In this document: positions 1-64,000 of the stretch, in pieces
Layout: the number at the start of each line of letters is the position of its first letter
Position numbering within the stretch: position 1 is the stretch's first letter
NCBI GenBank assembly: GCA_022820805.1
Contig: JAJEEV010000009.1
Span: 124,001-188,000, forward strand
Length of the DNA: 64,000 bases
Reading direction: 5' to 3'
DNA from: Acidimicrobiia bacterium
Lineage (GTDB): Bacteria > Actinomycetota > Acidimicrobiia > Acidimicrobiales > Aldehydirespiratoraceae
The notes under the pieces: model-generated
Told to the model about the DNA's origin: nothing
Databases searched by the model: none
Seen by the model: only the letters and a program-made list of their open reading frames with translations
Program-made: the position numbers and the translations under genes

Positions 1-836
1 TTGCGGCGGGCTAGGGCGACGACGCCGGTGATGAACGCCAGGCTGGTCAGCAGCACGAGCCCGTCGGGCACCATGGCTACCGCGGCCGCGACCGTGCCCT
101 GAAGCGCCTCCTGCCAGCGGTCCTCGGTCGCCAGCAGCCTGGCCAGCAGCAGCACCGTCGCCAGCGGGATGATCCACGTCAGTCGGCGCAGGATCACGTT
201 GACGCCGCCCTTGAGTTCGCTGCCGGCCAGCTTGAAGCGGCGGGCCTCCTCCGACAGGCGGGCCGCATAGGAGTCGGCTCCGACGGCGGTGGCCCGGTAC
301 CAGCCCGCCCCCGCGCTGACGAACGACCCCGACATAACACCGTCGCCGGGGGCCTTGTCCACCGGATCGCTCTCGCCGGTCAGCAGCGACTCGTCGACCT
401 CCAGGCCCCGGGCCGCCACCACCTCGCCGTCCACCACCACCTGATCGCCGGGACGCAGCTCCAGGACATCGTCGGCCACCACTTCGCCGGTGTCGATCTC
501 CAGCGCCCGGCCGTCGCGCACAACCCGGGCCCTCGGTGCCGACAGCACGGCCAGCCTGTGCAGCGTGCGGCGGGCCCTGAGCTCCTGGGCGATGCCGATC
601 ACGCTGTTGGACACCACGACCCCGGCGAACAGGGCGTCGGCCGGGAACCCGGCCACCATGATGAGCACGAACATCGAGCCGATGATGGCGTTGACCGGGG
701 TGAGCACGTTGGCCCGCACGATCTGGCCCACCGTGCGGACGGGCGCGTCGGGCACATCGTTGGTGCGTCCCTCGCGCCGGCGCTGATCCACCTCGGCCGC
801 GCTGAGTCCTCGGGGCGCGGAGGTCAGATCAGGCAT
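1..836 (-). CDS. Cation-transporting P-type ATPase, HAD-IC family (3' end outside window)
   Basis: N-terminal 278 residues of a P-type ATPase that would pump a cation across the cytoplasmic membrane. The actuator-domain motif TGES lies at about residues 153-156 (context DESLLTGESDPV). Two hydrophobic stretches precede it (about 40-60 and 67-80), and a further membrane pair ends in MVPDGLVLLTS near 255-265, the segment that holds ion-binding residues in this superfamily. The phosphorylation (DKTGT) and ATP-binding domains lie beyond the window edge. The PDGLVLLTS form resembles mycobacterial CtpE-like pumps, but ion specificity cannot be set from this fragment. ATG at 836 is the first good start; dispersed repeat R1 begins 8 bp upstream of it. 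Confidence 0.9.
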   Translation of the reverse strand, partial: MPDLTSAPRGLSAAEVDQRRREGRTNDVPDAPVRTVGQIVRANVLTPVNAIIGSMFVLIMVAGFPADALFAGVVVSNSVIGIAQELRARRTLHRLAVLSAPRARVVRDGRALEIDTGEVVADDVLELRPGDQVVVDGEVVAARGLEVDESLLTGESDPVDKAPGDGVMSGSFVSAGAGWYRATAVGADSYAARLSEEARRFKLAGSELKGGVNVILRRLTWIIPLATVLLLARLLATEDRWQEALQGTVAAAVAMVPDGLVLLTSLAFITGVVALARR

Positions 837-844
837 GCCGGCTA

Positions 845-966
845 AGAGGCCGAGCGGATAGGCGGCACAACTCGCTGCATACGGCGTGACGCCGTGGCCC
901 GAGCGGCCCGTGAGCGCAGCGAACAAGAGCGGGAATGACACCGCTGCGACGCGACGGGCTCTCGCC
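845..966. repeat. Dispersed repeat R1 (about 120 bp)
   Basis: Noncoding element between two minus-strand genes. It matches 5973-6093 closely over its whole length. The best-conserved core is GTGGCCCGAGCGGCCCGTGA followed by GCGCAGCGAACAAGAGCGGG, and the copy ends with TGCGACGCGA and CTCTCGCC. A third, shorter copy lies at 26169-26217. The element has stop-free stretches in several frames, which creates spurious arginine-rich reading frames. Confidence 0.8.
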
Positions 967-1023
967 TATCCGCGTGGCCCCTAAGGGGGTGGGATCAGGG
1001 CTGTCGGCGGTCACCGGAACTGG

Positions 1024-1755
1024 TCACACCCGCTCGACACGCTTGAAGGCCTCACCGTGGCGCACACCGGCCCGGCGCCCGGCGGCGCCGCACTTGTCGA
1101 GGACCCGGGAGCGGAAGGCGGCCAGGTCCGTGCCGTCGTCGGTGGGGCCGATGCTGTGGGTGCTGCGGAACTGGCTCTCGTGCGCGAGCAGGGCGTGAAC
1201 CTTGGTCTCCATGTGGGCTTCGGCAACCTGCTCGACGTGGTCGGGGTCCTCGCACTCGAACAGCAGCAGCTCGACGGGCCGGTGGTGGGGGACTCCGTGG
1301 TCCTTGAAGAAGTGCGGGTCCCGGGCGGCGACGACTGCGTCCATGCACAGGAACCCGGCCGCCCGATGATCGGGGTGGAGGCGCCAGCGCTTGAAGGGGT
1401 CATGGCCCAGCACCACGTCGGGGCGCAGTTCCCGGATGATCTTGGCCATCCGGCCGCGCAGCGCCATGGTCACCTCCAGCTCCCCGTCCACCTCGCCGAG
1501 GAAGCGAACCTCGCCGGTGGCGCCGAGCCTGCGAGCCGCTTCGGCCTGCTCCGCCCGGCGGCGCTCCACGAGAGCTGCGATGTCGGCATGGGCGTCCCAG
1601 GTTCCCTTGGAGCCGTCGGTGCACACCAGCAGGCTCGCCTCGCAGCCGGCCGCAGCCCACTTGGCCAGGGTCGCCCCGCATCCGAACTCGATGTCGTCGG
1701 GGTGAGCGCCGATCGCCAGCGCCCGGCCCGGGACAGCGACATCGACGGTGGTCAC
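1024..1755 (-). CDS. PIG-L family N-deacetylase
   Basis: A 243-residue member of the LmbE/PIG-L zinc-dependent deacetylase family, which includes MshB, BshB and Mca and removes acetyl or amide groups from amino-sugar conjugates. The zinc-binding AHPDD motif is at about residues 17-21 (GAHPDDIEFGCG), and the second metal motif HPDH sits in RLHPDHRAA. The family's usual length is 220-300, so it looks complete. The GTG start at 1755 overlaps the cofC stop in a GTGA arrangement, so the two are probably cotranscribed and translationally coupled. Substrate is unknown; the N-acetylglucosaminyl-inositol of mycothiol synthesis is one possibility but is not shown. Confidence 0.85.
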   Translation of the reverse strand: MTTVDVAVPGRALAIGAHPDDIEFGCGATLAKWAAAGCEASLLVCTDGSKGTWDAHADIAALVERRRAEQAEAARRLGATGEVRFLGEVDGELEVTMALRGRMAKIIRELRPDVVLGHDPFKRWRLHPDHRAAGFLCMDAVVAARDPHFFKDHGVPHHRPVELLLFECEDPDHVEQVAEAHMETKVHALLAHESQFRSTHSIGPTDDGTDLAAFRSRVLDKCGAAGRRAGVRHGEAFKRVERV

Positions 1756-2378
1756 CGGCTCGTCACCAGCTCGTCGAGCCCCAGCGCCCGCCGGAGGTCC
1801 TCGGGCAGATGGCGCAGGTCCTCGGGATGGTCGATGTCCACCGAGAGGCTGTCGTCGGAGACGACGTTGACCTCGAGCCCGAGCCGTTCGGCCTCGGCGA
1901 GGTGCCGTCCGAACGAGCCCGGCCCGTACGAGAACCGGAACCCGGCGGCGGTCGGCACACACACCACGTTGGAGCCGTCCCGGCGACGGTCACCGGCGAT
2001 GGTCAGCCCCGGGCCGACCGCGGGTCGCAGGGTTCGGGCCAGCGCCAGATCGGCGTGGGCCACCACGGCCCGCTCGACTCCGGCCGAGGCCAGGTGGTCG
2101 ACGGCCACCGAGACGGCGGTGGTCAGGCCGGGCCGGCCGGCTGCTACGACCGCCGCCCCCAGATCGGTGGCCCAGGCGGTCACCTCGGCGTCGTCGGTGG
2201 CCACGTGCACGGGCATTGGCTCCGCCGCGGCCACCACCCGGCCCGCCATCAGGCGCATCAGGTCGCGGCAGCGAGCCTCGCCGAGGATTCCCGCGAGCCG
2301 CGACAGCGCGCCGTCGAAGGAGCGGATCGGGACGATCACCGCGGTGGCGGGCTCTTCGGGGACTGGTGGCGACGCCAC
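1752..2378 (-). CDS. cofC: 2-phospho-L-lactate guanylyltransferase-like protein (coenzyme F420 biosynthesis)
   Basis: A 208-residue CofC/FbiD-type nucleotidyltransferase. In actinobacteria this enzyme activates phosphoenolpyruvate (2-phospholactate in archaea) with GTP for F420 assembly. Visible signatures are the N-terminal VIVPIRSFDGALSRLAG, the DRRRDGSNVV block near residue 130, FSYGPGSFGRHLAEA near 150, and the aspartate-rich SVDIDHPEDL near 185. It runs divergently from gpsA with about 70 bp between the starts, and its GTG start at 2378 is the only reasonable one. It implies that the organism makes F420, in keeping with an actinobacterial source. Confidence 0.85.
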   Translation of the reverse strand: MASPPVPEEPATAVIVPIRSFDGALSRLAGILGEARCRDLMRLMAGRVVAAAEPMPVHVATDDAEVTAWATDLGAAVVAAGRPGLTTAVSVAVDHLASAGVERAVVAHADLALARTLRPAVGPGLTIAGDRRRDGSNVVCVPTAAGFRFSYGPGSFGRHLAEAERLGLEVNVVSDDSLSVDIDHPEDLRHLPEDLRRALGLDELVTSR

Positions 2379-2449
2379 TGGGCGGCTCCGGGCTGGGACG
2401 GTCGAGGGCTGGGGCGTTCGAGGGTTGGGGCGAGTCTAGGGTTGCGGCT

Positions 2450-3454
2450 GTGAACGTCCGGGTCGCAGTGATCGGCGGCGGATCGTGGGGCACCACCGTC
2501 GCCCATCTGTGCGCCCACAACACCGCCACGATCCTCTACGCCCGCGATCCGGTCGTGGCCGGCGCGGTGAACTCATCGGGCGAGAACCCCCGCTACCTGC
2601 CGGGCCGGGCACTGCATCCCGACCTGCACGCCACCTCCGACATCGCGGCGGCCGCGGCCGGCGCCGACGTTGTCGTGATGGCCGTGCCCTCCCACGGGTT
2701 CCGGGAGACCCTGAGCGTGCTTCGTCCCCACATCGGCGACCGCACGCCGGTGGTGTCGCTCACCAAGGGTCTCGAGGGCCACACCCGCAAGCGGATGACC
2801 GAGGTGGTGGCGGACGAACTGCCCGGCCGCCCCGCCGGGGTGCTGACCGGTCCCAACCTGGCCAAGGAGATCCTGGCCGGGCAGGCCGCGCTGGCCGTCC
2901 TGGCCATGCCTGAGGCCGACGGGCCCCTGGCCGACCAGCTCCGCGACACGTTCTCCGCCAACGACTTCCGGGTGTACACCAACACCGATGTCGTGGGGGC
3001 GGAGATCGCGGGCGCCACCAAGAACGTGATCGCCCTGGCCGCCGGAATCGCCGACGGGCTGGGATCCGGGGACAACACCAGGGCTGCCCTCATCACCCGC
3101 GGTCTGGCCGAGATGACCCGCTTGGGCGTCGCGCTCGGCGGCGAGCCGCTCACGTTCGCGGGCTTGGCCGGCATCGGCGACGTGGTGGCCACCTGCGTCA
3201 GCGCCCAGAGCCGGAACCGCCACGTGGGCGAGCGCCTCGGGCGCGGCGAGACGATAGGCGAGATCGTGGCGTCCATGGACCAGGTGGCTGAGGGGGTCAA
3301 GTCCACTCCGGTGGTGGCGTCCTTGGCCCGCTCGCTGGCCGTCGACATGCCCATCACCGAGGCGGTGCGCGCTGTCATCGAGGAGGGGCGCCCGGCCGCC
3401 GCGGCCTACCGATCCCTTCTCGACCGCCCCCCGACCAGCGAAACCCGCTGGTGA
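2450..3454 (+). CDS. gpsA: Glycerol-3-phosphate dehydrogenase [NAD(P)+]
   Basis: A 334-residue cytosolic enzyme that reduces dihydroxyacetone phosphate to sn-glycerol-3-phosphate for phospholipid synthesis. The Rossmann motif GGGSWG is at residues 9-14. The catalytic lysine lies in the GATKNVIALAAG block, and the GLAGIGDVVATC and GVKSTPVV segments are typical of the C-terminal helical domain. Length matches the family. The GTG at 2450 puts the glycine-rich motif at the expected distance from the N terminus; the frame is open further upstream but that part is low-complexity and family-unlike. Confidence 0.95.
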   Translation: MNVRVAVIGGGSWGTTVAHLCAHNTATILYARDPVVAGAVNSSGENPRYLPGRALHPDLHATSDIAAAAAGADVVVMAVPSHGFRETLSVLRPHIGDRTPVVSLTKGLEGHTRKRMTEVVADELPGRPAGVLTGPNLAKEILAGQAALAVLAMPEADGPLADQLRDTFSANDFRVYTNTDVVGAEIAGATKNVIALAAGIADGLGSGDNTRAALITRGLAEMTRLGVALGGEPLTFAGLAGIGDVVATCVSAQSRNRHVGERLGRGETIGEIVASMDQVAEGVKSTPVVASLARSLAVDMPITEAVRAVIEEGRPAAAAYRSLLDRPPTSETRW

Positions 3455-3493
3455 ACCGGCGCCGCGCCGGTCCCGCGGCCGGCCGCTGATCCG

Positions 3494-4975
3494 GTGGCCG
3501 GAGCCGACTCCCCGTCTGCGACGGCACCGGGCGGCGCGCCCCGGGAGCTGCTCGGCGACCTGGACGGGCCGGTCGCGGCGGCCGACCGCGCCGGCACCAT
3601 CATCGTGCTCGGCGCCACCTGGGGTGTGGGCTGGGCAGTGGGCGCGGGGGACCGCTGGCATGTCGCTGCGGAGGAAGCGGCCGTGCGAACCCGGCTGGTG
3701 GACGGCATGCCGGTCTTGGCCACGGCCATGAGGGTGGCCGGCGGGGACGTGGTCCAGCGGGCTGCCGTCGTGCGCGACCGCGCCGGGCGTGGCGTGGTCC
3801 TCGAGTTCGTGAACGAGACGCCGGCGCCCGTGAGTCTGGCGCTGGCCGTGTCCGGGTCGGTCTCGCGGGCACAGGTGCGAGGTTCCCGCCTGATGGCCGA
3901 CGGCCGGGTCGCTCTGGAGCTCGACCGTGCGCCGGGCGGGGCGGCAGCCGTGAGCGGCGACGACGTCTGGGAGGCGGTGAAGTCCGGGCCGCCGGCCGGT
4001 GATTGCACGGCTCGCAGTCGGTCGGGGCTCGCGGCCGCGGCGGTGCTGGTTCCGCTGTCGTCCGGCGTCCCGCTGCGGGTGACCGTGCCCATCGCCGGTG
4101 AACTGGCGGAGGTCCGGCCTCCTGAGCAGGTCGCGTCCGGGTGGCTCTCCCTCGTGTCCCGGGCCGGGTCGGTGTCGCTGCCCGATGAGACCGCGGAGCT
4201 GGCCTGGCAGCGGGGGATTGCGGCCTGCATTCTGGCCGCGGGCGGAGCCGACGTCGCGGCTGCGTCACGAGCCGCGGTGGTGCTCGACCGGGTGGGTCTG
4301 GCCGACGAGGCCGACCGGGGCCGGGAGACGGTCCTGCAGGCGCTGACGAGTTCGGGCCTGCCACCGACGGATGCGTCCGTCGCCCTGCTGGCCCTGGCGT
4401 CGCGCCGGCTGCGAGCCGACCGGGTCTCCGGCCTGGCCGAGTGGGCGGGACCTCTGGTCGAGGTCGCCGGTGATGGCCTCGAAGCCTCCACGCTCGAGCA
4501 GGTCGCAACCGCGCTGGAGTCCGAGGCGCCCGCGGCGGCCCGCGACGCCCGCCGCCTGCTGGCCGAGACAATCCCGCGACCGCCGTTCCCTGATCCGGAG
4601 GCCGCCGCCGACCGCCTGAGCGCGGCGATCCGCGACAGCGTCGCGTTCGGCGGCGACGGCCTCGCCGGGATCGAGGCCGTGCTGGACTGCCTGGTGGACG
4701 CGACCGCCGACGGCGTCGTGATGGCACCGGTGCTGCCCGCAGCGTGGCGGGGCGCGCCGATCGATGCCCGCTCGATCGTCACCCGCCACGGGACGCTGTC
4801 GTACTCGGTGCGCTGGCACGGACCTCGCCCGGCCCTGCTGTGGGAGCTGGCGCCCGCCGACCCGATCGATCCCGCAGGAGACAGCGGTGGGCCGGTACTG
4901 CGCTGCGGACTCGACGAGTCCTGGACGTCGACAATGCCGGCCGGTGAAGCCCTTCTGCGCTCCCATGAGCCGTGA
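3494..4975 (+). CDS. Hypothetical protein, possible glycosidase-like scaffold
   Basis: A 493-residue soluble protein starting at GTG 3494, 39 bp after gpsA. I recognise no catalytic motif. The N-terminal half is rich in beta-type segments and contains IIVLGATWGVGW, and the middle is alanine/leucine-rich helical repeats (about 235-400). The C-terminal third includes APVLPAAWRGAPIDARSI and LSYSVRWHG, a pattern that resembles the C-terminal domain of (alpha/alpha)6 glycoside hydrolases and debranching-type enzymes. That resemblance is an impression only. It probably shares a transcript with gpsA; no promoter is obvious in the short gap. Confidence 0.6.
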   Translation: MAGADSPSATAPGGAPRELLGDLDGPVAAADRAGTIIVLGATWGVGWAVGAGDRWHVAAEEAAVRTRLVDGMPVLATAMRVAGGDVVQRAAVVRDRAGRGVVLEFVNETPAPVSLALAVSGSVSRAQVRGSRLMADGRVALELDRAPGGAAAVSGDDVWEAVKSGPPAGDCTARSRSGLAAAAVLVPLSSGVPLRVTVPIAGELAEVRPPEQVASGWLSLVSRAGSVSLPDETAELAWQRGIAACILAAGGADVAAASRAAVVLDRVGLADEADRGRETVLQALTSSGLPPTDASVALLALASRRLRADRVSGLAEWAGPLVEVAGDGLEASTLEQVATALESEAPAAARDARRLLAETIPRPPFPDPEAAADRLSAAIRDSVAFGGDGLAGIEAVLDCLVDATADGVVMAPVLPAAWRGAPIDARSIVTRHGTLSYSVRWHGPRPALLWELAPADPIDPAGDSGGPVLRCGLDESWTSTMPAGEALLRSHEP

Positions 4976-5052
4976 GCCCCGACCAGCGTCACGGCGGTGG
5001 GGACCGCCAGGTGAGGTTGGTGAGGGCGGCCTGCATGTGCGACACTGCGTTC

Positions 5053-5259
5053 ATGGAGACGCACGCCCTGCCCGCCACAGCCGCCCCCGCATTCGACAAG
5101 ATCGACATACCGGTGTGGGCCTGGGCGCTGGTGGCGCTGGCTGCGGCGGTCTCGTACTTCGTGATGCTTGAGAACGGTGCCGTGCTCAGCACCGCCGCCG
5201 GGACTCTGCACGAGTTCTTCCACGATGGCCGCCACTTCGTGGGCGTCCCCTGCCACTGA
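5053..5259 (+). CDS. cbtB: CbtB-type cobalt transporter small subunit
   Basis: A 68-residue protein with one membrane helix (about 17-37) and a C-terminal metal-binding tail HEFFHDGRHFVGVPCH, the arrangement typical of CbtB. CbtA/CbtB are predicted cobalt uptake proteins often found with B12 or cobalt-enzyme genes. ATG at 5053 gives the usual CbtB length; earlier in-frame ATGs (5038, 4972) would add an unlike N terminus. I saw no clear cobalamin riboswitch in the roughly 75 bp upstream. Cobalt supply fits the cobalt-type nitrile hydratase encoded 12 kb downstream. Confidence 0.88.
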   Translation: METHALPATAAPAFDKIDIPVWAWALVALAAAVSYFVMLENGAVLSTAAGTLHEFFHDGRHFVGVPCH

Positions 5260-5275
5260 GCACCCCACCTACTGC

Positions 5276-5989
5276 ATGAAGCGACTGCTGGCGGCCGGCG
5301 TCCTGGCCGGGCTGGTCGCCGGAGCCGCCGCCGCGCTGTTCGCGGCGACCGCAGGCCGCGGGCCCATCCGGGACGCCATCGCCCTGGAGGACAGCATCAG
5401 CCACGCCACCAGCGGCGCCCACCATGAGGATCTCTTCTCCCGCAGCACCCAGGAGATCGGCGGAGCGGTCGGGCTGATCGTGTTCGGGCTGGCCCTGGGC
5501 GTGATCTTCGCGGTCGTGCTCGGCGCGGTGGGACCCCGGATGGCCGCATCCACGCCGCTGGCCGCCTCGATGCGGCTCGGATGTACGGGGTTCATGGCGG
5601 TGGTGGTCGTGCCCTTCCTGAAGTACCCGGCCAACCCTCCGGCGGTCGGCGACCCCGACACCGTCAACGAGCGCACGATGCTGTACTTCGCGGTCCTGGC
5701 GCTGTCGATCCTGCTGGCGTGGGCAGTGTGGCGCTTCCATCGCGCCGCCCGGCTGGGGCCCATCGCCCAGGTCTGGGCAACGGCAGGCCTCTACTCCGCG
5801 GGCCTCGCAGTGATCTTCCTGGCCCTGCCCGCCAGCCCCGATGCCGTCGACGCTCCCGCCGACCTCGTGTGGCGCTTCCGGCTGGCCTCGTTGGGCGCGC
5901 TCGCCGTGCTGTGGGCGGTAATGGCCCTGCTGGCCGGCACCCTGCTGTGGCGGCCGTCCCCGGAATCGGGCCAGAGGCCGAGCGAATAG
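5276..5989 (+). CDS. cbtA: CbtA-type cobalt transporter membrane subunit
   Basis: A 237-residue integral membrane protein with about five or six hydrophobic helices (around 4-20, 66-90, 107-122, 146-160, 174-190 and 206-225), as in CbtA. It lies 16 bp after cbtB. The histidine-containing loop ISHATSGAHHEDLFSR near residues 43-57 is a plausible metal-binding site. Its last codons and stop overlap the first bases of dispersed repeat R2, so the C-terminal tail GQRPSE may derive from the repeat. Confidence 0.88.
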   Translation: MKRLLAAGVLAGLVAGAAAALFAATAGRGPIRDAIALEDSISHATSGAHHEDLFSRSTQEIGGAVGLIVFGLALGVIFAVVLGAVGPRMAASTPLAASMRLGCTGFMAVVVVPFLKYPANPPAVGDPDTVNERTMLYFAVLALSILLAWAVWRFHRAARLGPIAQVWATAGLYSAGLAVIFLALPASPDAVDAPADLVWRFRLASLGALAVLWAVMALLAGTLLWRPSPESGQRPSE

Positions 5990-6093
5990 GCGCGACAACG
6001 CGGCCCATACGGCGCGAGGCCGTGGCCCGAGCGGCCCGTGAGCGCAGCGAACAAGAGCGGGAATGACACCACTGCGACGCGAAAGGCTCTCGC
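5973..6093. repeat. Dispersed repeat R2 (about 120 bp)
   Basis: Second full-length copy of the element at 845-966, in the same orientation. It occupies the gap between the convergent cbtA and glycosyltransferase genes and includes the cbtA stop codon. The core GTGGCCCGAGCGGCCCGTGA is identical to R1. Divergence is confined mainly to the stretch before the core and to a few bases near the end. Confidence 0.8.
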
Positions 6094-6109
6094 CCACTTG
6101 CGCGCGCTC

Positions 6110-7258
6110 TCAAACTTCGGCGTAGATCTGCAGGTGACGTCGGGCCGTGCTCGACCACGAGTAGCGGCCGGCCGTTGCTGAGCCGCTGGCCCGCAGCCGG
6201 CGCACCAGTCCGGGCTCGTCCCTCACCCGGGCCATGCCCGCGGCCAGGGATGCGGGGTTGGCCGTCTCGGTGAGGACCGCGTCGACATCGTGGGTGAGGA
6301 ACTGCCGGAAGACCTCGATGTCGGAGGCCACCACCGGCAGCCCGGCGGCCAGGGCCTCCAGCGCCACCAGTCCCCAGCCCTCGCTGACCGATGGGAACAC
6401 GAAGCTGTCGGCAGCGCCGAACCAGCCGGGCAGCTCGTCGTCCGGCACCGTGCCGACGAGAACCACATCGTCGCCCAGGAGCAGGCCATGGGAGCCCAGC
6501 GACCCGAGGACCTAGTCCCGGTAGGCCCGGTAGTCCTGGAACGAGTGCCCGCCCACGACCGCCAGCATCGGCGGACGGCCCGGCATGGACTTGAGCAGGC
6601 CCAGCGCCTCCATCAAGTAGCGCGAGCCCTTGCGGGGCTCGATGCCCCCGACCGTCAGGAACAGGTGCCGGTCGCCGACGGACACCCGGGACCGGAGCGC
6701 GTCGCGCCCGTCGGATCGCACCGCGCCCGCGAACCGCTCGATCCGCACCCCGTTGGTGACCACCGCCGCCTCCACGCCGTACTCGTCGAGCAGGCGCCGC
6801 CTCCACGGCTCGCTGACGACGAGCACCCGGTCCGGCTCGAGGATGGCCGCGTCCTGGCACTCGATCAGGGCGGGCGTGGTGAAGTCGTCGATGTGATGCA
6901 CGGTCCGGAACAGCCGGAACCCCGCACCGCGGTCCCGCACCCGGGCGGCGGCTCTGGCCGAGATGCAGTCCTGGGTGTGCACGATGTCGAAGCGTTCGCC
7001 CAAGCGGGAGAGCCCCGAGGTGAGGGCGTCGATGTGCGAGAAGACCCGCTCGGTCAGGGTCTCGGCCCGGGGAGGGGCCTCGACGATGTGCACCGGCACC
7101 GTGGTGGGTCTGAAGAACCCCTCCTCCGGGTCGCCCAGGGCGATGAGGGTGACATCGACCCCCTCGGCGCCCAGGGCTTCGGCCAGCTCCACGCTGTGAA
7201 CAGCCCCGCCCCGGGGCCTCACCGAGTAGGTGGCGATCGCGACCCGCCTCTGGCTCAC
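6110..7258 (-). pseudogene. Glycosyltransferase, MSMEG_0565-type, interrupted by an in-frame TAG
   Basis: GT4-like glycosyltransferase of the kind found in nitrilase (Nit1C) clusters. The GTG start at 7258 overlaps the fdrA stop (GTGA). The N-terminal part has VAIATYSVRPRGGAVHS, HTQDCISARAA and FTTPALIECQ; the middle has LTVGGIEPRKGSRYL and VVGGHSFQDYRAYRD. At 6512-6514 the frame meets TAG, then continues without any shift as VLGSLGSHGLLLGDDVVLVG and the donor-binding block FPSVSEGWGLVALEALAAG. A glutamate (GAG) would be expected at the stop, so one G-to-T change explains it. Without the stop the protein would be about 382 residues. Recent inactivation or a sequence error are both possible. 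Confidence 0.85.
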
Positions 7259-8808
7259 GTCGCTAGGGGCACGGACAGGTCGTGATGGACCAGGGCGGGG
7301 TCGCGGTTGACGAGCGCGGCTGCAGCCAGGGCCGCCCGGGCGCCGGTGCCGGCGACGACGCAGCCGGCCTCGCGCATCGCGTCGCGCTGACGCTCGAAGC
7401 CCTGCGGGTCGCGGTCGGTGCCGAGGACGTAGGCCACCACAGCCGCCCCCTCCGCCACCAGCTCCGCCGCAACCGGACCGAGCACCGCGCCGGGGTCGGG
7501 GTGGGCGCCGTCGCCGATGACGACGTCCAGCAGCACCACGGCCACAGTCGGATCGGAGGCCTGCCGGCGCAGCAGCTCGACCCTGGCCTCGGGGTCGATC
7601 ATGGGGTGGGGCCGGCCGCGGGTGTACTCCTCCTCGCCGAGATCCAGGCACACGTGGGCGCCGGCGGGACCGGGCAGCCCCCACGACGGCTCCAGCGGCG
7701 TGTTGGAGTGCACCGGCCCGATGTGACGGCTGGCGATGACCATCGCCTCATACGCCAGGGTGCCCCCGCTGAACAGCCCGACCATGCGTCGGCGGTCGGG
7801 GCTGAGGGCGGTGGTGAGCCTGGCGACCTCCGCGTCGATGGAGCCGACCGGGTCGGGCTGCGGGCGCCCGAGCCTGCCCAGCGCCAAGGCCGCACCCTGC
7901 TCGAGCGTGGTGCAAACCGTCACGCCGTCGGCCACGTCCACGGGCCGGTCCAGCCCGATCAGCGCGGCCACCAGCGGCTTGCTCCGGGGTGCGCCCAGCA
8001 GGCGCTCGGCCACCTCGGCCGCGGGCGGCTTGGACACCAGCAGCGTCACCTCGGTCCCGTCGTGGCGGTCCAGTGCCTCGATGGCGGCCTCGGCCATGGC
8101 CCCGCCGACCGACACGGACAGATCGCGGCCGCCTACTCCGATGACGTGGGACACGCCCGACCCCCACCGGTCGAGCAGGGTCATCACCTCCTGGGCGCCG
8201 GTGCCGGCCGCGGCCACCACCCCCACCGGTCCCGGCGTCACCCGGTTGGAGAAGCCGAGGCCCACGCCGGCCAGCACCGCCGTGCCCGCGCCCGGGCCCA
8301 TGACCAGCCGGCCGAGCGAGCGGGCCCTCCGCTTCAGGTCGATCTCGTCGGGGAGGGGCACGTTGTCGCTGAACAGCAGCACGTCGAGCCCGCGGGTCAG
8401 AGCCTTGTGGGCCTCCAGGGCCGCGTACGGGCCGGGCACCGAGACGATGGCGACGTTGGCGTCCGGCGCGGCCGCCAAGGCTGCGTCGAGGCTGGCAGCC
8501 CGCTCGTCCGCCCGGGCTCGGGCGGTGTCGTCCGCGGCGGCCTGGGCGAACAGCACCGCTCGGGCCCTCTCCAGCGCCGGTTCCAGGTGTTCGCCGGCGC
8601 CCTTCGCCGCGAGGACCAGGTCGTTGGCCCCGGCGCCGTCCAGCCCGTCGGTGACGCCCTCATCGGCCAGTGCCTCGACATTGGCCGGGGTGGCCATCAG
8701 CGCCCAGGCCCATTCCACGCCGGCCGTCTCGCTCATGGCGCGGGTGGCCTCCAGCAGCCGCACGCTGTCGACGTAGCAGTCCGCGACGACGTCCACCCTC
8801 GAAGCCAT
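7255..8808 (-). CDS. fdrA: FdrA family protein (candidate oxamate carbamoyltransferase subunit)
   Basis: A 517-residue FdrA homologue with tandem CoA-ligase-like (succinyl-CoA synthetase alpha-type) domains. Features include PGAGTAVLAGVGLGFSNRVTPG with GVVAAAGTGAQEV near 170-205, the GVGGRDLSVSVGG block near 225, and SGGTLAYEAMV near 355. In E. coli, FdrA with YlbE and YlbF has been linked to oxamate carbamoyltransferase of allantoin catabolism, which yields carbamoyl phosphate. Homologues of YlbE (21300-22715), YlbF (11668-12495) and a carbamate kinase (8850-9827) are all in this window. It follows the carbamate kinase on the same strand with a 41-bp gap. Confidence 0.85.
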   Translation of the reverse strand: MASRVDVVADCYVDSVRLLEATRAMSETAGVEWAWALMATPANVEALADEGVTDGLDGAGANDLVLAAKGAGEHLEPALERARAVLFAQAAADDTARARADERAASLDAALAAAPDANVAIVSVPGPYAALEAHKALTRGLDVLLFSDNVPLPDEIDLKRRARSLGRLVMGPGAGTAVLAGVGLGFSNRVTPGPVGVVAAAGTGAQEVMTLLDRWGSGVSHVIGVGGRDLSVSVGGAMAEAAIEALDRHDGTEVTLLVSKPPAAEVAERLLGAPRSKPLVAALIGLDRPVDVADGVTVCTTLEQGAALALGRLGRPQPDPVGSIDAEVARLTTALSPDRRRMVGLFSGGTLAYEAMVIASRHIGPVHSNTPLEPSWGLPGPAGAHVCLDLGEEEYTRGRPHPMIDPEARVELLRRQASDPTVAVVLLDVVIGDGAHPDPGAVLGPVAAELVAEGAAVVAYVLGTDRDPQGFERQRDAMREAGCVVAGTGARAALAAAALVNRDPALVHHDLSVPLAT

Positions 8809-8849
8809 GGCTTAACGCTAAGTGGTCGGGCGGCCGGCCGGCAGTCGCA

Positions 8850-9827
8850 CTAGAACAGCGAGAGCACGGTGTCGGGCACGATCAGCGTGCCCCGCGGGCC
8901 CGCGATCACGCCGGAGGGCTCGTCGAGGGTTGCGTACACGAGCTCCGGGGTCGTGATGGCGGAGATCCGCTCCGGGGACTCGACGAACTCGATGGCCGCC
9001 TCGACCTTGGGTCCCATGCTTCCCGGAGGGAACTGGCCGTCGGCCAGGTGGCCCCGGGCCTCGGACGCGGTCATCTCGGCCACCGACCGCTGCCGGCGTG
9101 TGCCGAAGTGGAGCTGCACCGCGGCCACGCCGGTCACCATCACGAGAGCCTGGGCCTCGACCGCGTCCGCGATGCGCTCTGCCGCGAAGTCCTTGTCGAT
9201 GACGGCGTCCACGCCCCGGTAGGCGCCGTCGGCCGAGCGGGCCACCGGGATCCCGCCCCCGCCTCCGGCCACCACGATGTAGCCGAGGTTGATCAGCGCC
9301 GATATGGCGTCGGCCTCGATGGGAGCCATCGGCCGCGGTGACGGGACCACCCGCCGGAAGCCGCGCCCGGAGTCCTCGGCCATGGTCCAGCCCCTCTTGG
9401 CGGCCAGCGCCTCGGCCTCCGACGGGTCGAAGAACGGGCCGATCGGCTTGGTGGGCTCCGACAGCCTGGGATCGTCGGTGTCGACCTCGACGTGGGTGAT
9501 GATCGACACCGCGCCGGAGATCTCCTGCTTGCAGACCTCGTTGAGGGCCAGGCAGATCAGGCTGCCCAGCTGCCCCTGGGTCATGGCGCCGAGCGTGAAC
9601 AGCGGCAGGGCCGGCACCAGGTCGATCGAGCCCTCGTGCTGGATGGCGAGGTTCCCGACCTGAGGGCCGTTTCCGTGGACGATGACCACGTTCCAGCCCT
9701 TGCGGATCAGCGAGCGCACCGAGTGGGCCATGGCCAGCGCGTTGGCGTACTGCTCCTCCAGGGTGCCCCGCTGGTCCTCGCGGATCAGCGCGTTGCCGCC
9801 GAGAGCGAGGACTGCGGTCTCGGCCAA
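8850..9827 (-). CDS. arcC: Carbamate kinase
   Basis: A 325-residue amino-acid-kinase-fold enzyme that makes ATP from carbamoyl phosphate and ADP, releasing CO2 and ammonia. Signatures are the N-terminal LALGGNALI, VIVHGNGPQVGNL near 50, the GGGGGIPV nucleotide-binding loop, DAVIDKDFAAERIA, and the C-terminal PPGSMGPKVEAAI. The start is taken as TTG at 9827: a GGGAG ribosome-binding site precedes it and translation then begins with the conserved kinase N terminus, whereas upstream in-frame codons give unlike sequence. With fdrA it forms the terminal steps of a carbamoyl-transferring pathway that would recover ATP and ammonia. Confidence 0.93.
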   Translation of the reverse strand: MAETAVLALGGNALIREDQRGTLEEQYANALAMAHSVRSLIRKGWNVVIVHGNGPQVGNLAIQHEGSIDLVPALPLFTLGAMTQGQLGSLICLALNEVCKQEISGAVSIITHVEVDTDDPRLSEPTKPIGPFFDPSEAEALAAKRGWTMAEDSGRGFRRVVPSPRPMAPIEADAISALINLGYIVVAGGGGGIPVARSADGAYRGVDAVIDKDFAAERIADAVEAQALVMVTGVAAVQLHFGTRRQRSVAEMTASEARGHLADGQFPPGSMGPKVEAAIEFVESPERISAITTPELVYATLDEPSGVIAGPRGTLIVPDTVLSLF

Positions 9828-9885
9828 GGCGCACTCCCTGGGGTTGGGCCCGATCGGGCCGGCGGAGCCGGTCCTGGTTCTCGAA

Positions 9886-9917
9886 TCTGCCGATAGCAGA
9901 ACCGACTTTCTTATAGT
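9886..9917. promoter_or_regulatory. Divergent promoter with inverted repeat
   Basis: The 169-bp gap between carbamate kinase (minus) and the gene at 9997 (plus) holds a perfect inverted repeat TCTGC-CGATA-GCAGA (9886-9900). Just downstream is a TATAGT hexamer (9912-9917) that could be a plus-strand -10 box. The repeat would overlap the -35 zone. No matching regulator was identified. Confidence 0.4.
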
Positions 9918-9996
9918 AGATGAAGCGTTCCGGGTCCTGCCAAGCCACAATGTCGGTGCTGAACGACACCAGCGGCCACGACAAGGAGTCGGCACC

Positions 9997-10656
9997 ATGA
10001 GCTACGGCTCGCCGGAAGAGGATCCCACTGCGGTGCTGGTCGCCCATTGGAACGAGAGCGAGCGCCGCCTCTACCCGGTGGCCACCACCAACCCGGACGC
10101 CTACCAGTCGGTGGTGAGGCTGGTGAGAGCGGTGGCCGATGCCCTAGCCGGCGTCGGGGACCTCGAAACGCTGGCCGAGCGGTGGGAGCGCCGGTCCGAG
10201 TTGGTGGACGAGGCGGTGCGGGTCACCGGCGACATGGCCGGCTACCGGCTCGGTGAGGCGGAGATCGCCGGCGCCGGGTTCGCCATACGCCGCCGCGAGG
10301 TGCTGGCCGAGCAGGCCGAGCGCCGGCGCCGGGAGCGCATCGCCGCGGCCCGCGAGGCCGGGGAGGCCTGGGCGGTGGTCCACACCCAGGGCGACCTGGA
10401 TTCGGGCCTCGTCGATCCCTACCAGTGCATTGAGCTTCATCTGGCGACCGGGCTGGCGGTGGTGAGCACTGTCGAGCCCGACCCCTCCACCATGACCCCC
10501 TCCTATGTGGTGATGGCGGCGGCGCTGGGCGACGAGCATGGCCGGACCGCCGACCTGGACGCAGCCTCCTTCGGCGACACCGAGACTGCCGACCGCTGGC
10601 TCTTCGAGGAGAACCGGCTGGCGATGAGGAGCCGCATCGAGGCAGCCGGTGCCTGA
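9997..10656 (+). CDS. Conserved hypothetical protein of the nitrogen locus
   Basis: A 219-residue soluble protein with a good AAGGAG ribosome-binding site 8 bp before the ATG at 9997. The N-terminal part (LYPVATTNPDAYQSVVRLVR) and a charged coiled-coil-like helix (AEQAERRRRERIAAAREAGE, about 107-126) precede a C-terminal domain with YQCIELHLATGLAVVSTVEP. I recognise no enzymatic motif. It is divergent from the fdrA-carbamate kinase pair and convergent with the AIR-synthase-like gene, so a role in the same nitrogen metabolism is plausible but unproven. Confidence 0.6.
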   Translation: MSYGSPEEDPTAVLVAHWNESERRLYPVATTNPDAYQSVVRLVRAVADALAGVGDLETLAERWERRSELVDEAVRVTGDMAGYRLGEAEIAGAGFAIRRREVLAEQAERRRRERIAAAREAGEAWAVVHTQGDLDSGLVDPYQCIELHLATGLAVVSTVEPDPSTMTPSYVVMAAALGDEHGRTADLDAASFGDTETADRWLFEENRLAMRSRIEAAGA

Positions 10657-10719
10657 ACCGGGCGCATCTCCGGGCAAGCCGGTGCTTGAAGCGGGTGCAC
10701 CGCCGGGCGAGCCGGTGCG
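10646..10719. repeat. 33-bp tandem repeat, 2.2 copies
   Basis: Two adjacent 33-bp units (10646-10678 and 10679-10711) and 8 bases of a third. Each starts CCGGTGC and contains a CCGGGC block before AAG or GAG. It covers the stop codon of the gene at 9997 and the start of the spacer to the convergent gene. The units differ at several positions, so it is not a very recent duplication. Confidence 0.65.
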
Positions 10720-10720
10720 C

Positions 10721-11689
10721 TCAGTCCCACAGACCGGTGACGGGCTCCTGGTCGAGGTCGATCACTGGCCGGGAGTCGGTGCCCCGGTGCAGGTTGAGGA
10801 CGCCGGTGTCGGTGAGGGAGCCGGCGACCGCCGCGGTCAGGCCGGCGGAACGGAACAGCTCCGCACACTCCTGGGACCGGTCGGTGGCCAGCCAGAAGGC
10901 GTAGGTCGGGAAGCAGACCAGCCAGCGGTCCAGGTCCACGCCCTCCGGGACGGGCAGCGCGTCCAGATCGACATCGGCACCGAGACGGCCCGGCTCCAGC
11001 AGCATCGCCAGCGAGCCGATCACCCCGGCCATGCTCACATCCTTGGCCGCGGCGGCCAGTTCGGTGCGGGCTGCCTCCGCCAGCAGCCGCACGTCGGCGG
11101 CCAGGCGGGGTCCCTGCGGCCCGAGCGTGGCGAAGAACGGGAAGTCGCTGCGCATCCGGCCGTCGAGGCAGCAGACGAACAGCAGTTCCTGGCCCGGCCG
11201 GGCCCGGGTGGCCGACAGGACCCGGTCGGCGTTCCCCACCGCGAAGGCCGACAGGGCGGGCTCGCCGCTGTGCTCGCTGATGTGCCCGCCCACCACCGGG
11301 ACCTCGTAGAGGGCGGCTGCATCGGCCATGCCCCGCAGGCACTCGGCCGCCACCGGGGCCGGCGCCACCACCGTGTTGACGATGGCGGTGGGGACCGCTC
11401 CCATGGCCGCGAGGTCGTTCACGTTGGCCAGCACCGCCGCCACCCCCGCGCCGTGGGGGTCCGACGCCACGAACGGCGGGTGTATGGCCTCGCCGCACAC
11501 GACCAGCGAGCCTCCGTGCGGCATCTCCACGACCGCGCCGTCATCGCCGGGCCCGGTCACCGCATCCGGCGCCCCCACCGCGCCCCGGACGGCTCCGATC
11601 GCCCTCTTGGCCAGCAGGCCCGGGTGGTCGCGCACCACGGCTGCCAGCCGGTCCAGGTCGATCGGCGATGAGGCCTCCGGCGGTGGCAC
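10721..11689 (-). CDS. AIR synthase-related protein, Sll0787 type
   Basis: A PurM/SelD-like ATP-binding protein of the type found in nitrilase-linked Nit1C clusters. Visible motifs are GPGDDGAVV near 47-55, LANVNDLAAMGAVPTAIVNT near 87-106, and the glycine-rich VVGGHISEHSG near 132-142; the C-terminal part carries AKDVSMAGVIGSLAMLLE. Its substrate is not known; the fold suggests activation by phosphorylation. As annotated it begins at GTG 11689, 22 bp past the start of the divergent DUF2877 gene, so at least one of these starts is probably too far upstream (an internal GTG near 11638 is an alternative). It is convergent with the gene at 9997. Confidence 0.85.
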   Translation of the reverse strand: MPPPEASSPIDLDRLAAVVRDHPGLLAKRAIGAVRGAVGAPDAVTGPGDDGAVVEMPHGGSLVVCGEAIHPPFVASDPHGAGVAAVLANVNDLAAMGAVPTAIVNTVVAPAPVAAECLRGMADAAALYEVPVVGGHISEHSGEPALSAFAVGNADRVLSATRARPGQELLFVCCLDGRMRSDFPFFATLGPQGPRLAADVRLLAEAARTELAAAAKDVSMAGVIGSLAMLLEPGRLGADVDLDALPVPEGVDLDRWLVCFPTYAFWLATDRSQECAELFRSAGLTAAVAGSLTDTGVLNLHRGTDSRPVIDLDQEPVTGLWD

Positions 11690-12495
11690 AGCCGCACCGT
11701 ACAGCAGCCGGGGCTGCGGGCGTCGTGGCCGCGGTGTCGGTGGGTGAGGGAGTGCTGGAGGCGGTGTCCGGTGACTTCGTGGGCCGGGTCGAGGGCGTCT
11801 TCGACACAGGGTTCTACGTCTCGGCCCCCTCGCAGGCGGTCTTCGCGGTGCTGGGTCCCCGTGGATGGGCAGGGCCCCTGCACCTGGTGGCCGAGGCCCT
11901 CGGCGCCCTGCCTGCTCCCCACGCCGAGGTCACCGTGGCGGGCGGTGTGCTCGATGCCGGTCCGGTCCGGGTCCGCGTCGACTCCGACCGGCTCTGGGCG
12001 CCCCGCCTGCCGGAGCGGCTGAGTGTCGCCCCGGCGATCTGGCGCGGCATCGCCGGTCCCGCCGAGTCCGAGTTGGTCCCCGTCTGGGAGGACGTGACCG
12101 ACGACGTGCGGCGCGGTGACTTGGCCGCCGTGTTCGGGCGCCTGCAGGGGCGGGGAACCGGCCTGACCCCCAGCGGCGACGACGTGCTCGCGGGGATCCT
12201 GCTGGTGTGCGCCATGACCCCGTCCAGCCGGGAATCTCTGGCCCGACTGGCTCGCTCGGCACGCACCTCCACCCTGAGCCGCGCCTACCTCGGGTGGGCC
12301 GCGGCGGGCCAGAGCATCCAGCCCGCCCACAGCCTGCTCGACGCGGCCGCGGCCGGCGACCAGGACGCGATGCGCGCCGCGGCCAAGTCGCTGTCCGAAG
12401 TGGGGGCCACATCGGGCCGGGCCCTTGTAGCCGGCCTCGCTCTGGCCGCCACCGAACTGGCTCCTACAATGGCGTCCCCGTCCAGCGCGGTGTGA
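11668..12495 (+). CDS. DUF2877 protein, YlbF-like (candidate oxamate carbamoyltransferase subunit)
   Basis: A 275-residue DUF2877 family protein. Its hallmark is GRGTGLTPSGDDVLAGIL near residues 160-177. E. coli YlbF belongs to this family and is associated with FdrA and YlbE in oxamate carbamoyltransferase. ATG 11668 overlaps the divergent AIR-synthase-like gene; a GTG near 11722 (leading to VSVGEGVLEAV) may be the real start. It lies 22 bp before comA, so it heads the operon that continues to 17106 and physically joins the carbamoyl set to the ComA set. Confidence 0.8.
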   Translation: MRPPAVAQPHRTAAGAAGVVAAVSVGEGVLEAVSGDFVGRVEGVFDTGFYVSAPSQAVFAVLGPRGWAGPLHLVAEALGALPAPHAEVTVAGGVLDAGPVRVRVDSDRLWAPRLPERLSVAPAIWRGIAGPAESELVPVWEDVTDDVRRGDLAAVFGRLQGRGTGLTPSGDDVLAGILLVCAMTPSSRESLARLARSARTSTLSRAYLGWAAAGQSIQPAHSLLDAAAAGDQDAMRAAAKSLSEVGATSGRALVAGLALAATELAPTMASPSSAV

Positions 12496-12517
12496 CGCCG
12501 GTCAGAAGATCAGTCCG

Positions 12518-13339
12518 ATGCCCATCCCCGAGTCTCCCCGGTTCCTCGAGACCGCGGCCCGAGCCTCGAAGCCGCGCCGCCACGGGATCACCCATGTGAT
12601 CGACAAGGGCACGCCACAAGCGGCGATGGAAGCGCTCCTCGACGCCCACAGTCCGCTCATCGACGTCTGGAAGTTCGGCTTCGGCACGGCCTACGTGGAC
12701 GGCACGGTCGGCGCCAAGGTCGAACTCCTGCGAAGCCGTGACGTGAAGGCCTGCCCCGGCGGGACCCTGCTGGAGGCGGCGTGGTGGCAGGGCCGCAGCG
12801 AAGAGTTCTTCGACTGGGCCGGCCACCTCGGCTTCGGCTGTGTGGAGGTGTCGCGGGGCGCCACCGGGCTTCCGGCCTCCTCCAAGCGCGACCTCATCGC
12901 CGCGGCCTGCAACCGGGGCTTCGAGGTGTTCGCCGAGGTCGGCAGCAAGGATCCCCACGAGGCCGCCCTGGCGTCGGAGTGGCTGGACGAGGCCAAAAGC
13001 GACCTGGACAGCGGTGCCGCCTGGCTGGTGGCCGAGGGCCGCGAGAGCGGGACCGTGGGCCTCTACACCGCCGACGGGTCGGTCCGGGCCGACCTGGTGG
13101 AGTCCCTCCAGTGCCTCGGTGACGATGTGCCGGTGGTGTACGAGGCGCCTCTGCGCCGGCAGCAGGCCTGGCTCGTCAACCATCTGGGCGCGAACGTCAA
13201 CCTCGCCAACATCGCCCCCGAAGGCGTGCTGGCCCTCGAGGCGCTGCGGCTCGGCCTGCGCTCCGACACCCTCAGGACCGGTCTCGAGGCCCGTTCCCCG
13301 GGCTCCACCTCGGACCCGCTGGATCCGTGTTCGAATTAG
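12518..13339 (+). CDS. comA: Phosphosulfolactate synthase (ComA family)
   Basis: A 273-residue homologue of ComA, which adds sulfite to phosphoenolpyruvate to give (R)-phosphosulfolactate, the first step of coenzyme M synthesis. Family features are VWKFGFGTAYVDG near 48-60, CPGGTLLEAAWWQGR near 78-92, GFGCVEVSRGATGLP near 106-120, and FEVFAEVGSKDP near 138-149. The next three genes overlap or nearly overlap it, and two of them are aspartase/fumarase-superfamily lyases, as reported for bacterial coenzyme M synthesis in Xanthobacter. The end product here could be coenzyme M or another sulfonate; no thiol-forming step is identifiable nearby. Confidence 0.85.
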   Translation: MPIPESPRFLETAARASKPRRHGITHVIDKGTPQAAMEALLDAHSPLIDVWKFGFGTAYVDGTVGAKVELLRSRDVKACPGGTLLEAAWWQGRSEEFFDWAGHLGFGCVEVSRGATGLPASSKRDLIAAACNRGFEVFAEVGSKDPHEAALASEWLDEAKSDLDSGAAWLVAEGRESGTVGLYTADGSVRADLVESLQCLGDDVPVVYEAPLRRQQAWLVNHLGANVNLANIAPEGVLALEALRLGLRSDTLRTGLEARSPGSTSDPLDPCSN

Positions 13340-14256
13340 ACCCCGGCGCGCCCAACGTGATGCCGGCCCGTTACGGGCAGGTGTCAGTAGCTTCGGTTCC
13401 CAGCCTGTCGCCCGATGATCTCGTGGCCCGTTTCACCGGGCGCGAGGCGTACTTCAGGACCAGGTTCGTGGTCGCCCGGCTGGACGGCGATCCCGAGCAG
13501 TGCGCGCTCCTGGAGCTGGCCCGCGACGGCAGCGACGACCTGTTCTCGCCGGCGGTGGCCGCTCGCGTGCTTGCCTCCGCCGGCGAGTGCGCCTACGTGC
13601 GCGATGACAGTGCCGACACGGGCGTGCCTTCCCATATGGCTCGGGTGGCCGCGCTTCACCCCGAGCACCGCTGCCTGGTGCTGGAGGGCCGGTACCGCCA
13701 TGTGAGCTTCCTGCTCAACGCCGCCCCGATCCGGGTGACGGTGCTCGATGTAGTGCCGCCCGAACCCTCCAAGCTGGCCGATCAGGTGGCCAGGGTCCTG
13801 GACTCGGCCGAGGACATGCCTCCCATTGCGGTGAGCGAACGGATCGTCGACAGCCGCTCGCTGGTGGCCGAGGCCGGCTCGCTGGCTGAGGGGCTGATCG
13901 TCCCCTGCCGGGGCGGGGACATCGAGATCGAGGGCGTGGAGGTATCGCATCTCGATGAGCGACCCTCCTCCGTCGGCTCCACCCTGCTGGGCTGCGGGCG
14001 ATCCCAGCAGATCCACCGCTGGTTCTACGGGACCGACGCGGCCCGCACCATCGATTGGTGCCCCCGCCGGCTCATGGACGCCGCCGGCGGTGCAGCCGGT
14101 TCGGGGCTCGTCTTGAGCCGCTGCTGCATGCTGGAGGAGGGGACGGAGCGGCACGGCGACACCGCCATGGTTCCCTGGGGCGCGACCCTCGAAGAGGTGC
14201 GCACAGCGCTTCATCTGCTGGCCGGGACCGGGGACGGCGCATGGACGCGCACCTGA
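13327..14256 (+). CDS. Uncharacterised protein of the phosphosulfolactate operon
   Basis: A 309-residue protein that I do not recognise. GTG 13327 overlaps the comA end by 13 bp and its own end overlaps the next lyase by 16 bp, so translational coupling is likely. It has several cysteines, in DWCPRRLMD and LSRCCMLEEG near the C-terminal third and in LLGCGRSQQ before them. Ligand or cluster binding is therefore possible but not shown. No signal peptide or membrane helix is visible. Its fixed place between comA and the lyases suggests a step or carrier in the same pathway. Confidence 0.65.
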   Translation: MFELDPGAPNVMPARYGQVSVASVPSLSPDDLVARFTGREAYFRTRFVVARLDGDPEQCALLELARDGSDDLFSPAVAARVLASAGECAYVRDDSADTGVPSHMARVAALHPEHRCLVLEGRYRHVSFLLNAAPIRVTVLDVVPPEPSKLADQVARVLDSAEDMPPIAVSERIVDSRSLVAEAGSLAEGLIVPCRGGDIEIEGVEVSHLDERPSSVGSTLLGCGRSQQIHRWFYGTDAARTIDWCPRRLMDAAGGAAGSGLVLSRCCMLEEGTERHGDTAMVPWGATLEEVRTALHLLAGTGDGAWTRT

Positions 14257-15590
14257 TCGACTCCGCTGTCTACGGGCACGGATGGTCCACGCCCGAGTCG
14301 CTCGCCCTGTTCTCCGAGCGGGCTCGCATGACACGGTGGGTGGACGTGCTCAAGGCCCTGGCCGCCGCGCAGGCTGAGTTTCAGATCATTCCCGAGGCTT
14401 CGGCCCAGGCGATCGACGGCCTCGACGCCGAGCGCCTGGACCCGGCCGCGGTCGGCGCAGAGACCCGGCGGACCTCGCACTCGGCCGCCGGGCTGGTCCG
14501 CGAGCTTCAGGCCCTGCTACCGGAGGAGGCCCGCGAGCACGTGTACTACGGCGCCACCGTGCAGGACGTGTCCGACACCGCGGCCGCGCTGGAGATGCGC
14601 GACGTCGGGGCGACCGTCTGGCGGGACCTGCGGGCGGTGGAGGGGTCGCTGCTCGAGCTGGCCCAGAGTCATCGCGACACCCCGATGCTGGGCCGCACCC
14701 ACGGCCAGCCGGGCGCCCCGGTCACGTTCGGGCTGAAGGTCGCATCCTGGGCCGACGAGACGGCACGGCACCTGGAGCGCTGGCACCAGAGCCGGCCCCG
14801 CCTGGTGGTGGGCCAGCTTGCCGGCGCGGTGTGGGCGCTGGGCTTCTACGGGGACCTCGGTCCGGAGCTGCGCCGCCGCTTCTGTGAGCGTCTGGGCCTG
14901 GGCGAGCCGGCCGTCTCCTGGATCGCGGCCCGCGATCGCGTAGCCGAGTTCGCCAGCAATGCAGCCCAGGTCTCGGCGACCATGGCCCGCATGGCCAATG
15001 AGGTGTACAACCTCCAGCGACGCGAGATCGCAGAGGTCGCCGAGGCGGCGTCGGAGGCGACCATGGGCAGCTTCACGATGCCCCACAAGCGGAATCCGGA
15101 GCGCAGCGAGCAGATGGTGACCCTGGCACGGCTGGTGCGCTCGGCCGCGGGAGTGCTCACCGAGACCATGGTCGGCGACCACGAGCGCGACGGCCGCACC
15201 TGGAAGACGGAGTGGGTGCTGCTGCCGGAGATGTCCCACTACCTGCTGGCCCAGCTCGCCATGGCCCGGGACCTCGCGGCCGGCATCGAGGTGGACGCCG
15301 AGGCGATGGCGGCCAACCTGCGCGAGATGGGCGACTTCGGCTCCCAGGAACTGCTCAAACGCTTGTCGGCCCGCTTAGGCAAGCACCGGGCCAACGACGA
15401 ACTGCAGAAGGCCTACCGGCAGGCCCGCGAGAGCGGCCGCCCGCTCATCGAGACCCTGAAGGGCATCGCGACACCCGCCGAGCTCGAAGGCCTCGACCAG
15501 CCCGCCACCGGCGCGGCCGGAGCCATGGTCGACACCGTTATCGTCGCTGCCACCCGGCGGCGCGCCACAGAGACCGATGAGTGGGTCTAG
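14241..15590 (+). CDS. Aspartase/fumarase-superfamily lyase, adenylosuccinate lyase-like
   Basis: A 449-residue member of the aspartase/fumarase superfamily. The conserved regions are GRTHGQPGAPVTFG (region 1), YYGATVQDVSDTAAALEMRD (region 2) and the signature loop GSFTMPHKRNPERSEQM, which carries the mobile catalytic serine of region 3. It resembles adenylosuccinate lyase and carboxymuconate cycloisomerase-type enzymes in overall layout. In this operon, a phosphate elimination from phosphosulfolactate to sulfoacrylate is a reasonable guess because superfamily members do this in bacterial coenzyme M synthesis. An ordinary purine role is less likely given the neighbours. Confidence 0.8.
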   Translation: MDAHLIDSAVYGHGWSTPESLALFSERARMTRWVDVLKALAAAQAEFQIIPEASAQAIDGLDAERLDPAAVGAETRRTSHSAAGLVRELQALLPEEAREHVYYGATVQDVSDTAAALEMRDVGATVWRDLRAVEGSLLELAQSHRDTPMLGRTHGQPGAPVTFGLKVASWADETARHLERWHQSRPRLVVGQLAGAVWALGFYGDLGPELRRRFCERLGLGEPAVSWIAARDRVAEFASNAAQVSATMARMANEVYNLQRREIAEVAEAASEATMGSFTMPHKRNPERSEQMVTLARLVRSAAGVLTETMVGDHERDGRTWKTEWVLLPEMSHYLLAQLAMARDLAAGIEVDAEAMAANLREMGDFGSQELLKRLSARLGKHRANDELQKAYRQARESGRPLIETLKGIATPAELEGLDQPATGAAGAMVDTVIVAATRRRATETDEWV

Positions 15591-17106
15591 ACGGAACCGG
15601 GTTCCCGACAGCACTCGGGGAGTCCGGTTGGCTGGACCTTCGACCGAGGCGCCGGCGCCGGAGCTGGTCGACGCCGGGTTCGCGTGGGAGATCGCGGATG
15701 CGCCGCTACTGCACCACGGGCTGAACCTCGCCGACCTCGGACATGTGCTCGACCTGCTGAGCCGGGGCCTCATCCCCCAGCCGGCCGCGGCCGACCTGCT
15801 GAGGGTGCTGCTCGACGCCTACGGCACCGACCCGGCCGACTTCCCGTACGACTCGGCGGCCGGTGAGGTCTACAACTCCCGGGAGCGGCACTTCGTGGAA
15901 CAGATCGGCGACTCGGCCGGGTGGCTCCACGCCGGCCGTCCCCGCCGGGAGGCCGCCCGGGTCGCGCTGCGGCTGCTGCTGCGATCGCAGACGGCGCGGC
16001 TCATCGAGGTCGGAGCCGACTTCGCGTCGACCGCGGCCGCAGTCGCCTCCGACCACGCCGAGACATTCATGGGCGACCAGACCTACCTCCAGCAGGCCCA
16101 GCCGTCGACGTTCGGCCACTACCTGCTGGCCTTCGTCCCACCGGCCCTGAGAGACGGCGAGCGTTTCGCAGCCGCCCTCGAGCAGGTCAACACCAGCCCC
16201 GGTGGCGCGGGCTGCGTCAACGGCAGCCGGCTGCTCGACGACCGGGGCGCCATCGCAGCCGATCTCGGCTTCCACGGCGTCATCGCCCACACCCGCGACG
16301 CCATGTGGCAGACCGACGTGTTCATCGACCTGCTGGCCACCTCGGCCAGCATGATCGCCAACCAGGCCAAGCTGGCCGAGGACCTGGAGATCTGGTCGAG
16401 CCAGGAGTTCGACTATGTCGACCTGGCGGGGCCGTACACCCGGGCGTCGGTGCTGATGCCCCAGAAGCGCAACCCGTACTCGCTGTCCATCATCCGGGGG
16501 GCCAGCGGCGTGCTCATCGGGCGGATGAGCGGGTTCCTGGCCGTGGTGAAGAGCCCGTCGGCCCGCAGCGACAACCTGATCTTCGCCTACGGCGAGATCC
16601 CGCGGGCGCTCGACTTCACCATCCGGGTGAGCGCCCTGACCACCGGCGTGGTGCGGACCCTGACCGTCAACGCCGAGCGGATGTGGTCCGAACTCGAACG
16701 GGGCTTCACGCAGGCCACTGACCTCGCCGAGTACGTGATGGTGGCCGCCGGCGTCGACTACCGCACCGCCTACCACGTGGTGGGGCGGGCCGTCCGGGCC
16801 GCCAGCGCCCGCGGACTCACCGGGCTGGACATCACCCCGGACCTGCTGGACGACGCCGCGGAGGAGGTCTGCGGGCGGCGTCTCGGGCTCGACCCGGCCG
16901 CGCTGGCCGAGGCGCTGGACCCGCGCCGGATCGTGGCCACCCGCCGGGCGACCGGTGGGGCGTCCCCCGGCGAGGTGATGTCGATGGCCGAGGAGTTCTC
17001 CGACCACGCGGCCCGCCTCAGAGCCGCCGCGGCGGAGGCCCTCAAGCGCTACGCCCAGGCCGAGGAGAGCCTGGTCGCGCGGGCCCGGTCGCTCGCCCAG
17101 CCGTAG
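15577..17106 (+). CDS. Aspartase/fumarase-superfamily lyase, argininosuccinate lyase-like
   Basis: A 509-residue lyase whose ATG lies inside the previous gene (14-bp overlap). Region 1 is represented by YLQQAQPSTFGHYLLAF, region 2 by NTSPGGAGCVNGSRL, and the signature loop by ASVLMPQKRNPYSLSIIRG; this pattern is closest to argininosuccinate lyase. No other arginine synthesis gene is nearby. As the second lyase after comA it could add ammonia or another amine or thiol to an unsaturated sulfonate. The exact reaction is inference. The operon ends here; the next gene has its own promoter-like region. Confidence 0.78.
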   Translation: MSGSRRNRVPDSTRGVRLAGPSTEAPAPELVDAGFAWEIADAPLLHHGLNLADLGHVLDLLSRGLIPQPAAADLLRVLLDAYGTDPADFPYDSAAGEVYNSRERHFVEQIGDSAGWLHAGRPRREAARVALRLLLRSQTARLIEVGADFASTAAAVASDHAETFMGDQTYLQQAQPSTFGHYLLAFVPPALRDGERFAAALEQVNTSPGGAGCVNGSRLLDDRGAIAADLGFHGVIAHTRDAMWQTDVFIDLLATSASMIANQAKLAEDLEIWSSQEFDYVDLAGPYTRASVLMPQKRNPYSLSIIRGASGVLIGRMSGFLAVVKSPSARSDNLIFAYGEIPRALDFTIRVSALTTGVVRTLTVNAERMWSELERGFTQATDLAEYVMVAAGVDYRTAYHVVGRAVRAASARGLTGLDITPDLLDDAAEEVCGRRLGLDPAALAEALDPRRIVATRRATGGASPGEVMSMAEEFSDHAARLRAAAAEALKRYAQAEESLVARARSLAQP

Positions 17107-17119
17107 CGCGCCCCTCGCG

Positions 17120-17154
17120 TTTCTCTTGCGACTCGTTGCTGTCATATAGTTCAC
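17120..17154 (+). promoter_or_regulatory. Nitrile hydratase promoter/operator (motif site 1)
   Basis: Contains TTTCTCTTGCGA then 8 bases then TGTCATATAGTTCAC. The site at 23409-23443 is nearly identical outside the 8-base spacer, with the same spacing. TATAGT at 17145-17150 may be the -10 box. It starts about 45-80 bp upstream of the nitrile hydratase beta ATG, the normal place for a promoter and its operator. Confidence 0.65.
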
Positions 17155-17198
17155 ACACCGGGCACCGGCTGAACGACTCACCGACGGGGGAGGCTCTG

Positions 17199-17858
17199 AT
17201 GGACGGCATCCACGACATGGGAGGAATGCACGGTTGGGGCACCGTGTCCATCGACCCCGACGAGCCCGTGTTCCGTGAGGACTGGCACGGCCGGGCCTTC
17301 GCCATGGGAGCGATGTCCATGGGCCTGTCGGGCACCAACCTCGACGCCTTCCGGCACGGTCTCGAGCGTCTGCACCCCTACGACTACCTGGCCGACGGCT
17401 ACTACGGCCGCTGGCTGGCGTGCGCGGAGACCCTGCTCGTCGACAGCGGCGTGCTGGCGCCCGGCGCGGTGGACGCCCGGGCCCGCAACCTTTCCGGCGA
17501 GTCGGTCACCGAGCCCGAGGACGTGGAGGAGAACAAGCCCGTCTACGAGCGGGGCGGCGGCGGGTCGCTGCGCGAGATCGACGACCCTCCCGCCTTCTCG
17601 GTGGGGGACCGGGTGAGGGCCAGGGAGATCCGGACCGACGGCCACACCCGCATGCCCCGCTACATCCGCGGCCACACCGGCACGATCCACGCACATCGCC
17701 CGGCGGCGCTGCTGCCCGACACCAACGCCCACTTCGAGGGCGAGAACCCCCAGCACGTTTACACCGTGGAGTTCGACTCCAACGAACTCTGGGGCCCCGG
17801 CGCGGAGGCGGCCGTGCTTCGGATCGATCTGTTCGAGAGCTACCTGGAGGCGAGTTAG
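17199..17858 (+). CDS. nthB: Nitrile hydratase beta subunit
   Basis: A 219-residue beta subunit. It begins MDGIHDMGGMHGWG, the hallmark N terminus of the family, and ends with a typical SH3-like domain (FSVGDRVRAREIRTDGHTRMP to VYTVEFDSNELWG). With the alpha subunit it hydrates nitriles to amides in the cytoplasm. The beta-before-alpha order is that of many cobalt-type enzymes. A GGGGGAGG ribosome-binding site lies just upstream, and the alpha gene follows immediately after the stop codon. Confidence 0.95.
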   Translation: MDGIHDMGGMHGWGTVSIDPDEPVFREDWHGRAFAMGAMSMGLSGTNLDAFRHGLERLHPYDYLADGYYGRWLACAETLLVDSGVLAPGAVDARARNLSGESVTEPEDVEENKPVYERGGGGSLREIDDPPAFSVGDRVRAREIRTDGHTRMPRYIRGHTGTIHAHRPAALLPDTNAHFEGENPQHVYTVEFDSNELWGPGAEAAVLRIDLFESYLEAS

Positions 17859-18458
17859 ATGGCTGATCCCACCAAGAACAAGGACCGCCTGCCGCCGGAG
17901 GTTCGAGCCGAGGCGCTCGAGTCGCTGCTGGCCGAGCGCGGCCTGATCAAGTCCGAGGTGCTCGACGGCTTCATCAACCGCATGGTCAACGACGTGGGCC
18001 CCATGAACGGGGCCAAGGTGGTGGCCAAGGCGTGGGTCGACGAGGACTACCGCGCCCAGCTGCTGGCCGACGGCACCGGCGCCATCAAGGAGATGGGCTT
18101 CGCCGGACCTCAAGGTGAGCACATCGTTGTCGTCGAGAACTCCGACGCCGTGCACAACGTGGTGGTCTGCACGCTGTGCTCGTGCTACCCGTGGCCGGTG
18201 CTGGGCCTGCCGCCGGAGTGGTACAAGGACCCCGCCTATCGCAGCCGCATGGTGCGCGAGCCCCGCACCCTGCTGGGCGAGATGGGCCTCGACCTCGACG
18301 ACGGCGTCGAGGTGCGGGTCTGGGACTCCAGCGCGGAGAACCGGTACCTGGTGCTGCCGCAGCGACCCGAGGGAACCGAGAGCCTCGCCGAGGACGAGCT
18401 GGCCGCACTGGTCACCCGGGACGCGATGGTGGGAGTGGCCAAGGTCAGCGCGGGCTGA
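17859..18458 (+). CDS. nthA: Nitrile hydratase alpha subunit, cobalt type
   Basis: A 199-residue alpha subunit carrying the metal-claw motif VCTLCSC (cysteines at 104, 107 and 109; serine 108). Threonine after the first cysteine is the cobalt-type form; iron-type enzymes usually have serine there. The following [14 protein letters not shown] is also typical. The first codon directly follows the beta stop. Post-translational oxidation of two claw cysteines and cobalt insertion by the accessory protein are expected from the family. Confidence 0.96.
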
Positions 18459-18468
18459 GCGGGCGCCG

Positions 18469-18840
18469 GTGGCTCCCGATCTGGACATCGAAGGCCCGGC
18501 CGCCCCGCCGCGGCTCAACGGCGAGCTGGTATTCGACGCGCCCTGGGAGGGGCGCAGCTTCGCCATGGCCATGGCCCTGGTGGAGGGCGGCCACTTCACC
18601 TGGGACGACTTCCGTGACCACCTCATCGCCGCGGTGCAGCGCTGGGAGTCGGATCCGGTGGGCGAGTACCGGTACTACGAGCGCTGGCAGGAGGCCCTCG
18701 AGTCGATCGTGGAGGAGCGCGCCATCGCCTCAGAGTCCGAGGTGGACGCTCTGGCTGCCGCCTACCAGGCGCGGCCGCCCGGCCACGATCACGGCCACGA
18801 TCACGACCACGATCACGACGATCACCATCATCACCATTAG
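18469..18840 (+). CDS. Nitrile hydratase accessory/activator protein with histidine-rich tail
   Basis: A 123-residue protein of the nitrile hydratase activator family (P14K/NhlE-like; related to the beta subunit N-terminal domain), which inserts cobalt into the alpha subunit. The core has LVFDAPWEGRSFAMAMALVE and HLIAAVQRWE. The C terminus ends in HDHGHDHDHDHDDHHHHH, with 11 histidines in 18 residues. This is far richer than a usual activator and suggests local cobalt storage. GTG 18469 is chosen because it starts just after the alpha stop and gives the expected core length. Confidence 0.88.
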   Translation: MAPDLDIEGPAAPPRLNGELVFDAPWEGRSFAMAMALVEGGHFTWDDFRDHLIAAVQRWESDPVGEYRYYERWQEALESIVEERAIASESEVDALAAAYQARPPGHDHGHDHDHDHDDHHHHH

Positions 18841-18914
18841 GGGACCGGCACCCGGCCGTACCTAGGCCCACTACTGGATCCGCCGTTCTGGCGCGCTTGA
18901 CGAGTCTTGGCGGG

Positions 18915-18949
18915 GGGTTTAGGTTGCGACATAACTATGTCTCATCCGA
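18915..18949 (+). promoter_or_regulatory. amiS operon operator (motif site 2) with palindrome
   Basis: GGGTTTAGG-TTGCGA-N8-TGTCTCATCCGA. It includes a palindrome GACATA-AC-TATGTC (18928-18941). It shares TTGCGA-N8-TGTC with the sites at 17120 and 23409. Its flanks GGGTTTAGG and CTCATCCGA are shared with the site at 23918. It lies about 30-65 bp before the amiS start. Confidence 0.65.
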
Positions 18950-18979
18950 AATGTCGGACGAGACAGGAAGGGGCGTGTC

Positions 18980-19507
18980 ATGCCTCCCATAACCATCGTG
19001 TTCATAGCCACCGGCTTGATCGTGTGGCTGAACGCCCTCTACTTCCTAGGCGTGGGAGCCGACCAGAAGGAGGGTGGGCCGAATCCGCTTGTCAGCATCG
19101 GGGCCGCCAGCCTCGTCGTCGGTCTGCTGAACCTTGTTCAGGCTGTCTACATCATGTGGGCCCGCCCGCTGGATGACAACTCGGTCGTGCTGGCCGGACT
19201 GGTCACGTTCTACGGGCTGTTCTTCGTGGTTCTCGGCAAGACGGAACTCAAGGGATGGGACCTGCGCGTGGTGGGGAACCTCGCCGTGCCGACGGCCATC
19301 CTTCCACTGTTCTGGTGGGACTTCTTCGCAGGGAGCTGGATGTTCCAGTCGATCCTGATCGTGTGGCTGGTCGCGTTCGGGTCGGTCGCCCTCACCACCT
19401 ACGGCAAGCTCCAGGCCAAGCTCCTGGGTCTGATCCTGGCCGGAACCGCCATCTACACCTTCTGGGTGCCGGCCCTGATCCTCGCGACGGGAAACGAAAT
19501 CCCGTAA
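18980..19507 (+). CDS. AmiS/UreI family amide or urea channel
   Basis: A 175-residue membrane protein with six predicted helices, beginning PPITIVFIATGLIVWLNALYF. It belongs to the AmiS/UreI family, whose members pass urea or short-chain amides. Conserved features include NPLVSIGAASLVVGLLNLVQA and LVTFYGLFFVVLG. A GGAAGGGG ribosome-binding site precedes the ATG. Its place after nitrile hydratase suggests movement of the amide product or of urea, but the substrate cannot be read from sequence. Confidence 0.9.
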   Translation: MPPITIVFIATGLIVWLNALYFLGVGADQKEGGPNPLVSIGAASLVVGLLNLVQAVYIMWARPLDDNSVVLAGLVTFYGLFFVVLGKTELKGWDLRVVGNLAVPTAILPLFWWDFFAGSWMFQSILIVWLVAFGSVALTTYGKLQAKLLGLILAGTAIYTFWVPALILATGNEIP

Positions 19508-19609
19508 CCCGCGACAACAACCGGGTTCCACGGCTCCAGACCTCGACGACGGTCCGGCGCGGCGCGCCGGACACGACGTGGCCGGCCGCCCGGTGGTAGG
19601 AATGGCGTC

Positions 19610-20728
19610 GTGTCGCTGGCCGAACTCATCATCGACCTCCAGTTCAAGGGTCTGCGCATAAACGCTCCCTTCGAGCGGCGTCCCGGCGGTGCCGGGCCGT
19701 CCGATGCGGGCATGGTCTGGATCGAGGGCACCGCGGTGACCGTGCCGGTGGACGCCGCGTTCGTGTCCGACTCCCCGTACTCGCTCGAGCCCGAGGACCT
19801 CGGCTTCGGGATCTACGCCGGCGGGGTCCGGCTGGCCGGCGCGGCGCCCGCCGACAGGCCCCGCTTCTACGGTCTGACCACCGCCGACGGCGTCCCGTAC
19901 TGGCAGCTGGCCCTCATGCACCTCGACTCGCTGGCCAGCACCGTGCTCCAGACCTGCGCCTACTGGGGCAACGAGGACCAGTGCCGCTTCTGCGGGATCG
20001 GGGTGTCGCTGGACTCCGGCAGCACGGTGCTGGTGAAGCGCCCCGCCCAACTGGCCGAAGTGGCGGTGGCCGCCAAGGAGCTCGACGGCGCGGTCGACAT
20101 CACCCTGACCACCGGCTCCACCTATGGCCGCGACAAGGGCGCCCTGTACGTGGCCAAGTGCGGGGAGGCGATGAAGGAGTCCTCGGGCCTGCCGGTCGAG
20201 GTCCAGTTCGAGCCGCCCGACGACCTCAGCGTGGTCGACCAGGTCGCCGACCGGGGCATCGACTCGGTCGGGATCCATGTGGAGACGTTCGATCCCGAGG
20301 TGCTGCGGTGGGTGGCTCCCCCCAAGTACCGCACCGGCATCGAGCGCTATTTCGAGACCTGGGAGTACGCAGTCGAGCGCTTCGGCGAGGGCCAGGTCTC
20401 CACCTATGTGATCCTGGGCATGGGGGAGGACCCGGACCTGATCGTGGAAGGCTGCCGGCGGGCGGCCGACATCGGCGTGTACCCCTTCGTCGTGCCCCTG
20501 CGACCGGTGCCCGGCTCGCTCATGGGCGATTGGACGCCGCCCACCTCCGACTATGTGGAGCAGGTCGCCCGCAAGGTCGCGCCGTACCTGGTGGAGCGGG
20601 GGCTGACCGCCGACAAGGTCGCGGCCGGGTGCGCCCGCTGCCAGGCCTGCTCGCCGGTGGGGGCGATGGAGCGGGAGCTCCAGGGGTCGAACGGCCGCAA
20701 GCTGATCCCCGTTCAGGCCTTGGGCTGA
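19610..20728 (+). CDS. Radical SAM protein, MSMEG_0568 type
   Basis: A 372-residue radical SAM enzyme of the family found in nitrilase Nit1C clusters. The N-terminal third is not canonical. The cluster cysteines appear as C116, C125 and C128 (CAYWGNEDQCRFCGIG), a CX8CX2C spacing rather than the usual CX3CX2C. A C-terminal CARCQAC group near 340 could hold an auxiliary cluster. ITLTTGSTYGRDKG and VSTYVILGMGEDPDL fit the barrel core. The GTG start at 19610 gives SLAELIIDLQFKGLRI, typical of the family. The reaction is unknown. Confidence 0.88.
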   Translation: MSLAELIIDLQFKGLRINAPFERRPGGAGPSDAGMVWIEGTAVTVPVDAAFVSDSPYSLEPEDLGFGIYAGGVRLAGAAPADRPRFYGLTTADGVPYWQLALMHLDSLASTVLQTCAYWGNEDQCRFCGIGVSLDSGSTVLVKRPAQLAEVAVAAKELDGAVDITLTTGSTYGRDKGALYVAKCGEAMKESSGLPVEVQFEPPDDLSVVDQVADRGIDSVGIHVETFDPEVLRWVAPPKYRTGIERYFETWEYAVERFGEGQVSTYVILGMGEDPDLIVEGCRRAADIGVYPFVVPLRPVPGSLMGDWTPPTSDYVEQVARKVAPYLVERGLTADKVAAGCARCQACSPVGAMERELQGSNGRKLIPVQALG

Positions 20729-20742
20729 CTGCGGAGGCAGCG

Positions 20743-21288
20743 GTGGAGCGCATCAGATGCTGGCGGGCCGTCTCCCCCGAGGCCAGGAGCTGGCACATGC
20801 GCATCCGTCACCGGGTGTTCGTGGAGGAGCAGCGGGTCATACCCCTCACCGATGTCGACGACTGGGACGCGGACCCCGACACCATCCATGTGGTGGCGGG
20901 CCGTGGGTCCGAGGTGATCGGCACGGTGCGCCTCTACCGCACGGACGACGCTGGCCGCTGGAAGGGCGACCGCTTGGCCGTGCTGCCCGGCTACCGGGCC
21001 GGAATCGTGGGGATCCGGCTCGTGCGCTTCGCCGTCTCGACCGCCGCCGAGGCCGGAGGCAACGTGATGGACGCCTTCGTGCAACTCCAGAACGTCGTCT
21101 TCTTCGAACGCATCGGATGGGAGCACAGCGGGCCGCCGGTGCCCTACTACGGCCTGCCGCACCAGCCGATGATCTTCCGGTTGGCCGAAGCCCGAAGGCT
21201 GGTCGAGGCTGACGTGCCGGAAGATGCCCACTTGCGACTTCCCGCCGCCCGAGACGCGCCCAGCGCGCTGCTCGTCACCATGGGCTAG
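20743..21288 (+). CDS. GNAT acetyltransferase, MSMEG_0567 type
   Basis: A 181-residue GNAT-fold protein. It contains RIRHRVFVEEQRVIPLTDVD and VIGTVRLYRTDDAGRWKGDRLAVLPGYRA, the second being the acetyl-CoA-binding region, then FVQLQNVVFFERIGWEHSG, which matches the N-terminal domain defined for MSMEG_0567. In other bacteria it is adjacent to the radical SAM protein and a nitrilase. Here it is 14 bp after the radical SAM gene and 11 bp before the DUF1116 gene. The acceptor substrate is unknown. Confidence 0.88.
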   Translation: MERIRCWRAVSPEARSWHMRIRHRVFVEEQRVIPLTDVDDWDADPDTIHVVAGRGSEVIGTVRLYRTDDAGRWKGDRLAVLPGYRAGIVGIRLVRFAVSTAAEAGGNVMDAFVQLQNVVFFERIGWEHSGPPVPYYGLPHQPMIFRLAEARRLVEADVPEDAHLRLPAARDAPSALLVTMG

Positions 21289-21299
21289 CACGCCGCGGC

Positions 21300-22715
21300 A
21301 TGAGTGTTACCGGCCTGCCCTCGAGGGTGGAGGTTGTCAACGTCGGGCTGGAGCGGTTCGAGACCGCGGTGCGCGACCAGGGCGCGCCCGCGGTCGGCGT
21401 GGACTGGCGGATCCCCGCCGGCGGAGACCTCGACGCGGTAGCTGCGCTGGCCCGGCTGCTCGGTCCGGCCTCGGGCCGGGTGGACGCGGCCAATGCCGAG
21501 GTGATCAGCCGTCTCGACCGGGGCGTGCCGATGCTGCAGGGAGTGGAGACCGCGGGCGACGTTGTCGGTGGCCTGGGGGACGGCATGATCCTGCACTGCG
21601 GGCCGGGCATCGCATGGGCCGAAATGTGCGACCCGCTCAGGCGCTCGGTCCGGGCCGCGGTCGTGGCCGAGGGCTGGGCCGCCCACACCGAAGCGGCCGG
21701 CCAGATGGTGCAGGCCGGCGAGATCCGGCTCGAGCCGGCCAATGAGCACTGCACGGTCGTGCCCATGGCCACCGCGATCGGCCCCTCCGCGCCGGTCTAT
21801 GTGGTGTCCGTCGATGCCGGCGGCACCACGGCGTACTCCAGCCTGAACCAGGGGTCCGGGGCCGTCGCCTGGTTCGGAGTCGACTCCGACGCGGCCATCG
21901 AGCGCCTCCGGTTCCTGCGCGACGCGCTCGGCCCGGCCCTGGCCCAGGCTCTCGAGCGGGCCGGCCCGGTCGACGTGTTCTCTCTGGCCGCGCAGGGCAT
22001 CGCCATGGGCGACGACGTCCACATGCGGGTCCAGGCCACCACCAACCTGTTGCTGCGCGACCTGCTACCGCATCTGGTCCGCTCCAGCAGCGCCAGGATC
22101 GCCGAGGTGGCGGACTTCCTGAGCACCAACCACCTGATGTTCCTCAACATCGTCATGGCCGGCGCCCGCGCCGTGGCCGAATGGGCCTCCGAGGTGCCCG
22201 ACTCGAGCATCGTCACCACCATGGCCCGGAACGGCACGACGTACGGGATCCGCCTCGCCGGCCGGCCCGAGCGCTGGTTCATCGCCGATGCGCCCCCCGT
22301 GCAGGACGCCCTCTACTACCCGGGCCAGGGCCCCGACACCAGCGCCGGTGACATCGGCGACAGCGCCGTGCTGGAGCTGGTGGGGCTGGGCGGGCCGGCC
22401 GCGGCCAACTCTCCCGCGGTGGCCGGCTTCCTCGGTGGCCGCATGGCCGACGCCATGGCCGTCACCGCGGCCATGGGGCGCATCTGCGCGGGAACCAGCA
22501 GCCGTTTCCGCCTGCCGGTGCTCGACAACGCCGGCACCCCTCTGGGGGTCGATGTCCGTCGAGTGGTCGAGGCCTCCATCACACCCGCGGTCAACACGGG
22601 GATCCTCCACGCCTCCGACGGGTCCGGCCAGGTGGGCGCCGGGGTTGCCCACGCCCCTGCCGAGTGCTTCCTGGAGGCCCTGCTCGACCTCGACCAGCGC
22701 CTAGCGGAGGATTGA
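21300..22715 (+). CDS. DUF1116 protein, YlbE-like (candidate oxamate carbamoyltransferase subunit)
   Basis: A 471-residue DUF1116 family member. Distinct blocks are PAVGVDWRIPAGGD near 30-43, LHCGPGIAWAEMCDPLR near 98-114, MGDDVHMRVQATTNLL near 238-253, and LSTNHLMFLNIVMAGARA near 273-290. E. coli YlbE, of this family, works with FdrA and YlbF in carbamoyl transfer from oxalurate. Here the three homologues are in three separate transcription units, and this one sits in the amiS-radical SAM-GNAT operon. That scattering ties the carbamoyl set to the nitrile set. Confidence 0.85.
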   Translation: MSVTGLPSRVEVVNVGLERFETAVRDQGAPAVGVDWRIPAGGDLDAVAALARLLGPASGRVDAANAEVISRLDRGVPMLQGVETAGDVVGGLGDGMILHCGPGIAWAEMCDPLRRSVRAAVVAEGWAAHTEAAGQMVQAGEIRLEPANEHCTVVPMATAIGPSAPVYVVSVDAGGTTAYSSLNQGSGAVAWFGVDSDAAIERLRFLRDALGPALAQALERAGPVDVFSLAAQGIAMGDDVHMRVQATTNLLLRDLLPHLVRSSSARIAEVADFLSTNHLMFLNIVMAGARAVAEWASEVPDSSIVTTMARNGTTYGIRLAGRPERWFIADAPPVQDALYYPGQGPDTSAGDIGDSAVLELVGLGGPAAANSPAVAGFLGGRMADAMAVTAAMGRICAGTSSRFRLPVLDNAGTPLGVDVRRVVEASITPAVNTGILHASDGSGQVGAGVAHAPAECFLEALLDLDQRLAED

Positions 22716-22733
22716 CAGCCCCGCCGGGCGCTC

Positions 22734-23372
22734 TCAGGTGGGCCTCAGGGCGGTCCAGACGGCGCGCGCCGTGTGCCGGTAGGGGTTGCGCCAGCGGTGC
22801 TCCTGATCGGTCCGGAAGTGGATCGAATCGCCCCGGCGCAGCTGGAACGACTGGCCGGCGACATCCACGTCGAGCCTTCCCGACAGCATGTGGATCAACT
22901 CCTCGCCGGCGTGGCGCAAAGGGGTCTCGCCGCTGCCGGCGCCCGGGTCCACCTCGGCGATGGCGGTGGCCACGAAGTACTGCCCGTAGGGGCCCGAGAT
23001 GCCGCCCAGCGTCAGGCCCTCGTGGGGCGTGTAGATCGAGCGGCGCTCGCCGGCGGGGGTGAAGACCACATAGGACGGCGGCTCCTGGTCCTCCTCCACG
23101 AAGTACGAGACCGGCTGCTCGAGGGCCGCGGCCAGCTTCAGCAGCGTTGTGATGGTCGGCACCATCGTGCCCTGCTCCACCTTGTGGATGGCCGCGGTCG
23201 AGACGTTGGAGCGGTCGGCGAGCTGCTGCAACGACAGGTTCCACTGCTTGCGGAGATACCGGACCTTGGGACCGATCGAGTTCACTACCGCGCTGAGGTC
23301 CTCGCCGTGGGTCTGGTTGGGGCGCCGGTCCGTGCTCCCGGCGCCACTCCGGGTCGCGACACTGCTCGGCAT
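22734..23372 (-). CDS. XRE-family transcriptional regulator with cupin domain
   Basis: A 212-residue regulator. The helix-turn-helix occupies about residues 34-90 (LRKQWNLSLQQLADRSNVST, then IHKVEQGTMVPTITTLLKLA), and a cupin ligand-binding domain occupies about 130-205 (MLSGRLDVDVAGQSFQLRRG, then FRTDQEHRWRNP). Start ATG 23372 has a GGAGGTGG ribosome-binding site; the frame is open upstream into the osmC promoter but that extension is not family-like. It is divergent from osmC, and the shared gap contains the conserved motif at 23409. It is the best candidate controller of the four motif sites. Confidence 0.9.
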   Translation of the reverse strand: MPSSVATRSGAGSTDRRPNQTHGEDLSAVVNSIGPKVRYLRKQWNLSLQQLADRSNVSTAAIHKVEQGTMVPTITTLLKLAAALEQPVSYFVEEDQEPPSYVVFTPAGERRSIYTPHEGLTLGGISGPYGQYFVATAIAEVDPGAGSGETPLRHAGEELIHMLSGRLDVDVAGQSFQLRRGDSIHFRTDQEHRWRNPYRHTARAVWTALRPT

Positions 23373-23408
23373 GGCTCCACCTCCGGGCGTAGATGATAGA
23401 CGGCGGCC

Positions 23409-23443
23409 TTTCGCTTGCGATCGGCGGGTGTCATATAGTTGAC
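23409..23443 (+). promoter_or_regulatory. Promoter/operator between XRE-cupin regulator and osmC (motif site 3)
   Basis: TTTCGCTTGCGA, 8 bases, TGTCATATAGTTGAC. All positions except one base in the first block, the spacer and one near the end match the nitrile hydratase site at 17120-17154. TATAGT at 23434-23439 may be the -10 box for osmC. The position, 37 bp from the regulator start, suits autoregulation. Confidence 0.65.
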
Positions 23444-23475
23444 GGGCTGCGCCACCCCTGAAGGACGATCCCTTC

Positions 23476-23871
23476 GTGAGTTCCCCTACCCGCACAGTCT
23501 CGGCCAGGTGGCTGGGCGCCTACCGCTGCGATGTGACCGCCGGCGACTTCACCATCCCGGTGGACGAGCCCGTCAGCGTGGGCGGCACCAACGAGGGCCC
23601 GCAACCCACCGAGCTGTTGCTGGCCGCGCTCTCGTCCTGTTTCACCCTCGCGGTGGCCCATGCGGCCCGCAAGCGCGGCATCGAGTTGTCCCATGTGGGA
23701 GTCGAGGTGACCGGCACCTACGACGGGCCCCGGTTCTCGGCGCTGGAGATCCGCGTCGACGCCGGCTGCGAGGAGTCGGTCAAGGCGACGCTCGTGGAGG
23801 CCGCGGCCCGGGTGTGCTACGTGAGCAACACGATCCGCCACACCCCCGAGCTGTCGGTTGTGGCCGTCTGA
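23476..23871 (+). CDS. OsmC family protein
   Basis: A 131-residue OsmC-like protein. The family uses two conserved cysteines to reduce organic hydroperoxides, and one is clear in LLAALSSCFTLAVAHAARKRG (around residue 55). The second is expected near VCYVSNTIRHTPEL (C about 115). Length fits the smaller YhfA-like branch. The GTG start at 23476 follows the shared promoter. Its control by the same motif as nitrile hydratase suggests stress protection or thiol chemistry linked to nitrile use; this is inference. Confidence 0.88.
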   Translation: MSSPTRTVSARWLGAYRCDVTAGDFTIPVDEPVSVGGTNEGPQPTELLLAALSSCFTLAVAHAARKRGIELSHVGVEVTGTYDGPRFSALEIRVDAGCEESVKATLVEAAARVCYVSNTIRHTPELSVVAV

Positions 23872-23917
23872 TGCCGGCGCCCTGCAAGATCTGCGGGCTT
23901 GACACTCCCGCGGCCTC

Positions 23918-23952
23918 GGGTTTAGGTTCCGATACGCAGATATCTCATCCGA
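23918..23952 (+). promoter_or_regulatory. Operator upstream of flavoprotein gene (motif site 4)
   Basis: GGGTTTAGG-TTCCGA-N8-TATCTCATCCGA. It aligns base for base in its flanks with the site at 18915-18949, with the same 8-base spacer; the core is weaker (TTCCGA for TTGCGA, TATC for TGTC). It lies about 50-85 bp before the flavoprotein ATG. Confidence 0.6.
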
Positions 23953-24002
23953 CACGGCGGTGAGCGGGCCGGGAGACGGTTCGGAGTGACGAGAGGACGA
24001 CA

Positions 24003-25325
24003 ATGCGGATCGCGGTGATCGGCGGCGGCGCGGCAGGACTGGGTGCGGCAGGGGCGGCCAAAGCGGTCGATCCGAGCGCGGAGGTGGTGGTCTACACCGC
24101 CGACACCGATGTGGCCTACAGCCCCTGCGGTATCCCCTACGTCCACGGACGCGAGATCGACTCGTTCGAGCGGCTGTTCCTGGCCACCAAGGAGCAGTAC
24201 GTAAACACCGGCATCGACGTCCACTACGAGACGACGGTCGAGGCCATCGATCCTGCGTCGCGCACCCTGAGGGTCGCCGGCGAGGGAGAGGTCTCCTATG
24301 ACCGGCTCATCATCGGGGCCGGGTGGAACTACGCCAAGGTGGACGTCGACGGGGCCGACCTCGACGGCATCTACGAGGTCAAGTACATACGGGCGGCCAT
24401 GGACTGGGACAAGCGGCTCGACTCCTGCAAGTCGGCGGTGATCGTCGAGGCCGGACTGGTGGCGATGGAGATGGTCGCCGCGCTGATCCATCGAGGGATC
24501 AAGGTGACCGTCGTGGACCGGGCACCGTGGCCGATGGCCGACGTGCTCGATCCCGACATCGTCGAGCCGGTGCGCCAAGCCTGGGAGGACGCCGGCGTCG
24601 ACATGCAGTGGGGCAACTGGGTCACTGCGTTCAGAGGCGACGGTGCGGTGAGCCGCGTCGAGACCGAGCAGGGGGACATCGACACCGACATCGTCATCAT
24701 CGGCACGCACAAGGTGCCCAACAATCCGCTGGCCGCCGCGGCCGGCCTGAAGCTGGGAACGACCGGCGGGCTGATCGTCGACTCCCGGATGCAGACCTCC
24801 GATCCCAACATCTACGCGGCGGGCGACTGCACCGAGATCCCGCACGGCGTCTCCGACATCCCGATCCAGGGGTTGACCGGCTCCCACGCGTACTCCCAGG
24901 GCAAGACGGCGGGCACCAACGCCGCGGGCGGCACCCGTCACTATCGGCCGGTGTTCGTGCCGTGGGGCCTGCTGGCCGGCGAGTGGATGATCGGCGGGGT
25001 GTCGTTCGGCGAGACGCTGGCGACCGCGCTGGGCATCCAGCATGTCGTGGGGAAGGCCCAGGGGATCACCCGGGCCCGCTACTACCCGGGCGTGAGGCCC
25101 ATCACCGTGAAGCTGCTGGCCGAGCCCGGGTCCCTCCGGGTGATCGGCGCTCAGATGGTGGGCGGCGAGGGCGTCAAGGAACGGGCCGACTTCCTGGCCA
25201 TGGCCGTGCGGGTCGGGCTCACCGTCGAGGAGCTGGCCACCATGGAGAACGTGTACTCGCCCGCCATCGGCGCCCTCAACGAGCCGATCTCGGTGGCCGC
25301 GCAGACGCTGCTGGCCGGGCTGTAG
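24003..25325 (+). CDS. FAD-dependent pyridine nucleotide-disulfide oxidoreductase, CoA-disulfide reductase-like
   Basis: A 440-residue two-dinucleotide-domain flavoprotein. The FAD motif GGGAAGLGAAG is at 7-17. The single redox cysteine C42 in YSPCGIPYV is the hallmark of CoA-disulfide reductase and NADH oxidase-type enzymes. AAGDCTEIPHG near 270 and a C-terminal dimerisation domain follow. The NAD(P)H-binding loop is unusual: where GxGxxG is expected it reads VEAGLVAMEM (E149, G151, A154), with two glycines replaced. Possible substrates include CoA or coenzyme M disulfide, given the ComA operon, but this is speculative. It shares operator-like flanks with the amiS operon. Confidence 0.85.
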   Translation: MRIAVIGGGAAGLGAAGAAKAVDPSAEVVVYTADTDVAYSPCGIPYVHGREIDSFERLFLATKEQYVNTGIDVHYETTVEAIDPASRTLRVAGEGEVSYDRLIIGAGWNYAKVDVDGADLDGIYEVKYIRAAMDWDKRLDSCKSAVIVEAGLVAMEMVAALIHRGIKVTVVDRAPWPMADVLDPDIVEPVRQAWEDAGVDMQWGNWVTAFRGDGAVSRVETEQGDIDTDIVIIGTHKVPNNPLAAAAGLKLGTTGGLIVDSRMQTSDPNIYAAGDCTEIPHGVSDIPIQGLTGSHAYSQGKTAGTNAAGGTRHYRPVFVPWGLLAGEWMIGGVSFGETLATALGIQHVVGKAQGITRARYYPGVRPITVKLLAEPGSLRVIGAQMVGGEGVKERADFLAMAVRVGLTVEELATMENVYSPAIGALNEPISVAAQTLLAGL

Positions 25326-25345
25326 GAAGCCGGCCAGACTCTGTC

Positions 25346-25606
25346 ATGGGGTTCGCTCACTGGCTCCGCTCCAACTCGGAGCACTACCTGGCCATCGACG
25401 CGCAGCGGCGCGTCGGGGCCCGCTACGGCGCTCGCGCCCCGGAGAAGGCCCGCGGCGCCCGGGAGATCTTCTGGAGGCACGTGTTCACTCCGGTGTATCG
25501 CCTGCTTCCGTGGGGCATCCGGCGCCGTGTCATCGCTATCCTGCCGGGCTCGCACCGCCGGGACTGGCCCGTCCGATCGCGCCGGCCCCAGGGTCCGGCC
25601 GTCTGA
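25346..25606 (+). CDS. Small basic conserved hypothetical protein
   Basis: An 86-residue arginine-rich protein beginning MGFAHWLRSNSEHYLAIDAQ, 20 bp after the flavoprotein. The segment ARGAREIFWRHVFTPVYRLL is followed by basic WGIRRRVIAILPGSHRRDW. The central hydrophobic stretch (about 49-67) is weak for a membrane helix and may be amphipathic. I do not know a function. The clean spacing and codon-position GC suggest a real gene. Confidence 0.5.
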   Translation: MGFAHWLRSNSEHYLAIDAQRRVGARYGARAPEKARGAREIFWRHVFTPVYRLLPWGIRRRVIAILPGSHRRDWPVRSRRPQGPAV

Positions 25607-25652
25607 CCGCCGGAGCGCAACTGACCTTGACATCGACAACAAGGAGGCGACA

Positions 25653-26141
25653 ATGCCGAAGACAGTGACCATCCCGCCGCCCCAAGAGGGCGACGTCATG
25701 CACAACATCGAGGAGAAGATCTTCCCCGATTACAAGGCCGAGGAGGGCGACCAGGCGTACGTGTTCATGCACACCGTGCCCTTCGAGGGCTCGGTCGGCC
25801 TGGTGAACATGCTCACCGCCACCCGCCTGCAGCGCAAGGGCTTCAAGCTGACCTTCGTGCTGTACGGCCCGGCTGTGCTCATGGCCAACGCCGCCCGCGG
25901 CTATCCGGCCGTCGGCCAGGAGGGATTCCCCGGCAACCTCGGGTACAACCGCCAGCTCCAGACCCTCATCAACGAGGGCGCGACGGTCTACTGCTGCCGC
26001 TTCGCCATGGGCGCGCTCTACGGCATGCGCGAGGACGACGTGATGGAGGGCGTGACCCCCTTCAACCCGCTCGACGTCCTCGACGCCAACATCCAGGCCT
26101 GGCGCGACCGGGCCCTGGTCCTCTCCACCTGGACCCTTTAG
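25653..26141 (+). CDS. MSMEG_0572/Sll0783 family nitrogen starvation response protein
   Basis: A 162-residue protein of the family named for MSMEG_0572 and Sll0783, found beside nitrilases in Nit1C clusters and induced by nitrogen shortage in cyanobacteria. Family features include MHNIEEKIFPDYKAEEGDQA, FMHTVPFEGSVGLVNMLTAT, GFPGNLGYNRQLQ and YCCRFAMGALYGM. An AAGGAGG ribosome-binding site lies 6 bp before the ATG. It stands alone between the flavoprotein unit and repeat R3. The molecular role is unknown. Confidence 0.9.
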   Translation: MPKTVTIPPPQEGDVMHNIEEKIFPDYKAEEGDQAYVFMHTVPFEGSVGLVNMLTATRLQRKGFKLTFVLYGPAVLMANAARGYPAVGQEGFPGNLGYNRQLQTLINEGATVYCCRFAMGALYGMREDDVMEGVTPFNPLDVLDANIQAWRDRALVLSTWTL

Positions 26142-26168
26142 TCAAGACCTAGACCCGAGGACGAGCTT

Positions 26169-26217
26169 GCGAGGCCGTGGCCCGAGCGGCCCGTGAGCGA
26201 AGCGAAGAAGAGCGGGA
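26169..26217. repeat. Dispersed repeat R3 (about 50 bp, core only)
   Basis: Shorter copy of the element at 845-966 and 5973-6093. It keeps GCGAGGCCGTGGCCCGAGCG and GCCCGTGAGCG, then AGCGAAGAAGAGCGGGA with two changes. It sits in the gap between the MSMEG_0572-type gene and rnhB and extends the rnhB frame upstream without being part of that protein. Confidence 0.75.
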
Positions 26218-26243
26218 GACAAGGCGCGACTACGGTCGCGCCG

Positions 26244-27044
26244 ATGGTCAACGCCGCCTCCACCGCCGCCCCGCTGCGGCGCGCCCTGCGGGGTCGCGCC
26301 CCGGGGCTGCGGGTGGAGCGAAGCCTGTGGTCCGGCGGCGCCGATGTCGTGGCCGGTGTGGACGAGGTGGGCCGGGGCTCGTGGGCCGGGCCGCTGACGG
26401 TGGTGGCCGTGGTCGCGGACCCCGACACCCGCATCTACAAGGTGCGCGACTCCAAGATGCTCAACGCCTCCGAGCGCGAGGTGCTGCACGACCGCATAAG
26501 GCTCTGGGCCCGAGCCGTGTCGGTGGGTCATGCCACGGTGGCCGAGTGCGCGGAGTTGGGCATGGCCGACGCCCAGCGCCTGGCAGCCCGGCGGGCCGTC
26601 GACGGGCTGGGCCTGGACGTCGACCATGTGCTGGTGGACGGATCCTGGAACTTCTTGAAGCCGCGCCCGGATGACGCGGCCGGCGCCGGAGCGGACCCCG
26701 ACGACGGCCCGGCGGTGACCACGATCGTTCGGGGCGACGCGTCGAGCCTCTCGATCGCGGCTGCGTCGGTGGTGGCCAAGGTCACCCGGGACCGGCTGAT
26801 GATCGAGGCCGCGGAGCGCTATCCCGCCTACTGGTTCGCGTCGAACAAGGGCTACCCGTGCCCCCGCCACATCGCGGCGCTGGCGGCGTGGGGTCCGTGC
26901 GCCATCCACCGCCGGCGCTGGGTGTTCATGGACGACCTGCGCTGGAGCGGTGTGCCCCGCCTCCTACCTCCGCCGGACGACACCCAACCCCGGCTCTTCG
27001 ATCCTTCCGCCGGGAGCGCAGCCGCGGTGGGCGGCCGGCTGTAG
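26244..27044 (+). CDS. rnhB: Ribonuclease HII
   Basis: A 266-residue RNase HII, which cuts RNA in RNA-DNA hybrids and at single ribonucleotides. Catalytic residues lie in VAGVDEVGRGSWAGPL (Asp and Glu) and in VLVDGSWNF and ASVVAKVTRDRLM (further acids). ATG 26244 is preferred over 26193 because the longer version starts inside repeat R3. The C-terminal extension of about 40 residues (PPPDDTQPRLFDPSAG) is low-complexity. Confidence 0.92.
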   Translation: MVNAASTAAPLRRALRGRAPGLRVERSLWSGGADVVAGVDEVGRGSWAGPLTVVAVVADPDTRIYKVRDSKMLNASEREVLHDRIRLWARAVSVGHATVAECAELGMADAQRLAARRAVDGLGLDVDHVLVDGSWNFLKPRPDDAAGAGADPDDGPAVTTIVRGDASSLSIAAASVVAKVTRDRLMIEAAERYPAYWFASNKGYPCPRHIAALAAWGPCAIHRRRWVFMDDLRWSGVPRLLPPPDDTQPRLFDPSAGSAAAVGGRL

Positions 27045-27056
27045 CCTGCAGTCGCC

Positions 27057-27389
27057 ATGGGCCAGCCCGTCACCTTTCTGCGCACGTCGTCGCCCCGGCC
27101 GGGGCTGGTGCGGTTCGAGCTGAACCGGACCCTCACCGGGATGGGCCACGAGCGTTACCGGGCGGGCGATGAGATCCTCGGTGTCCGCCCCTGCGATGAG
27201 CTGGCCCGCCGGATGCTGGCCACCGGCCGGCTGTCGTCGCTGCACATCCACGGCTCGGTGATCACCGCCGAGCTGGCCGGCGGCGACGACTCCGGGCTGG
27301 GCGACGTGATCGCCAGCCTCTACACCTACTACGTCCCCGGTGTGGAGATCCCCAGCGACGAAGAGCTGATCGCCATGGTGGAGGCCTGA
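27057..27389 (+). CDS. Nfu/NifU N-terminal domain-like protein
   Basis: A 110-residue protein starting 12 bp after rnhB. Sequence elements such as PGLVRFELNRTLTGMGHERY, the middle block LARRMLATGRLSSLHIHGSV and the end LYTYYVPGVEIPSDEELI resemble the Nfu N-terminal fold, which helps in iron-sulfur protein maturation. It has no CxxC pair, so it would not carry a cluster like a full Nfu. The assignment rests on pattern similarity only. Confidence 0.55.
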   Translation: MGQPVTFLRTSSPRPGLVRFELNRTLTGMGHERYRAGDEILGVRPCDELARRMLATGRLSSLHIHGSVITAELAGGDDSGLGDVIASLYTYYVPGVEIPSDEELIAMVEA

Positions 27390-27473
27390 TCGCGCGGCCA
27401 TAATGCAGGTCCGACACGGACGGGCCCGCCGGGGGCGCGCCGTCCGCCATCCGGCAAGGAAGGAACCGTTCCC

Positions 27474-27938
27474 ATGGTGAGCCCGATCCCCGACGACTAT
27501 CCCCGCATGACCGCGTACCTGTGCGCGGACGGCGCGGCCGACGCCATCGAGTTCTACAAGCAGGTGTTCGGCTTCACCGAGCGCCACCGCATGACCTTCG
27601 GCGGCAAGATCGGCCACTGCGAGCTGTCGCTGGGCGACTCGATGATCATGGTGTCGGACGAGTACCCCGAGATGGGCGTGATCGGGCCCAAGACGCTGGG
27701 CGGGACGCCCACGTCGATGAACGTCTACGTCGAGGACTCCGACGCCACCTTCGCGGCTGCGTTGGCCGCCGGCGCCACCGAGCTGCGACCGGTGGAGGAC
27801 CAGTTCTACGGCGACCGGTCCGGGCAGTTCGAGGACCCCTGGGGGCACCGCTGGGGCGTGGCCACCCACATCGAGGACGTCGACGACGAAGAGATAGAGC
27901 GGCGCGCCGCGGCGATGATGAGCGGAGAAGGCCATTAG
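27474..27938 (+). CDS. VOC/PhnB-like (glyoxalase-fold) protein
   Basis: A 154-residue vicinal-oxygen-chelate protein of the PhnB-like group. It contains YLCADGAADAIEFYKQVFGF at the N terminus, GHCELSLGDSMIMVSDEYPE in the middle and FEDPWGHRWGVATHIEDV near the C terminus. These proteins form domain-swapped metal sites, but most of this group have no known substrate. AAGGAAGG precedes the ATG. Confidence 0.88.
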   Translation: MVSPIPDDYPRMTAYLCADGAADAIEFYKQVFGFTERHRMTFGGKIGHCELSLGDSMIMVSDEYPEMGVIGPKTLGGTPTSMNVYVEDSDATFAAALAAGATELRPVEDQFYGDRSGQFEDPWGHRWGVATHIEDVDDEEIERRAAAMMSGEGH

Positions 27939-27968
27939 CTCGACGCGCCTTAGCGGGTCGAGGCAGTA

Positions 27969-28586
27969 GTGGGCGCTCCGCGGCAGTCCCTCGCCGTGCT
28001 GGACGTCGAGGGGGTGCTCACCCCCGAGGTCTGGATTGCGGTGGCCGAGCGCACCGGCATCGACTTCCTGCGCCGCACCACCCGGGACGAGCCCGACTAC
28101 GACGTGCTCATGAAGGGCAGGATCGCGGCGCTCGACGAGGCCGGCGTCACCATGACCACGATCATGGACGTGGTCGAGGGGCTGGTCCCGCTCGACGGCG
28201 CCCTCGACTTCATGCGCGAGCTCCAGTCGCGCATGCCGGTTGTGCTGCTGTCGGACACCTTCGAGCAGTTCGGCCGCCCGCTGATGGCCCAGCTGGGCTG
28301 GCCCCTGCTGCTGTGCCACACGCTGGTGGTCGAGGGCGACCGCCTGGCCGACTACCGGTTGCGTGTGCCCGACCAGAAGGCCAAGGCCGTCGATGCCTTC
28401 CGCTCGCTCAACTACCGGGTGGTAGCGGTCGGGGACTCCTACAACGACGTGACCATGCTGGCCGCCGCCGACGCCGGGATCCTGTTCCGGGCCCCCGACA
28501 ACGTGCGGGCCGAGTACCCGCAGTACCCGAGCTGCACCTCCTACGACGACCTTCTGGACCGGCTGACCGAAGCGTTGACCGACTGA
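27969..28586 (+). CDS. thrH: Phosphoserine phosphatase/homoserine phosphotransferase, ThrH type
   Basis: A 205-residue HAD-superfamily protein of the ThrH type. The nucleophile motif appears as LAVLDVEGVLTPEVW near residues 8-22, VVLLSDTFEQFGRPLM holds the motif-II serine/aspartate region, and VVAVGDSYNDVTMLAAADAG is motif IV. ThrH of Pseudomonas dephosphorylates phosphoserine and can transfer phosphate to homoserine. It starts at GTG 27969, and the next gene follows after 22 bp. Confidence 0.9.
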   Translation: MGAPRQSLAVLDVEGVLTPEVWIAVAERTGIDFLRRTTRDEPDYDVLMKGRIAALDEAGVTMTTIMDVVEGLVPLDGALDFMRELQSRMPVVLLSDTFEQFGRPLMAQLGWPLLLCHTLVVEGDRLADYRLRVPDQKAKAVDAFRSLNYRVVAVGDSYNDVTMLAAADAGILFRAPDNVRAEYPQYPSCTSYDDLLDRLTEALTD

Positions 28587-28608
28587 CTCCGAGGCAGTTG
28601 AGGCGACC

Positions 28609-29595
28609 GTGAGAGCCGTCCTCCTCGAAGCTCCGGGCACCCGGCTCCGAGCGGTTGACGATTATCCCGAACCGACCGCGGGAACCGGCGAGGTCATCGA
28701 TGTGACCGCTTGCGGCGTGTGCCGCAGCGATCTGCATATCGTCGACGGCGCAGCGCCGAGTCCCCTGCCGCTGGTCCTCGGCCACGAGGTGACCGGAGTG
28801 CACGCGCGCCTCGGCCCGGTGATGGTCTATGCGCCCTGGGGCTGCCGCGCCTGCGAGCACTGTGCTGACGGCCTCGAGATGATCTGTCCCGATGTCCGCG
28901 AGGCGGGCGTGTTCGCCGATGGCGGCTACGCCGAACGGATGCGGGTGCCCGGTGCGGCCTACCTGGCGCCGCTCGGCGACCTTGATCCGGTGGTCAGCGC
29001 CCCTCTGGCGTGCGCCGGACTCACCTCCTACCGGGCCGTGACGCAGGGACTCGATGCTCTGCGGCGGCCGGGCCGGAACCGCCGGGTGCTGATAGTCGGG
29101 GCCGGCGGGCTGGGCCAGTACGCCATCCGGCACCTGCGGGTGCTGACCGACGCCGAGGTGGCGGTGCTGGACCCTTCAACGGCGAAACGGGCTACCGCCC
29201 TGGAGCGGGGGGCTCACCGCGCCTTCGGACCCGCGAACGAGCTGCCCCGCTTCGACCTGGTGGTCGACTTTGTCGGCAGCGAGACCACGTTGAGTGCCGC
29301 CGCGCAGGCGGTCGACCGGCGAGGGCGCGTCGTGGTGGTGGGCCTCCGCGGCGGGCGGATCCCGTTCGGGTTCGGGGCCGTGCCCCACGAGGCACAGTTC
29401 ATGTCGAGCGTGTGGGGAAGTCGGGCGGAACTCGACGAGCTGCTCGACCTCGCACGACGTGAGCCTGCGCTGCTCAACCCAGTCGAGACCGTGCCCCTCG
29501 AGGACGCACAGACCGCCCATGAACGGCTCCGAGCCGGAGAGATTAGGGGGCGGGTGGTACTGACGGTCGAGCGCCCGGGGGTTCGGGGCGGGTGA
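28609..29595 (+). CDS. Zinc-dependent alcohol dehydrogenase family protein
   Basis: A 328-residue medium-chain dehydrogenase. Catalytic zinc ligands are in CGVCRSDLHIV and GHEV; structural zinc cysteines are seen in CRACEHCADGLEMIC. The NAD(P) Rossmann motif is VGAGGLGQYA near 163-172. The start is GTG 28609, and the end overlaps the next gene's GTG by four bases. Substrate is unknown. Confidence 0.9.
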   Translation: MRAVLLEAPGTRLRAVDDYPEPTAGTGEVIDVTACGVCRSDLHIVDGAAPSPLPLVLGHEVTGVHARLGPVMVYAPWGCRACEHCADGLEMICPDVREAGVFADGGYAERMRVPGAAYLAPLGDLDPVVSAPLACAGLTSYRAVTQGLDALRRPGRNRRVLIVGAGGLGQYAIRHLRVLTDAEVAVLDPSTAKRATALERGAHRAFGPANELPRFDLVVDFVGSETTLSAAAQAVDRRGRVVVVGLRGGRIPFGFGAVPHEAQFMSSVWGSRAELDELLDLARREPALLNPVETVPLEDAQTAHERLRAGEIRGRVVLTVERPGVRGG

Positions 29596-30803
29596 CCACC
29601 GCCGGAATGCCCGTTCCGGGGCCGGTGCGGGGCGAACCGGCCAGCGTCGAAGCCTGGCGGCGGGGCTGGGAGCAGTACCTGCACTACCGCGGCGACCCGG
29701 TGGCCGTCATGTCGGAGGCCGGAGCGAGAGACGGGTCGTTCGTCATGGGACCGGTGTTCGCGACGGTGTACCGGGTGCTGGCCGGAACGCCGATCAGCTC
29801 GCCCATATTGGCGTCGGACGCCGACCGCTGCCGGGCGCGGTCCGGCCGGTCCGGTCGCCGCGAGCGGGACCATGTGAGAGCGCTGGAGTTGCTTCTAGAC
29901 GGCGAGTTCACCGCCGCGGTCCGGGCCTGGCACCAGATCGCCCGGGGGGAGTTGGACTTCGCCGCGGTGCGTTTCGCTCATGACGTCTCGTTGCATGCGG
30001 GGGACGTCGGCGGCCGCCTGGCTGCCAGCTCCCATGCTGTTGAGGCATGGCGCGGCGAGCCGGGGTGGGGGTTCGTGGCCGGGCAGCACGCCTTCGCGCT
30101 GGAGGAGGTCGGACGCTACGACGAGGCCGAAGACTTGGGTCACCAGGCCTTGAACCTCGACCCTGACGATCTGTGGGCCAGGCACGCGCTGGCTCATGTG
30201 TACGAGTCCACCGACGACACCCCGGCCGCGCTCGAGCTGTTGCAGGGCTCAGCGAAGCGGTGGAGTGAGCAGGATCTCTTCGCGATGCACATCTGGTGGC
30301 ATCTCGCCCTGCGGCTGCTGGCCTCCGGTGACCGCGCCGGCGCGATGGCGATCTTCGACGAGCGCCAGGCGCATGCCAAGACCGCCTTCCAGCTGTGCGA
30401 CCAGACGTCGCTGCTGTGGCGCCTTGAGCTGGCCGGCTGCGAGGTCGGCGGCCGCTGGGACGAACTGGCGGACCGCTGGGACGGGGTGGCCGAACGTCAT
30501 ACCTGCAGCTTCCTCGACGTTCACGCCGCGGTGGCGTTCGCCCGCAGGCCGAGCCATCCCGGCGCGGACCGCTGGTACCGGGGCCTCGCCGGGCGCGAGG
30601 CCTGCGGCAGCGAGAACGACGCCACCTTCGACGAGGTCGTCAACCCCCTGGTCGACGCCTTCCGCACCTACGGCGAGGGCGGTTACGAACGCTTCGTCCG
30701 GCTCGTCGACCAACTGGGCTCCTGCACCGCCCGCATCGGGGGCAGCATCGCCCAGCGCGACCTCATCTCCCTGACCCGCCAAGCCGCGCAGGCACTGGCC
30801 TGA
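29592..30803 (+). CDS. Tetratricopeptide repeat protein (TTC38-like)
   Basis: A 403-residue helical-repeat protein, translationally coupled to the alcohol dehydrogenase through a GTGA overlap. Repeat-like helices run from about residue 100 to 330. Examples are HAFALEEVGRYDEAEDLGHQ with ALNLDPDDLWARHALAHVYE, and then IWWHLALRLLASGDRAGAMA. This is the layout of TTC38-type proteins. No catalytic motif is visible; function unknown. Confidence 0.75.
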   Translation: MTTAGMPVPGPVRGEPASVEAWRRGWEQYLHYRGDPVAVMSEAGARDGSFVMGPVFATVYRVLAGTPISSPILASDADRCRARSGRSGRRERDHVRALELLLDGEFTAAVRAWHQIARGELDFAAVRFAHDVSLHAGDVGGRLAASSHAVEAWRGEPGWGFVAGQHAFALEEVGRYDEAEDLGHQALNLDPDDLWARHALAHVYESTDDTPAALELLQGSAKRWSEQDLFAMHIWWHLALRLLASGDRAGAMAIFDERQAHAKTAFQLCDQTSLLWRLELAGCEVGGRWDELADRWDGVAERHTCSFLDVHAAVAFARRPSHPGADRWYRGLAGREACGSENDATFDEVVNPLVDAFRTYGEGGYERFVRLVDQLGSCTARIGGSIAQRDLISLTRQAAQALA

Positions 30804-30883
30804 ACTGACGGCCCGCGCTTCGAGGCGCTAGCCGACCGAGGAGTCGCAACCCCGCCTGACTGCTGCCAGCGCTTGCAGTCTGG

Positions 30884-31237
30884 CTACTCGTCGTCGGGCC
30901 ACTCGTAGTCCCAGTCGAAGTCCAGGCCAATGACGACGAGGCGCTTCGGATCTAGGTGAGCGGGCTCTCTGACAAACACGACCCTGGCAGGAGGGAACAT
31001 TCCACCGTGGGCTTGGATCGGCAGCGCAAACACCTCCGGGAGGTCTTCGCCAACGCATACCGCGCTGCGCCATGAGCTTGATAGGGCAGACACCAAGGAA
31101 GGCCAACAGAAGTTCTCGAAGTCGGCGATCGAGGGCCGAGTTCCGTCCGCTGACCGCTCGACACCGAACGTGCGCGCAACTTCCTCGTCGAATCTGACCG
31201 CCCTCGTGACCAAGGGCGCGCCCGGATCTCGTGTCAC
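30884..31237 (-). CDS. Putative toxin of a Panacea-type toxin-antitoxin pair
   Basis: A 117-residue unrecognised protein whose ATG overlaps the stop of the Panacea-domain gene by four bases (ATGA), a typical toxin-antitoxin arrangement. The N-terminal part (VRFDEEVARTFGVERSADGT) is followed by ENFCWPSLVSALSSSW and the acidic end IGLDFDWDYEWPDDE. No known toxin fold is visible. The pair looks lower in GC than the flanking genes, in keeping with acquisition by transfer. Confidence 0.5.
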   Translation of the reverse strand: MTRDPGAPLVTRAVRFDEEVARTFGVERSADGTRPSIADFENFCWPSLVSALSSSWRSAVCVGEDLPEVFALPIQAHGGMFPPARVVFVREPAHLDPKRLVVIGLDFDWDYEWPDDE

Positions 31238-31815
31238 CTCGGGAGATATCCCGCCTCAACTGCGATTGACCGTGCCCAGGCGATGTCCTCTTCCGTTAGG
31301 GGGCGCATGGAGACCAGCGACGTCTCGTACGGGATGACCTCTCCCTGGTTCACGGTCTGCCAGCCGGCGGAAGCCCGGTGCGACAAGTCGCTGCACTCCT
31401 TGCCGGTCATCCCGTGGAACTTCTCCAAGGCCCGGTCCATATACCCGAGATCCTCCTCGTCGAATATTGGCTCGGGCGGCCGGCGGGCGATCAGGACCTT
31501 CTCCGGGCTCCGGGCGCCGCGGTCCCGCTCCTCCATCTCGACGGCTCCGGACCTCAGCAGCTTGTTGCGCGTAGGCAGCAGACGAACCGGAGCTGGTCCT
31601 TCCTTCAGCTTCTGGTAGACCGCACCGGTGACGGAACGGTGCCGCTCACGAAAGCTCTCGAAGTCGGCCCACCAGAGGATCTTGTTCAACTTGACCGCGC
31701 CCTGCCCGCCAGGGTCGTCCGCCATCCTCTCGGCGATGTAGACGATCGCCTCGCTGAGCCGGTCGTCTCCCGGAGGGGTGTCCATACCGTGTCTCGAGAT
31801 ACTTGGCAAGGCCAT
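31234..31815 (-). CDS. Panacea-domain (DUF4065, SocA-like) antitoxin candidate
   Basis: A 193-residue protein with a Panacea-type domain, known as a broad antitoxin domain that neutralises many unrelated toxins. Features are SEAIVYIAERMADDPGGQGA and KLNKILWWADFESFRERHRS at the N-terminal half, the TGAVYQKLKEGPAPVRLLP strand region, and SDLSHRASAGWQTVNQGE in the C-terminal half. ATG 31815 is used; ATG 31785 (MDTPPGDDRL) is an equally possible start. Its own downstream partner would be the toxin. Confidence 0.8.
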   Translation of the reverse strand: MALPSISRHGMDTPPGDDRLSEAIVYIAERMADDPGGQGAVKLNKILWWADFESFRERHRSVTGAVYQKLKEGPAPVRLLPTRNKLLRSGAVEMEERDRGARSPEKVLIARRPPEPIFDEEDLGYMDRALEKFHGMTGKECSDLSHRASAGWQTVNQGEVIPYETSLVSMRPLTEEDIAWARSIAVEAGYLPR

Positions 31816-31840
31816 TTGAGTGCTTTCTAATGACTATTAC

Positions 31841-31852
31841 GCAGTATACCGC
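31841..31852 (-). promoter_or_regulatory. Promoter of the Panacea pair with palindrome
   Basis: On the minus strand the sequence GCGGTATACTGC (31852-31841) contains the palindrome GTATAC and a TATACT hexamer fit for a -10 box. It lies about 26-37 bp before the antitoxin start. An autoregulatory site is likely in such operons but is not proven here. Confidence 0.4.
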
Positions 31853-31886
31853 ACTCTATCGCGGGGGTGTGACACCCAACATGACG

Positions 31887-32531
31887 TCAGGCGCTGGGTC
31901 CGTCGTAGTCGGGGTTGTTCCAGACGATCAGTGACGCCCAGCTGTCGACCGCGGGGTCGGTGATGTAGTCGGCGATCACGCCCCGGGCCTCGAAGCCGTT
32001 GGCGATCTGCATGGTCAAGGTGGCGTCGTACATCTCCCCGGCCGAGACCTTGGACACGTAGTCGGCGGCCGACATCTCATCCTTGTGGTCGGCGTAGCCG
32101 GGGATCACCCCGCCGGCCACGATGCCGGCCAGGTTCAGGTCCCGGCAGATCTGCTTGCGCATGTCGTAGAGGCGCCGGCCGATGCCCCGGCGGCGGTAGT
32201 CGGGCAGCACCGCGATGCTGGTGCCGTAGTACCAGGCGCCGTCGGGCACATGGCCGCTGCCCCCGTCGGTCCCGACCAGATCACGGATCGAGTGCTGGGT
32301 GTGGCTGAAGTCGAAGTCCACCCGGATGCCCAGCCCCATCGCCACCGGCGTGTCGCCGTCGAGCACCACCACGCCGCCGTCGCCGAACTCGCGGGCCAGG
32401 GCCCTCAGTTCGTCGGCGTGGTACAGGTCGGCGCGGTCCGCGGTGGGGAACGAGGTGTGCTCGATGTGCTCGAGCGCGTCGGCCCATTCGGCGCGGAGCT
32501 TCGCGTAGGTCAGCTCGGCCATGGCCGCCAA
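31887..32531 (-). CDS. GNAT family N-acetyltransferase
   Basis: A 214-residue GNAT protein. The acetyl-CoA loop is seen in SIAVLPDYRRRGIGRRLYDM near 104-123 (R-R-x-G-I-G type). The C-terminal half (GGVIPGYADHKDEMSAADYV, FEARGVIADYITDP) resembles acetyltransferases fused to carbon-nitrogen hydrolases, but no hydrolase domain is present. It ends 7 bp before the C45 gene's stop region on the same strand and probably follows it in the transcript. Confidence 0.85.
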   Translation of the reverse strand: MAAMAELTYAKLRAEWADALEHIEHTSFPTADRADLYHADELRALAREFGDGGVVVLDGDTPVAMGLGIRVDFDFSHTQHSIRDLVGTDGGSGHVPDGAWYYGTSIAVLPDYRRRGIGRRLYDMRKQICRDLNLAGIVAGGVIPGYADHKDEMSAADYVSKVSAGEMYDATLTMQIANGFEARGVIADYITDPAVDSWASLIVWNNPDYDGPSA

Positions 32532-32538
32532 GTCGGGC

Positions 32539-33654
32539 TCAGCTGTCGCCGACGGAGACCGGCGCCAGCGAGAAGTGCTCGTAGTCGTTGTCGGCGGGCT
32601 GGCCCCAGCAGGCCCAGAAGTCGCCGGTGCGGGGCCTCATGAGCACCGCGCCGCTCGACTCGACCCGGTACTTGGCGTCGGGCCAGCGGCAGATGGCGGT
32701 GGGCTCGCGGGTGATCCCCATCAGACGCTCGGCGTCGACCGGCTCGCGGCTATCGGCCAGCAGGGCGGTGGCCAACTCCAGCCGGAGGCGCGAGTTGGCC
32801 ATCACCTCTGCGTCCCGCTCGCCCTCGAAGGGCGCGGCGGCGGGATCGGTCACGTGGTTGGTGTGGGCCAGCGGCTCGTCCCCGAGGGCCTGCACCGGCC
32901 GGGCCGACGGCATGGCCTCGACGTTGAACCCGCGGCCGTCGGAGTCGAGGATCAGATAGTTGTGGGCGCCGGCCAGGTCGGCTCGCAGCAGCACGGCCAG
33001 CGCCTCGGGCGCGGTGGACTGGGCGAGCATCTCCCGTATGACTGTGGGCCACGTCACCCCGAAGCGACCGTCGTCGCCGGTGAGGTTGTTGATGCCGACG
33101 GAAACGCCGGCGGCGTTCATGCCGATCTGGCCCAGGCAGCCGGCGGTCGTGAACACCAGGGCGTCGGGACCGTCGTCAGGACGCAATCGGGCCAGCACCA
33201 CATGGTCGGTGGCGGTGTCGTGCATGTCCCAGGTCTGGCCCAGGAACCCGGCCCCGCCGGCTCGACCGTCGGGCACCACGAACGCGGTGCAGTCGTCCTC
33301 GATCGCCTCCGGTGGATGCGCTCCGCCCGAGACGGCCCGCACGGTGTCCACGAAGTCGGTGAAGCCGCCGACCACCACCGCCTCGGCCGGGGTGATGCCC
33401 GCGGCAGCAGCCATGGCCAGCATCTCGGCGTGGAGCCCGGGTGAGAACGCCTCATGGGCGGGAAGGCAGGCCTCGGCCAACTCCAGCACCGCGCCCCGCG
33501 GCAGCGGTCCGCCGCTCCACAGTCCTGCGGCCACCAGCTCTACCCGGTCGCGGGCGTAGTGCCGGATCTCCTCGGCGTGGGCCCGCCCGTGGGCGTCTCC
33601 CATCGCCTCGGGCGACCCGGCCAGCTCGAGGTGCCTGATCGGCGGCCGCTGCAT
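32539..33654 (-). CDS. C45 family autoproteolytic acyltransferase/hydrolase
   Basis: A 371-residue protein of the penicillin acyltransferase-like (C45) Ntn-hydrolase family. The likely processing site is EDDCTAFVVP (cysteine about residue 107, which would become the N-terminal nucleophile after cleavage). Following blocks are FLGQTWDMHDTATDHVV, GCLGQIGMNAAGVSVGINNL and EPLAHTNHVTDP, as in this family. It would hydrolyse or transfer an amide-linked acyl group. ATG 33654 gives the family-like N terminus RHLELAGSPEAMGDAHGRAH; the frame is open far upstream only because of codon bias. Confidence 0.85.
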   Translation of the reverse strand: MQRPPIRHLELAGSPEAMGDAHGRAHAEEIRHYARDRVELVAAGLWSGGPLPRGAVLELAEACLPAHEAFSPGLHAEMLAMAAAAGITPAEAVVVGGFTDFVDTVRAVSGGAHPPEAIEDDCTAFVVPDGRAGGAGFLGQTWDMHDTATDHVVLARLRPDDGPDALVFTTAGCLGQIGMNAAGVSVGINNLTGDDGRFGVTWPTVIREMLAQSTAPEALAVLLRADLAGAHNYLILDSDGRGFNVEAMPSARPVQALGDEPLAHTNHVTDPAAAPFEGERDAEVMANSRLRLELATALLADSREPVDAERLMGITREPTAICRWPDAKYRVESSGAVLMRPRTGDFWACWGQPADNDYEHFSLAPVSVGDS

Positions 33655-33699
33655 ACCCGCAGAGTACCCGTCGACAGGTGGCGGGCGTACAGTACGGGC

Positions 33700-35100
33700 A
33701 TGTCCTCTGGACCGGCCGCGGAGGCCCGCTACCGCGAGCGGTCGATGTGGCTCGACACCTATCCGGGCTCGCTCGCCCCCCGCCCGGCGCTCGAGGGCGA
33801 CACCGACACCGATGTGGCCATCGTCGGCGGCGGGTACACGGGGCTGTGGACCGCCTACTACCTGCGCCGGCTCGACCCGACGCTGAGGGTGACGGTGATC
33901 GAGCGCGAGGTCTGCGGCTTCGGAGCCTCGGGCCGCAACGGCGGCTGGGTCATCGGAGAGCTGGCCGCCGGGATCGAGAAGTACGCCGCCCTCGCCGACC
34001 TGCCCGCCTCGCTGCGGCTGGCCCGGGCCGTCTTCGACAGCGTCGACGAGGTGGGCCGGGTAGCCGCCGCCGAGGGAATCGAGTGCGGCTACCACAAGGG
34101 CGGCGTCATCCGCTGGGCCCGCAACCGCCCCCAGGCGAAGCGCCAGGCCGAGCAGGTGGCCCACGAGCACGGACTGGGCCTCAATGAGGACGAGATCCGG
34201 CTGCTCAGCGCGGATGAGGCTCGCAGCCAGGCCAACGCCACCGGGGTGGTGAGCGGAATCTTCTACGCCCCCGGCGCGGCAGTCGACCCAGCCCGGCTGG
34301 TGAGAGGCCTGGCCCAGACGGTGGAGCGCCACGGGGCGAAGATCTACGAGCAGACGGCGGCCGCCGCCATCGAGCCCGGGCGGGTGCTGACCGACCGGGG
34401 AACGGTGCGAGCCGAGGTGGTGGTGCGGGCCACCGAGGCCTACACCCGGGACCTGCGGGGACGCAGGCGGCAGTTGCTGCCCGTCTACTCGCTGATGATC
34501 GGCACCGAGCCGTTGCCGCAGTCGGTGTTCGACGAGATCGGCCTGGCCGACCGGCCCACCTTCGCCGACGACCGCTACATGGTCATCTACGGCCAGCGCA
34601 CCGCAGATGACCGGATCGCCTTCGGCGGCCGGGGAGTGCCGTACCTGTTCGGATCGCGGATCAGCCCGACCGTCGAGCGCCACCACCGCTCCCACGAGCG
34701 GATACACGAGACGCTGGTGGACCTGTTCCCCGCGCTGACGGGGGCCCGGGTCACCCACCGGTGGGGCGGCGTGCTGGGCGTAAGCCGCAACTGGACACCG
34801 TTCGTGCACTACGACCCGGCCGCGGGCACAGCCGGCGCAGGCGGGTATGTGGGGGAGGGGGTGGCCCCGTCCAACCTCGCCGGGCGCACGCTGGCCGACC
34901 TGATAACCGGCGCCGACTCGGAGCGGGTCGACCTGCCGTGGGTGGGTGTCCGCCACCGTCGCTGGGAGCCCGAGCCGCTGCGATGGATGGGCGTGCGCGG
35001 CAGCCGCTGGATCATGGCCGGCGCCGACGCCTATGAGTTCCGGACCAACCGTGAGGCCCGCGCCGCGGTCGCCCTGGCCCGCAAGATCCGCAACGACTGA
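33700..35100 (+). CDS. FAD-dependent amine oxidase (DAO family, PuuB-like)
   Basis: A 466-residue flavoprotein with the FAD motif VAIVGGGYTGLWTAYYLRRL near residue 38 and the GFGASGRNGGWVIGE block near 75, as in gamma-glutamylputrescine oxidase and related enzymes. A long C-terminal part includes THRWGGVLGVSRNWTPFVHY and GYVGEGVAPSNLAGRTLADL. It would oxidise a primary or secondary amine. It is divergent from the C45 gene (45 bp between starts) and followed by a class-III aminotransferase. Confidence 0.88.
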   Translation: MSSGPAAEARYRERSMWLDTYPGSLAPRPALEGDTDTDVAIVGGGYTGLWTAYYLRRLDPTLRVTVIEREVCGFGASGRNGGWVIGELAAGIEKYAALADLPASLRLARAVFDSVDEVGRVAAAEGIECGYHKGGVIRWARNRPQAKRQAEQVAHEHGLGLNEDEIRLLSADEARSQANATGVVSGIFYAPGAAVDPARLVRGLAQTVERHGAKIYEQTAAAAIEPGRVLTDRGTVRAEVVVRATEAYTRDLRGRRRQLLPVYSLMIGTEPLPQSVFDEIGLADRPTFADDRYMVIYGQRTADDRIAFGGRGVPYLFGSRISPTVERHHRSHERIHETLVDLFPALTGARVTHRWGGVLGVSRNWTPFVHYDPAAGTAGAGGYVGEGVAPSNLAGRTLADLITGADSERVDLPWVGVRHRRWEPEPLRWMGVRGSRWIMAGADAYEFRTNREARAAVALARKIRND

Positions 35101-35186
35101 CTCGCGCGTGCCACGAGTGTCGGGAACGCGGCGGACTTCGGTGAGATCAGGGGACACCGCGGTCCCGCGCGGGCATAATCTGGCCC

Positions 35187-36476
35187 ATGACCAACAACGC
35201 TGAACTGGCTGAGCGCTACGCCTTGGCGCTGCCCAGCTTCCTGCACCTTCTCCACGATGAGCCGGTGTCGATCGACCGGGGCGAGGGCAGCTACGTGTGG
35301 GACGTCGAGGGCCACCGCTACCTCGACTTCTTCGGCGGGGTGCTCACCACCATGATCGGCCACGCCGAACCGAGCGTGGTGGCCGCCGTGCAGGAGCAGG
35401 CGGCCAAGGTGATGCACACCTCCACGCTGTACCTGAGCGAGCCGATGATCGCCTTCGCCGAGGATGTGGCCCGGGTGTCGGGCATCGACGACGCCCGGGT
35501 GTTCTTCACGCCCTCGGGCAGCGAGGCCAACGACGCCGCGCTGCTGCTGGCCACCGTCCATCGCGGCTCCAACCAGATCCTGGCCATGCGCAACAGCTAC
35601 CACGGGCGCACGTTCTCGGCCCAGGCCGTCACCGCCCACCGCGGCTGGTCCTCCACCAGCCTCACCGGCCTCAACGTGACCTTCGTCCACGGGGGCTACC
35701 GGCTGCGCAGCCCGTTCCGCCACCTCGACGACGGCGCCTACACCGCGGCCTGTGTCGACGACCTCGCGCAGCTCCTCGACATGACCACCTCGGGGGACGT
35801 GGCCGCCATGATCGCCGAGCCCATCCAGGGCGTGGGCGGCTTCGCGGTGCCGCCCGACGGCTTCTTCGGTGCCATGGGCAAGGTGCTGGCGTCCCACGGC
35901 ATCCTGTTCATCTCCGACGAGGTGCAGACCGGCTGGGGCCGCACCGGCGACCACTTCTGGGGCTACGAGGCCCACGGGATCGTGCCCGACATGCTCACCT
36001 TCGCCAAGGGCGTGGGCAACGGCATCACCCTGGCCGGCGTGGTGGCGCGGGCCGAGATCTTCGACTCGATCGGCGCGCTGCAGTTCTCCACCTTCGGCGG
36101 GAACCCCCTGTCGGCGGCCGCGGGCCGGGCCACGCTGCGGCGGGTGCTGGAGGACGACCTCCAGGCCAACGCGCTGGCCATGGGACGACGCCTGGTCGAC
36201 GCGCTGGGGCCGGCTGTCGAGCGCAGCGACTTCGTGGCCGAGCTGCGGGGCCGGGGACTGATGCAGGCCATGGAGTTCGTGCATCCGGGCTCCATCGAGC
36301 CCGATGCGGCCCGGGCCGGCGAAGTGCTCGAGGGGTGCCGCCGGCGAGGCCTGCTCGTGGGCAAGGGCGGCCTCTACGGAAACGTGATCCGGATCACCCC
36401 GATGCTCAACGTCACCGAGGCCGAGATCGACGAGGGCGCGGCCGCGATGGTGGACGCCCTGGCCGCCTGCCAGTGA
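35187..36476 (+). CDS. Class-III aminotransferase (aspartate aminotransferase family)
   Basis: A 429-residue PLP-dependent aminotransferase. Visible elements are DFFGGVLTTMIGHAEPSVV near 47-65, FTPSGSEANDAALLLAT near 108-124, ISDEVQTGWGRTGDHFW near 242-258 and FAKGVGNGITLAGVVAR near 271-287, which includes the Schiff-base lysine. It is closest in layout to alanine-glyoxylate or omega-amino acid aminotransferases. A CATAAT -10-like box lies just before the ATG. The gene overlaps the sulfatase start by four bases. Confidence 0.9.
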   Translation: MTNNAELAERYALALPSFLHLLHDEPVSIDRGEGSYVWDVEGHRYLDFFGGVLTTMIGHAEPSVVAAVQEQAAKVMHTSTLYLSEPMIAFAEDVARVSGIDDARVFFTPSGSEANDAALLLATVHRGSNQILAMRNSYHGRTFSAQAVTAHRGWSSTSLTGLNVTFVHGGYRLRSPFRHLDDGAYTAACVDDLAQLLDMTTSGDVAAMIAEPIQGVGGFAVPPDGFFGAMGKVLASHGILFISDEVQTGWGRTGDHFWGYEAHGIVPDMLTFAKGVGNGITLAGVVARAEIFDSIGALQFSTFGGNPLSAAAGRATLRRVLEDDLQANALAMGRRLVDALGPAVERSDFVAELRGRGLMQAMEFVHPGSIEPDAARAGEVLEGCRRRGLLVGKGGLYGNVIRITPMLNVTEAEIDEGAAAMVDALAACQ

Positions 36477-38762
36477 CCCGGCCCAGCATCCCCGTCCCGA
36501 CGTTCCAGGGCCGCATCGGTCGCACCCGGGCCGAGTCCGAGCCCTGGTTCAGTGAACCGCCGCACCCCGGTGAGGAAGCGCCCAACGTGGTGATCGTGCT
36601 GCTCGACGACACCGGCTTCGCGCAGTTCGGCTGCTACGGCTCCGACATCGACACCCCCAACGTCGACCGGCTCGCCGCGGCCGGGCTCCAGTTCACCAAC
36701 TTCCATGTGACGCCGCTGTGCTCGCCGACCCGGGCTGCGCTGGTCACGGGACGCTCACAGCACGCCGTGGGCATGCGCACGCTGTCCAACTTCAGGACCG
36801 GGTTCCCGCATCAGCTCGGCCATGTCTCCAACCATGCGGCCACGATCGCAGAGGTGTTGAAGTCCATCGGGTACGCCACCTTCTGCGCCGGCAAGTGGCA
36901 CCTGGGCCACACCCAGGACAGCTCCGCGGCCGGACCCTTCGGCCAGTGGCCGCTGGGCCGCGGCTTCGACCGCTTCTACGGGTTCCTCGAGGGCGAGACC
37001 GACCAGTTCTATCCCGAGCTGGTGATCGACAACCACCGGGCCGACCCTCCGGCCCGGCCCGGGGACGGCTACCACCTGAGCGAGGACCTCATCGACCAGC
37101 TGCTGCTGATGATCGGCGACAGCAAGGGAGTGCGCCCGGACCGGCCGTTCCTCGCCTACCTGCCCTTCGGCGCCACCCACGCTCCCCACCAGGCGCCGGC
37201 CGGCTACCTGGCCAAGTACCGGGGCCGCTACGACGAGGGCTGGGACATCGTGCGGGAGCGCTGGTACCGGCGCCAGCTGGAGCTGGGCGTGATCCCGGCC
37301 GGAACCCGGCTGGCGCCCCGCAATCCCGGGGTCGAGCCCTGGGACACGCTCCCCGAGAGCCACCAGCGTTTCGCGGCCCGCCTCCAGGAGGCCTTCGCGG
37401 CGTTCCTGGACCACACCGACGACCAGATCGGGCGGCTCGCCGACGGCCTCGAGCGGCTGGGCCAGCTCGACAACACCATCCTGATGGTGCTCTCCGACAA
37501 CGGGGCGTCCCAGGAGGGCGGGCCGCTCGGCGTGACCCACGAGATGAAGTGGTTCAACGGCATCCCGGAGTCACCGGAGCAGGCCGTGGCCCGGCTCGAC
37601 GACATCGGCGGGCCCCGCAGCCACGCCAACTATCCGTGGGGCTGGGCCCAGTGCGGCAACACCCCGTTCAAGTGGTACAAGCAGAACACCCACGAGGGCG
37701 GGGTGCACGTGCCGCTGGTGGTCCACTGGCCGGCGGGCATCGACGCCTCGCAGCGCGGGACGATGCGGCACCAGTTCACCAACGTCTCCGACGTGGTGCC
37801 CACCATCTACGAGCTGCTGGGGGTCGACCCGCCGGAGGTGCTCAACGGCTTCGAGCAGATGCCGGTCACGGGCCACTCGTTCGCTCCGGTGATGGCCGAC
37901 GCCGGCCATCCGGGGACGAACACCCTGCAGTACTTCCACCCTGCAGTACTTCGAGATGGCCGGCTCGCGGGCGCTGGTGGCCGGCCGGTGGAAGGCGGTG
38001 TGCCGCCACGTCTACGGCGCCGACTTCGACACCGACCAGTGGGAGCTGTACGACCTGTCGGTGGACGCCTCGGAGTGCGACGACCTCGCCGCGCAGCGCC
38101 CCGACAAGCTCGACGAGCTGATCGAGCTGTGGTGGAGCGAGGCCGAGCGCAACGGGGTGCTGCCCCTCGACGACAGCTTCGTCGGGATGTTCAGGCCCCG
38201 GCTCAACGACCGCTCGCCCCATCCGACCAACCGCCGCTACCGGTACCGGCCGCCCATGTCGCCCATCGCGGTGCAGGCCGCGCCGGGACCGGGCGGCCGC
38301 CGGTTCGACCTCGACGCCCGAGTGTCACGGGCCGCCGACGACGAGGGCGTGATCTGGGCGACCGGCACCGTGAACGCGGGCGTCTCCATGTTCGTGCAGG
38401 AGGACCGCCTCGTCGTCGACTACAACGCCTTCGGCGACCACTCCATCCTCGAGTCGAGCGCGCCGGTCCCCGACGGGGACAGCACGCTGTCCGTGCGCCT
38501 GCACCGCCGCGACCGCACTTCGGGGTCGCTGGAGATGGCGATCGACGGTGTCGAGTGCGGGCGACTCGACCTGCCGGTGTTCATGGGGATCATCTCCTCG
38601 GTCGGGGCCAGCATCGGACGGGACCACGGCTCGGCCGTGTCGGACCGGTACGAGGGGCCGTTCCCGTTCACGGGCACCCTGCACGAGGTGGAGATCCGGC
38701 TGGCGTCACGGACTGCTGCCGACGACGCCAACGCGGCCCGCGCCGAGATGGCCCGCCAGTAG
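36473..38762 (+). pseudogene. Arylsulfatase gene, frameshifted by a 16-bp tandem duplication
   Basis: GTG 36473 starts a sulfatase with NVVIVLLDDTGFAQFGCYGS (metal-binding aspartates) and CSPTRAALVTGRSQ, the formylglycine site. Other blocks are GKWHLGHTQ, PFLAYLPFGATHAPHQAP and LSDNGASQEGG. At 37921-37952 a perfect 16-bp duplication shifts the frame; removing one copy joins TNTLQYF to EMAGSRALVAGRWKAVCRH and restores about 757 residues. The downstream part has no decay of its own. The event looks recent, or it may be an assembly error. As it stands, the product would lack its C-terminal third. Confidence 0.88.
37921..37952. repeat. Perfect 16-bp tandem duplication in the sulfatase gene
   Basis: CACCCTGCAGTACTTC occurs twice without a gap (37921-37936 and 37937-37952). 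Sixteen bases is one more than a multiple of three, so it causes a +1 frame change. The matching reading frame resumes immediately after it. Confidence 0.95.
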
Positions 38763-38808
38763 ACCGACCCAGGACCCCGACCCGGGAGCCTCCGCGGCAG
38801 TGGCGTCG

Positions 38809-40086
38809 CTAGGAGGGCTCCAGGTGGGCGGTGGCGCCCCGCCCCAGCACCCGCAGGAATGCTCCTGCCCGGGGCTTGGGGGAGAAGAAGCTCGACTTGG
38901 GCGGCATCCGGCTGCCCTCGTCGGCCACGGCCAGCAGCTCGTCCACCGACAGCGGGTACATCACGAACCCGATCCGGTCGGCCTCCTCGCAGCGGCGGAT
39001 CAGCTCGTCCAGGCCGGCGGTGTCGGGCACGTAGTCGACCGTGCCCGTAGCCGCCAGCTCCTCGGCGCCCAGCACCGGGTCGAGCACCAGCCGCCGCAGC
39101 CGGTCGACGTCGAGCGCGTCGAGGGCGCCGGCCTCGGAATCGGGCGGGGGAAGCGTCAGCCGGTGCCAGCCTCCGGCCGCATAGACGCCCACCTCGCCGC
39201 GGTGCCGGGGCCGTGCGTCCTCCGCGGCCGGCACCCGCTCCAGCTCGCCGCCCATGTAGCTGGCCCTGGAGCGCAGCGCCCACAGGCAGTCGTCGTGGTT
39301 GTCGTGGTTCTGGTCGGCCACGACCCGGTGGTAGGCCTCGACATGGAGCTGGCTGTGCGGGAACACCGCCGCCAGCGTGTGGCTGAGAACGGGGTCTTCG
39401 GGATCACGGGCCAGGGCCCGCTGGGCCGCGGCCGAGCGATGATGCCCGTCGGTCACGTACAGGACCTTGTCGTCGAGCGCCCTCAGGAGCTTGCCCGTCA
39501 TCTCGGCGGGCACCGTCCAGATCTGGTGGTGGACGAGCTTCGAGCCGAACTCCAACTCGGCCGGTCTGGACTCAGCCACCTCGTCCAGCAGGGTCGCGTA
39601 CTCCGAGTCCGCCCATGCCCTGACCGTCAGAGCCACCGGGTGAGACGTGGCGCCCACCCCGACCAGGTGGGAGGTCAGCAGCTCGGTGCGGTCTTCCCGC
39701 ACGCCCTCGTGTATGCGGATGCGGCCCTCGTCGAAGCCGCTGACGGCCACCGTGCAGATCAGGCCGGTCTGCGATCCCCGCGCGTGGGTCAGGCGGTACA
39801 GGTACAGGGCGCGCCGGCCCGTCGGGGCGAAGACCTCGGCGTCGAGCAGGCGGGTGAGGGCGGCCGCGCCCTGATTCACGAGCCTGTCGAGGGACAGGTC
39901 CTCGTCGTCGAGCAGGTCCTCGCTGCTGCGGGTGACGTTCACGTAGCTGTACGGGTTCCCCCTGACGATCGAGCGGCGCTGGCCCGGGGTGAGGTTGTCG
40001 TAGGCGCGGCTGATCACGCGGTCGGCCCATTCCGGCTTCACGAGCCAGCCCGCGAAGGGCGACAGCATCGGCTCGGTCGAGGTCAT
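38809..40086 (-). CDS. DUF1015 family protein
   Basis: A 425-residue DUF1015 protein. Family features are LSPFAGWLVKPEWADRVISR at the N terminus, NPYSYVNVTRS near 44, YLYRLTHARGSQTGLICTV near 95, DGHHRSAAAQRAL near 217 and ESQLH-like FPHSQLHVEAYHRVV near 247. It ends with GFVMYPLSVDELLAVADEGS and PPKSSFFSPKPRAG. The ATG overlaps the stop of the SerA-like gene (ATGA). Co-occurrence of DUF1015 with phosphoglycerate dehydrogenase is common and suggests serine or glycerate metabolism; the reaction is not known. Confidence 0.88.
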   Translation of the reverse strand: MTSTEPMLSPFAGWLVKPEWADRVISRAYDNLTPGQRRSIVRGNPYSYVNVTRSSEDLLDDEDLSLDRLVNQGAAALTRLLDAEVFAPTGRRALYLYRLTHARGSQTGLICTVAVSGFDEGRIRIHEGVREDRTELLTSHLVGVGATSHPVALTVRAWADSEYATLLDEVAESRPAELEFGSKLVHHQIWTVPAEMTGKLLRALDDKVLYVTDGHHRSAAAQRALARDPEDPVLSHTLAAVFPHSQLHVEAYHRVVADQNHDNHDDCLWALRSRASYMGGELERVPAAEDARPRHRGEVGVYAAGGWHRLTLPPPDSEAGALDALDVDRLRRLVLDPVLGAEELAATGTVDYVPDTAGLDELIRRCEEADRIGFVMYPLSVDELLAVADEGSRMPPKSSFFSPKPRAGAFLRVLGRGATAHLEPS

Positions 40087-41285
40087 GCGTCGAACACCGA
40101 TACGTGGATCACGTCGGGCAGGGCGCGGACTCCGTCGAGGAGGTTGGTGTCGATGGCGCCGGCCACGTCGATGGTCGCCACCGCGGCCACCGAGCCGGCG
40201 AAGATCCGGTTCTGCATCGTGGCGACGTTCAGGTCGCGGCGGCGCAGTTCTTCCAGGACTGCGGCCAGAACGCCCACCCGGTCGTAGTGGCGGACGCTGA
40301 GCGTGGCTGTGCGTTTCGGGGTCTGCTCGAGGTTCACGCAGTTGATGACGGAGCCGGTCCGGTAAGCCTCGATCACCTCGGCCGTGCCCTCGGCCACCGC
40401 TTCCTGGGCCTGGCGGGTAGACGCACCGATGTGGTGAGTGGCCACCACCTTGGGGTGCTGGGCCAGAGCGGAGTCGACGGCACCGACCCCGCCTGCGGGC
40501 TCGTCCTCGAAGACGTCCAGACCCGCCCTCATGTCGGTGGAGTCGAGTGCGGCCAGCAGGGCCTGCTCGTCGACGACCTCGCCCCTGGCCGTGTTGATCA
40601 GAACCGAGTCCGGCTTCATGGCGGCCAGGAACCCGGCGTCCACGATTCCGGCGGTCTCCGGGCCCCCGGGCACGTGCAGTGACACGATGTCGCTGGCGGC
40701 GAGAACGGAGGCCCGGTCGGGCAGGACCTGCACCCCGATGTCGCTCATCCGCTGGTGCACGTCGCGGGTCCTCGGCTTGTCCTCGGCGACGACGGTGAGG
40801 CCGCAGGCTGCTGCCCGCCGGGCCACCTCCAGCCCGATGGCGCCCATGCCGATGATGCCCAACGTCGCGCCGTGCAGTCCGCGGGCGCTGCTGTATGCCT
40901 TCTTGTTCCACTGACCGGCCCGCACGTCGGCGGCGGCGTCAGCGATATGGCGGTCGATGGCGAACATCAGCCCCAACGTCAACTCCGCGACCGCGATGGC
41001 GTTGCGTCCGGGGACATTGCACACGAACACGCCGAGTTCCGCGGCCCGCTCGCAGTCGATGGTGTTGGTTCCGGCGCCGGCGCGCACCACCAGCCCAAGG
41101 TCGGTGCCGGCCTCGATGGTCTCGGCCGTCACCCGGGTGCTGCGCACGACCAGCACATCGAAGCCGGCGACATGGGCTGGGAGCTCCGCAGCGGTGAGGG
41201 AGGGTCGCAGCGTGCACGCGTCGCCGCCGGCGCGCAGCCGTTCGATGGCGGCGTCGGACAGGCCGTCCGCGAACAGGATCCTCAT
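40083..41285 (-). CDS. serA: D-3-phosphoglycerate dehydrogenase-like 2-hydroxyacid dehydrogenase
   Basis: A 400-residue D-isomer 2-hydroxyacid dehydrogenase. The NAD motif is LGIIGMGAIGLEVARRA near 142-158. The catalytic arginine lies in INTARGEVVDEQAL, the glutamate in DVFEDEP and the histidine in ATHHIGAST. A C-terminal ACT-like regulatory domain follows (SVRHYDRVGVLAAVLEELRR). This matches short SerA forms that make 3-phosphohydroxypyruvate for serine and glycine. Its promoter region, shared with folD, holds a GTTCCG-N5-CGGAAC palindrome. Confidence 0.88.
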   Translation of the reverse strand: MRILFADGLSDAAIERLRAGGDACTLRPSLTAAELPAHVAGFDVLVVRSTRVTAETIEAGTDLGLVVRAGAGTNTIDCERAAELGVFVCNVPGRNAIAVAELTLGLMFAIDRHIADAAADVRAGQWNKKAYSSARGLHGATLGIIGMGAIGLEVARRAAACGLTVVAEDKPRTRDVHQRMSDIGVQVLPDRASVLAASDIVSLHVPGGPETAGIVDAGFLAAMKPDSVLINTARGEVVDEQALLAALDSTDMRAGLDVFEDEPAGGVGAVDSALAQHPKVVATHHIGASTRQAQEAVAEGTAEVIEAYRTGSVINCVNLEQTPKRTATLSVRHYDRVGVLAAVLEELRRRDLNVATMQNRIFAGSVAAVATIDVAGAIDTNLLDGVRALPDVIHVSVFDA

Positions 41286-41350
41286 GCTGCTCCCACCTCG
41301 GAATGTCTGAAGCGGTGCGGTTCGAGCTCGACACGCACCGTTTTGGAACA

Positions 41351-41367
41351 GTTCCGTATGCCGGAAC
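41351..41367. promoter_or_regulatory. Palindromic operator between serA-like gene and folD
   Basis: Perfect inverted repeat GTTCCG-TATGC-CGGAAC. An overlapping GGAAC-A-GTTCC lies at 41345-41355. The same 6-5-6 palindrome occurs at 48574-48590 in another one-carbon divergent promoter. IclR-family regulators often bind such palindromes, and one is encoded at 53133-53882. Confidence 0.65.
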
Positions 41368-41451
41368 GGCCATCGTAGGCCCGCGGTGTCTACCCTGTCG
41401 AGACCGTCAAGCGACAAGAATCGACGATTTTTCAGTCCCGACAGGAGGACG

Positions 41452-42351
41452 ATGACCGAGCATTCCCGAACGGGCGACTTCGAGAGGACCGGGGGCGGGG
41501 CCGTGCTGATGGACGGCAACCGGCTGCGGGACGAGATCGTCGCTGATCTCAATGAGGAGATCACTGCGGCGGGGAGTCCCGAGGTCTGCCTGGCCACCGT
41601 GCTGGTGGGCGACGACAAGCCGAGCCGGATCTATGTGCGCAACAAGCAGCGCAAGGCCGCTGAGGCGGCCATGGTGTCGCGCCACGTGGAGTTGGGTGCC
41701 GACGCCGCCCAGGCAGAGGTGGAGGAGGCGGTCAGGGATCTGGCCTCCGATCCCGGCGTCCACGGGATTCTGGTGCAGCTGCCGCTGCCCGACGGGCTCG
41801 ACGCGGACGCGGTGCTGGAGCTGATCCCGCCGGAGAAGGACGTGGACGGGTTGACGCCGAGGTCGATGGGCCGTCTGGTGCGGGGCCAGCCCGGGCACGT
41901 GCCGTGCACGCCGCTGGGGGTCATGCGCCTGCTGGACCGGTACGGGGTGGCGACTTCGGGCAGTCGTGCGGTGGTAATCGGCCGCTCGACGCTGGTGGGG
42001 CTCCCGCAAGTACTGCTGCTGGGTCGCAAGGGCGTGGACGCCACGCCCACCCTGGCCCACAGCCGGACTCCGGAGCTGCAGGCCGTGTGCCGGGATGCCG
42101 ACATCATCGTGGCCGCGGCCGGCATGGCCAGACTGGTCACCGCGGACTTCGTGAGACCGGGCGCAGCGGTGATCGACGTGGGGATCTCGCGCACGGCCGA
42201 CGGCATCGTCGGCGACGTGGACTTCGATGGGGTTCAGGAGGTTGCCGGCGCGGTGACGCCCATGCCGGGCGGGACCGGGCCCATGACCATCGCCTGCCTG
42301 CTCCAGAACACCCTGGCCGGGGCCCGGATGTTGGGAGCCTTCCCGGCCTAG
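41452..42351 (+). CDS. folD: Bifunctional methylene-THF dehydrogenase/methenyl-THF cyclohydrolase
   Basis: A 299-residue FolD, which oxidises 5,10-methylene-THF to 10-formyl-THF. Active-site blocks are RIYVRNKQRKAAEAA near 60-75 (catalytic Lys), GILVQLPLPDGLD near 104-116, PEKDVDGLTP near 128, and the cofactor motif VVIGRSTLVGLPQVLLL near 176-192. It ends with TPMPGGTGPMTIACLLQNT. AGGAGG precedes the ATG. In this neighbourhood it would oxidise methyl-derived methylene-THF toward formate. Confidence 0.95.
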   Translation: MTEHSRTGDFERTGGGAVLMDGNRLRDEIVADLNEEITAAGSPEVCLATVLVGDDKPSRIYVRNKQRKAAEAAMVSRHVELGADAAQAEVEEAVRDLASDPGVHGILVQLPLPDGLDADAVLELIPPEKDVDGLTPRSMGRLVRGQPGHVPCTPLGVMRLLDRYGVATSGSRAVVIGRSTLVGLPQVLLLGRKGVDATPTLAHSRTPELQAVCRDADIIVAAAGMARLVTADFVRPGAAVIDVGISRTADGIVGDVDFDGVQEVAGAVTPMPGGTGPMTIACLLQNTLAGARMLGAFPA

Positions 42352-42379
42352 CAGCTCTGGATGCTGGGGCCTGCCCGGG

Positions 42380-43144
42380 CTAGCTGACCCCCAGGTGGCG
42401 TCGGATCGCCCAGTTGAACAGATCCCAGCCGTAACCCTCCACGACGATGTCGGCCTGGGCGTCCCGGGCGGCCTCGGGCGACACCGGGAGGCCGTGGCGG
42501 GCCTTCATCTGGACTTCGGCGACGCGCTCCATGAGGACGAACCAGCCGACGGCGTCGGCCGGGCTCGAGCCGACGGTGAGCAGTCCGTGGTTGGCCAGGA
42601 TCACGGCCCGGTGTCCGCCGAGAGCGGCTGCGATGCGCTTGCCGCCGTCGCAGGACAGGATCTGTATCTCCTCGTCGTCGAACAGGGAGTGGTCCCCGAA
42701 GAACAGCGCCGATTCCTGGCTGATGGGCTCGATCATGCGCCTCTCGGCCGCGAACGGGGTGCCCCAGTGGGTGTGTACGTGGGCGACGGCCGTCACGTCG
42801 GGCCGGGCCTCGTGGATGGGGTGGTGGATGTGGTAGGCGGAGTTGTTGATGCGGGCGGGGCTCCCGTCCTGGTCGACGGCGCTGCCGTCGGGAGCGACGA
42901 GCACGAGATCCTCGGACCGGGCCCGCTCGAAGGGAACACGATGGCGGAGCAGCCACATGTGGTCGAGCTTCTCGGGGTCGCGGCAGGTGATGTGACCGTC
43001 ACCCAGCTCAGCCCAGCGCAGCACCCCGAACAGCCGGTACGAGGTGGCTAGGTCGTCCAGGAGCCGGGCCCGCTCGACGGCAGGATCGTCGAGCACCGGC
43101 TCCACCGCCGGCCACCCGCGATAGGACCCATCAGCCACAGCCAC
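42380..43144 (-). CDS. Class II aldolase/adducin family protein
   Basis: A 254-residue protein of the class II aldolase/adducin family. Zinc-binding histidines are in AVAHVHTHWGTPFAAE near 120-135 and ILANHGLLTVGSS near 183. The N-terminal part has LGDGHITCRDPEKLDHMWLL. Members act on sugar phosphates or other hydroxy compounds; the short N-terminal GDGHIT loop does not settle the substrate. Convergent with folD and read from GTG 43144. Confidence 0.88.
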   Translation of the reverse strand: MAVADGSYRGWPAVEPVLDDPAVERARLLDDLATSYRLFGVLRWAELGDGHITCRDPEKLDHMWLLRHRVPFERARSEDLVLVAPDGSAVDQDGSPARINNSAYHIHHPIHEARPDVTAVAHVHTHWGTPFAAERRMIEPISQESALFFGDHSLFDDEEIQILSCDGGKRIAAALGGHRAVILANHGLLTVGSSPADAVGWFVLMERVAEVQMKARHGLPVSPEAARDAQADIVVEGYGWDLFNWAIRRHLGVS

Positions 43145-43186
43145 GTCCCAATTCTGCCACCAACACGCATCCAGCCGTCAAGGCCC

Positions 43187-43304
43187 GCGACGAACCGCCG
43201 GTGACGCCAGCGAGCGGCGCGAGCGTGCATCCCACCGGCAACCGTCTCCCCGGGTTGCGACGACCCGCCGGCGATGCCGGTGAGTGACACCGGGCGTGAA
43301 TCTC
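43187..43304. repeat. Two imperfect repeats of about 47 bp in the intergenic gap
   Basis: The 158-bp gap between rmuC and the aldolase gene has two related units starting GCGACGA and continuing with CCGCCGG and a GCGTG block (43187-43233 and 43257-43304). Identity looks like roughly 70%. The second unit touches the rmuC stop codon. No gene is visible here. Confidence 0.4.
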
Positions 43305-44721
43305 AGGCGCTTCGCTTGTGGGGTAGCACGCTGCCGGCCGACGTATCGGCCCCGGGCGTCGCGTCGGCTTCAAGCGCTCCGATGGGACGCACGGTGCTCT
43401 CAACCGGCCCCAGTTCCGGGATGCGCTTGGAGTCGGACACCGCCCCCAGGTCCTCGAAGCGCCGTGCCTGGGGAAGCACCCTGCTCTCGAGCGAGCCCAC
43501 GCCCTTGTTGTAGGCAGTCAACGCCTGGTCGAGTCCCTTGCCCACACCGTGCATGTGCTCGGCGAAGATGCGGAGGCGGTCGTAGAGGTCCTTGCCGAGA
43601 TCCGCGATCCTCTGCGCGTTCTTCTGCATGTCCTGCTGTTGCCACGCCAGCGCCACCGTCCGCAGGAACGCCAGCAGCAGTCCCGGTGTGGCGATGAGCA
43701 CCCGGTGGTCGTGCCAGGCCCGCTCCCACAGCGTCGGCTGCACCTTCATGGCGGCGTCGAGGATCGGGTCTGCGGGCACGAACATCAGGACGAAGTCCGG
43801 TGATCCCGCCACCACGTCGTCGTAGTCCCGTTCGCTCAGGGTCTTGGCGTGCTTGGAGATGGCGGCCGCGTGATTGGCCAGCAAGGCGCGTTCCTCGCCG
43901 TCGTCGCCGGCCTCGTGGGCCTTCAGGTAGTTGTCCAGCGGCGCCTTGGCGTCGATGACGACCTTCAGCCCTCCGGGCACGCTCACGACCGCGTCGGGCC
44001 GCACGACGCTGCCGGGCACGGGTACGGTGTGCTGCGGGTAGTAGTCGATGTGCTGCTGCAGGCCTGAGAGCTCCAGGATGTTGCCCAGCTCCTGCTCGGC
44101 CCACTGGCCCCGGATGTTGGGCGAGCGCAAGGCCTCGCTGAGGCTGCCGGCGACCTGCTGGAGCGACGCGATCTGAGTGGTGAGCCGCTCGTAGGCCCCG
44201 ACCCGCTTCTGCTCGATCGCGCTGGCATGCTCGCCGAGCTTCTCGAGGCTCTCGCGGATCGGCGCCACCAGGCTGTCGATGGCCTCCCTGCGTTGCTCCA
44301 GTTCGGCTGCGCCCAGCTGTCTCTGGGTGTCGAACTGCTCCTTCGCCTGCCTGAGCAGCGAGTCGGTGCTGTCCTTCAGGACCCCGGCGGCCAGCCCCTT
44401 GAACTGGTTGTCCAGCTGCTCGCGGGCGCTCGCCAACTCCTCGGTGCGGGCCTTGTGGTCCGCCTTCACCGCGGCGAGCTCCGCCTGGGCCGCGCTCAGG
44501 TCCTGGCGGGCGGTGTCGCGCTCACGTCGAACGCCGTCCCGCTCGTCCCGGACCTGCCGCACCTCCCGGTCGCGCTCCTCGAGCTGGACCGTGAGCCGTG
44601 CGATGTCGCCCGGAGCGCCGGCCACGCCAGCGCGCCTGGTCCGAAGGATCGCGGCCCCCGCAGCCACCGCAGCCAGGGCGGTGAGGGCGGCAACGAGCAC
44701 GATTGCACCTGTGAGTTCCAT
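43303..44721 (-). CDS. rmuC: DNA recombination protein RmuC
   Basis: A 472-residue RmuC. One membrane helix is at residues 5-26, followed by a long coiled coil (about 40-215) and the RmuC nuclease-like domain with RGQWAEQELGNILELSGL, VVIDAKAPLDNYLKAHEAGD and FVLMFVPADPILDAAM. RmuC limits rearrangement at inverted repeats. The start ATG 44721 leads directly into the membrane helix. Confidence 0.92.
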   Translation of the reverse strand: MELTGAIVLVAALTALAAVAAGAAILRTRRAGVAGAPGDIARLTVQLEERDREVRQVRDERDGVRRERDTARQDLSAAQAELAAVKADHKARTEELASAREQLDNQFKGLAAGVLKDSTDSLLRQAKEQFDTQRQLGAAELEQRREAIDSLVAPIRESLEKLGEHASAIEQKRVGAYERLTTQIASLQQVAGSLSEALRSPNIRGQWAEQELGNILELSGLQQHIDYYPQHTVPVPGSVVRPDAVVSVPGGLKVVIDAKAPLDNYLKAHEAGDDGEERALLANHAAAISKHAKTLSERDYDDVVAGSPDFVLMFVPADPILDAAMKVQPTLWERAWHDHRVLIATPGLLLAFLRTVALAWQQQDMQKNAQRIADLGKDLYDRLRIFAEHMHGVGKGLDQALTAYNKGVGSLESRVLPQARRFEDLGAVSDSKRIPELGPVESTVRPIGALEADATPGADTSAGSVLPHKRSA

Positions 44722-44856
44722 GGCTTCGAAGGTACCTGCCCCCTATGACATCCCTAGGTGATGCCCCGTTCATGCGCCCTGCAGGTCCCCCGTTGCGAGC
44801 CCGACAGAGCGTAGATATCAATAAGTATCATGTAATAATAATGCCACAGGCTCCGG

Positions 44857-45831
44857 ATGGCTACGGCGTGGGCCGGCGGAATGGAGGCGTTGGTGGGCGA
44901 CGAACGGGTCTTGAGGCGGATGCGGCGCCAGTACGGGCTTGTCTCGCGCGAGCAAGCGCTCGCCGATGGGCTGACCGAGGGTCAGATCAAGTACCGGCTG
45001 CGCACGGGCAAGTGGGCCACCGAGGCACGAGGCGTCTACCGGCACGCGGCCGTCCGTCCGACTGCGCTGTCGAGGCTGCTGGCCGTCTGCTTGGCGCACA
45101 GTGCGCTGGCCAGTCACCGGTCAGCGGCAGCCCTCTTCGGGGTCGATGGCTACACACTCGATTGTGTCGAGATTGTCGTTCCACCGCGGAGAAGCCTGAC
45201 TGTCCACGGCGTGACGGTCCACGAGTCGACTCAGATGGGGTTGGCACGGCCTACGGAACGTCGAGGAGTTCCTTGCACGGGGCTTCCGAGGACGGTGCTT
45301 GACCTAGCCGCGGTGGTGAGCCGGAAGCGTCTCGACCGCACGATCGACGCCGTCCTGCGAGACCGGCAGCTACGGCCATCGGACCTCTACGGAGTGCTGG
45401 CATCACACGCACGCCGGGGGCGAACCGGCTGCGGAGCCCTGCGGGCCTCCCTCGAGGCCCGCCTGGGCGACGACCCCGTTCCGCTGAGTGAATGGAGCCG
45501 GATGGTGCAGGACCTCCTTGTCGATGCTGGACTCGGCCGGCCCCGGCTCGAGTATCGGATCTGCCGCGCCGACGGATCTCTGGTCGCCCAAGTCGACCTC
45601 GCCTATCCCAACCGCCGGTTGGCCATCGAACTCGACAGCGTCCAGTACCACCTGAACCGGGAATCGTTCGTGTCCGACCCTCGTCGACGCAACCGCCTTA
45701 TGGTCGCGGGCTGGAATGTGCTTACCTTCACCTGGGACGACTACATCAACCGACCTGCAGATCTCTGCTTGACCGTCGCCGCCACGCTCGACTCCGCTTC
45801 GCGGCGAAATTCCGGCTGGCAGGGTCCATAA
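44857..45831 (+). CDS. AbiEi-type antitoxin N-domain protein with DUF559-like C-domain
   Basis: A 324-residue actinobacterial protein. The N-terminal winged-helix-like part (LVSREQALADGLTEGQIKYR, then GVYRHAAVRPT) is the AbiEi antitoxin-like domain. The C-terminal part has VDLAYPNRRLAIELDS and NRLMVAGWNVLTFTWDDYIN, which is DUF559/VSR endonuclease-like. No toxin gene is adjacent; orphan copies are common in actinobacteria. The region upstream is AT-rich (ATCAATAAGTATCATGTAAT), unlike the rest of the window. Confidence 0.8.
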   Translation: MATAWAGGMEALVGDERVLRRMRRQYGLVSREQALADGLTEGQIKYRLRTGKWATEARGVYRHAAVRPTALSRLLAVCLAHSALASHRSAAALFGVDGYTLDCVEIVVPPRRSLTVHGVTVHESTQMGLARPTERRGVPCTGLPRTVLDLAAVVSRKRLDRTIDAVLRDRQLRPSDLYGVLASHARRGRTGCGALRASLEARLGDDPVPLSEWSRMVQDLLVDAGLGRPRLEYRICRADGSLVAQVDLAYPNRRLAIELDSVQYHLNRESFVSDPRRRNRLMVAGWNVLTFTWDDYINRPADLCLTVAATLDSASRRNSGWQGP

Positions 45832-45889
45832 TCGCCCACAACCACCGGAAGTTCGATTGCGGGGGGAGATAGGCAGGCAACCATTTGGG

Positions 45890-46765
45890 TCAGCGGCTGT
45901 GGGAGGCTTGCCAGGTGACGGTGGCGGCTACCTGGTTGAACGTGAAGACGTGCAGGCCGGTCACGCCGAGGTCGTCCAGGGACGGGCTCAGGGCCATCAG
46001 TATGTGGTCGGGGTCGTAGTTGGGCGAAGTCATCAGCTTCATGACGGCGGCTCGGTTCTTGCGGAGATAGCGCAGCGAGGGCCCCACGCCCAGGCGGGCG
46101 CCCATGGTGAGCAGCTTGGCCCGGTCCACTACCCCCGAGATCCCCAGGTGCACCGGCAGCGTCAGCCCCGCGGCCCGCTCGCCTCGCAGCCAGTCCTCGA
46201 TGCGCTCCGGGTCGAAGCACATCTGCGTGCTGCAGTAGCCCTCCACGCCGGCCTCCGCCAGCAGCGCCTGCTTGGTGTGCAGGGCCTCATGGAGTACCTC
46301 CTCCTCGATCAGGGGATGGCCGTGCGGGTAGGCGGTCACGCCGATCGTGGTCAGCCCGTGGTCGCACTCCAGCAGGTCGCGTAGGAAAGTGGACGCGTCC
46401 GAGTAGGCGCCGGGCGACTCCACGTCCCCGCCGACCAGGAACATGGTCGACACCCCGGCCGAGCGCAACCACCCAGCCAGCTCGGTCACCCGGGCCCGAT
46501 CAGCCACCAGCCGGGCCGAGACATGCGGGATGGCCTCATGGCCGAACTCCATCAACCGCTCAGTGATCTCGCAGGTGGCGTTCTGGCCCTTCACCGGCGA
46601 CGCGGTCACCGACACCCGGGAGCCGGCCGGCAGGGCCTCGATCGCCGCGTCGAGGCTCTTGAGGGGGATGACCTCGAAGGTCAGGTCCCGAACGAGGTGC
46701 AGCCGGTAGTGGCGGGCCCCGAGGGTCTCCGCCGACAGCGGGGCGCGCCGCAGCTTCGACAGCAT
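45890..46765 (-). CDS. metF: Methylenetetrahydrofolate reductase
   Basis: A 291-residue MetF-like TIM-barrel flavoprotein that converts methylene-THF to methyl-THF. The barrel elements are SRVSVTASPVKGQNATCEIT, MEFGHEAIPHVSARLVADRA, FLVGGDVESPG and TIGVTAYPHGHPLIEEEVL. YCSTQMCFDPERIEDWL and LGVTGLHVFTFNQVAAT are near the C terminus. It is 16 bp after fhs on the same strand, so one transcript with fhs is likely. Confidence 0.9.
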   Translation of the reverse strand: MLSKLRRAPLSAETLGARHYRLHLVRDLTFEVIPLKSLDAAIEALPAGSRVSVTASPVKGQNATCEITERLMEFGHEAIPHVSARLVADRARVTELAGWLRSAGVSTMFLVGGDVESPGAYSDASTFLRDLLECDHGLTTIGVTAYPHGHPLIEEEVLHEALHTKQALLAEAGVEGYCSTQMCFDPERIEDWLRGERAAGLTLPVHLGISGVVDRAKLLTMGARLGVGPSLRYLRKNRAAVMKLMTSPNYDPDHILMALSPSLDDLGVTGLHVFTFNQVAATVTWQASHSR

Positions 46766-46781
46766 CCGCTCGGTCGGACCG

Positions 46782-48485
46782 TCAGCTGAGGCCGACGATG
46801 TTGCCGTCGGCGTCGATGTCGATGCCCATCGCGGCCGGAACCCGGCCCAAGCCCGGCATGGTGCGCATGTCGCCGCAGATGGGGTACACGAATCCGGCGC
46901 CCACCGACGCCCGCACCTCGCGGACCGGCAGCGTCCATCCGGTCGGGGCGCCCTTCAGCGAGGGATCCGACGAGATCGACAGGTGCGTCTTGGCGATGCA
47001 CACCGGCAGGTTCCCGAATCCGGCGTCGGTGTAGGTGGCCAGTTGCTTGTTGGCGGTAGCGGAGTACTCCACCCCGTCGGCGCCGTACACCCGGGTGGCG
47101 ACCGCCTCGATCTTGGACTTGAGCGACGCATCGTCGGGGTACAGGACCTTGAACTCGCTGGGCTCCTCGGCTGCTTCGGCCACGGCCTCGGCCAGCGCCG
47201 TCGCGCCCCGGCCGCCGTCGGCGAAGTGGGTGGTCACTGCGGAGCGGGCGTCGTATTCGGCTGCGATCTCGCCGATGGCGGCGATGTCGGCCGCGTGGTC
47301 CTCGGGGAACACGTTGATGGCCACCACCGGCGTGCAACCGTGGATGCGCATGTTCTCGAGCTGCTTGCGGAGGTTGTCGCCCCCGGCGTGGACCTCGTCG
47401 GGGTTCTCGGCCAGCAGCGCCTCGGGCAGGGGTCGCCCGGCCACGATCCTGTGCTTGCCCGAGTGGGCCTTGAGCCCCCGGACGGTGGCGACGAGCACGG
47501 CGGCGTCGGGGGCGATACCCGAGTAGCGGCACTTGATGTTGAAGAACCGCTCGGCGCCCATGTCGGCACCGAAGCCGGCCTCGGTGAGCAGGAAGTCCGA
47601 CGTGCGGATGCCCACCTGGTCGGCCACGATCGAGGAGTTGCCGGTGGCAATGTTGCCGAACGGACCGGTGTGCACCAGCGCCGGGGTGTTCTCCAGCGTC
47701 TGCATGAGGTTGGGCTTGATGGCCTCGCGCAGGATCACAGCCATCGACCCGGCCACGCCGATCTCCTCGGCGGTGACGGGCGTGCCCGCCTTGGTGTATC
47801 CGACCACGATGCGTCCGAGCCGGGCCCGCAGGTCGTGCAGCCCGGTGCACAGCGCCAGCGCGGCCATCACCTCGGAGGCCGCGGTGATGTCGAAGCCGGA
47901 CTCCCGGGGCACGCCGTCGAGCCGCCCGCCCAACCCCAGCGTGATGTTGCGCAGGGCCCGGTCGTTCACGTCGAGAACCCGGCGCCAGGTGATGTTGTGG
48001 ATGTCCAGACCCGACTCGTTGCCGTGGTAGAGGTGGGCGTCGACCATGGCCGAGCACAGGTTGTGGGCCGCGGTCACGGCGTGCATGTCGCCGGTGAGGT
48101 GAAGGTTGAAGAGCTCCATGGGCACGACCTGGCTGTAGCCGCCGCCGGCCGCGCCGCCCTTGATCCCGAACGTGGGACCCATAGAGGGCTGCCGGATCGC
48201 GATGGTGGCGCTGCGGCCTATGTGCTGGAAGGCCTGTCCCAGTCCGACCGTGGTGGTCGTCTTGCCCTCGCCGAGCGGCGTGGGGGTGATGGCCGAGACC
48301 ACCACATACCGGGCCTTGGGCCGGCCGGCGGAGGCCATGGCCTCGACCGCGTCGAGGCTGACCTTGGCTGAGCCGGCGCCGTAGGGCTCCAGCATCTCCG
48401 CCGGTATTCCGGCGTCGGCGGCGATCTCGCCGAGGGGCTTCAGCTTGGCCTGGGAGGCGATCTCCAGGTCGGACGGAAACGGCAT
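46782..48485 (-). CDS. fhs: Formate-tetrahydrofolate ligase
   Basis: A 567-residue formyl-THF synthetase. The ATP-binding motif is TPTPLGEGKTTTTVGLGQAF near 66-85, and other conserved segments are FGIKGGAAGGGYSQVVPMEL and GFDITAASEVMAALALCTG. The enzyme can make 10-formyl-THF from formate or run in reverse to make ATP and formate. With folD and formate dehydrogenase nearby, the reverse direction fits. Its promoter region holds the second GTTCCG-N5-CGGAAC site. Confidence 0.95.
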   Translation of the reverse strand: MPFPSDLEIASQAKLKPLGEIAADAGIPAEMLEPYGAGSAKVSLDAVEAMASAGRPKARYVVVSAITPTPLGEGKTTTTVGLGQAFQHIGRSATIAIRQPSMGPTFGIKGGAAGGGYSQVVPMELFNLHLTGDMHAVTAAHNLCSAMVDAHLYHGNESGLDIHNITWRRVLDVNDRALRNITLGLGGRLDGVPRESGFDITAASEVMAALALCTGLHDLRARLGRIVVGYTKAGTPVTAEEIGVAGSMAVILREAIKPNLMQTLENTPALVHTGPFGNIATGNSSIVADQVGIRTSDFLLTEAGFGADMGAERFFNIKCRYSGIAPDAAVLVATVRGLKAHSGKHRIVAGRPLPEALLAENPDEVHAGGDNLRKQLENMRIHGCTPVVAINVFPEDHAADIAAIGEIAAEYDARSAVTTHFADGGRGATALAEAVAEAAEEPSEFKVLYPDDASLKSKIEAVATRVYGADGVEYSATANKQLATYTDAGFGNLPVCIAKTHLSISSDPSLKGAPTGWTLPVREVRASVGAGFVYPICGDMRTMPGLGRVPAAMGIDIDADGNIVGLS

Positions 48486-48573
48486 CGTTGCCCTTCCTTT
48501 CGCGGTGGTGTTGCGCGGTTACCGGCGCCAACTGGAGTGTTGCCACGGCACCACCCCGGAGGGTAGCTTGTCG

Positions 48574-48608
48574 TTCCGTATCTCGGAACGATTCCGCATT
48601 ACAGAACA
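48574..48608. promoter_or_regulatory. Palindromic operator between fhs and the dimethylglycine dehydrogenase-like gene
   Basis: Perfect GTTCCG-TATCT-CGGAAC at 48574-48590, with a second degenerate copy ATTCCG-CATTA-CAGAAC at 48592-48608, 18 bp apart. This matches the site at 41351-41367. It lies 89 bp before the fhs start and about 90 bp before the other gene, so it can serve both divergent units. Confidence 0.65.
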
Positions 48609-48698
48609 CACCGCGGTGCCCGTCCCGGGGCGGTCGCCGTCAGGCGCGGCAGATCCGAGGCTCGCCGTGCCCCAGGACCCGATGAGGGAGGACTGCAG

Positions 48699-51233
48699 GT
48701 GAGCGACTTTCCGACCAGCGCGAAGTGCGTGGTGATCGGGGCCGGCATCGTCGGCAATTGCCTGGTGGGTCACCTGACCAAGCTCGGCTGGAACGACCTG
48801 GTGCTGGTGGACAAGGGCCCACTGCCCAACCCGGGCGGCTCCACCGGGCACGCGTCGAACTTCATCTTCCCCGTGGACCACAACAAGGAGATGTGCCTGC
48901 TCGGCGTGCAGAGCGCCAACCAGTACCGCGACCTCGACCTGTCCGTCGACTCCGGCGGGATCGAGGTGGCCCGCACCCCCGAGCGCATGGACGAGCTGCA
49001 GCGCCGGATGACCTCAGCCAGCGCCTGGGGCGTGGAGGCCCACCTGTTGACCCCGGACGAGGTGGGCGAGCTATGCCCCTTCATCAACACCGACATCGTC
49101 CTGGGCGGCTTCTACTGCCCGACCGTCTCGGTGGTCGACTCCCTCGAGACCGGCACCGTCATGCGTCGCCTGGCCATCGACAACGGCTGCCGGGTCCTGG
49201 CCAACACCGAGGTGCTCGACATCGTGACCGAGCCCGGCCCCAACCCCGGCGACCACACCGTGAAGGCCGTGGTCACCAGCGCCGGGACCATCGAGGCCGA
49301 GTACGTCGTGATCGCCTGCGGCGTGTGGTCCAACCGTCTGGCCAACATGGCCGGGGCCCACATCCCGCTGGTGCCGGCCGTGCACCAGATGGCCGACGTC
49401 GGACCGATGGACATCCTGGCCGCCACCGGCAACGAGATCGGCTACCCGATCGTGCGCGACATGGACACGTTCTGCTACGAGCGCCAGACCGCGGGCTCGA
49501 TGGAGGTGGGCTCCTACGCCCACCGGCCCATCTTCCACCACCCCGACGACATCCCCTCCAACGAGGAGGCTGCGCTGTCGCCCACCGAGATGCCGTTCAC
49601 CGCCGACGACTTCGACCCGCAGATGGAGCAGGCCATCGAGCTGATGGACATGCTGGGCGACGCCGAGATCAAGTACGCCATCAACGGCCTGCTGTCGCTG
49701 ACGCCCGACGCCATGCCGTGCCTGGGCGAGGTGCCCGAGGTGCGCAACCTGTGGTCGGCGGCCGCGGTCTGGGTGAAGGAGGGCCCGGGCATGGCCCAGG
49801 TGGTGGCCGAGTGGATGACCTTCGGCTATCCCCGGGTGATCGACGCCCACGGCGCCGACATCTCCCGCTTCTACCCCGAGGAGCGCCCCGACGAGCACAT
49901 CTGGGCCCGCTCGGCCGAGCACTTCAACAAGACCTACGGCATCGTGCACCCCGCCGAGCAGTGGGAGAGCCGCCGCAACCTGCGGGTCGGGCCGTACTTC
50001 TCCCGCCAGGAGGAGCTGGGCGCCTTCTTCTTCCAGGCCCGCACCTGGGAGCGGCCCCAGTGGTTCGAGTCCAACGCCGACCTCGTCGAGCGCTACGGGC
50101 TGGAGGACCGCGAGGTGGAGTGGGACGCCCGCTGGTGGAGCCCGATCACCGTCGCGGAGCACCTCAACCTGCGGGACAACTGCGGGCTGGTCGACCTGAG
50201 CGCCTTCCAGATCTACGAGCTGACCGGACCGGGGGCGGTGGCCTACGCCGACCGTCTCGCGGTCAACAGGATCGACGTTCCGGTCGGGCGTTCCATCTAC
50301 ACGCCGTGGCTGACCCCCGACGGCGGCTTCCACTCCGACCTCACCATGATGCGCCTCGGGGAGGACAGGGTCCGGGTCGTGACCGGCGTGTTCGACGGCG
50401 GTCGTGACGAGTTCTGGGCCCGACGGCACATGCCGACCGACGGCTCGGTGAGCTTCGCCAACGTCACCGACGACATCACCACGCTCGGCCTGTGGGGGCC
50501 CAACGCCCCGGCGGTGCTCGGCGCCCTGTGCGACGCCGACCCGAGCCAGGCCGGCTCGCCCTACGGCTCCCTGATCGACGTCGAACTCGACTGCGGCGCC
50601 GGCGCGCCGGTGGCGGCCACCCTGTTCCGCATCTCGTACGTGGGCGACACCGGCTGGGAGATCTACCTGGCCTGGGACGACGGCCCCGCCGTGTGGGACG
50701 CCCTGATGCGGGTCGGCGCCGACCACGGGCTGCGGCCCACCGGCGGCGGCGTGTACGGCACCTCCGGCCGCCTCGAGAAGGGCTACCGGCTGATGGGAGC
50801 CGAGCTGGAGAGCGAGTACAACCCGCTCGAGGCAGGACTGGCCCGGCCGAGGGTGAAGGCCGCCGACTTCATTGGCAAGGAGGCCTACCTGGCTGCCAGG
50901 GAGGCCGGCGACCCCGAGGTGCAGATGTGCGTGCTCACGGTGGAGGACCTGCACGACAGCCGGGGCCGCAAGCGCTACATGCAGGGCGGCAACGAGCCCA
51001 TCCTCACCCTCGACGGCGACCGCATCGTCGACTCCCACGGCCGGGTGTCGCGGGTCACTACCGCAGGCCCGGGCCCCTCGGTGGGCAGGCACCTGCTGAT
51101 GGCCTACCTGCCGGCCGAGCTGGCAGTGCCCGGTACGGACCTCCAGGTGATGTACATGAACGAGCTGTTCCCGGTGCGGGTGGCCGGCACGGGAGCGGTG
51201 TTCGATCCGGACGACTCCCGCATGAAGGGCTGA
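48699..51233 (+). CDS. Dimethylglycine/sarcosine dehydrogenase-like flavoprotein with GcvT domain
   Basis: An 844-residue multidomain enzyme. The N-terminal DAO domain has the FAD motif VVIGAGIVGNCLVGHL near 10-25 and GGSTGHASNFIFPVDH near 46-61, whose histidine is the place of covalent flavin in relatives. An FAO-type linker is at about 385-440. GcvT domains at about 440-840 include HLNLRDNCGLVDLSAFQIYE, YTPWLTPDGGFHSDLTMMRL and GTSGRLEKGYRLMGAELESE. It would oxidise N-methyl groups of dimethylglycine or sarcosine and pass them to THF as methylene-THF. Electrons would go to EtfBA, encoded next. GTG 48699 is the start. Confidence 0.88.
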   Translation: MSDFPTSAKCVVIGAGIVGNCLVGHLTKLGWNDLVLVDKGPLPNPGGSTGHASNFIFPVDHNKEMCLLGVQSANQYRDLDLSVDSGGIEVARTPERMDELQRRMTSASAWGVEAHLLTPDEVGELCPFINTDIVLGGFYCPTVSVVDSLETGTVMRRLAIDNGCRVLANTEVLDIVTEPGPNPGDHTVKAVVTSAGTIEAEYVVIACGVWSNRLANMAGAHIPLVPAVHQMADVGPMDILAATGNEIGYPIVRDMDTFCYERQTAGSMEVGSYAHRPIFHHPDDIPSNEEAALSPTEMPFTADDFDPQMEQAIELMDMLGDAEIKYAINGLLSLTPDAMPCLGEVPEVRNLWSAAAVWVKEGPGMAQVVAEWMTFGYPRVIDAHGADISRFYPEERPDEHIWARSAEHFNKTYGIVHPAEQWESRRNLRVGPYFSRQEELGAFFFQARTWERPQWFESNADLVERYGLEDREVEWDARWWSPITVAEHLNLRDNCGLVDLSAFQIYELTGPGAVAYADRLAVNRIDVPVGRSIYTPWLTPDGGFHSDLTMMRLGEDRVRVVTGVFDGGRDEFWARRHMPTDGSVSFANVTDDITTLGLWGPNAPAVLGALCDADPSQAGSPYGSLIDVELDCGAGAPVAATLFRISYVGDTGWEIYLAWDDGPAVWDALMRVGADHGLRPTGGGVYGTSGRLEKGYRLMGAELESEYNPLEAGLARPRVKAADFIGKEAYLAAREAGDPEVQMCVLTVEDLHDSRGRKRYMQGGNEPILTLDGDRIVDSHGRVSRVTTAGPGPSVGRHLLMAYLPAELAVPGTDLQVMYMNELFPVRVAGTGAVFDPDDSRMKG

Positions 51234-51305
51234 GAGGCCGGATCGGATGGCGACGACGCCGGGGTCGGTGCGGCCGGCTCCTGAGGGCTGACGGGCGGCG
51301 GGCGA

Positions 51306-52070
51306 ATGCGAATCCTGTGCTGCGTGAAACGGGTGCCCGCGCCGGGTGCCCGCATCAACGTGACCGGCGACGGCCTGGCCGTCGACGCCGCCCACCTGGG
51401 CTTCACCACCAGCCCCCATGAGGAGTGCGGCGTCGAGGAGGCGGTGCAGATCACCGAACGCGAGGGCGGCGAGGTGACCGTGCTGACCCTGGGTCCGGCC
51501 GAGGCGGCCGAGCAGCTGCGCTACGCGGCCTCGGTGGGCGCCCACCATGGCGTGCTCGTCCAGACCGAGGTCGAGGCCTGGGATCCCCAGCGCACGGCGC
51601 GGGCCCTGACCGCGGCGATCGAGTCGCTGGAGGAGTCCGGCGGCCCCTTCGATCTGATCCTGTTCGGCAACGAGTCGGCCGACTCGGGGGGTTTCCAGGT
51701 GGGAGTGCGGGTGGCCTACGCCCTCGGGCGGCCCATCGTCAACGGGATCAAGGGAATCGAGACCGACGGATCGACCGTTCGGGCCCGGCGCGAGATCGAC
51801 GGCGGCTTCGAGGTCTACGAACTGGCCATGCCGGCCGCTCTCGGGGTCAAGGAGGGCATCAACCTGCCCAGGTACCCGACCATGAGAGGCCGCCTCGCGT
51901 CCAAGAAGCTGGCCATCACCACCATGGAGATCGACGCTGAGGCCGGCGGCCAGGCCCTGGTGCGCCTGCACCGGCCCACCGAGACCCTGTCGCAGACCAC
52001 GATCCTGGGCCACGGCCCCGAAGCCGCCGCCGCGGTGGTGGACGTGCTCGAGGAGCTGGGGGTGCTGTGA
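51306..52070 (+). CDS. etfB: Electron transfer flavoprotein beta subunit
   Basis: A 254-residue EtfB (ETF small subunit). The N terminus MRILCCVKRVPAPGARINVT is typical. DLILFGNESADSGGFQVGVR near 119-138 and LPRYPTMRGRLASKKLAI near 190-207 are family blocks. It would accept electrons from the flavoprotein dehydrogenase upstream. It is 72 bp after that gene and overlaps etfA. Confidence 0.92.
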   Translation: MRILCCVKRVPAPGARINVTGDGLAVDAAHLGFTTSPHEECGVEEAVQITEREGGEVTVLTLGPAEAAEQLRYAASVGAHHGVLVQTEVEAWDPQRTARALTAAIESLEESGGPFDLILFGNESADSGGFQVGVRVAYALGRPIVNGIKGIETDGSTVRARREIDGGFEVYELAMPAALGVKEGINLPRYPTMRGRLASKKLAITTMEIDAEAGGQALVRLHRPTETLSQTTILGHGPEAAAAVVDVLEELGVL

Positions 52071-53077
52071 TGCTGCTGGTGGTGCTGGAGCACGACCGGG
52101 GCACGCTCGGCGAGCCGGGCCGGGAGGCCCTGACGTTCGGCCGGACGCTGGCCGTGAAGATGGGCGCCGAGATGCATGCGGCCGTGATCGGCGCCGGCGC
52201 CCCCGAAGCGGCCGGTCCGGATGCGATCGCGGCCGAGGCCGGCGACCACGGCGCGGCGCACGTGTACACGGTGGACAGCGAGGTGCTCAGCGACTTCGGC
52301 CCCGAGGCGTGGGGCGAGTCCATCGCCCTCATCACGGCCTTGGTGGGCGCCGACGCGGTCCTGGCCTGCGGCAGCGAGCGCGGCAACGAGGTCATGGCCC
52401 AGGCCGCGGTCCGCCTCGACGCACCGATGGTGGCCAACTGCACCGACATCGCGCCGCCGGGCGAGCCGGACGGCCAGTGGTCGATGACCCGGGTGCAGTG
52501 GGGAGGCTCGCTGCTGGAGGACGCCACCCTGAGCGCAGCCGGCCCGGCCCTGCTGACCTGCGCCCTTCACACGGTGGCGTCGTCGCCGGCGAAGCCCGCG
52601 CCCGACTCGGTGCCCGAGGTCCAGACCGTCGACATCGACCTTCCATCCGAGTTGGCCCGCACCGTCGTGAAGGAGCGGGTTGTGTTGGAGGCCGGCGTCA
52701 CGCTGCCCACCGCACCCGTCGTGGTGGGCGGCGGCCGCGGCGTCGGCTCCGCCGAGGGGTTCGCCCCGCTGGAGGAGCTGGCCGAGCTCCTCGGCGGGAG
52801 GGTCGGCTGCAGCCGGGCGGTCACCAACAACGGCTGGCGGCCCCACTCGGACCAGGTCGGCCAGACCGGCACCCGCATCGCCCCGGAGATCTACATCGCC
52901 TCGGGCATCTCCGGCGCCATCCAGCACTGGGTGGGCGCCATGGGCTCCAAGCACATCCTGGCCGTCAACATCGACCCGGAGGCCAACATGGTGGTGAAGG
53001 CGGACTGGGCCGTGATAGGGGACCTGCACCAGGTCATTCCGGCCATCAGCGCCGAGATCCGCCGCCGCTGGTCGTGA
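52067..53077 (+). CDS. etfA: Electron transfer flavoprotein alpha subunit
   Basis: A 336-residue EtfA. The FAD-binding C-terminal domain is clear: VVVGGGRGVGSAEGF near 223-237, GCSRAVTNNGWRPHSDQVGQ with TGTRIAPEIYIASGISGAIQ, and ILAVNIDPEANMVVKADW near the end. The start is GTG 52067 or ATG 52070, overlapping the etfB stop. Acts with EtfB to carry electrons toward the respiratory chain. Confidence 0.93.
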   Translation: MMLLVVLEHDRGTLGEPGREALTFGRTLAVKMGAEMHAAVIGAGAPEAAGPDAIAAEAGDHGAAHVYTVDSEVLSDFGPEAWGESIALITALVGADAVLACGSERGNEVMAQAAVRLDAPMVANCTDIAPPGEPDGQWSMTRVQWGGSLLEDATLSAAGPALLTCALHTVASSPAKPAPDSVPEVQTVDIDLPSELARTVVKERVVLEAGVTLPTAPVVVGGGRGVGSAEGFAPLEELAELLGGRVGCSRAVTNNGWRPHSDQVGQTGTRIAPEIYIASGISGAIQHWVGAMGSKHILAVNIDPEANMVVKADWAVIGDLHQVIPAISAEIRRRWS

Positions 53078-53132
53078 CCAGCGGCCCGGCCATGACCTAC
53101 GGATTCGATCAACTCGCGAGGCCCCTTAGGCT

Positions 53133-53882
53133 GTGGCTGTGACCGTTCAGTCGATCAAGCGCTCGTTCGCACTCCTGCGGGCGCTGGCGCTGGGACCGGT
53201 CGGCGTCACCGAACTGGCCGAGCGCGTCGACCTGCCCAAGAGCACCGTGGCCCGCCTGCTGGCGTCGCTGGAGGAGGAGCAGGCGGTCGAGCAGACCGAG
53301 GCGGGCGGCGAGTACCGGCTCGGCCCGGGCCTGATCGACCTCGCCGGCTCGGCCCCGCGGGGCCGGAACCTGGTGGCCGCGTCGCGGCCCCACCTGCTCG
53401 AGCTGGCCGAGAGCATCGATGAGGTCGCCGGGCTCTCGATCATCGACGGCGGGCAGGTCTACTACCTCGACCAGACCGAGTCCTCCTCCAACATCCAGGT
53501 GCGGGACTGGACCGGCGAGTACGCCCCGCTGCACGCGGTGCCGTCGGGCCTGGTGATCCTGGCCCACCAGCCCGAGCGCTTCATCGAGGACTACCTGGCC
53601 ACGCCGCTGTTGCAGTGCACATCATGGACGATGACCGACCCCGACGAGCTGCGGAGCCGTCTCGAGCACGTGCGCAGCATCGGCTACGCCTGGGTCTACG
53701 AGGAGTTCGCCGAGGGCATCAACTCCGTGGCTGCCCCGGTCTTCGAGAGCGACGGCAGCGTGGAGGCGGCCCTGCACGTGCACGGTCCCGCCTACCGGTT
53801 CCCGAACCCGGACGACACCCACGACCACGGAGTGGCGGTGATCGAGGCGGCCGGCCGCCTCTCGCTGCAGCTGTCGGACTGA
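53133..53882 (+). CDS. IclR family transcriptional regulator
   Basis: A 249-residue IclR regulator. The winged helix is at about 4-65 (SIKRSFALLRALALGPVGVT, ELAERVDLPKSTVARLLASL). The C-terminal ligand domain includes GLSIIDGGQVYYLDQTESSS, PLHAVPSGLVILAHQP and GYAWVYEEFAEGINSVAAPV. It is 55 bp after etfA. It is the most likely binder of the GTTCCG-N5-CGGAAC palindromes at 41351 and 48574. Starts at GTG 53133 or 53139. Confidence 0.92.
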   Translation: MAVTVQSIKRSFALLRALALGPVGVTELAERVDLPKSTVARLLASLEEEQAVEQTEAGGEYRLGPGLIDLAGSAPRGRNLVAASRPHLLELAESIDEVAGLSIIDGGQVYYLDQTESSSNIQVRDWTGEYAPLHAVPSGLVILAHQPERFIEDYLATPLLQCTSWTMTDPDELRSRLEHVRSIGYAWVYEEFAEGINSVAAPVFESDGSVEAALHVHGPAYRFPNPDDTHDHGVAVIEAAGRLSLQLSD

Positions 53883-53893
53883 GGGCGCTGCCG

Positions 53894-55603
53894 TCAGGAT
53901 CTAGCAGCGCCGGCTAGCGCGGCCACCCGGCCCGCGGCATCCTCGATCCTCACCCGCTGCGTGTCGCCGGTGGCCCGCTCGGTGAGCTCGACCTCCCCGT
54001 CGGCCACTGCCCGCCCCGCAGTGATCCGCCACGGGATGCCGACCAGCTCGGCGTCCGCGAACTTCACCCCGGCCCGGGCGTCGCGGTCGTCCAGCAGCAC
54101 CTCGACGCCCATGCGCCGGAGCTCGTTGTAGAGCCGTTCGGCTGCCTCCACCGCGGCGTCGTCGCGCATGCTGGCCACGGTGATCACCGTCTCGTACGGC
54201 GCCACCGCCACCGGCCACACCAAGCCCCGGTCGTCGTGGTGGACCTCGGCCACCGCGGCCATGGCCCGGCCGACGCCGATGCCGTAGGAGCCCATGGTGA
54301 TGGTGCGCTCCACCCCGTCGGCGTCCAGCACGGTGGCCCCCATGGCCTCGGCGTAGCGCCGGCCCAGCTTGAAGATGTGGCCGGTCTCGATGCAGCGGAC
54401 CACCTCCAGGGGCTGACCGCAATGCACGCAGGGCTCCCCGGCGGACACCTCCCGCAGATCGAGCCACTCGTCCACGGAGATGTCCCGGTCGATGTCCACG
54501 CCCGAGTAGTGCCAGTCGTCGGCGTTGGCGCCGGTGGCGAGGTTGCGTCGGCCCCGCAGGGCGTGGTCGGCCACGATCGGCAGGTCCTCGACGCCCACCG
54601 CTCCGAGCGAGCCCGGGTGGGCGCCCAGGCGCTCCAGCGTCTCGGCCGGCTCGGCCGGGCGGATGTCGACGGCCCCGGTTCCGTCGGCCAGCTTCTGGAG
54701 GTTGAGCTGGTGGTCGCCCCGCACCAGGGCCAGCGTCATCGAGCCGTCCAGCACCATGACCATGGTCTTGATCTGGCGCTGGGCGGGCGCGCCGCCCTCG
54801 ACCGTCTCCAGCGCGGCGATGGTGCGCACCCCTGGGGTCGGGAACCGGCTGAGCTCGTCGCTGGAGTCGCCGTCGTCGACGGGCGCCAGCGTGGCGGTGG
54901 CCCGCTCCACGTTGGCTGCGTAGCCGCATCCGCCGCAGCGGGCGATGTCGTCCTCACCGGCGGCGGAGGCCACCATGAACTCGACCGACCCGGTGCCGCC
55001 CATCATTCCCGAGGACGCCTGCACCGCGATGGCGTCGAGTGAGAGCCGCTCGAAGATGCGGGTGTAGGCCTCGCGGTGCGTCTCGAAGCTGTGGTCCAGC
55101 CCATCGTCGTCGAGGTCGAAGGAGTAGCTGTCCTTCATGGCGAACTCGCGCACCCGCAGCAGGCCCGACTTGGGCCGGGGCTCGTCGCGGAACTTCCACT
55201 GGATCTGGTACCAGATCTGGGGCAGCGACCGGTACGAGGTGATCTCCCGGGCGATCTCGGTGAACACCTCCTCGTGGGTCATGCCCAGCGCCAGGTCAGC
55301 CTCCTTGCGGTCCTGGAGCCGGAACATCTCCGGTCCCACTGATTCCCAGCGCCCTGAGCGCTGCCAGATCGAGGCTGGGTGCATGGCCGGCAGCAGGAAC
55401 TCCTGGGCGCCGATCTCCTCCATGCCCTGGCGCACGATGTTCTCGACCTTGTCGTGCACCCGGAGCCCCAGCGGCAGCAGCGAGTAGTGCCCGGCATGGA
55501 GTTGGCGGATGAACCCGCCCCGCACCAGCAGCTTGTGGCTGGCCGCCTCAGCGTCGGCAGGCGCATCGCGCAGCGTCGGAACGAACAACCTTGACCATCT
55601 CAT
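53894..55603 (-). CDS. proS: Prolyl-tRNA synthetase, bacterial type
   Basis: A 569-residue class II synthetase that charges tRNA-Pro. Motifs are LVRGGFIRQLHAGHYSLLPL near 26-45, MGMTHEEVF-like ALGMTHEEVFTEIAREI, YQIQWKFRDEPRPKSGLLRV (motif 2), and GSYGIGVGRAMAAVAE (motif 3). A middle insertion domain of the bacterial type is present, which edits misacylated alanine. Convergent with iclR (11-bp gap), so not part of the one-carbon unit. Confidence 0.95.
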   Translation of the reverse strand: MRWSRLFVPTLRDAPADAEAASHKLLVRGGFIRQLHAGHYSLLPLGLRVHDKVENIVRQGMEEIGAQEFLLPAMHPASIWQRSGRWESVGPEMFRLQDRKEADLALGMTHEEVFTEIAREITSYRSLPQIWYQIQWKFRDEPRPKSGLLRVREFAMKDSYSFDLDDDGLDHSFETHREAYTRIFERLSLDAIAVQASSGMMGGTGSVEFMVASAAGEDDIARCGGCGYAANVERATATLAPVDDGDSSDELSRFPTPGVRTIAALETVEGGAPAQRQIKTMVMVLDGSMTLALVRGDHQLNLQKLADGTGAVDIRPAEPAETLERLGAHPGSLGAVGVEDLPIVADHALRGRRNLATGANADDWHYSGVDIDRDISVDEWLDLREVSAGEPCVHCGQPLEVVRCIETGHIFKLGRRYAEAMGATVLDADGVERTITMGSYGIGVGRAMAAVAEVHHDDRGLVWPVAVAPYETVITVASMRDDAAVEAAERLYNELRRMGVEVLLDDRDARAGVKFADAELVGIPWRITAGRAVADGEVELTERATGDTQRVRIEDAAGRVAALAGAARS

Positions 55604-55696
55604 CGCTCCGTCACGGTATCCACTCGTGCAGTCCGGCCGCGTCTATTCCGGGCTGGCCGGAGGCAGTCCGAGCAAGCGGGGAGCGGTAGGGTTGCG

Positions 55697-56581
55697 GTGG
55701 TGAACCGCAACCCGATCATCACCTGCGCGGTGACCGGTGCGGGAGACACCGCGGGCAGGCATCCCGACCTGCCGATCACACCGTCGCAGATCGCGACGGC
55801 GGCGCTGGAGGCCGCCGACGCTGGCGCGGCCATCGTCCACATCCACGTGCGCGATCCAGCCACCGGCAAGGGCACCCGGGACGTGGATCTGTACCGCCAG
55901 GCGCTGGAGCAGGTGAGAGCGGACAACTCCGACGTGATCATCAACACCACCGCGGGCATGGGCGGCGACCTGCTGATCGGCGATCCCGACCCGTTCGACT
56001 TCGGGCCCGAGGGCACCGACCTCGTGAACGGCCTGGACCGCCTCGCCCATGTCGAGGCCCTGCGGCCCGACATGTGCAGCATCGATTGCGGAACGCTGAA
56101 CTTCGGCGAGGGCCATCAGGTGTATGTGAGCACGCCGAACATGATCCGCGACATGGCCAAGCGGGTTCGGGAGATCGGAGTCAAGCCGGAGCTGGAGATC
56201 TTCGACACCGGCCACCTCTGGCTGGCCAACACCCTCGTGGACGAAGGCCTGATCGAGGATCCGCCCTGGATCCAGCTCTGTACCGGCATCCCCTACGGCA
56301 TGCCCACCGACGTCGGCCTGCTGGCTGCGCTCACACGCCTGCTGCCCGACGGCGCGGAGTTCACGAGCTTCGCCCTGTCGGCCCAGCAGATCCCATGGGT
56401 GGCCCAGGCCATCCTGCTGGGCGGGCACGTCAGGGTGGGCTTGGAGGACAACCTGTATCTGGCGCGCGGCGTGTTCGCGTCGAACGCGGATCTCGTCAAC
56501 CGGGCCCGTGAGGTGGTGGAAGCGATGGGGGGCCGGGTCCAGACCCCGGACCAAGCGAGAGAGACGCTCTCGCTGGGTTAG
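55697..56581 (+). CDS. BKACE family (DUF849) beta-keto acid cleavage enzyme
   Basis: A 294-residue BKACE protein. The zinc-binding HIHVRDPATGKGTRDV motif is near 51-66. NTTAGMGGDLLIGDPDPFDF, SIDCGTLNFG and LEIFDTGHLWLANTLV follow. BKACE enzymes condense beta-keto acids with acetyl-CoA; the dehydrocarnitine-cleaving member of the family yields an acetoacetate unit and glycine betaine. With the dimethylglycine-type dehydrogenase nearby, that role is a fair guess, but the substrate is not determined by the motifs I can see. Divergent from proS. Confidence 0.88.
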   Translation: MVNRNPIITCAVTGAGDTAGRHPDLPITPSQIATAALEAADAGAAIVHIHVRDPATGKGTRDVDLYRQALEQVRADNSDVIINTTAGMGGDLLIGDPDPFDFGPEGTDLVNGLDRLAHVEALRPDMCSIDCGTLNFGEGHQVYVSTPNMIRDMAKRVREIGVKPELEIFDTGHLWLANTLVDEGLIEDPPWIQLCTGIPYGMPTDVGLLAALTRLLPDGAEFTSFALSAQQIPWVAQAILLGGHVRVGLEDNLYLARGVFASNADLVNRAREVVEAMGGRVQTPDQARETLSLG

Positions 56582-56653
56582 GGACCAAGAGTCGGCACAC
56601 ACCACCGTTCGTTCTCTATCGTGACTGCAGCTACGCCTTCAGGAAGGACCGCG

Positions 56654-58582
56654 ATGGGCGCAAAGTCTTACGACAAGCGGCTGCCGAGGCTGACGACGCC
56701 GATGGTGCGCGACGACGGGCGGCTTCGCCCCGCCACCTGGGACGAGGCGCTCGACCGGGCCGCCGACGGCTTCCGGGCGGTGCTGGACCGCCACGGACCC
56801 GACGGCTTCGGGATGTTCAGCTGCTCCAAGGCCACCAACGAGATGAACTACGCAGCCCAGAGGTTCATCCGCACGGCCATCGGCTCCAACAACATCGACT
56901 CCTGCAACCGCACTTGACACGCTCCCTCCGTCGTCGGTCTGGCGACAGTGTTCGGAGCAGGAGGCGGAACCTCGTCCTACACCGAGGTCGAGCACGCCGA
57001 CGTCATCCTGCTGTGGGGCTCCAACGCCCGTGAGGCCCACCCGATCTTCTTCCATCACGTCCTCAAGGGCCTCGCCAACGGGGCCCGGATGTACGCCATC
57101 GACCCCCGCCGCACGTCCTCGGCGAAGTTCGCCGACCGCTGGCTGGGCCTGTCGGTGGGCACCGACATCGCGCTGGCCAACGCCATGGGGCGCGAGATCA
57201 TCCACGCCGGGCTGCACGCCCCGGAGTTCATCGCGCACGCCACCGAGGGCTTCGAGGCCTACGCCGCCCACGTCGAGTCGTGCACCCTCGACTGGGCCGC
57301 CGCCCAGACCGGCGTGCCCGCGGAGGCCATCCGCGACATGGCCCACGCCTACGCCACCGCAGAGACGGCCCAGATCCTGTGGACCCTGGGCATCACCGAG
57401 CACCACAACGCGGTCGACAACGTGGTGTCGTTGTGCAACCTGGCCCTGCTCACCGGCCATGTCGGCCGCTGGGGCTCGGGCCTGGTGCCGCTGCGAGGCC
57501 AGAACAACGTCCAGGGCGGCGGCGACATGGGCGCCATACCCAACAAGTTCCCCGGCTTCCAGGATGTGGCCGACGACGCGGTGCGGGCCAAGTTCGAGGC
57601 CGTCTACGGCACCAAGCTCAACGGCGTGCCCGGCAAGCACCTGACCCTCATGTTCGAGGCCATGGAGGCCGGCGAGCTGCGGGCCTGCTACGTGATCGGG
57701 GAGAACCCGGCCGACTCCGAGGCCGATGTCGAGCACGCCCGCAAGCTGCTGGCCGGGCTCGACATCCTCGTCGTGCAGGACATCTTCATGACCCGCACCG
57801 CGGAGATGGCCGACGTGGTGCTACCCGCGTCGTTGGCCTGGGCCGAGTCGGAGGGCACCGTCACCTCCAGTGAGCGGCGGGTGCAGCGGGTACGCCCCGC
57901 GGTGCCGCCTCCCGGCCAGGCCCGCCACGACATCGACATCATCGGGGATCTGGCCCGGCGCCTCGGCGTCGACTGGGGCCATCCCAGCTCCGAGGAGCTG
58001 TGGGACGAGATGCGGTCGCTCTCACCCATGCACGGCGGCATGTCGTGGGAGCGGCTCGAGGCCGCCGAAGGCATCCAGTGGCCCTGCCCCGACGAGGACC
58101 ATCCGGGCTCGGAGTTCCTCCACGGCTGGCTCTGGGCCGACGACCTCGAGGGCCACGAACCGGCGCCGTTCAGCATCACCCACCACGCTCCGCCCAAGGA
58201 GAGGCTCAGCGACGAGTTCCCGCTGCGGCTCACCACCGGCCGGGCGCTCGACTCCTACAACACAGGGGTTCAGTCGGGCGGCTACGCCTCGCCCATCCGT
58301 TACGGCGACGCCATCGACGTCAACCCGGCCGACGCGGACGCACTGGGGATCACCGACGGCGAGCGGGTGCTGGTCAGCTCGTCACGGGGCTCGTTGGAGA
58401 TGGACGTGCGCCTACAGCCCGACATCCCTGCCGGTCTCACGTTCACGACGTTCCACTTCCCGGAGCTGGTGGACACCAACGTGTTGACCAACGACGAGTG
58501 GGACCCGCGCTCGGGTACGGCCGAGTTCAAGGCGGCCGCCATCCGGATTTCGAAGCTCGAACCGGAACCAGCCCCCGCGTAG
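56654..58582 (+). CDS. fdhA: Formate dehydrogenase catalytic subunit, selenocysteine-containing
   Basis: A 642-residue molybdopterin oxidoreductase catalytic part read through an in-frame TGA (56915-56917) as selenocysteine 88. The context NNIDSCNRT-U-HAPSVVGLATVFGAGG matches the active site of formate dehydrogenases, with histidine directly after Sec. Further blocks are LLWGSNAREAHPIFFHHV, MYAIDPRRTSSAKFADRWLG, PLRGQNNVQGGGDMGAIPN and LPASLAWAESEGTVTSSERR. The C-terminal dicupin-like domain (ALGITDGERVLVSSSRGSLE) completes it. It lacks the N-terminal [4Fe-4S] region, which is encoded at 60346-61188. ATG 56654 has AGGAAGG upstream. A translation that stops at TGA would be 87 residues long. 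Confidence 0.92.
56915..56958 (+). promoter_or_regulatory. Selenocysteine UGA and bacterial SECIS element
   Basis: UGA at 56915-56917. Exactly 18 bases later is GGTCT (56936-56940), closed by GTCGTC (56930-56935) and GGCGAC (56941-56946), a 6-bp stem with one G-U pair. Outer bases GCTCC (56921-56925) and GGAGC (56954-56958) can extend it. As I recall the E. coli fdhF element, it has the same 18-base distance and GGUCU loop for SelB binding. SelA, SelB, SelD and tRNA-Sec would lie outside this window. Confidence 0.9.
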
Positions 58583-58585
58583 CGC

Positions 58586-60349
58586 ATGACCGACCTCTTC
58601 CTGGGCGCCGACCGCGCCTCCGAGTCCGAGGCAGCCGCGGTCGACGAGGCGCTGCGGTCCCGGGACGTGGACCCGGTGGTGCGGCCCGAGACCGAGCGGC
58701 TGTACACCTCGGGCCGGGCCCGGCGTGCTGAGCGCCGCCACTACCTGCTGCCCGCGCTGCACGCTCTGCAGAACGCGGCCGGCTGGATCAGCCCCGGCGG
58801 TATCAACTACGTGGCCGAGGTGCTTGGCGTTCCCCCCGCCGAGGCCTTCGGCGTGGCGTCCTTCTATGACCTGTTCCGCACCGAGCCGCCGGACCACGAC
58901 GGCGACACGTTCCATGTCTGCGTCGACGCGGCCTGCCAGATAGCGGGCTACGACGATCTGGCCGCCTCGGTCAGGGCCTCGGGCGGCCACGTCCACCTGG
59001 GGCCTTGCCTGGGCCAGTGCGAGCGGGCCCCCGCGCTGTTCGTGCAGGGTGTCGGGGGCCGGCCCGACTACGTGCCGGCCGACGCGGAGCCCTTCGAGTT
59101 GCCCCAGGCCGGTGATCCGTCGCTGCGGCTGCTGCGTCGCATCGGGGTGGCCGACGCCACCTCGCTGGAGTCCTACATGGCCCACGGCGGCTACCAGGCT
59201 CTGCGGCGGGCCGGAGAGATGGGAGCCGAGGCGGTCCTGGAGGCGGTGGCCGCGTCGGGGCTGTCGGGCCGGGGCGGAGCCGCTTTCCCGACCGGTGTGA
59301 AGTGGCGGGCCGTGGCCTCGGAGTCGGGGCGGCCCAAGCATGTCGTGGCCAACTGCGACGAGTCCGAGCCGGGCACGTTCAAGGACCGCATCGTGATGGA
59401 GCACGACCCGTTCGCGGTGATCGAGACCATGACCATCGCGGGTCTGGCCACTGGCGCCCGCAACGGCTGGATCTACATCCGGGGCGAGTACCCGCTGGCC
59501 ACCGCCCGCCTTCAGGGCGCCATCGACGCGGCCCGGGCCGCCGGCTTGCTCGGCGATGATGCGGCCGGCACCGGCCACGGCTTCGACATCGCGATATGGC
59601 GCGGCGCGGGCGCCTACATCTGCGGCGAGGAGACCGCGCTGTTCAACTCGTTGGAGGGCTTCCGGGGCGAGCCCCGCAACAAGCCGCCGTTCCCCACCAC
59701 TCACGGGCTCTTCGGCGAGCCGACCGCCATCAACAATCCCGAGACCCTGCTGAACGTGCTGGACGTGATCACCGAGGGTCCGGACGCCTACCGCAGCCGG
59801 GGCACGGAGCGCTCGCCGGGGACCAAGCTGCTTTGCCTGTCGGGCAAGGTCGGACGGCCCGGCCTCTACGAGGTGCCCTTCGGCACCACGCTCGGCGACC
59901 TGCTGGAGCTCGCAGGCGGTGTCGCCGGCAACGGCGAGCTGCAGGCCGTGCTGATGGGAGGCGCGGCGGGATCGTTCGTCGGGCCCGACTCTCTGGACCT
60001 GCCGCTCACCCTGGAGGACACCCGGGCCGCGGGCACCACCCTCGGCTCGGGCGTGGTGATGGCCTTCGACACGTCGGTGGACATGACCGATGTGGTGGTT
60101 CGCATCGCGGAGTTCTTCCGCGACGAGTCGTGCGGGCAGTGCGTGCCGTGCCGGGTGGGCGCGGTGCGCCAGCACGAGACGCTGGTGCAGATGCAGAGGA
60201 AGGGCTCGCTGTCGCCGGCCCGCCGGGCGCTGATAGACGAGATGGCCGAGGTGATGGTGGACGCCTCGATCTGCGGGTTGGGCCACACCGCGGCCTCCGC
60301 GGTCCGCTCCGCCCTGGACCTCGGCCTGATAGCGTCGGCACCCGCATGA
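58586..60349 (+). CDS. fdhB: Formate dehydrogenase beta subunit, NuoE-NuoF fusion
   Basis: A 587-residue protein. The N-terminal NuoE-like domain (about 40-160) keeps [2Fe-2S] cysteines in VCVDAACQIAGYDD and GPCLGQCERAPALFV. The NuoF domain (about 190-585) has the NADH loop GRGGAAFPTGVKWRAV, the FMN-binding CDESEPGTFKDR and GAYICGEETALFNSLEG. The [4Fe-4S] cysteines are CGQCVPC near 517 and C near 558 in DASICGLGHTAASA. It passes electrons from formate oxidation to NAD+. It starts 4 bp after fdhA and overlaps the next gene. Confidence 0.93.
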   Translation: MTDLFLGADRASESEAAAVDEALRSRDVDPVVRPETERLYTSGRARRAERRHYLLPALHALQNAAGWISPGGINYVAEVLGVPPAEAFGVASFYDLFRTEPPDHDGDTFHVCVDAACQIAGYDDLAASVRASGGHVHLGPCLGQCERAPALFVQGVGGRPDYVPADAEPFELPQAGDPSLRLLRRIGVADATSLESYMAHGGYQALRRAGEMGAEAVLEAVAASGLSGRGGAAFPTGVKWRAVASESGRPKHVVANCDESEPGTFKDRIVMEHDPFAVIETMTIAGLATGARNGWIYIRGEYPLATARLQGAIDAARAAGLLGDDAAGTGHGFDIAIWRGAGAYICGEETALFNSLEGFRGEPRNKPPFPTTHGLFGEPTAINNPETLLNVLDVITEGPDAYRSRGTERSPGTKLLCLSGKVGRPGLYEVPFGTTLGDLLELAGGVAGNGELQAVLMGGAAGSFVGPDSLDLPLTLEDTRAAGTTLGSGVVMAFDTSVDMTDVVVRIAEFFRDESCGQCVPCRVGAVRQHETLVQMQRKGSLSPARRALIDEMAEVMVDASICGLGHTAASAVRSALDLGLIASAPA

Positions 60350-61188
60350 CCGGCGCCGCAACCGTCACCGAGACCGCGGTCACGATCACCATCGACGGGC
60401 AGCCGGTCGAGGTGGCGGAGGGCTCCACCATCCACGCGGCCTGCGTGGAGGCCGGCATCGACACTCCGACGTTGTGCTGGGCCGAGAACCTGACCCCGGT
60501 CAACGTGTGCCGGGTCTGCGTGGTCGAGCTCGAGGGGTCCCGGGCGCTGGTGCCGTCGTGCTCGCGCCCCGCCGAGGACGGGATGGTGGTCCAGACCGAC
60601 ACCCCCAGGGTGCGCCACAGCCGTCGCATGGTGCTCGAGTTCCTGGGCTCGGGCGTGGATCTGAGCCAGGCCGAGGACCTGCACCACTGGATGGACGCCT
60701 ACGGCGCCGACCCCGACCGCTACGGCGACGAGGGCCATTCCGTCGAGCGCGTCGACGAACCGGTCAAGATCCAGGACGAGCTCTACATCCGGGACTACTC
60801 CAAGTGCGTGCTGTGCTACAAGTGCGTGGAGGCCTGCGGCGACGACGCCCAGCACACCTTCGCGATCGCGGTGGCCGGCCGGGGCTTCGACGCCCGCATC
60901 TCCACCGAGTTCGACGTGACGCTGCCCGACTCGGCCTGCGTGTACTGCGGCAACTGCGTCGGGGTCTGTCCCACCGGAGCGCTCCAGTTCAAGACCGAGT
61001 ACGACCTGCGCGAGGTGGGGGAGTGGCGCCCCGAGGACCAGTCCGTCACCCGCACGGTGTGCTCCTACTGCGGGGTGGGCTGCAACCTCGACCTGCACGT
61101 TCAGGACGAGCGGATCGTGAAGGTCACGTCGCCGTCCGATCATTCGGTGACCAGCGGCCACCTGTGCATCAAGGGCCGCTTCGGCTAG
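60346..61188 (+). CDS. Formate dehydrogenase N-terminal iron-sulfur part as a separate subunit
   Basis: A 280-residue protein that matches the N-terminal third of a complete FdhA/NuoG. It has a [2Fe-2S] ferredoxin domain (CWAENLTPVNVCRVCVVELE) and a NuoG-type segment (VRHSRRMVLEFLGSG). Two [4Fe-4S] ferredoxin motifs follow (CVLCYKCVEAC, CVYCGNCVGVCPTGA), then the molybdopterin N-domain (CSYCGVGC, GHLCIKGRFG). It stops exactly after KGRFG, the point where the catalytic domain usually continues; that domain is fdhA, two genes upstream. ATG overlaps the fdhB stop. After the TAG the frame still reads QYVHGE before another TAG. Confidence 0.9.
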   Translation: MTGAATVTETAVTITIDGQPVEVAEGSTIHAACVEAGIDTPTLCWAENLTPVNVCRVCVVELEGSRALVPSCSRPAEDGMVVQTDTPRVRHSRRMVLEFLGSGVDLSQAEDLHHWMDAYGADPDRYGDEGHSVERVDEPVKIQDELYIRDYSKCVLCYKCVEACGDDAQHTFAIAVAGRGFDARISTEFDVTLPDSACVYCGNCVGVCPTGALQFKTEYDLREVGEWRPEDQSVTRTVCSYCGVGCNLDLHVQDERIVKVTSPSDHSVTSGHLCIKGRFG

Positions 61189-61289
61189 CAGTACGTCCAC
61201 GGCGAGTAGCTCGGACGTTCATCTATAAGCTGTTACAGCACCTTATATGCCTTGTCGCATTCATCCAGGGTAGGCCGTAGCATGCGAGA

Positions 61290-61352
61290 GCCGGAGCGTC
61301 TCCCCTCGCCACCAAAGTGGAGCCTTCAATCGGAAAGGGGAGGCGCTCCGGC
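61290..61352. other. Long perfect hairpin in a lower-GC gap
   Basis: The 216-bp gap after the Fe-S gene holds a 17-bp stem, with left arm 61290-61306 (starts GCCGGAGCG) and right arm 61336-61352 (ends CGCTCCGGC), one G-T pair and a 29-nt loop. The loop has a small CCAC-CAAA-GTGG hairpin. There is no T-run after it, so it is not a standard terminator. Upstream bases 61222-61250 are AT-rich and contain ATAAG...CTTAT. A mobile-element remnant or structured RNA is possible. Confidence 0.6.
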
Positions 61353-61404
61353 ACCTACGCTCTGAACTATAGCGTCGAAACACTCCCACGCAAGAAAGTC
61401 TGAA

Positions 61405-62205
61405 ATGACAGCATCACCTGATTCCATCGTCTTGGAGGCCGCGGCCGAGCGCCTGCGCGACGCCATGATTGCCGGGGTGCCCTGCGACCCGGTGCGGGGC
61501 CTGCTGGGCGCCGCGGCCAGCCCCGATGCCGGCTACGCGGTGCAGCAGATCAACACCGATCACTGGCTGGCCGCCGGGCGGCGGATCAGCGGGCACAAGG
61601 TGGGTCTGACCAACCCGGCTGTCCAGCAGCAGCTCGGCATGGACGAGCCCATCTGGGGTGTCCTGTACGCCGACAAGTGCCGCACCGACGGCGATGACAT
61701 CGGCGGTACCGGGCTGATCGAGCCCCGGGTGGAGGTCGAGATAGCCGTGGTGCTCGGCGCCGACCTAGACCAGGGTTCGCACACCGTGGCCGACATCATC
61801 GGCGCCACCGCCTACGTGCTGCCCGCGCTGGAGATCGTCGACAGCCGCCTCGCCTGGGACATCACCAACTGCGACATGATCGCCGACAACGCGGGCAGCG
61901 GCCTCTACGTGCTGGGGACGCGCCCGGTGCCGCTGGCCGCGGTCGACCTGCGCCGGGTGGAGATGCAGTTGACGATCAACGGCGAGGCGGCTGCCACCGG
62001 CAACGGAGCGGCCTGCCTGGGCAACCCGCTCAACTCGGTGCTGTGGCTGGCCGACGCCCTGAGCCAGCGCGGCACCCCGCTACAGGCCGGAGAGTGCATC
62101 ATGACCGGCTCACTCTGCGGCATGCTGCCGCTCAGCGCCGGCGACGAGATCTCGGCTGAGATCGACGGCGTAGGCACCGTGTCAGCGACGCTGTCCAAGT
62201 ACTGA
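61405..62205 (+). CDS. 2-keto-4-pentenoate hydratase-like protein
   Basis: A 266-residue member of the MhpD/XylJ/HpaH hydratase family, which adds water to 2-hydroxypenta-2,4-dienoate in aromatic meta-cleavage. Metal-binding acids are in GLIEPRVEVEIAVVLGADL near 110-128 and YVLPALEIVDSRL near 138-150. GRRISGHKVGLTNPAVQQQL near 53-72 and IMTGSLCGMLPLSAGDEI near 233-250 are also family blocks. No other meta-cleavage genes are visible, so a related decarboxylase or hydratase role is possible. ATG 61405. Confidence 0.88.
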   Translation: MTASPDSIVLEAAAERLRDAMIAGVPCDPVRGLLGAAASPDAGYAVQQINTDHWLAAGRRISGHKVGLTNPAVQQQLGMDEPIWGVLYADKCRTDGDDIGGTGLIEPRVEVEIAVVLGADLDQGSHTVADIIGATAYVLPALEIVDSRLAWDITNCDMIADNAGSGLYVLGTRPVPLAAVDLRRVEMQLTINGEAAATGNGAACLGNPLNSVLWLADALSQRGTPLQAGECIMTGSLCGMLPLSAGDEISAEIDGVGTVSATLSKY

Positions 62206-62233
62206 ACTGACTGTCCAGCTATATCAGCAAGCT

Positions 62234-63388
62234 TCAGGCCGGTGCGAAGCGGGGGTCGCGGTCGCGCAATTCGTTGAGGCGGTCGCAGCCGAGCTGGTGC
62301 ATGACGCTGGTCAGCTGCTGCTCGAACATGGACGCCACGAACTCGGCGCCCCGGTCTCCGAGGGCGCAGAGGCCGTACATGAAGGCCCGGGCTGAGAGCG
62401 TGAAGTCGGCGCCGAGGGCCAGGGCCCGGGCGATGTCGAGCCCGCCGCGGATGCCGCCGTCGAAGAGCACCGGCACCCGGCTCGCGATGCGCTCCACGAT
62501 GGGTCCCAGAGCCTCGATCGCGGCCGGCGCGGCGTCGAGTTGGCGGCCGCCGTGGTTGGACACCACCACCGCGTCGGCGCCGGTGTCGATGCAGCGCTCG
62601 GCGTCGTCGGGGTGCAGGATCCCCTTCACCACCACAGGGCCCGGCCACAGCTGGCAGGTCTCGGCCAGATAGTCCCACGACAGGGTGCCGCCCAGGCTGG
62701 CCCCCACGAAGCCGGCCAGCTGCTTCAGCGTCGACCGGTCCACGTAGCGCTCCAGGGTGTGGAACCGGGGCAGGCCGTTGCGCAGCAGCCCGAGGGTCCA
62801 GGCCGGCCTCAGCGCGGCCTGGGTCACGTGGCGGGGCGTGATCCGGGGCGGCATCGAGACCCTCTCCCGGGTCTGGCGCTCCCGCCGGGCCCGGGCCGGG
62901 ACATCGGCGGTCACCACCAGGACCGTGAAGCCGGCCTCTCGCGATCGGTCCAGCAGGTCTTGGCGGACCCCGGTGTCTCTCGGCGGGTAGAGCTGGAACC
63001 AGCCCATGCCCTCGGCCTTCGGGCCCGCCACTGCGACGTCGGCGGTGTTGACCGTGCTGGCCACGTACGGGATCGTGCAACGGGCGGCAGTCCTGGCCAG
63101 GGTCAAGTCGGCGCCCGGCCATACCAGCCCGGTCAGGCCCACCGGGGCGATCCCCACCGGTAGCGAGTAGCGCACCCCGAACAGTTCGGTGCTGATGTCG
63201 GGCTCCAGCTCGCCCCTGAGGAACCGCGGGGTCAGCAGCACCTGCTGGAGACACTGGGTGTTGCGGGTGCTGGCCCGCTCGTCGCCCTCGCCGCTGTCGA
63301 GATACTCCCATGCGAACCGGGGAGTCCTTCGCCGGGCCCGCCGGCGAAGGTCGTCCACCGTCTGGTACTTGACGGAGGGATCAGCCAC
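62234..63388 (-). CDS. FMN-dependent alpha-hydroxy acid dehydrogenase
   Basis: A 384-residue TIM-barrel flavoprotein of the lactate/glycolate oxidase family. Key segments are PVGIAPVGLTGLVWPGADLT near 82-101, WFQLYPPRDTGVR near 136-148, VVVKGILHPDDAERCI near 240-255 with the flavin-contacting Lys, VVVSNHGGRQLDAAPAAIEA near 262-281 with the catalytic His, and LFDGGIRGGLDIARALALGA near 296-315. GTG 63388 overlaps the dienelactone hydrolase stop (63381-63383) by eight bases and gives the expected N terminus VADPSVKYQTVDDLRRRARR. Confidence 0.92.
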   Translation of the reverse strand: MADPSVKYQTVDDLRRRARRRTPRFAWEYLDSGEGDERASTRNTQCLQQVLLTPRFLRGELEPDISTELFGVRYSLPVGIAPVGLTGLVWPGADLTLARTAARCTIPYVASTVNTADVAVAGPKAEGMGWFQLYPPRDTGVRQDLLDRSREAGFTVLVVTADVPARARRERQTRERVSMPPRITPRHVTQAALRPAWTLGLLRNGLPRFHTLERYVDRSTLKQLAGFVGASLGGTLSWDYLAETCQLWPGPVVVKGILHPDDAERCIDTGADAVVVSNHGGRQLDAAPAAIEALGPIVERIASRVPVLFDGGIRGGLDIARALALGADFTLSARAFMYGLCALGDRGAEFVASMFEQQLTSVMHQLGCDRLNELRDRDPRFAPA

Positions 63389-64000
63389 GCGCTGGGTTGA
63401 GCACCTCGCCGAACAGGGCCAGCGTCTGGGACCAGGCCCGCTCGGCGGCAGCCTCGTTGTAGGTGTGGGCGTCGGGCCAGGTGTAGGCGTGGTCCGCGCC
63501 GGGCAGGATGTCGACGACAGCGCGGTCACCCAGAGCCGAGACTGCCTCGATGAAGGGCCTCATGCTGGCCACGGTCATCATCCGGTCGGCCTCCCCGAAG
63601 CCCGCGTAGAGCGAGCCGGCCAGGCTCGCGGCGGTCAGGTGGGGCGAGTCGGGCTCACCGTCCACCAGGAACGACGGATGCCACATGGCACCCGCGGTGA
63701 ACTGGTCGGGCAGGCGCGTCATGGTGCGGAACACGGCCCGGGCCCCGAGGCAGAAGCCGATGCAGCCGGCCGGCTCCAGCGACCCCGCCGGCCGGTCGGC
63801 GGCGACCGCGTCGAGGGCCGCGTCGAGGTCGTTCTGGATGCCCTCGTCGGTGAGCGACCTCAGCAGCGTCATCATGTGGTCCTGGGCGCCGGGGTTGCCG
63901 GCCGCCTCCTCCGGGCCGTAGCCGATCATCCTTCCGTGGCGGTGGTACAGGTCCGGCAGGATCACGTCGTAGCCGTGGCCGGCGAGACGCCGCCCGAACA
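63381..64000 (-). CDS. Dienelactone hydrolase family protein (5' end outside window)
   Basis: C-terminal 205 residues of an alpha/beta hydrolase of the dienelactone hydrolase family. The nucleophile elbow is GCIGFCLGARAVF, the acid lies in AGFGEADRMMTV and the histidine in GADHAYTWPDAHTYNEAAAE. Such enzymes open lactones in chloroaromatic breakdown, but many act on other esters. The frame stays open to the window end (FGRRLAGHGYDVILPDLY), so the gene starts outside. The start GTG at 63965 is internal. Confidence 0.9.
   Translation of the reverse strand, partial: FGRRLAGHGYDVILPDLYHRHGRMIGYGPEEAAGNPGAQDHMMTLLRSLTDEGIQNDLDAALDAVAADRPAGSLEPAGCIGFCLGARAVFRTMTRLPDQFTAGAMWHPSFLVDGEPDSPHLTAASLAGSLYAGFGEADRMMTVASMRPFIEAVSALGDRAVVDILPGADHAYTWPDAHTYNEAAAERAWSQTLALFGEVLNPARG

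Follow-up and report, generated by a model that had tools for sequence, protein, structure and literature searches.

Coenzyme M genes joined to Nit1C-type, nitrile hydratase, and oxamic-transcarbamylase genes in a recurrent bacterial locus

The window, by which we mean the whole 64,000-nucleotide stretch of contig JAJEEV010000009.1 analyzed here, comes from an Acidimicrobiia bacterium genome (G000; assembly 94.8% complete). A composite gene set spans ~5.2 to 26.1 kb of it and falls into four modules. The first holds Nit1C-type genes; the second combines AllF, AllG, and AllH, an oxamic-transcarbamylase set, with carbamate kinase; the third consists of a cobalt nitrile hydratase, its accessory protein, and an amide channel; and the fourth is a bacterial coenzyme M (CoM) pathway (ComA, XcbA, XcbD, and XcbC), accompanied by a disulfide reductase and OsmC. 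The initial annotation placed the locus at 6110 to 27389, which fits the core set but not positions 26193 to 27389, where ribonuclease HII and its neighbor lie outside it. All the families that it named are present, as judged by profile scores against family cut-offs. Its "ComA operon" is there too, although it missed that this is a CoM pathway. The AmiS/UreI channel, OsmC, a CoA-disulfide-reductase-like flavoprotein, and an 86-amino-acid open reading frame (ORF) were not on its list, and the gene set is more tightly bound than could be seen at that stage. Counts given here out of 80 loci refer to stretches of at most ~21 kb, many of them ended by contig boundaries.

5276..5989 (ORF 5168-5989), plus strand: CbtA-type cobalt transporter, an associated neighbor (Pfam CbtA, 181 bits)
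6110..7246, minus strand: MSMEG_0565-family glycosyltransferase (TIGR04047 in two pieces, one frame; in-frame TAG at 6512-6514)
7255..8808, minus strand: AllF/FdrA subunit of an oxamic-transcarbamylase-like complex (acyl-CoA synthetase FdrA, 401 bits; cut-off, 433)
8850..9998, minus strand: carbamate kinase (PRK12352, 307 bits; cut-off, 266; arcC, 320 bits; cut-off, 358)
9908..9921, plus strand: operator-like site at carbamate kinase, two mismatches to GTCNTATAGTWGAC
9997..10656, plus strand: hyp10k, a conserved protein of unknown family (matches in 57 of 80 loci)
10721..11689, minus strand: AIR-synthase-like ATP-binding protein, Sll0787/methanogenesis marker 2 type (TIGR04049, 250 bits; TIGR03267, 189 bits)
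11668..12495, plus strand: AllH (DUF2877; Pfam AllH, 73.8 bits)
12518..13339, plus strand: ComA/XcbB phosphosulfolactate synthase (TIGR03849, 240 bits; cut-off, 280)
13327..14256, plus strand: XcbA-family (DUF7714) protein (NF052538, 278 bits; cut-off, 150; Pfam DUF7714, 259 bits)
14256..15590 (ORF from 14055), plus strand: XcbD-like protein, sulfopropionylcysteine synthase type (NF052536, 498 bits; cut-off, 600)
15577..17106, plus strand: XcbC-like CoM pathway protein (NF052535, 431 bits; cut-off, 575)
17141..17154, plus strand: operator-like site GTCATATAGTTCAC, before nitrile hydratase
17196..17858 (ORF from 17136), plus strand: nitrile hydratase beta (TIGR03888, 213 bits, over cut-off)
17859..18458, plus strand: nitrile hydratase alpha, cobalt type (VCTLCSC; TIGR01323, 294 bits, over cut-off)
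18457..18840, plus strand: nitrile hydratase accessory protein with His/Asp-rich tail (TIGR03889, 71 bits; cut-off, 46)
18980..19507, plus strand: AmiS/UreI-type amide or urea channel (Pfam, 27.7 bits; cut-off, 25; matches in 9 of 80 loci)
19610..20728, plus strand: MSMEG_0568-family radical SAM protein (TIGR04043, 365 bits; cut-off, 303.7)
20731..21288, plus strand: MSMEG_0567-family GNAT acetyltransferase (TIGR04045, 90.7 bits; cut-off, 68.45)
21300..22715, plus strand: AllG (DUF1116; Pfam AllG, 236 bits)
22734..23495, minus strand: HTH-cupin protein, PuuR-like, probably a regulator (PuuR, 66.7 bits, below cut-off of 211; HTH_3 and Cupin_2)
23430..23443, plus strand: operator-like site GTCATATAGTTGAC, between the HTH-cupin gene and OsmC
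23476..23871, plus strand: OsmC-type thiol peroxidase-like protein (Pfam OsmC, 69.8 bits)
24003..25325, plus strand: CoA-disulfide-reductase-like flavoprotein (TIGR03385, 264 bits, below cut-off of 579)
25346..25606, plus strand: conserved 86-amino-acid protein (homologues sit between the flavoprotein and MSMEG_0572)
25656..26141 (ORF from 25527), plus strand: MSMEG_0572/Sll0783 family protein (TIGR04044, 200 bits; cut-off, 109.85)

Among the Nit1C-type genes, the MSMEG_0568, MSMEG_0572, and MSMEG_0567 families named in the initial annotation each score over their cut-offs. Sll0787 is the best-matching model for the AIR-synthase-like protein, but its score falls below the cut-off of 321, and that of TIGR03267 is also below its own. 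The MSMEG_0565 glycosyltransferase is present with an interrupted gene, which is uninterrupted in 10 of 11 compared loci (the 10 that gave a match). CbtA adjoins the glycosyltransferase in five of six fetched stretches, the sixth having no glycosyltransferase match. Radical SAM cysteines C116/C125/C128 and C341/C344/C347 are conserved in at least 97% of 81 sequences. The predicted structure of hyp10k is a confident model (mean pLDDT, 92.5), with no Pfam match and no PDB match by Foldseek at E ≤ 0.001. We take NitB of Nit1C to be the MSMEG_0572 family, the NitC nitrilase to be the Nit6803 family, and the NitH flavoprotein to be of the MSMEG_0569 type; one MSMEG_0569-type query (from L131) gave no tblastn match in the window or the 80 loci.

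The carbamoyl genes named earlier as FdrA, DUF1116, DUF2877, and carbamate kinase are, by profile matches, AllF, AllG, AllH, and carbamate kinase, so that the window's genome has all three AllFGH subunits. Solved homologues exist for AllF (3dmy) and AllG (3clq). The true start of carbamate kinase is probably near 9818, because the family match begins at residue 60-61. All four families of the E. coli AllFGHK oxamic transcarbamylase and carbamate kinase system are represented, but the window genes are scattered on two sides of the locus, and a scan of window proteins revealed no allantoin gene. The E. coli AllFGH proteins convert oxalurate to carbamoyl phosphate, according to excerpts of PMC11326118.

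The cobalt-type nitrile hydratase reported earlier is borne out by alpha, beta, and accessory proteins that all exceed their cut-offs and by the VCTLCSC motif, CTLCSC being, we assume, the mark of the cobalt type. Alpha-subunit residues C104/C107/C109 are conserved in at least 97% of 26 sequences, and among solved structures the subunit best matches a cobalt nitrile hydratase. An identity as thiocyanate hydrolase is not supported: the gamma-subunit model gives 190 bits against a cut-off of 291, and the window protein is nearer to ordinary nitrile hydratases. The reported absence of a nitrilase also stands, with no Nit6803 match in the assembly at E ≤ 1e-30.

Nitrile hydratase occupies a slot that has three alternative occupants: itself, an Amidohydro_2 protein (AmHyd), or the Nit6803 nitrilase. 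Nitrile hydratase and AmHyd, the latter sharing its fold with decarboxylases, hydrolases, and hydratases, occur together in 0 of 80 loci; the alpha subunit or AmHyd is found somewhere in all 49 of 49 genomes, and only one of the two in 46. Mapped on the radical SAM tree, the slot switches state a minimum of 8 times, and starred branches force 7 of these switches. The nitrilase takes the slot in the composite clusters of two Proteobacteria, Methylocystis iwaonis and Paraburkholderia elongata, the latter also holding a 67-residue remnant of nitrile hydratase beta. CbtA is found in 7 of 38 loci labeled nitrile hydratase versus 0 of 19 labeled AmHyd. AmHyd need not be a nitrilase substitute, because three Nit-type loci without AllFGH (L031, L032, and L132) hold both AmHyd and nitrilase-superfamily genes.

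The CoM pathway is the most unexpected part of the locus. To our knowledge, bacterial CoM synthesis is known only from growth on alkenes. Homologues of ComA, XcbA, XcbC, and XcbD lie together in the window; each is the best family for its protein, and only XcbA exceeds its curated cut-off (the XcbD-like family match starts at residue 65 of the ORF). At E ≤ 1e-10, XcbE, the PLP-dependent last step, has a match in 35 of the 49 genomes and none in the other 14, the window's genome included. The xcb/etn pathways of Xanthobacter autotrophicus Py2 and Nocardioides JS614 share these four homologues at 35-47% identity, and JS614 has the window's gene order apart from XcbE; however, alkene/epoxide genes accompany them, whereas the window has Nit, AllFGH, and nitrile hydratase genes. 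Only 1 of 49 cluster-bearing genomes (G322) has an epoxyalkane:CoM transferase homologue of at least 50% identity; G328 has a 41% transferase-like match, and 11 others have weaker or partial ones. Of the thiol proteins, OsmC has C55 and C114 both conserved in at least 97% of 38 sequences, and the flavoprotein has C42 conserved in at least 97% of 36.

Neighborhoods in relatives agree with the earlier view of a single system, as the gene sets do not lie at unrelated loci: ComA, XcbA, XcbD, XcbC, AllF, AllG, carbamate kinase, and the radical SAM, GNAT, AIR-synthase-like, and glycosyltransferase genes occur all together in 24 of 80 loci. The modules recur reshuffled in relatives (of the 44 loci with long flanks, 33 have XcbA and 38 have AllG), the set is retained in changing gene order in Actinomycetota and Proteobacteria, and the ~20-gene block recurs in soil, sponge, and methane-eating bacteria, Kribbella pittospori and Nocardioides soli being among the carriers. 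Of 48 genomes with this radical SAM type, 47 have XcbA. An even sample of 396 Actinomycetota contains 10 XcbA genomes, the window's genome among them, and 9 of these also carry a radical SAM protein of the family (Fisher, 1e-10). The joint set holds up, but a strict four-part view does not, given the three slot occupants and three genomes of one family (G416, G643, and G475), which have Nit-type genes, AllG, carbamate kinase, and AmHyd but lack XcbA genome-wide and show no nitrile hydratase across the 20 kb covered. CoM is therefore not required for that chemistry everywhere. Among other Nit-type stretches read, the six with nitrilase-superfamily genes have no AllFGH match, and the three with AllG have no nitrilase match.

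The HTH-cupin protein, whose true start is probably near 23285, probably regulates units of the cluster. Of the shared operator-like motifs noted earlier, one is common to the nitrile hydratase and OsmC/HTH promoters and reaches carbamate kinase only with two mismatches. If at most two mismatches are allowed, 11 of 11 sponge-type loci have this site between the regulator and OsmC genes, and of the 10 that hold nitrile hydratase, 8 have it ahead of that enzyme's genes. A second motif pair (18915 and 23918) has an exact copy in both places and also stands before the same genes in several sponge relatives; in a test allowing up to three mismatches, it gave 2 matches versus 1.2 expected, and 34 of 100 shuffles reached 2.

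The closest described system is Nit1C (nitBCDEFGH) of Pseudomonas oleovorans CECT 5344, which has the radical SAM (NitD) and GNAT (NitE) genes in common with the window, along with an AIR-synthase-like gene (NitF) whose window counterpart scores below its family cut-off, is tied to growth on cyanide, and includes NitC, which hydrolyzes a 2-hydroxynitrile in cyanotrophic Pseudomonas (excerpts of PMC11049912). Unlike Nit1C, the window has neither the nitrilase nor a match to the NitH-type flavoprotein and adds the CoM genes, AllFGH, carbamate kinase, OsmC, the CoA-disulfide-reductase-like protein, hyp10k, and the HTH-cupin regulator. The gpr cluster of Mycobacterium smegmatis (MSMEG_0565-0572) shares the glycosyltransferase, radical SAM, GNAT, and MSMEG_0572 families and a nitrogen-starvation context, the M. 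smegmatis operon being induced by nitrogen starvation; it differs in its nitrilase-like and flavin oxidoreductase parts, and CoM/AllFGH genes are not named for it in the excerpted text of PMC6039565. A Methylocystis iwaonis plasmid locus (NZ_CP143315.1 and NZ_AP027143.1) shares most of the set (XcbC, 64% identity; AllG, 64%; flavoprotein, 66%; radical SAM only 43%), with the nitrilase where the window has nitrile hydratase; the stretches read yielded neither AllH nor carbamate kinase, and cytochrome bd genes adjoin the locus.

We tentatively propose, with a probability of roughly 0.4, that the locus encodes a pathway of Nit1C descent that scavenges nitrogen from nitriles or cyanide, has been rebuilt around CoM, and yields ATP via carbamoyl phosphate. 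While the conserved gene set, the shared operator-like site, and the slot with its three occupants are observations, we infer the substrate, the reaction order, and the role of CoM. ComA, XcbA, XcbD, and XcbC, with XcbE in most genomes tested, would make CoM, and the flavoprotein and OsmC would set its thiol/disulfide state. The slot enzyme would hydrate a cyano group, perhaps derived from cyanide that the CoM disulfide has captured in the form of an organic thiocyanate, and so produce a carbamoyl or amide group; AllF-AllG-AllH would phosphorolyze the carbamoyl compound to carbamoyl phosphate, from which carbamate kinase would make ATP, with release of ammonia and CO2. As for the radical SAM, GNAT, AIR-synthase-like, glycosyltransferase, and MSMEG_0572 proteins, they may act as in Nit1C. 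Assimilation of nitriles or cyanide with ATP recovery had been suggested earlier, and it gains support because the Nit6803 nitrilase sits in the clusters of two Proteobacteria. The co-occurrence of XcbA, the content of the 80 loci, the slot swaps, the conserved catalytic cysteines, the rarity of close epoxyalkane:CoM transferase homologues, the Nit1C, AllFGH, and M. smegmatis literature, and the cytochrome bd genes of Methylocystis all argue for this reading. The genomes without XcbA or XcbE, AmHyd beside nitrilase-superfamily genes, the nearness of the nitrile hydratase to the ordinary type, and the transferase-like matches in G328 and 11 others argue against it, as do the Methylocystis stretches without AllH and carbamate kinase; a nitrilase by itself releases ammonia, so AllFGH may act elsewhere.

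A different nitrogen source, ureides or amides, is on balance rather unlikely: the slot enzyme, AllFGH, and carbamate kinase might degrade an N-carbamoyl or amide compound, leaving CoM only as a protective thiol, part of a redox buffer with OsmC and the flavoprotein under nitrogen starvation. The known oxalurate activity, the dispensability of CoM genes in three genomes of one family, the presence in 7 of 80 loci of an ABC transporter ATPase belonging to a single family, and the peroxide resistance conferred by the M. smegmatis cluster (excerpts of PMC6039565) fit this account, which leaves unexplained both the nitrile hydratase and nitrilase in the slot and the close tie of CoM genes to this radical SAM type. 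It is unlikely that the cluster is instead biosynthetic, with the radical SAM, GNAT, AIR-synthase-like, and glycosyltransferase proteins using an intermediate of the CoM pathway to make a cofactor or small molecule and nitrile hydratase converting a nitrile to an amide. A catabolic role is indicated by carbamate kinase and AllFGH, the slot enzyme has been swapped repeatedly, and Nit1C is linked to growth on cyanide; yet the glycosyltransferase has a weak likeness to MshA of mycothiol synthesis, and because XcbE is unmatched in 14 of 49 genomes, the pathway might end in a cysteine-sulfonate instead of CoM.

Chance proximity of independent pathways, with CoM serving alkene or epoxide metabolism as known, is already disfavored and very improbable. 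XcbA genes of alkene plasmids are located without the other modules, 10 of 13 XcbA genomes in a class sample lack the family radical SAM over cut-off, and G322 has transferase homologues. Nevertheless, the retention of the set in varying order across two phyla, the XcbA/radical SAM association, the near absence of close transferase homologues, and the operator-like site common to several units speak against coincidence.

The joining of CoM genes with genes for nitrile or cyanide nitrogen suggests an undescribed use of coenzyme M. In its most specific form, which we consider quite unlikely, CoM would be a carrier in nitrogen assimilation: cyanide (or thiocyanate) would yield CoM thiocyanate, which nitrile hydratase (or a new nitrile-hydrating Amidohydro_2 family) would convert to S-carbamoyl-CoM, from which the succinyl-CoA-synthetase-like AllFGH would release CoM and carbamoyl phosphate for ATP. 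If true, this carrier role would span actinobacteria, sponge-associated bacteria, and methanotrophs. More broadly, if CoM serves nitrile or cyanide nitrogen, the cofactor would gain a new role, the partner genes of Nit1C would become testable in isolates (Kribbella, Nocardioides, and Nonomuraea), and the Amidohydro_2 family that alternates with nitrile hydratase would be a candidate for new nitrile chemistry.

The composite locus of the window combines Nit1C-type genes, AllFGH with carbamate kinase, coenzyme M (CoM) genes and a nitrile hydratase, the last occupying a slot that an Amidohydro_2 protein (AmHyd) or a Nit6803 nitrilase can fill elsewhere.

Genes in the window, in order
5168-5989, plus strand: ORF for a CbtA-type cobalt transporter, adjoining the glycosyltransferase
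minus strand: glycosyltransferase MSMEG_0565, then AllF/FdrA, then carbamate kinase
9997-10656, plus strand: hyp10k
minus strand: AIR-synthase-like protein, between hyp10k and AllH
plus strand: AllH, ComA, XcbA, XcbD and XcbC, in this order
plus strand, after XcbC: nitrile hydratase beta, alpha, accessory protein and AmiS/UreI
plus strand, after AmiS/UreI: MSMEG_0568 radical SAM, MSMEG_0567 GNAT and AllG
minus strand, after AllG: HTH-cupin regulator
plus strand, after the regulator: OsmC, a CoA-disulfide-reductase-like flavoprotein, an 86-aa protein and MSMEG_0572

The initial annotation placed this set at 6110-27389; the genes are there, and the ribonuclease HII that follows MSMEG_0572 falls outside the set. 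The "ComA operon" is likewise present and, by its NCBIfam families, is the bacterial coenzyme M pathway, with XcbA scoring above its cut-off, and ComA, XcbC and XcbD being the top families yet under theirs. The glycosyltransferase has an in-frame stop at 6512-6514, and in the 10 relatives with a match the gene runs uninterrupted; the stop may be an assembly fault (the assembly is a draft of 53 contigs) or a recent loss. The hyp10k protein lies outside Pfam families, and its confidently predicted fold found no PDB counterpart. An Rfam scan of the window returned nothing at gathering scores, and the window holds no tRNA.

The same genes keep company elsewhere. A search with four aligned radical SAM proteins led to 273 encoding stretches, and the best 80 of these, from sponge-type Acidimicrobiia, Nocardioides, Kribbella, Nonomuraea, Pseudonocardia, Geodermatophilus, Paraburkholderia and others, were searched by tblastn with the window's proteins. 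The modules recur across these 80 loci, shorter loci showing only part of them. Eleven named genes occur jointly in 24/80, in line with the proposed single system, and hyp10k has matches in 57/80. Of the loci, 44 are flanked by 8 kb or more on either side; 33 of these carry XcbA, 38 AllG and 39 carbamate kinase. Further stretches were read for 12 of these genomes; in Kribbella (L117, L121), MSMEG_0572, the flavoprotein, OsmC, nitrile hydratase, the regulator and CoM genes continue from the remainder of the set. A large BTAD/AAA/TPR regulator (L073:11633-15058) lies near the cluster in 14 loci. The literature searched, mostly the openings of abstracts, held no description of this gene combination.

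Genome-wide counts point the same way. XcbA is present in 47 of 48 genomes that carry the composite-type radical SAM gene (drawn from 50 of the 80 loci). The exception is the Nocardia aurea genome behind L111, which may be contaminated because its radical SAM gene is almost identical to one of Nonomuraea lactucae. Within the window's class, a survey of 296 genomes found XcbA in 13 and the radical SAM protein over its cut-off in 6, with weaker matches (E<=0.001) in 19 more; both occur in three genomes (Fisher 0.0012 on the over-cut-off count), namely, the window's own, G212, where the two genes are on separate contigs, and G195. The last, from another family, has the set reordered and without nitrile hydratase, with AmHyd and a presumed XcbE, a PLP enzyme. 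An even sample of 396 Actinomycetota, which overlaps the 80 loci (XcbA in G496 and in G516 shares its coordinates with XcbA in G336 and in G342), gave 28 genomes with radical SAM (E<=1e-50), 10 with XcbA and 9 with both, the window's genome included (Fisher 1.1e-10). The nine radical SAM proteins accompanied by XcbA score 365 to 416 bits; of those without it, six score at least about 448 bits, ten at most 327, and those of G416, G475 and G643 418 to 426.

Shared operator-like motifs had also been proposed. Sites resembling GTCNTATAGTWGAC do lie upstream of nitrile hydratase and in the regulator-OsmC gap of the window; a second promoter pair was not shown to rise above chance in one test. In sponge-type relatives, at up to 2 mismatches to GTCATATAGTTGAC, the nitrile hydratase site is found in 8/10 loci and the regulator-OsmC site in 11/11, and at up to 1 mismatch the pattern, derived partly from the very loci scanned, has 17 sites across 14 of 68 other loci (1.1 Mb, L089 left out) and none in 54. 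Fourteen of the 17 lie 260 bp or less from the start of a cluster gene, most often carbamate kinase/hyp10k or radical SAM, and twenty permuted patterns gave 0 sites each, save one with 1. The TATAGT within the pattern could be a -10 box.

The slot enzyme varies. Nitrile hydratase (alpha or beta) occurs in 26 of the best 80 of 273 loci, AmHyd in 17, both in none and neither in 37, many of which are short; the 26 include a Paraburkholderia elongata locus (L056) that has only a beta fragment, the alpha subunit being in 25. The 40 loci with MSMEG_0572 divide into 23 with nitrile hydratase, 13 with AmHyd, 1 with the fragment and 3 with none. At whole-genome level, 33 of 49 genomes have nitrile hydratase alpha somewhere, 19 have AmHyd, 3 have both and 0 have neither. 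Of the three with both, two are Kribbella genomes in which nitrile hydratase sits about 7 kb away from XcbA and AmHyd is on a different contig; G328 is the third, with AmHyd next to XcbA and nitrile hydratase elsewhere. CbtA accompanies 7/38 labelled loci with nitrile hydratase and 0/19 with AmHyd. On a radical SAM tree made by a quick method, with three long branches, 58/81 rows labelled and L056 scored as nitrile hydratase, at least 8 changes of slot state are needed (mean after shuffling, 16.2), and starred branches force 7 of them. In AmHyd, an Amidohydro_2 barrel, histidines and an aspartate are conserved. Several AmHyd matches were flagged for an internal TGA, and selenocysteine was considered; tblastn alignments from the 17 AmHyd loci contain no internal stop.

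Nit6803 nitrilase emerged as a third alternative from a plasmid search, tblastn with the G195 XcbA, which gave 6 records, of which four regions' worth from three organisms were read. Two Methylocystis iwaonis plasmids carry the composite locus with all five CoM genes, at 66% identity to the window for the flavoprotein, 78% for MSMEG_0572, 64% for AllG, 60% for AllF and 52% each for the regulator and OsmC. The radical SAM gene is immediately preceded by a Nit6803 nitrilase gene, which scores 573 bits against a cut-off of 502.6; the stretches read gave no AllH or carbamate kinase. Cytochrome bd-type oxidase genes (L143:13263-15841) adjoin this locus; such oxidases can be cyanide-tolerant, and a search beside other composite loci gave no match. 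In P. elongata, a Nit6803 nitrilase adjoins MSMEG_0572, a 67-residue nitrile hydratase beta remnant (L056:8345-8545) lies beside OsmC, and three nitrile hydratase alpha genes are on other contigs. Among the 49 genomes, Nit6803 exceeds its cut-off in P. elongata alone (three matches), with weaker matches at E<=1e-30 in 17 others; as a query, it matches L056 and, weakly (35%), L072.

The CoM steps are assigned from NCBIfam names, general biochemistry and parts of PMC8727900 and PMC11507031. XcbE has no match in the window's genome and 13 others of the 49; there, another C-S lyase may serve, or the product may not be CoM. Epoxyalkane:CoM transferase was considered as the CoM user and found no support in the 49 genomes save in G322, with a 41% match in G328. 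Other settings of CoM genes exist. The plasmid XcbA genes of Xanthobacter Py2 and Nocardioides JS614 lie in alkene or epoxide contexts, and a search of phages gave no XcbA. In Pseudonocardia sp. OFTM178, CoM genes (L119) apart from the genome's composite cluster share a contig with clear epoxyalkane:CoM transferase homologues elsewhere on it. Stretches from other Acidimicrobiia (L015-L024) hold XcbA, XcbD and XcbC, with no Nit or AllFGH match in the stretches read.

The flavoprotein, OsmC, nitrile hydratase and the radical SAM protein keep their catalytic cysteines, which argues for working enzymes. Cyanolysis of disulfides is known chemistry, and CoM-thiocyanate formation would be a step of our own proposing. 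Succinyl-CoA synthetase works via a phosphohistidine; no histidine is kept in 97% of 56 AllF sequences, so the same intermediate is not expected here. Phosphorolysis by AllFGH fits, and parts of PMC11326118 describe conversion of oxalurate to carbamoyl phosphate by AllFGH. Excerpts of two other papers assign NitC a function in cyanide assimilation (PMC11049912) and report that an M. smegmatis relative is induced by nitrogen starvation and confers peroxide resistance (PMC6039565).

A late step of the pathway may have two forms. We read 12 stretches surrounding a radical SAM or XcbA gene in other genomes, together with two earlier ones. Nitrilase-superfamily genes number two each in L031, L032, L131, L132 and L138 and one in L139, and these six stretches gave no AllF, AllG, AllH, carbamate kinase or CoM match. 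Of the two L131 proteins (7838-8707 and 12438-13286), which belong to an actinobacterial Nit-type cluster, one is nearest N-carbamoylputrescine amidase (107 bits) and the other an archaeal nitrilase model (90 bits, against 71 on that amidase), all far under cut-offs; on the Nit6803 model they score 35 and 31 bits. Used as queries, neither matched the window or any of the 80 composite loci; the longer stretch L124 gave one short match. AmHyd as a general replacement for nitrilase is weakened by L031, L032 and L132, which carry both. L133-L135 have the radical SAM gene alone, L137 has it with MSMEG_0572 at a contig end, and L136, a contig of 3.4 kb, carries XcbA and XcbD. From these few loci, hydrolytic nitrilase-superfamily enzymes and phosphorolytic AllFGH with its kinase look like alternatives for a late step. 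L128-L130, from three genomes of one family, hold Nit-type genes, AllG, carbamate kinase, AmHyd and hyp10k, plus AllF in two and AllH in one; no nitrilase, CoM, flavoprotein or OsmC match was found in these stretches, and XcbA is absent genome-wide. These relatives without CoM show that a Nit-AllFGH system either gained CoM or lost it.
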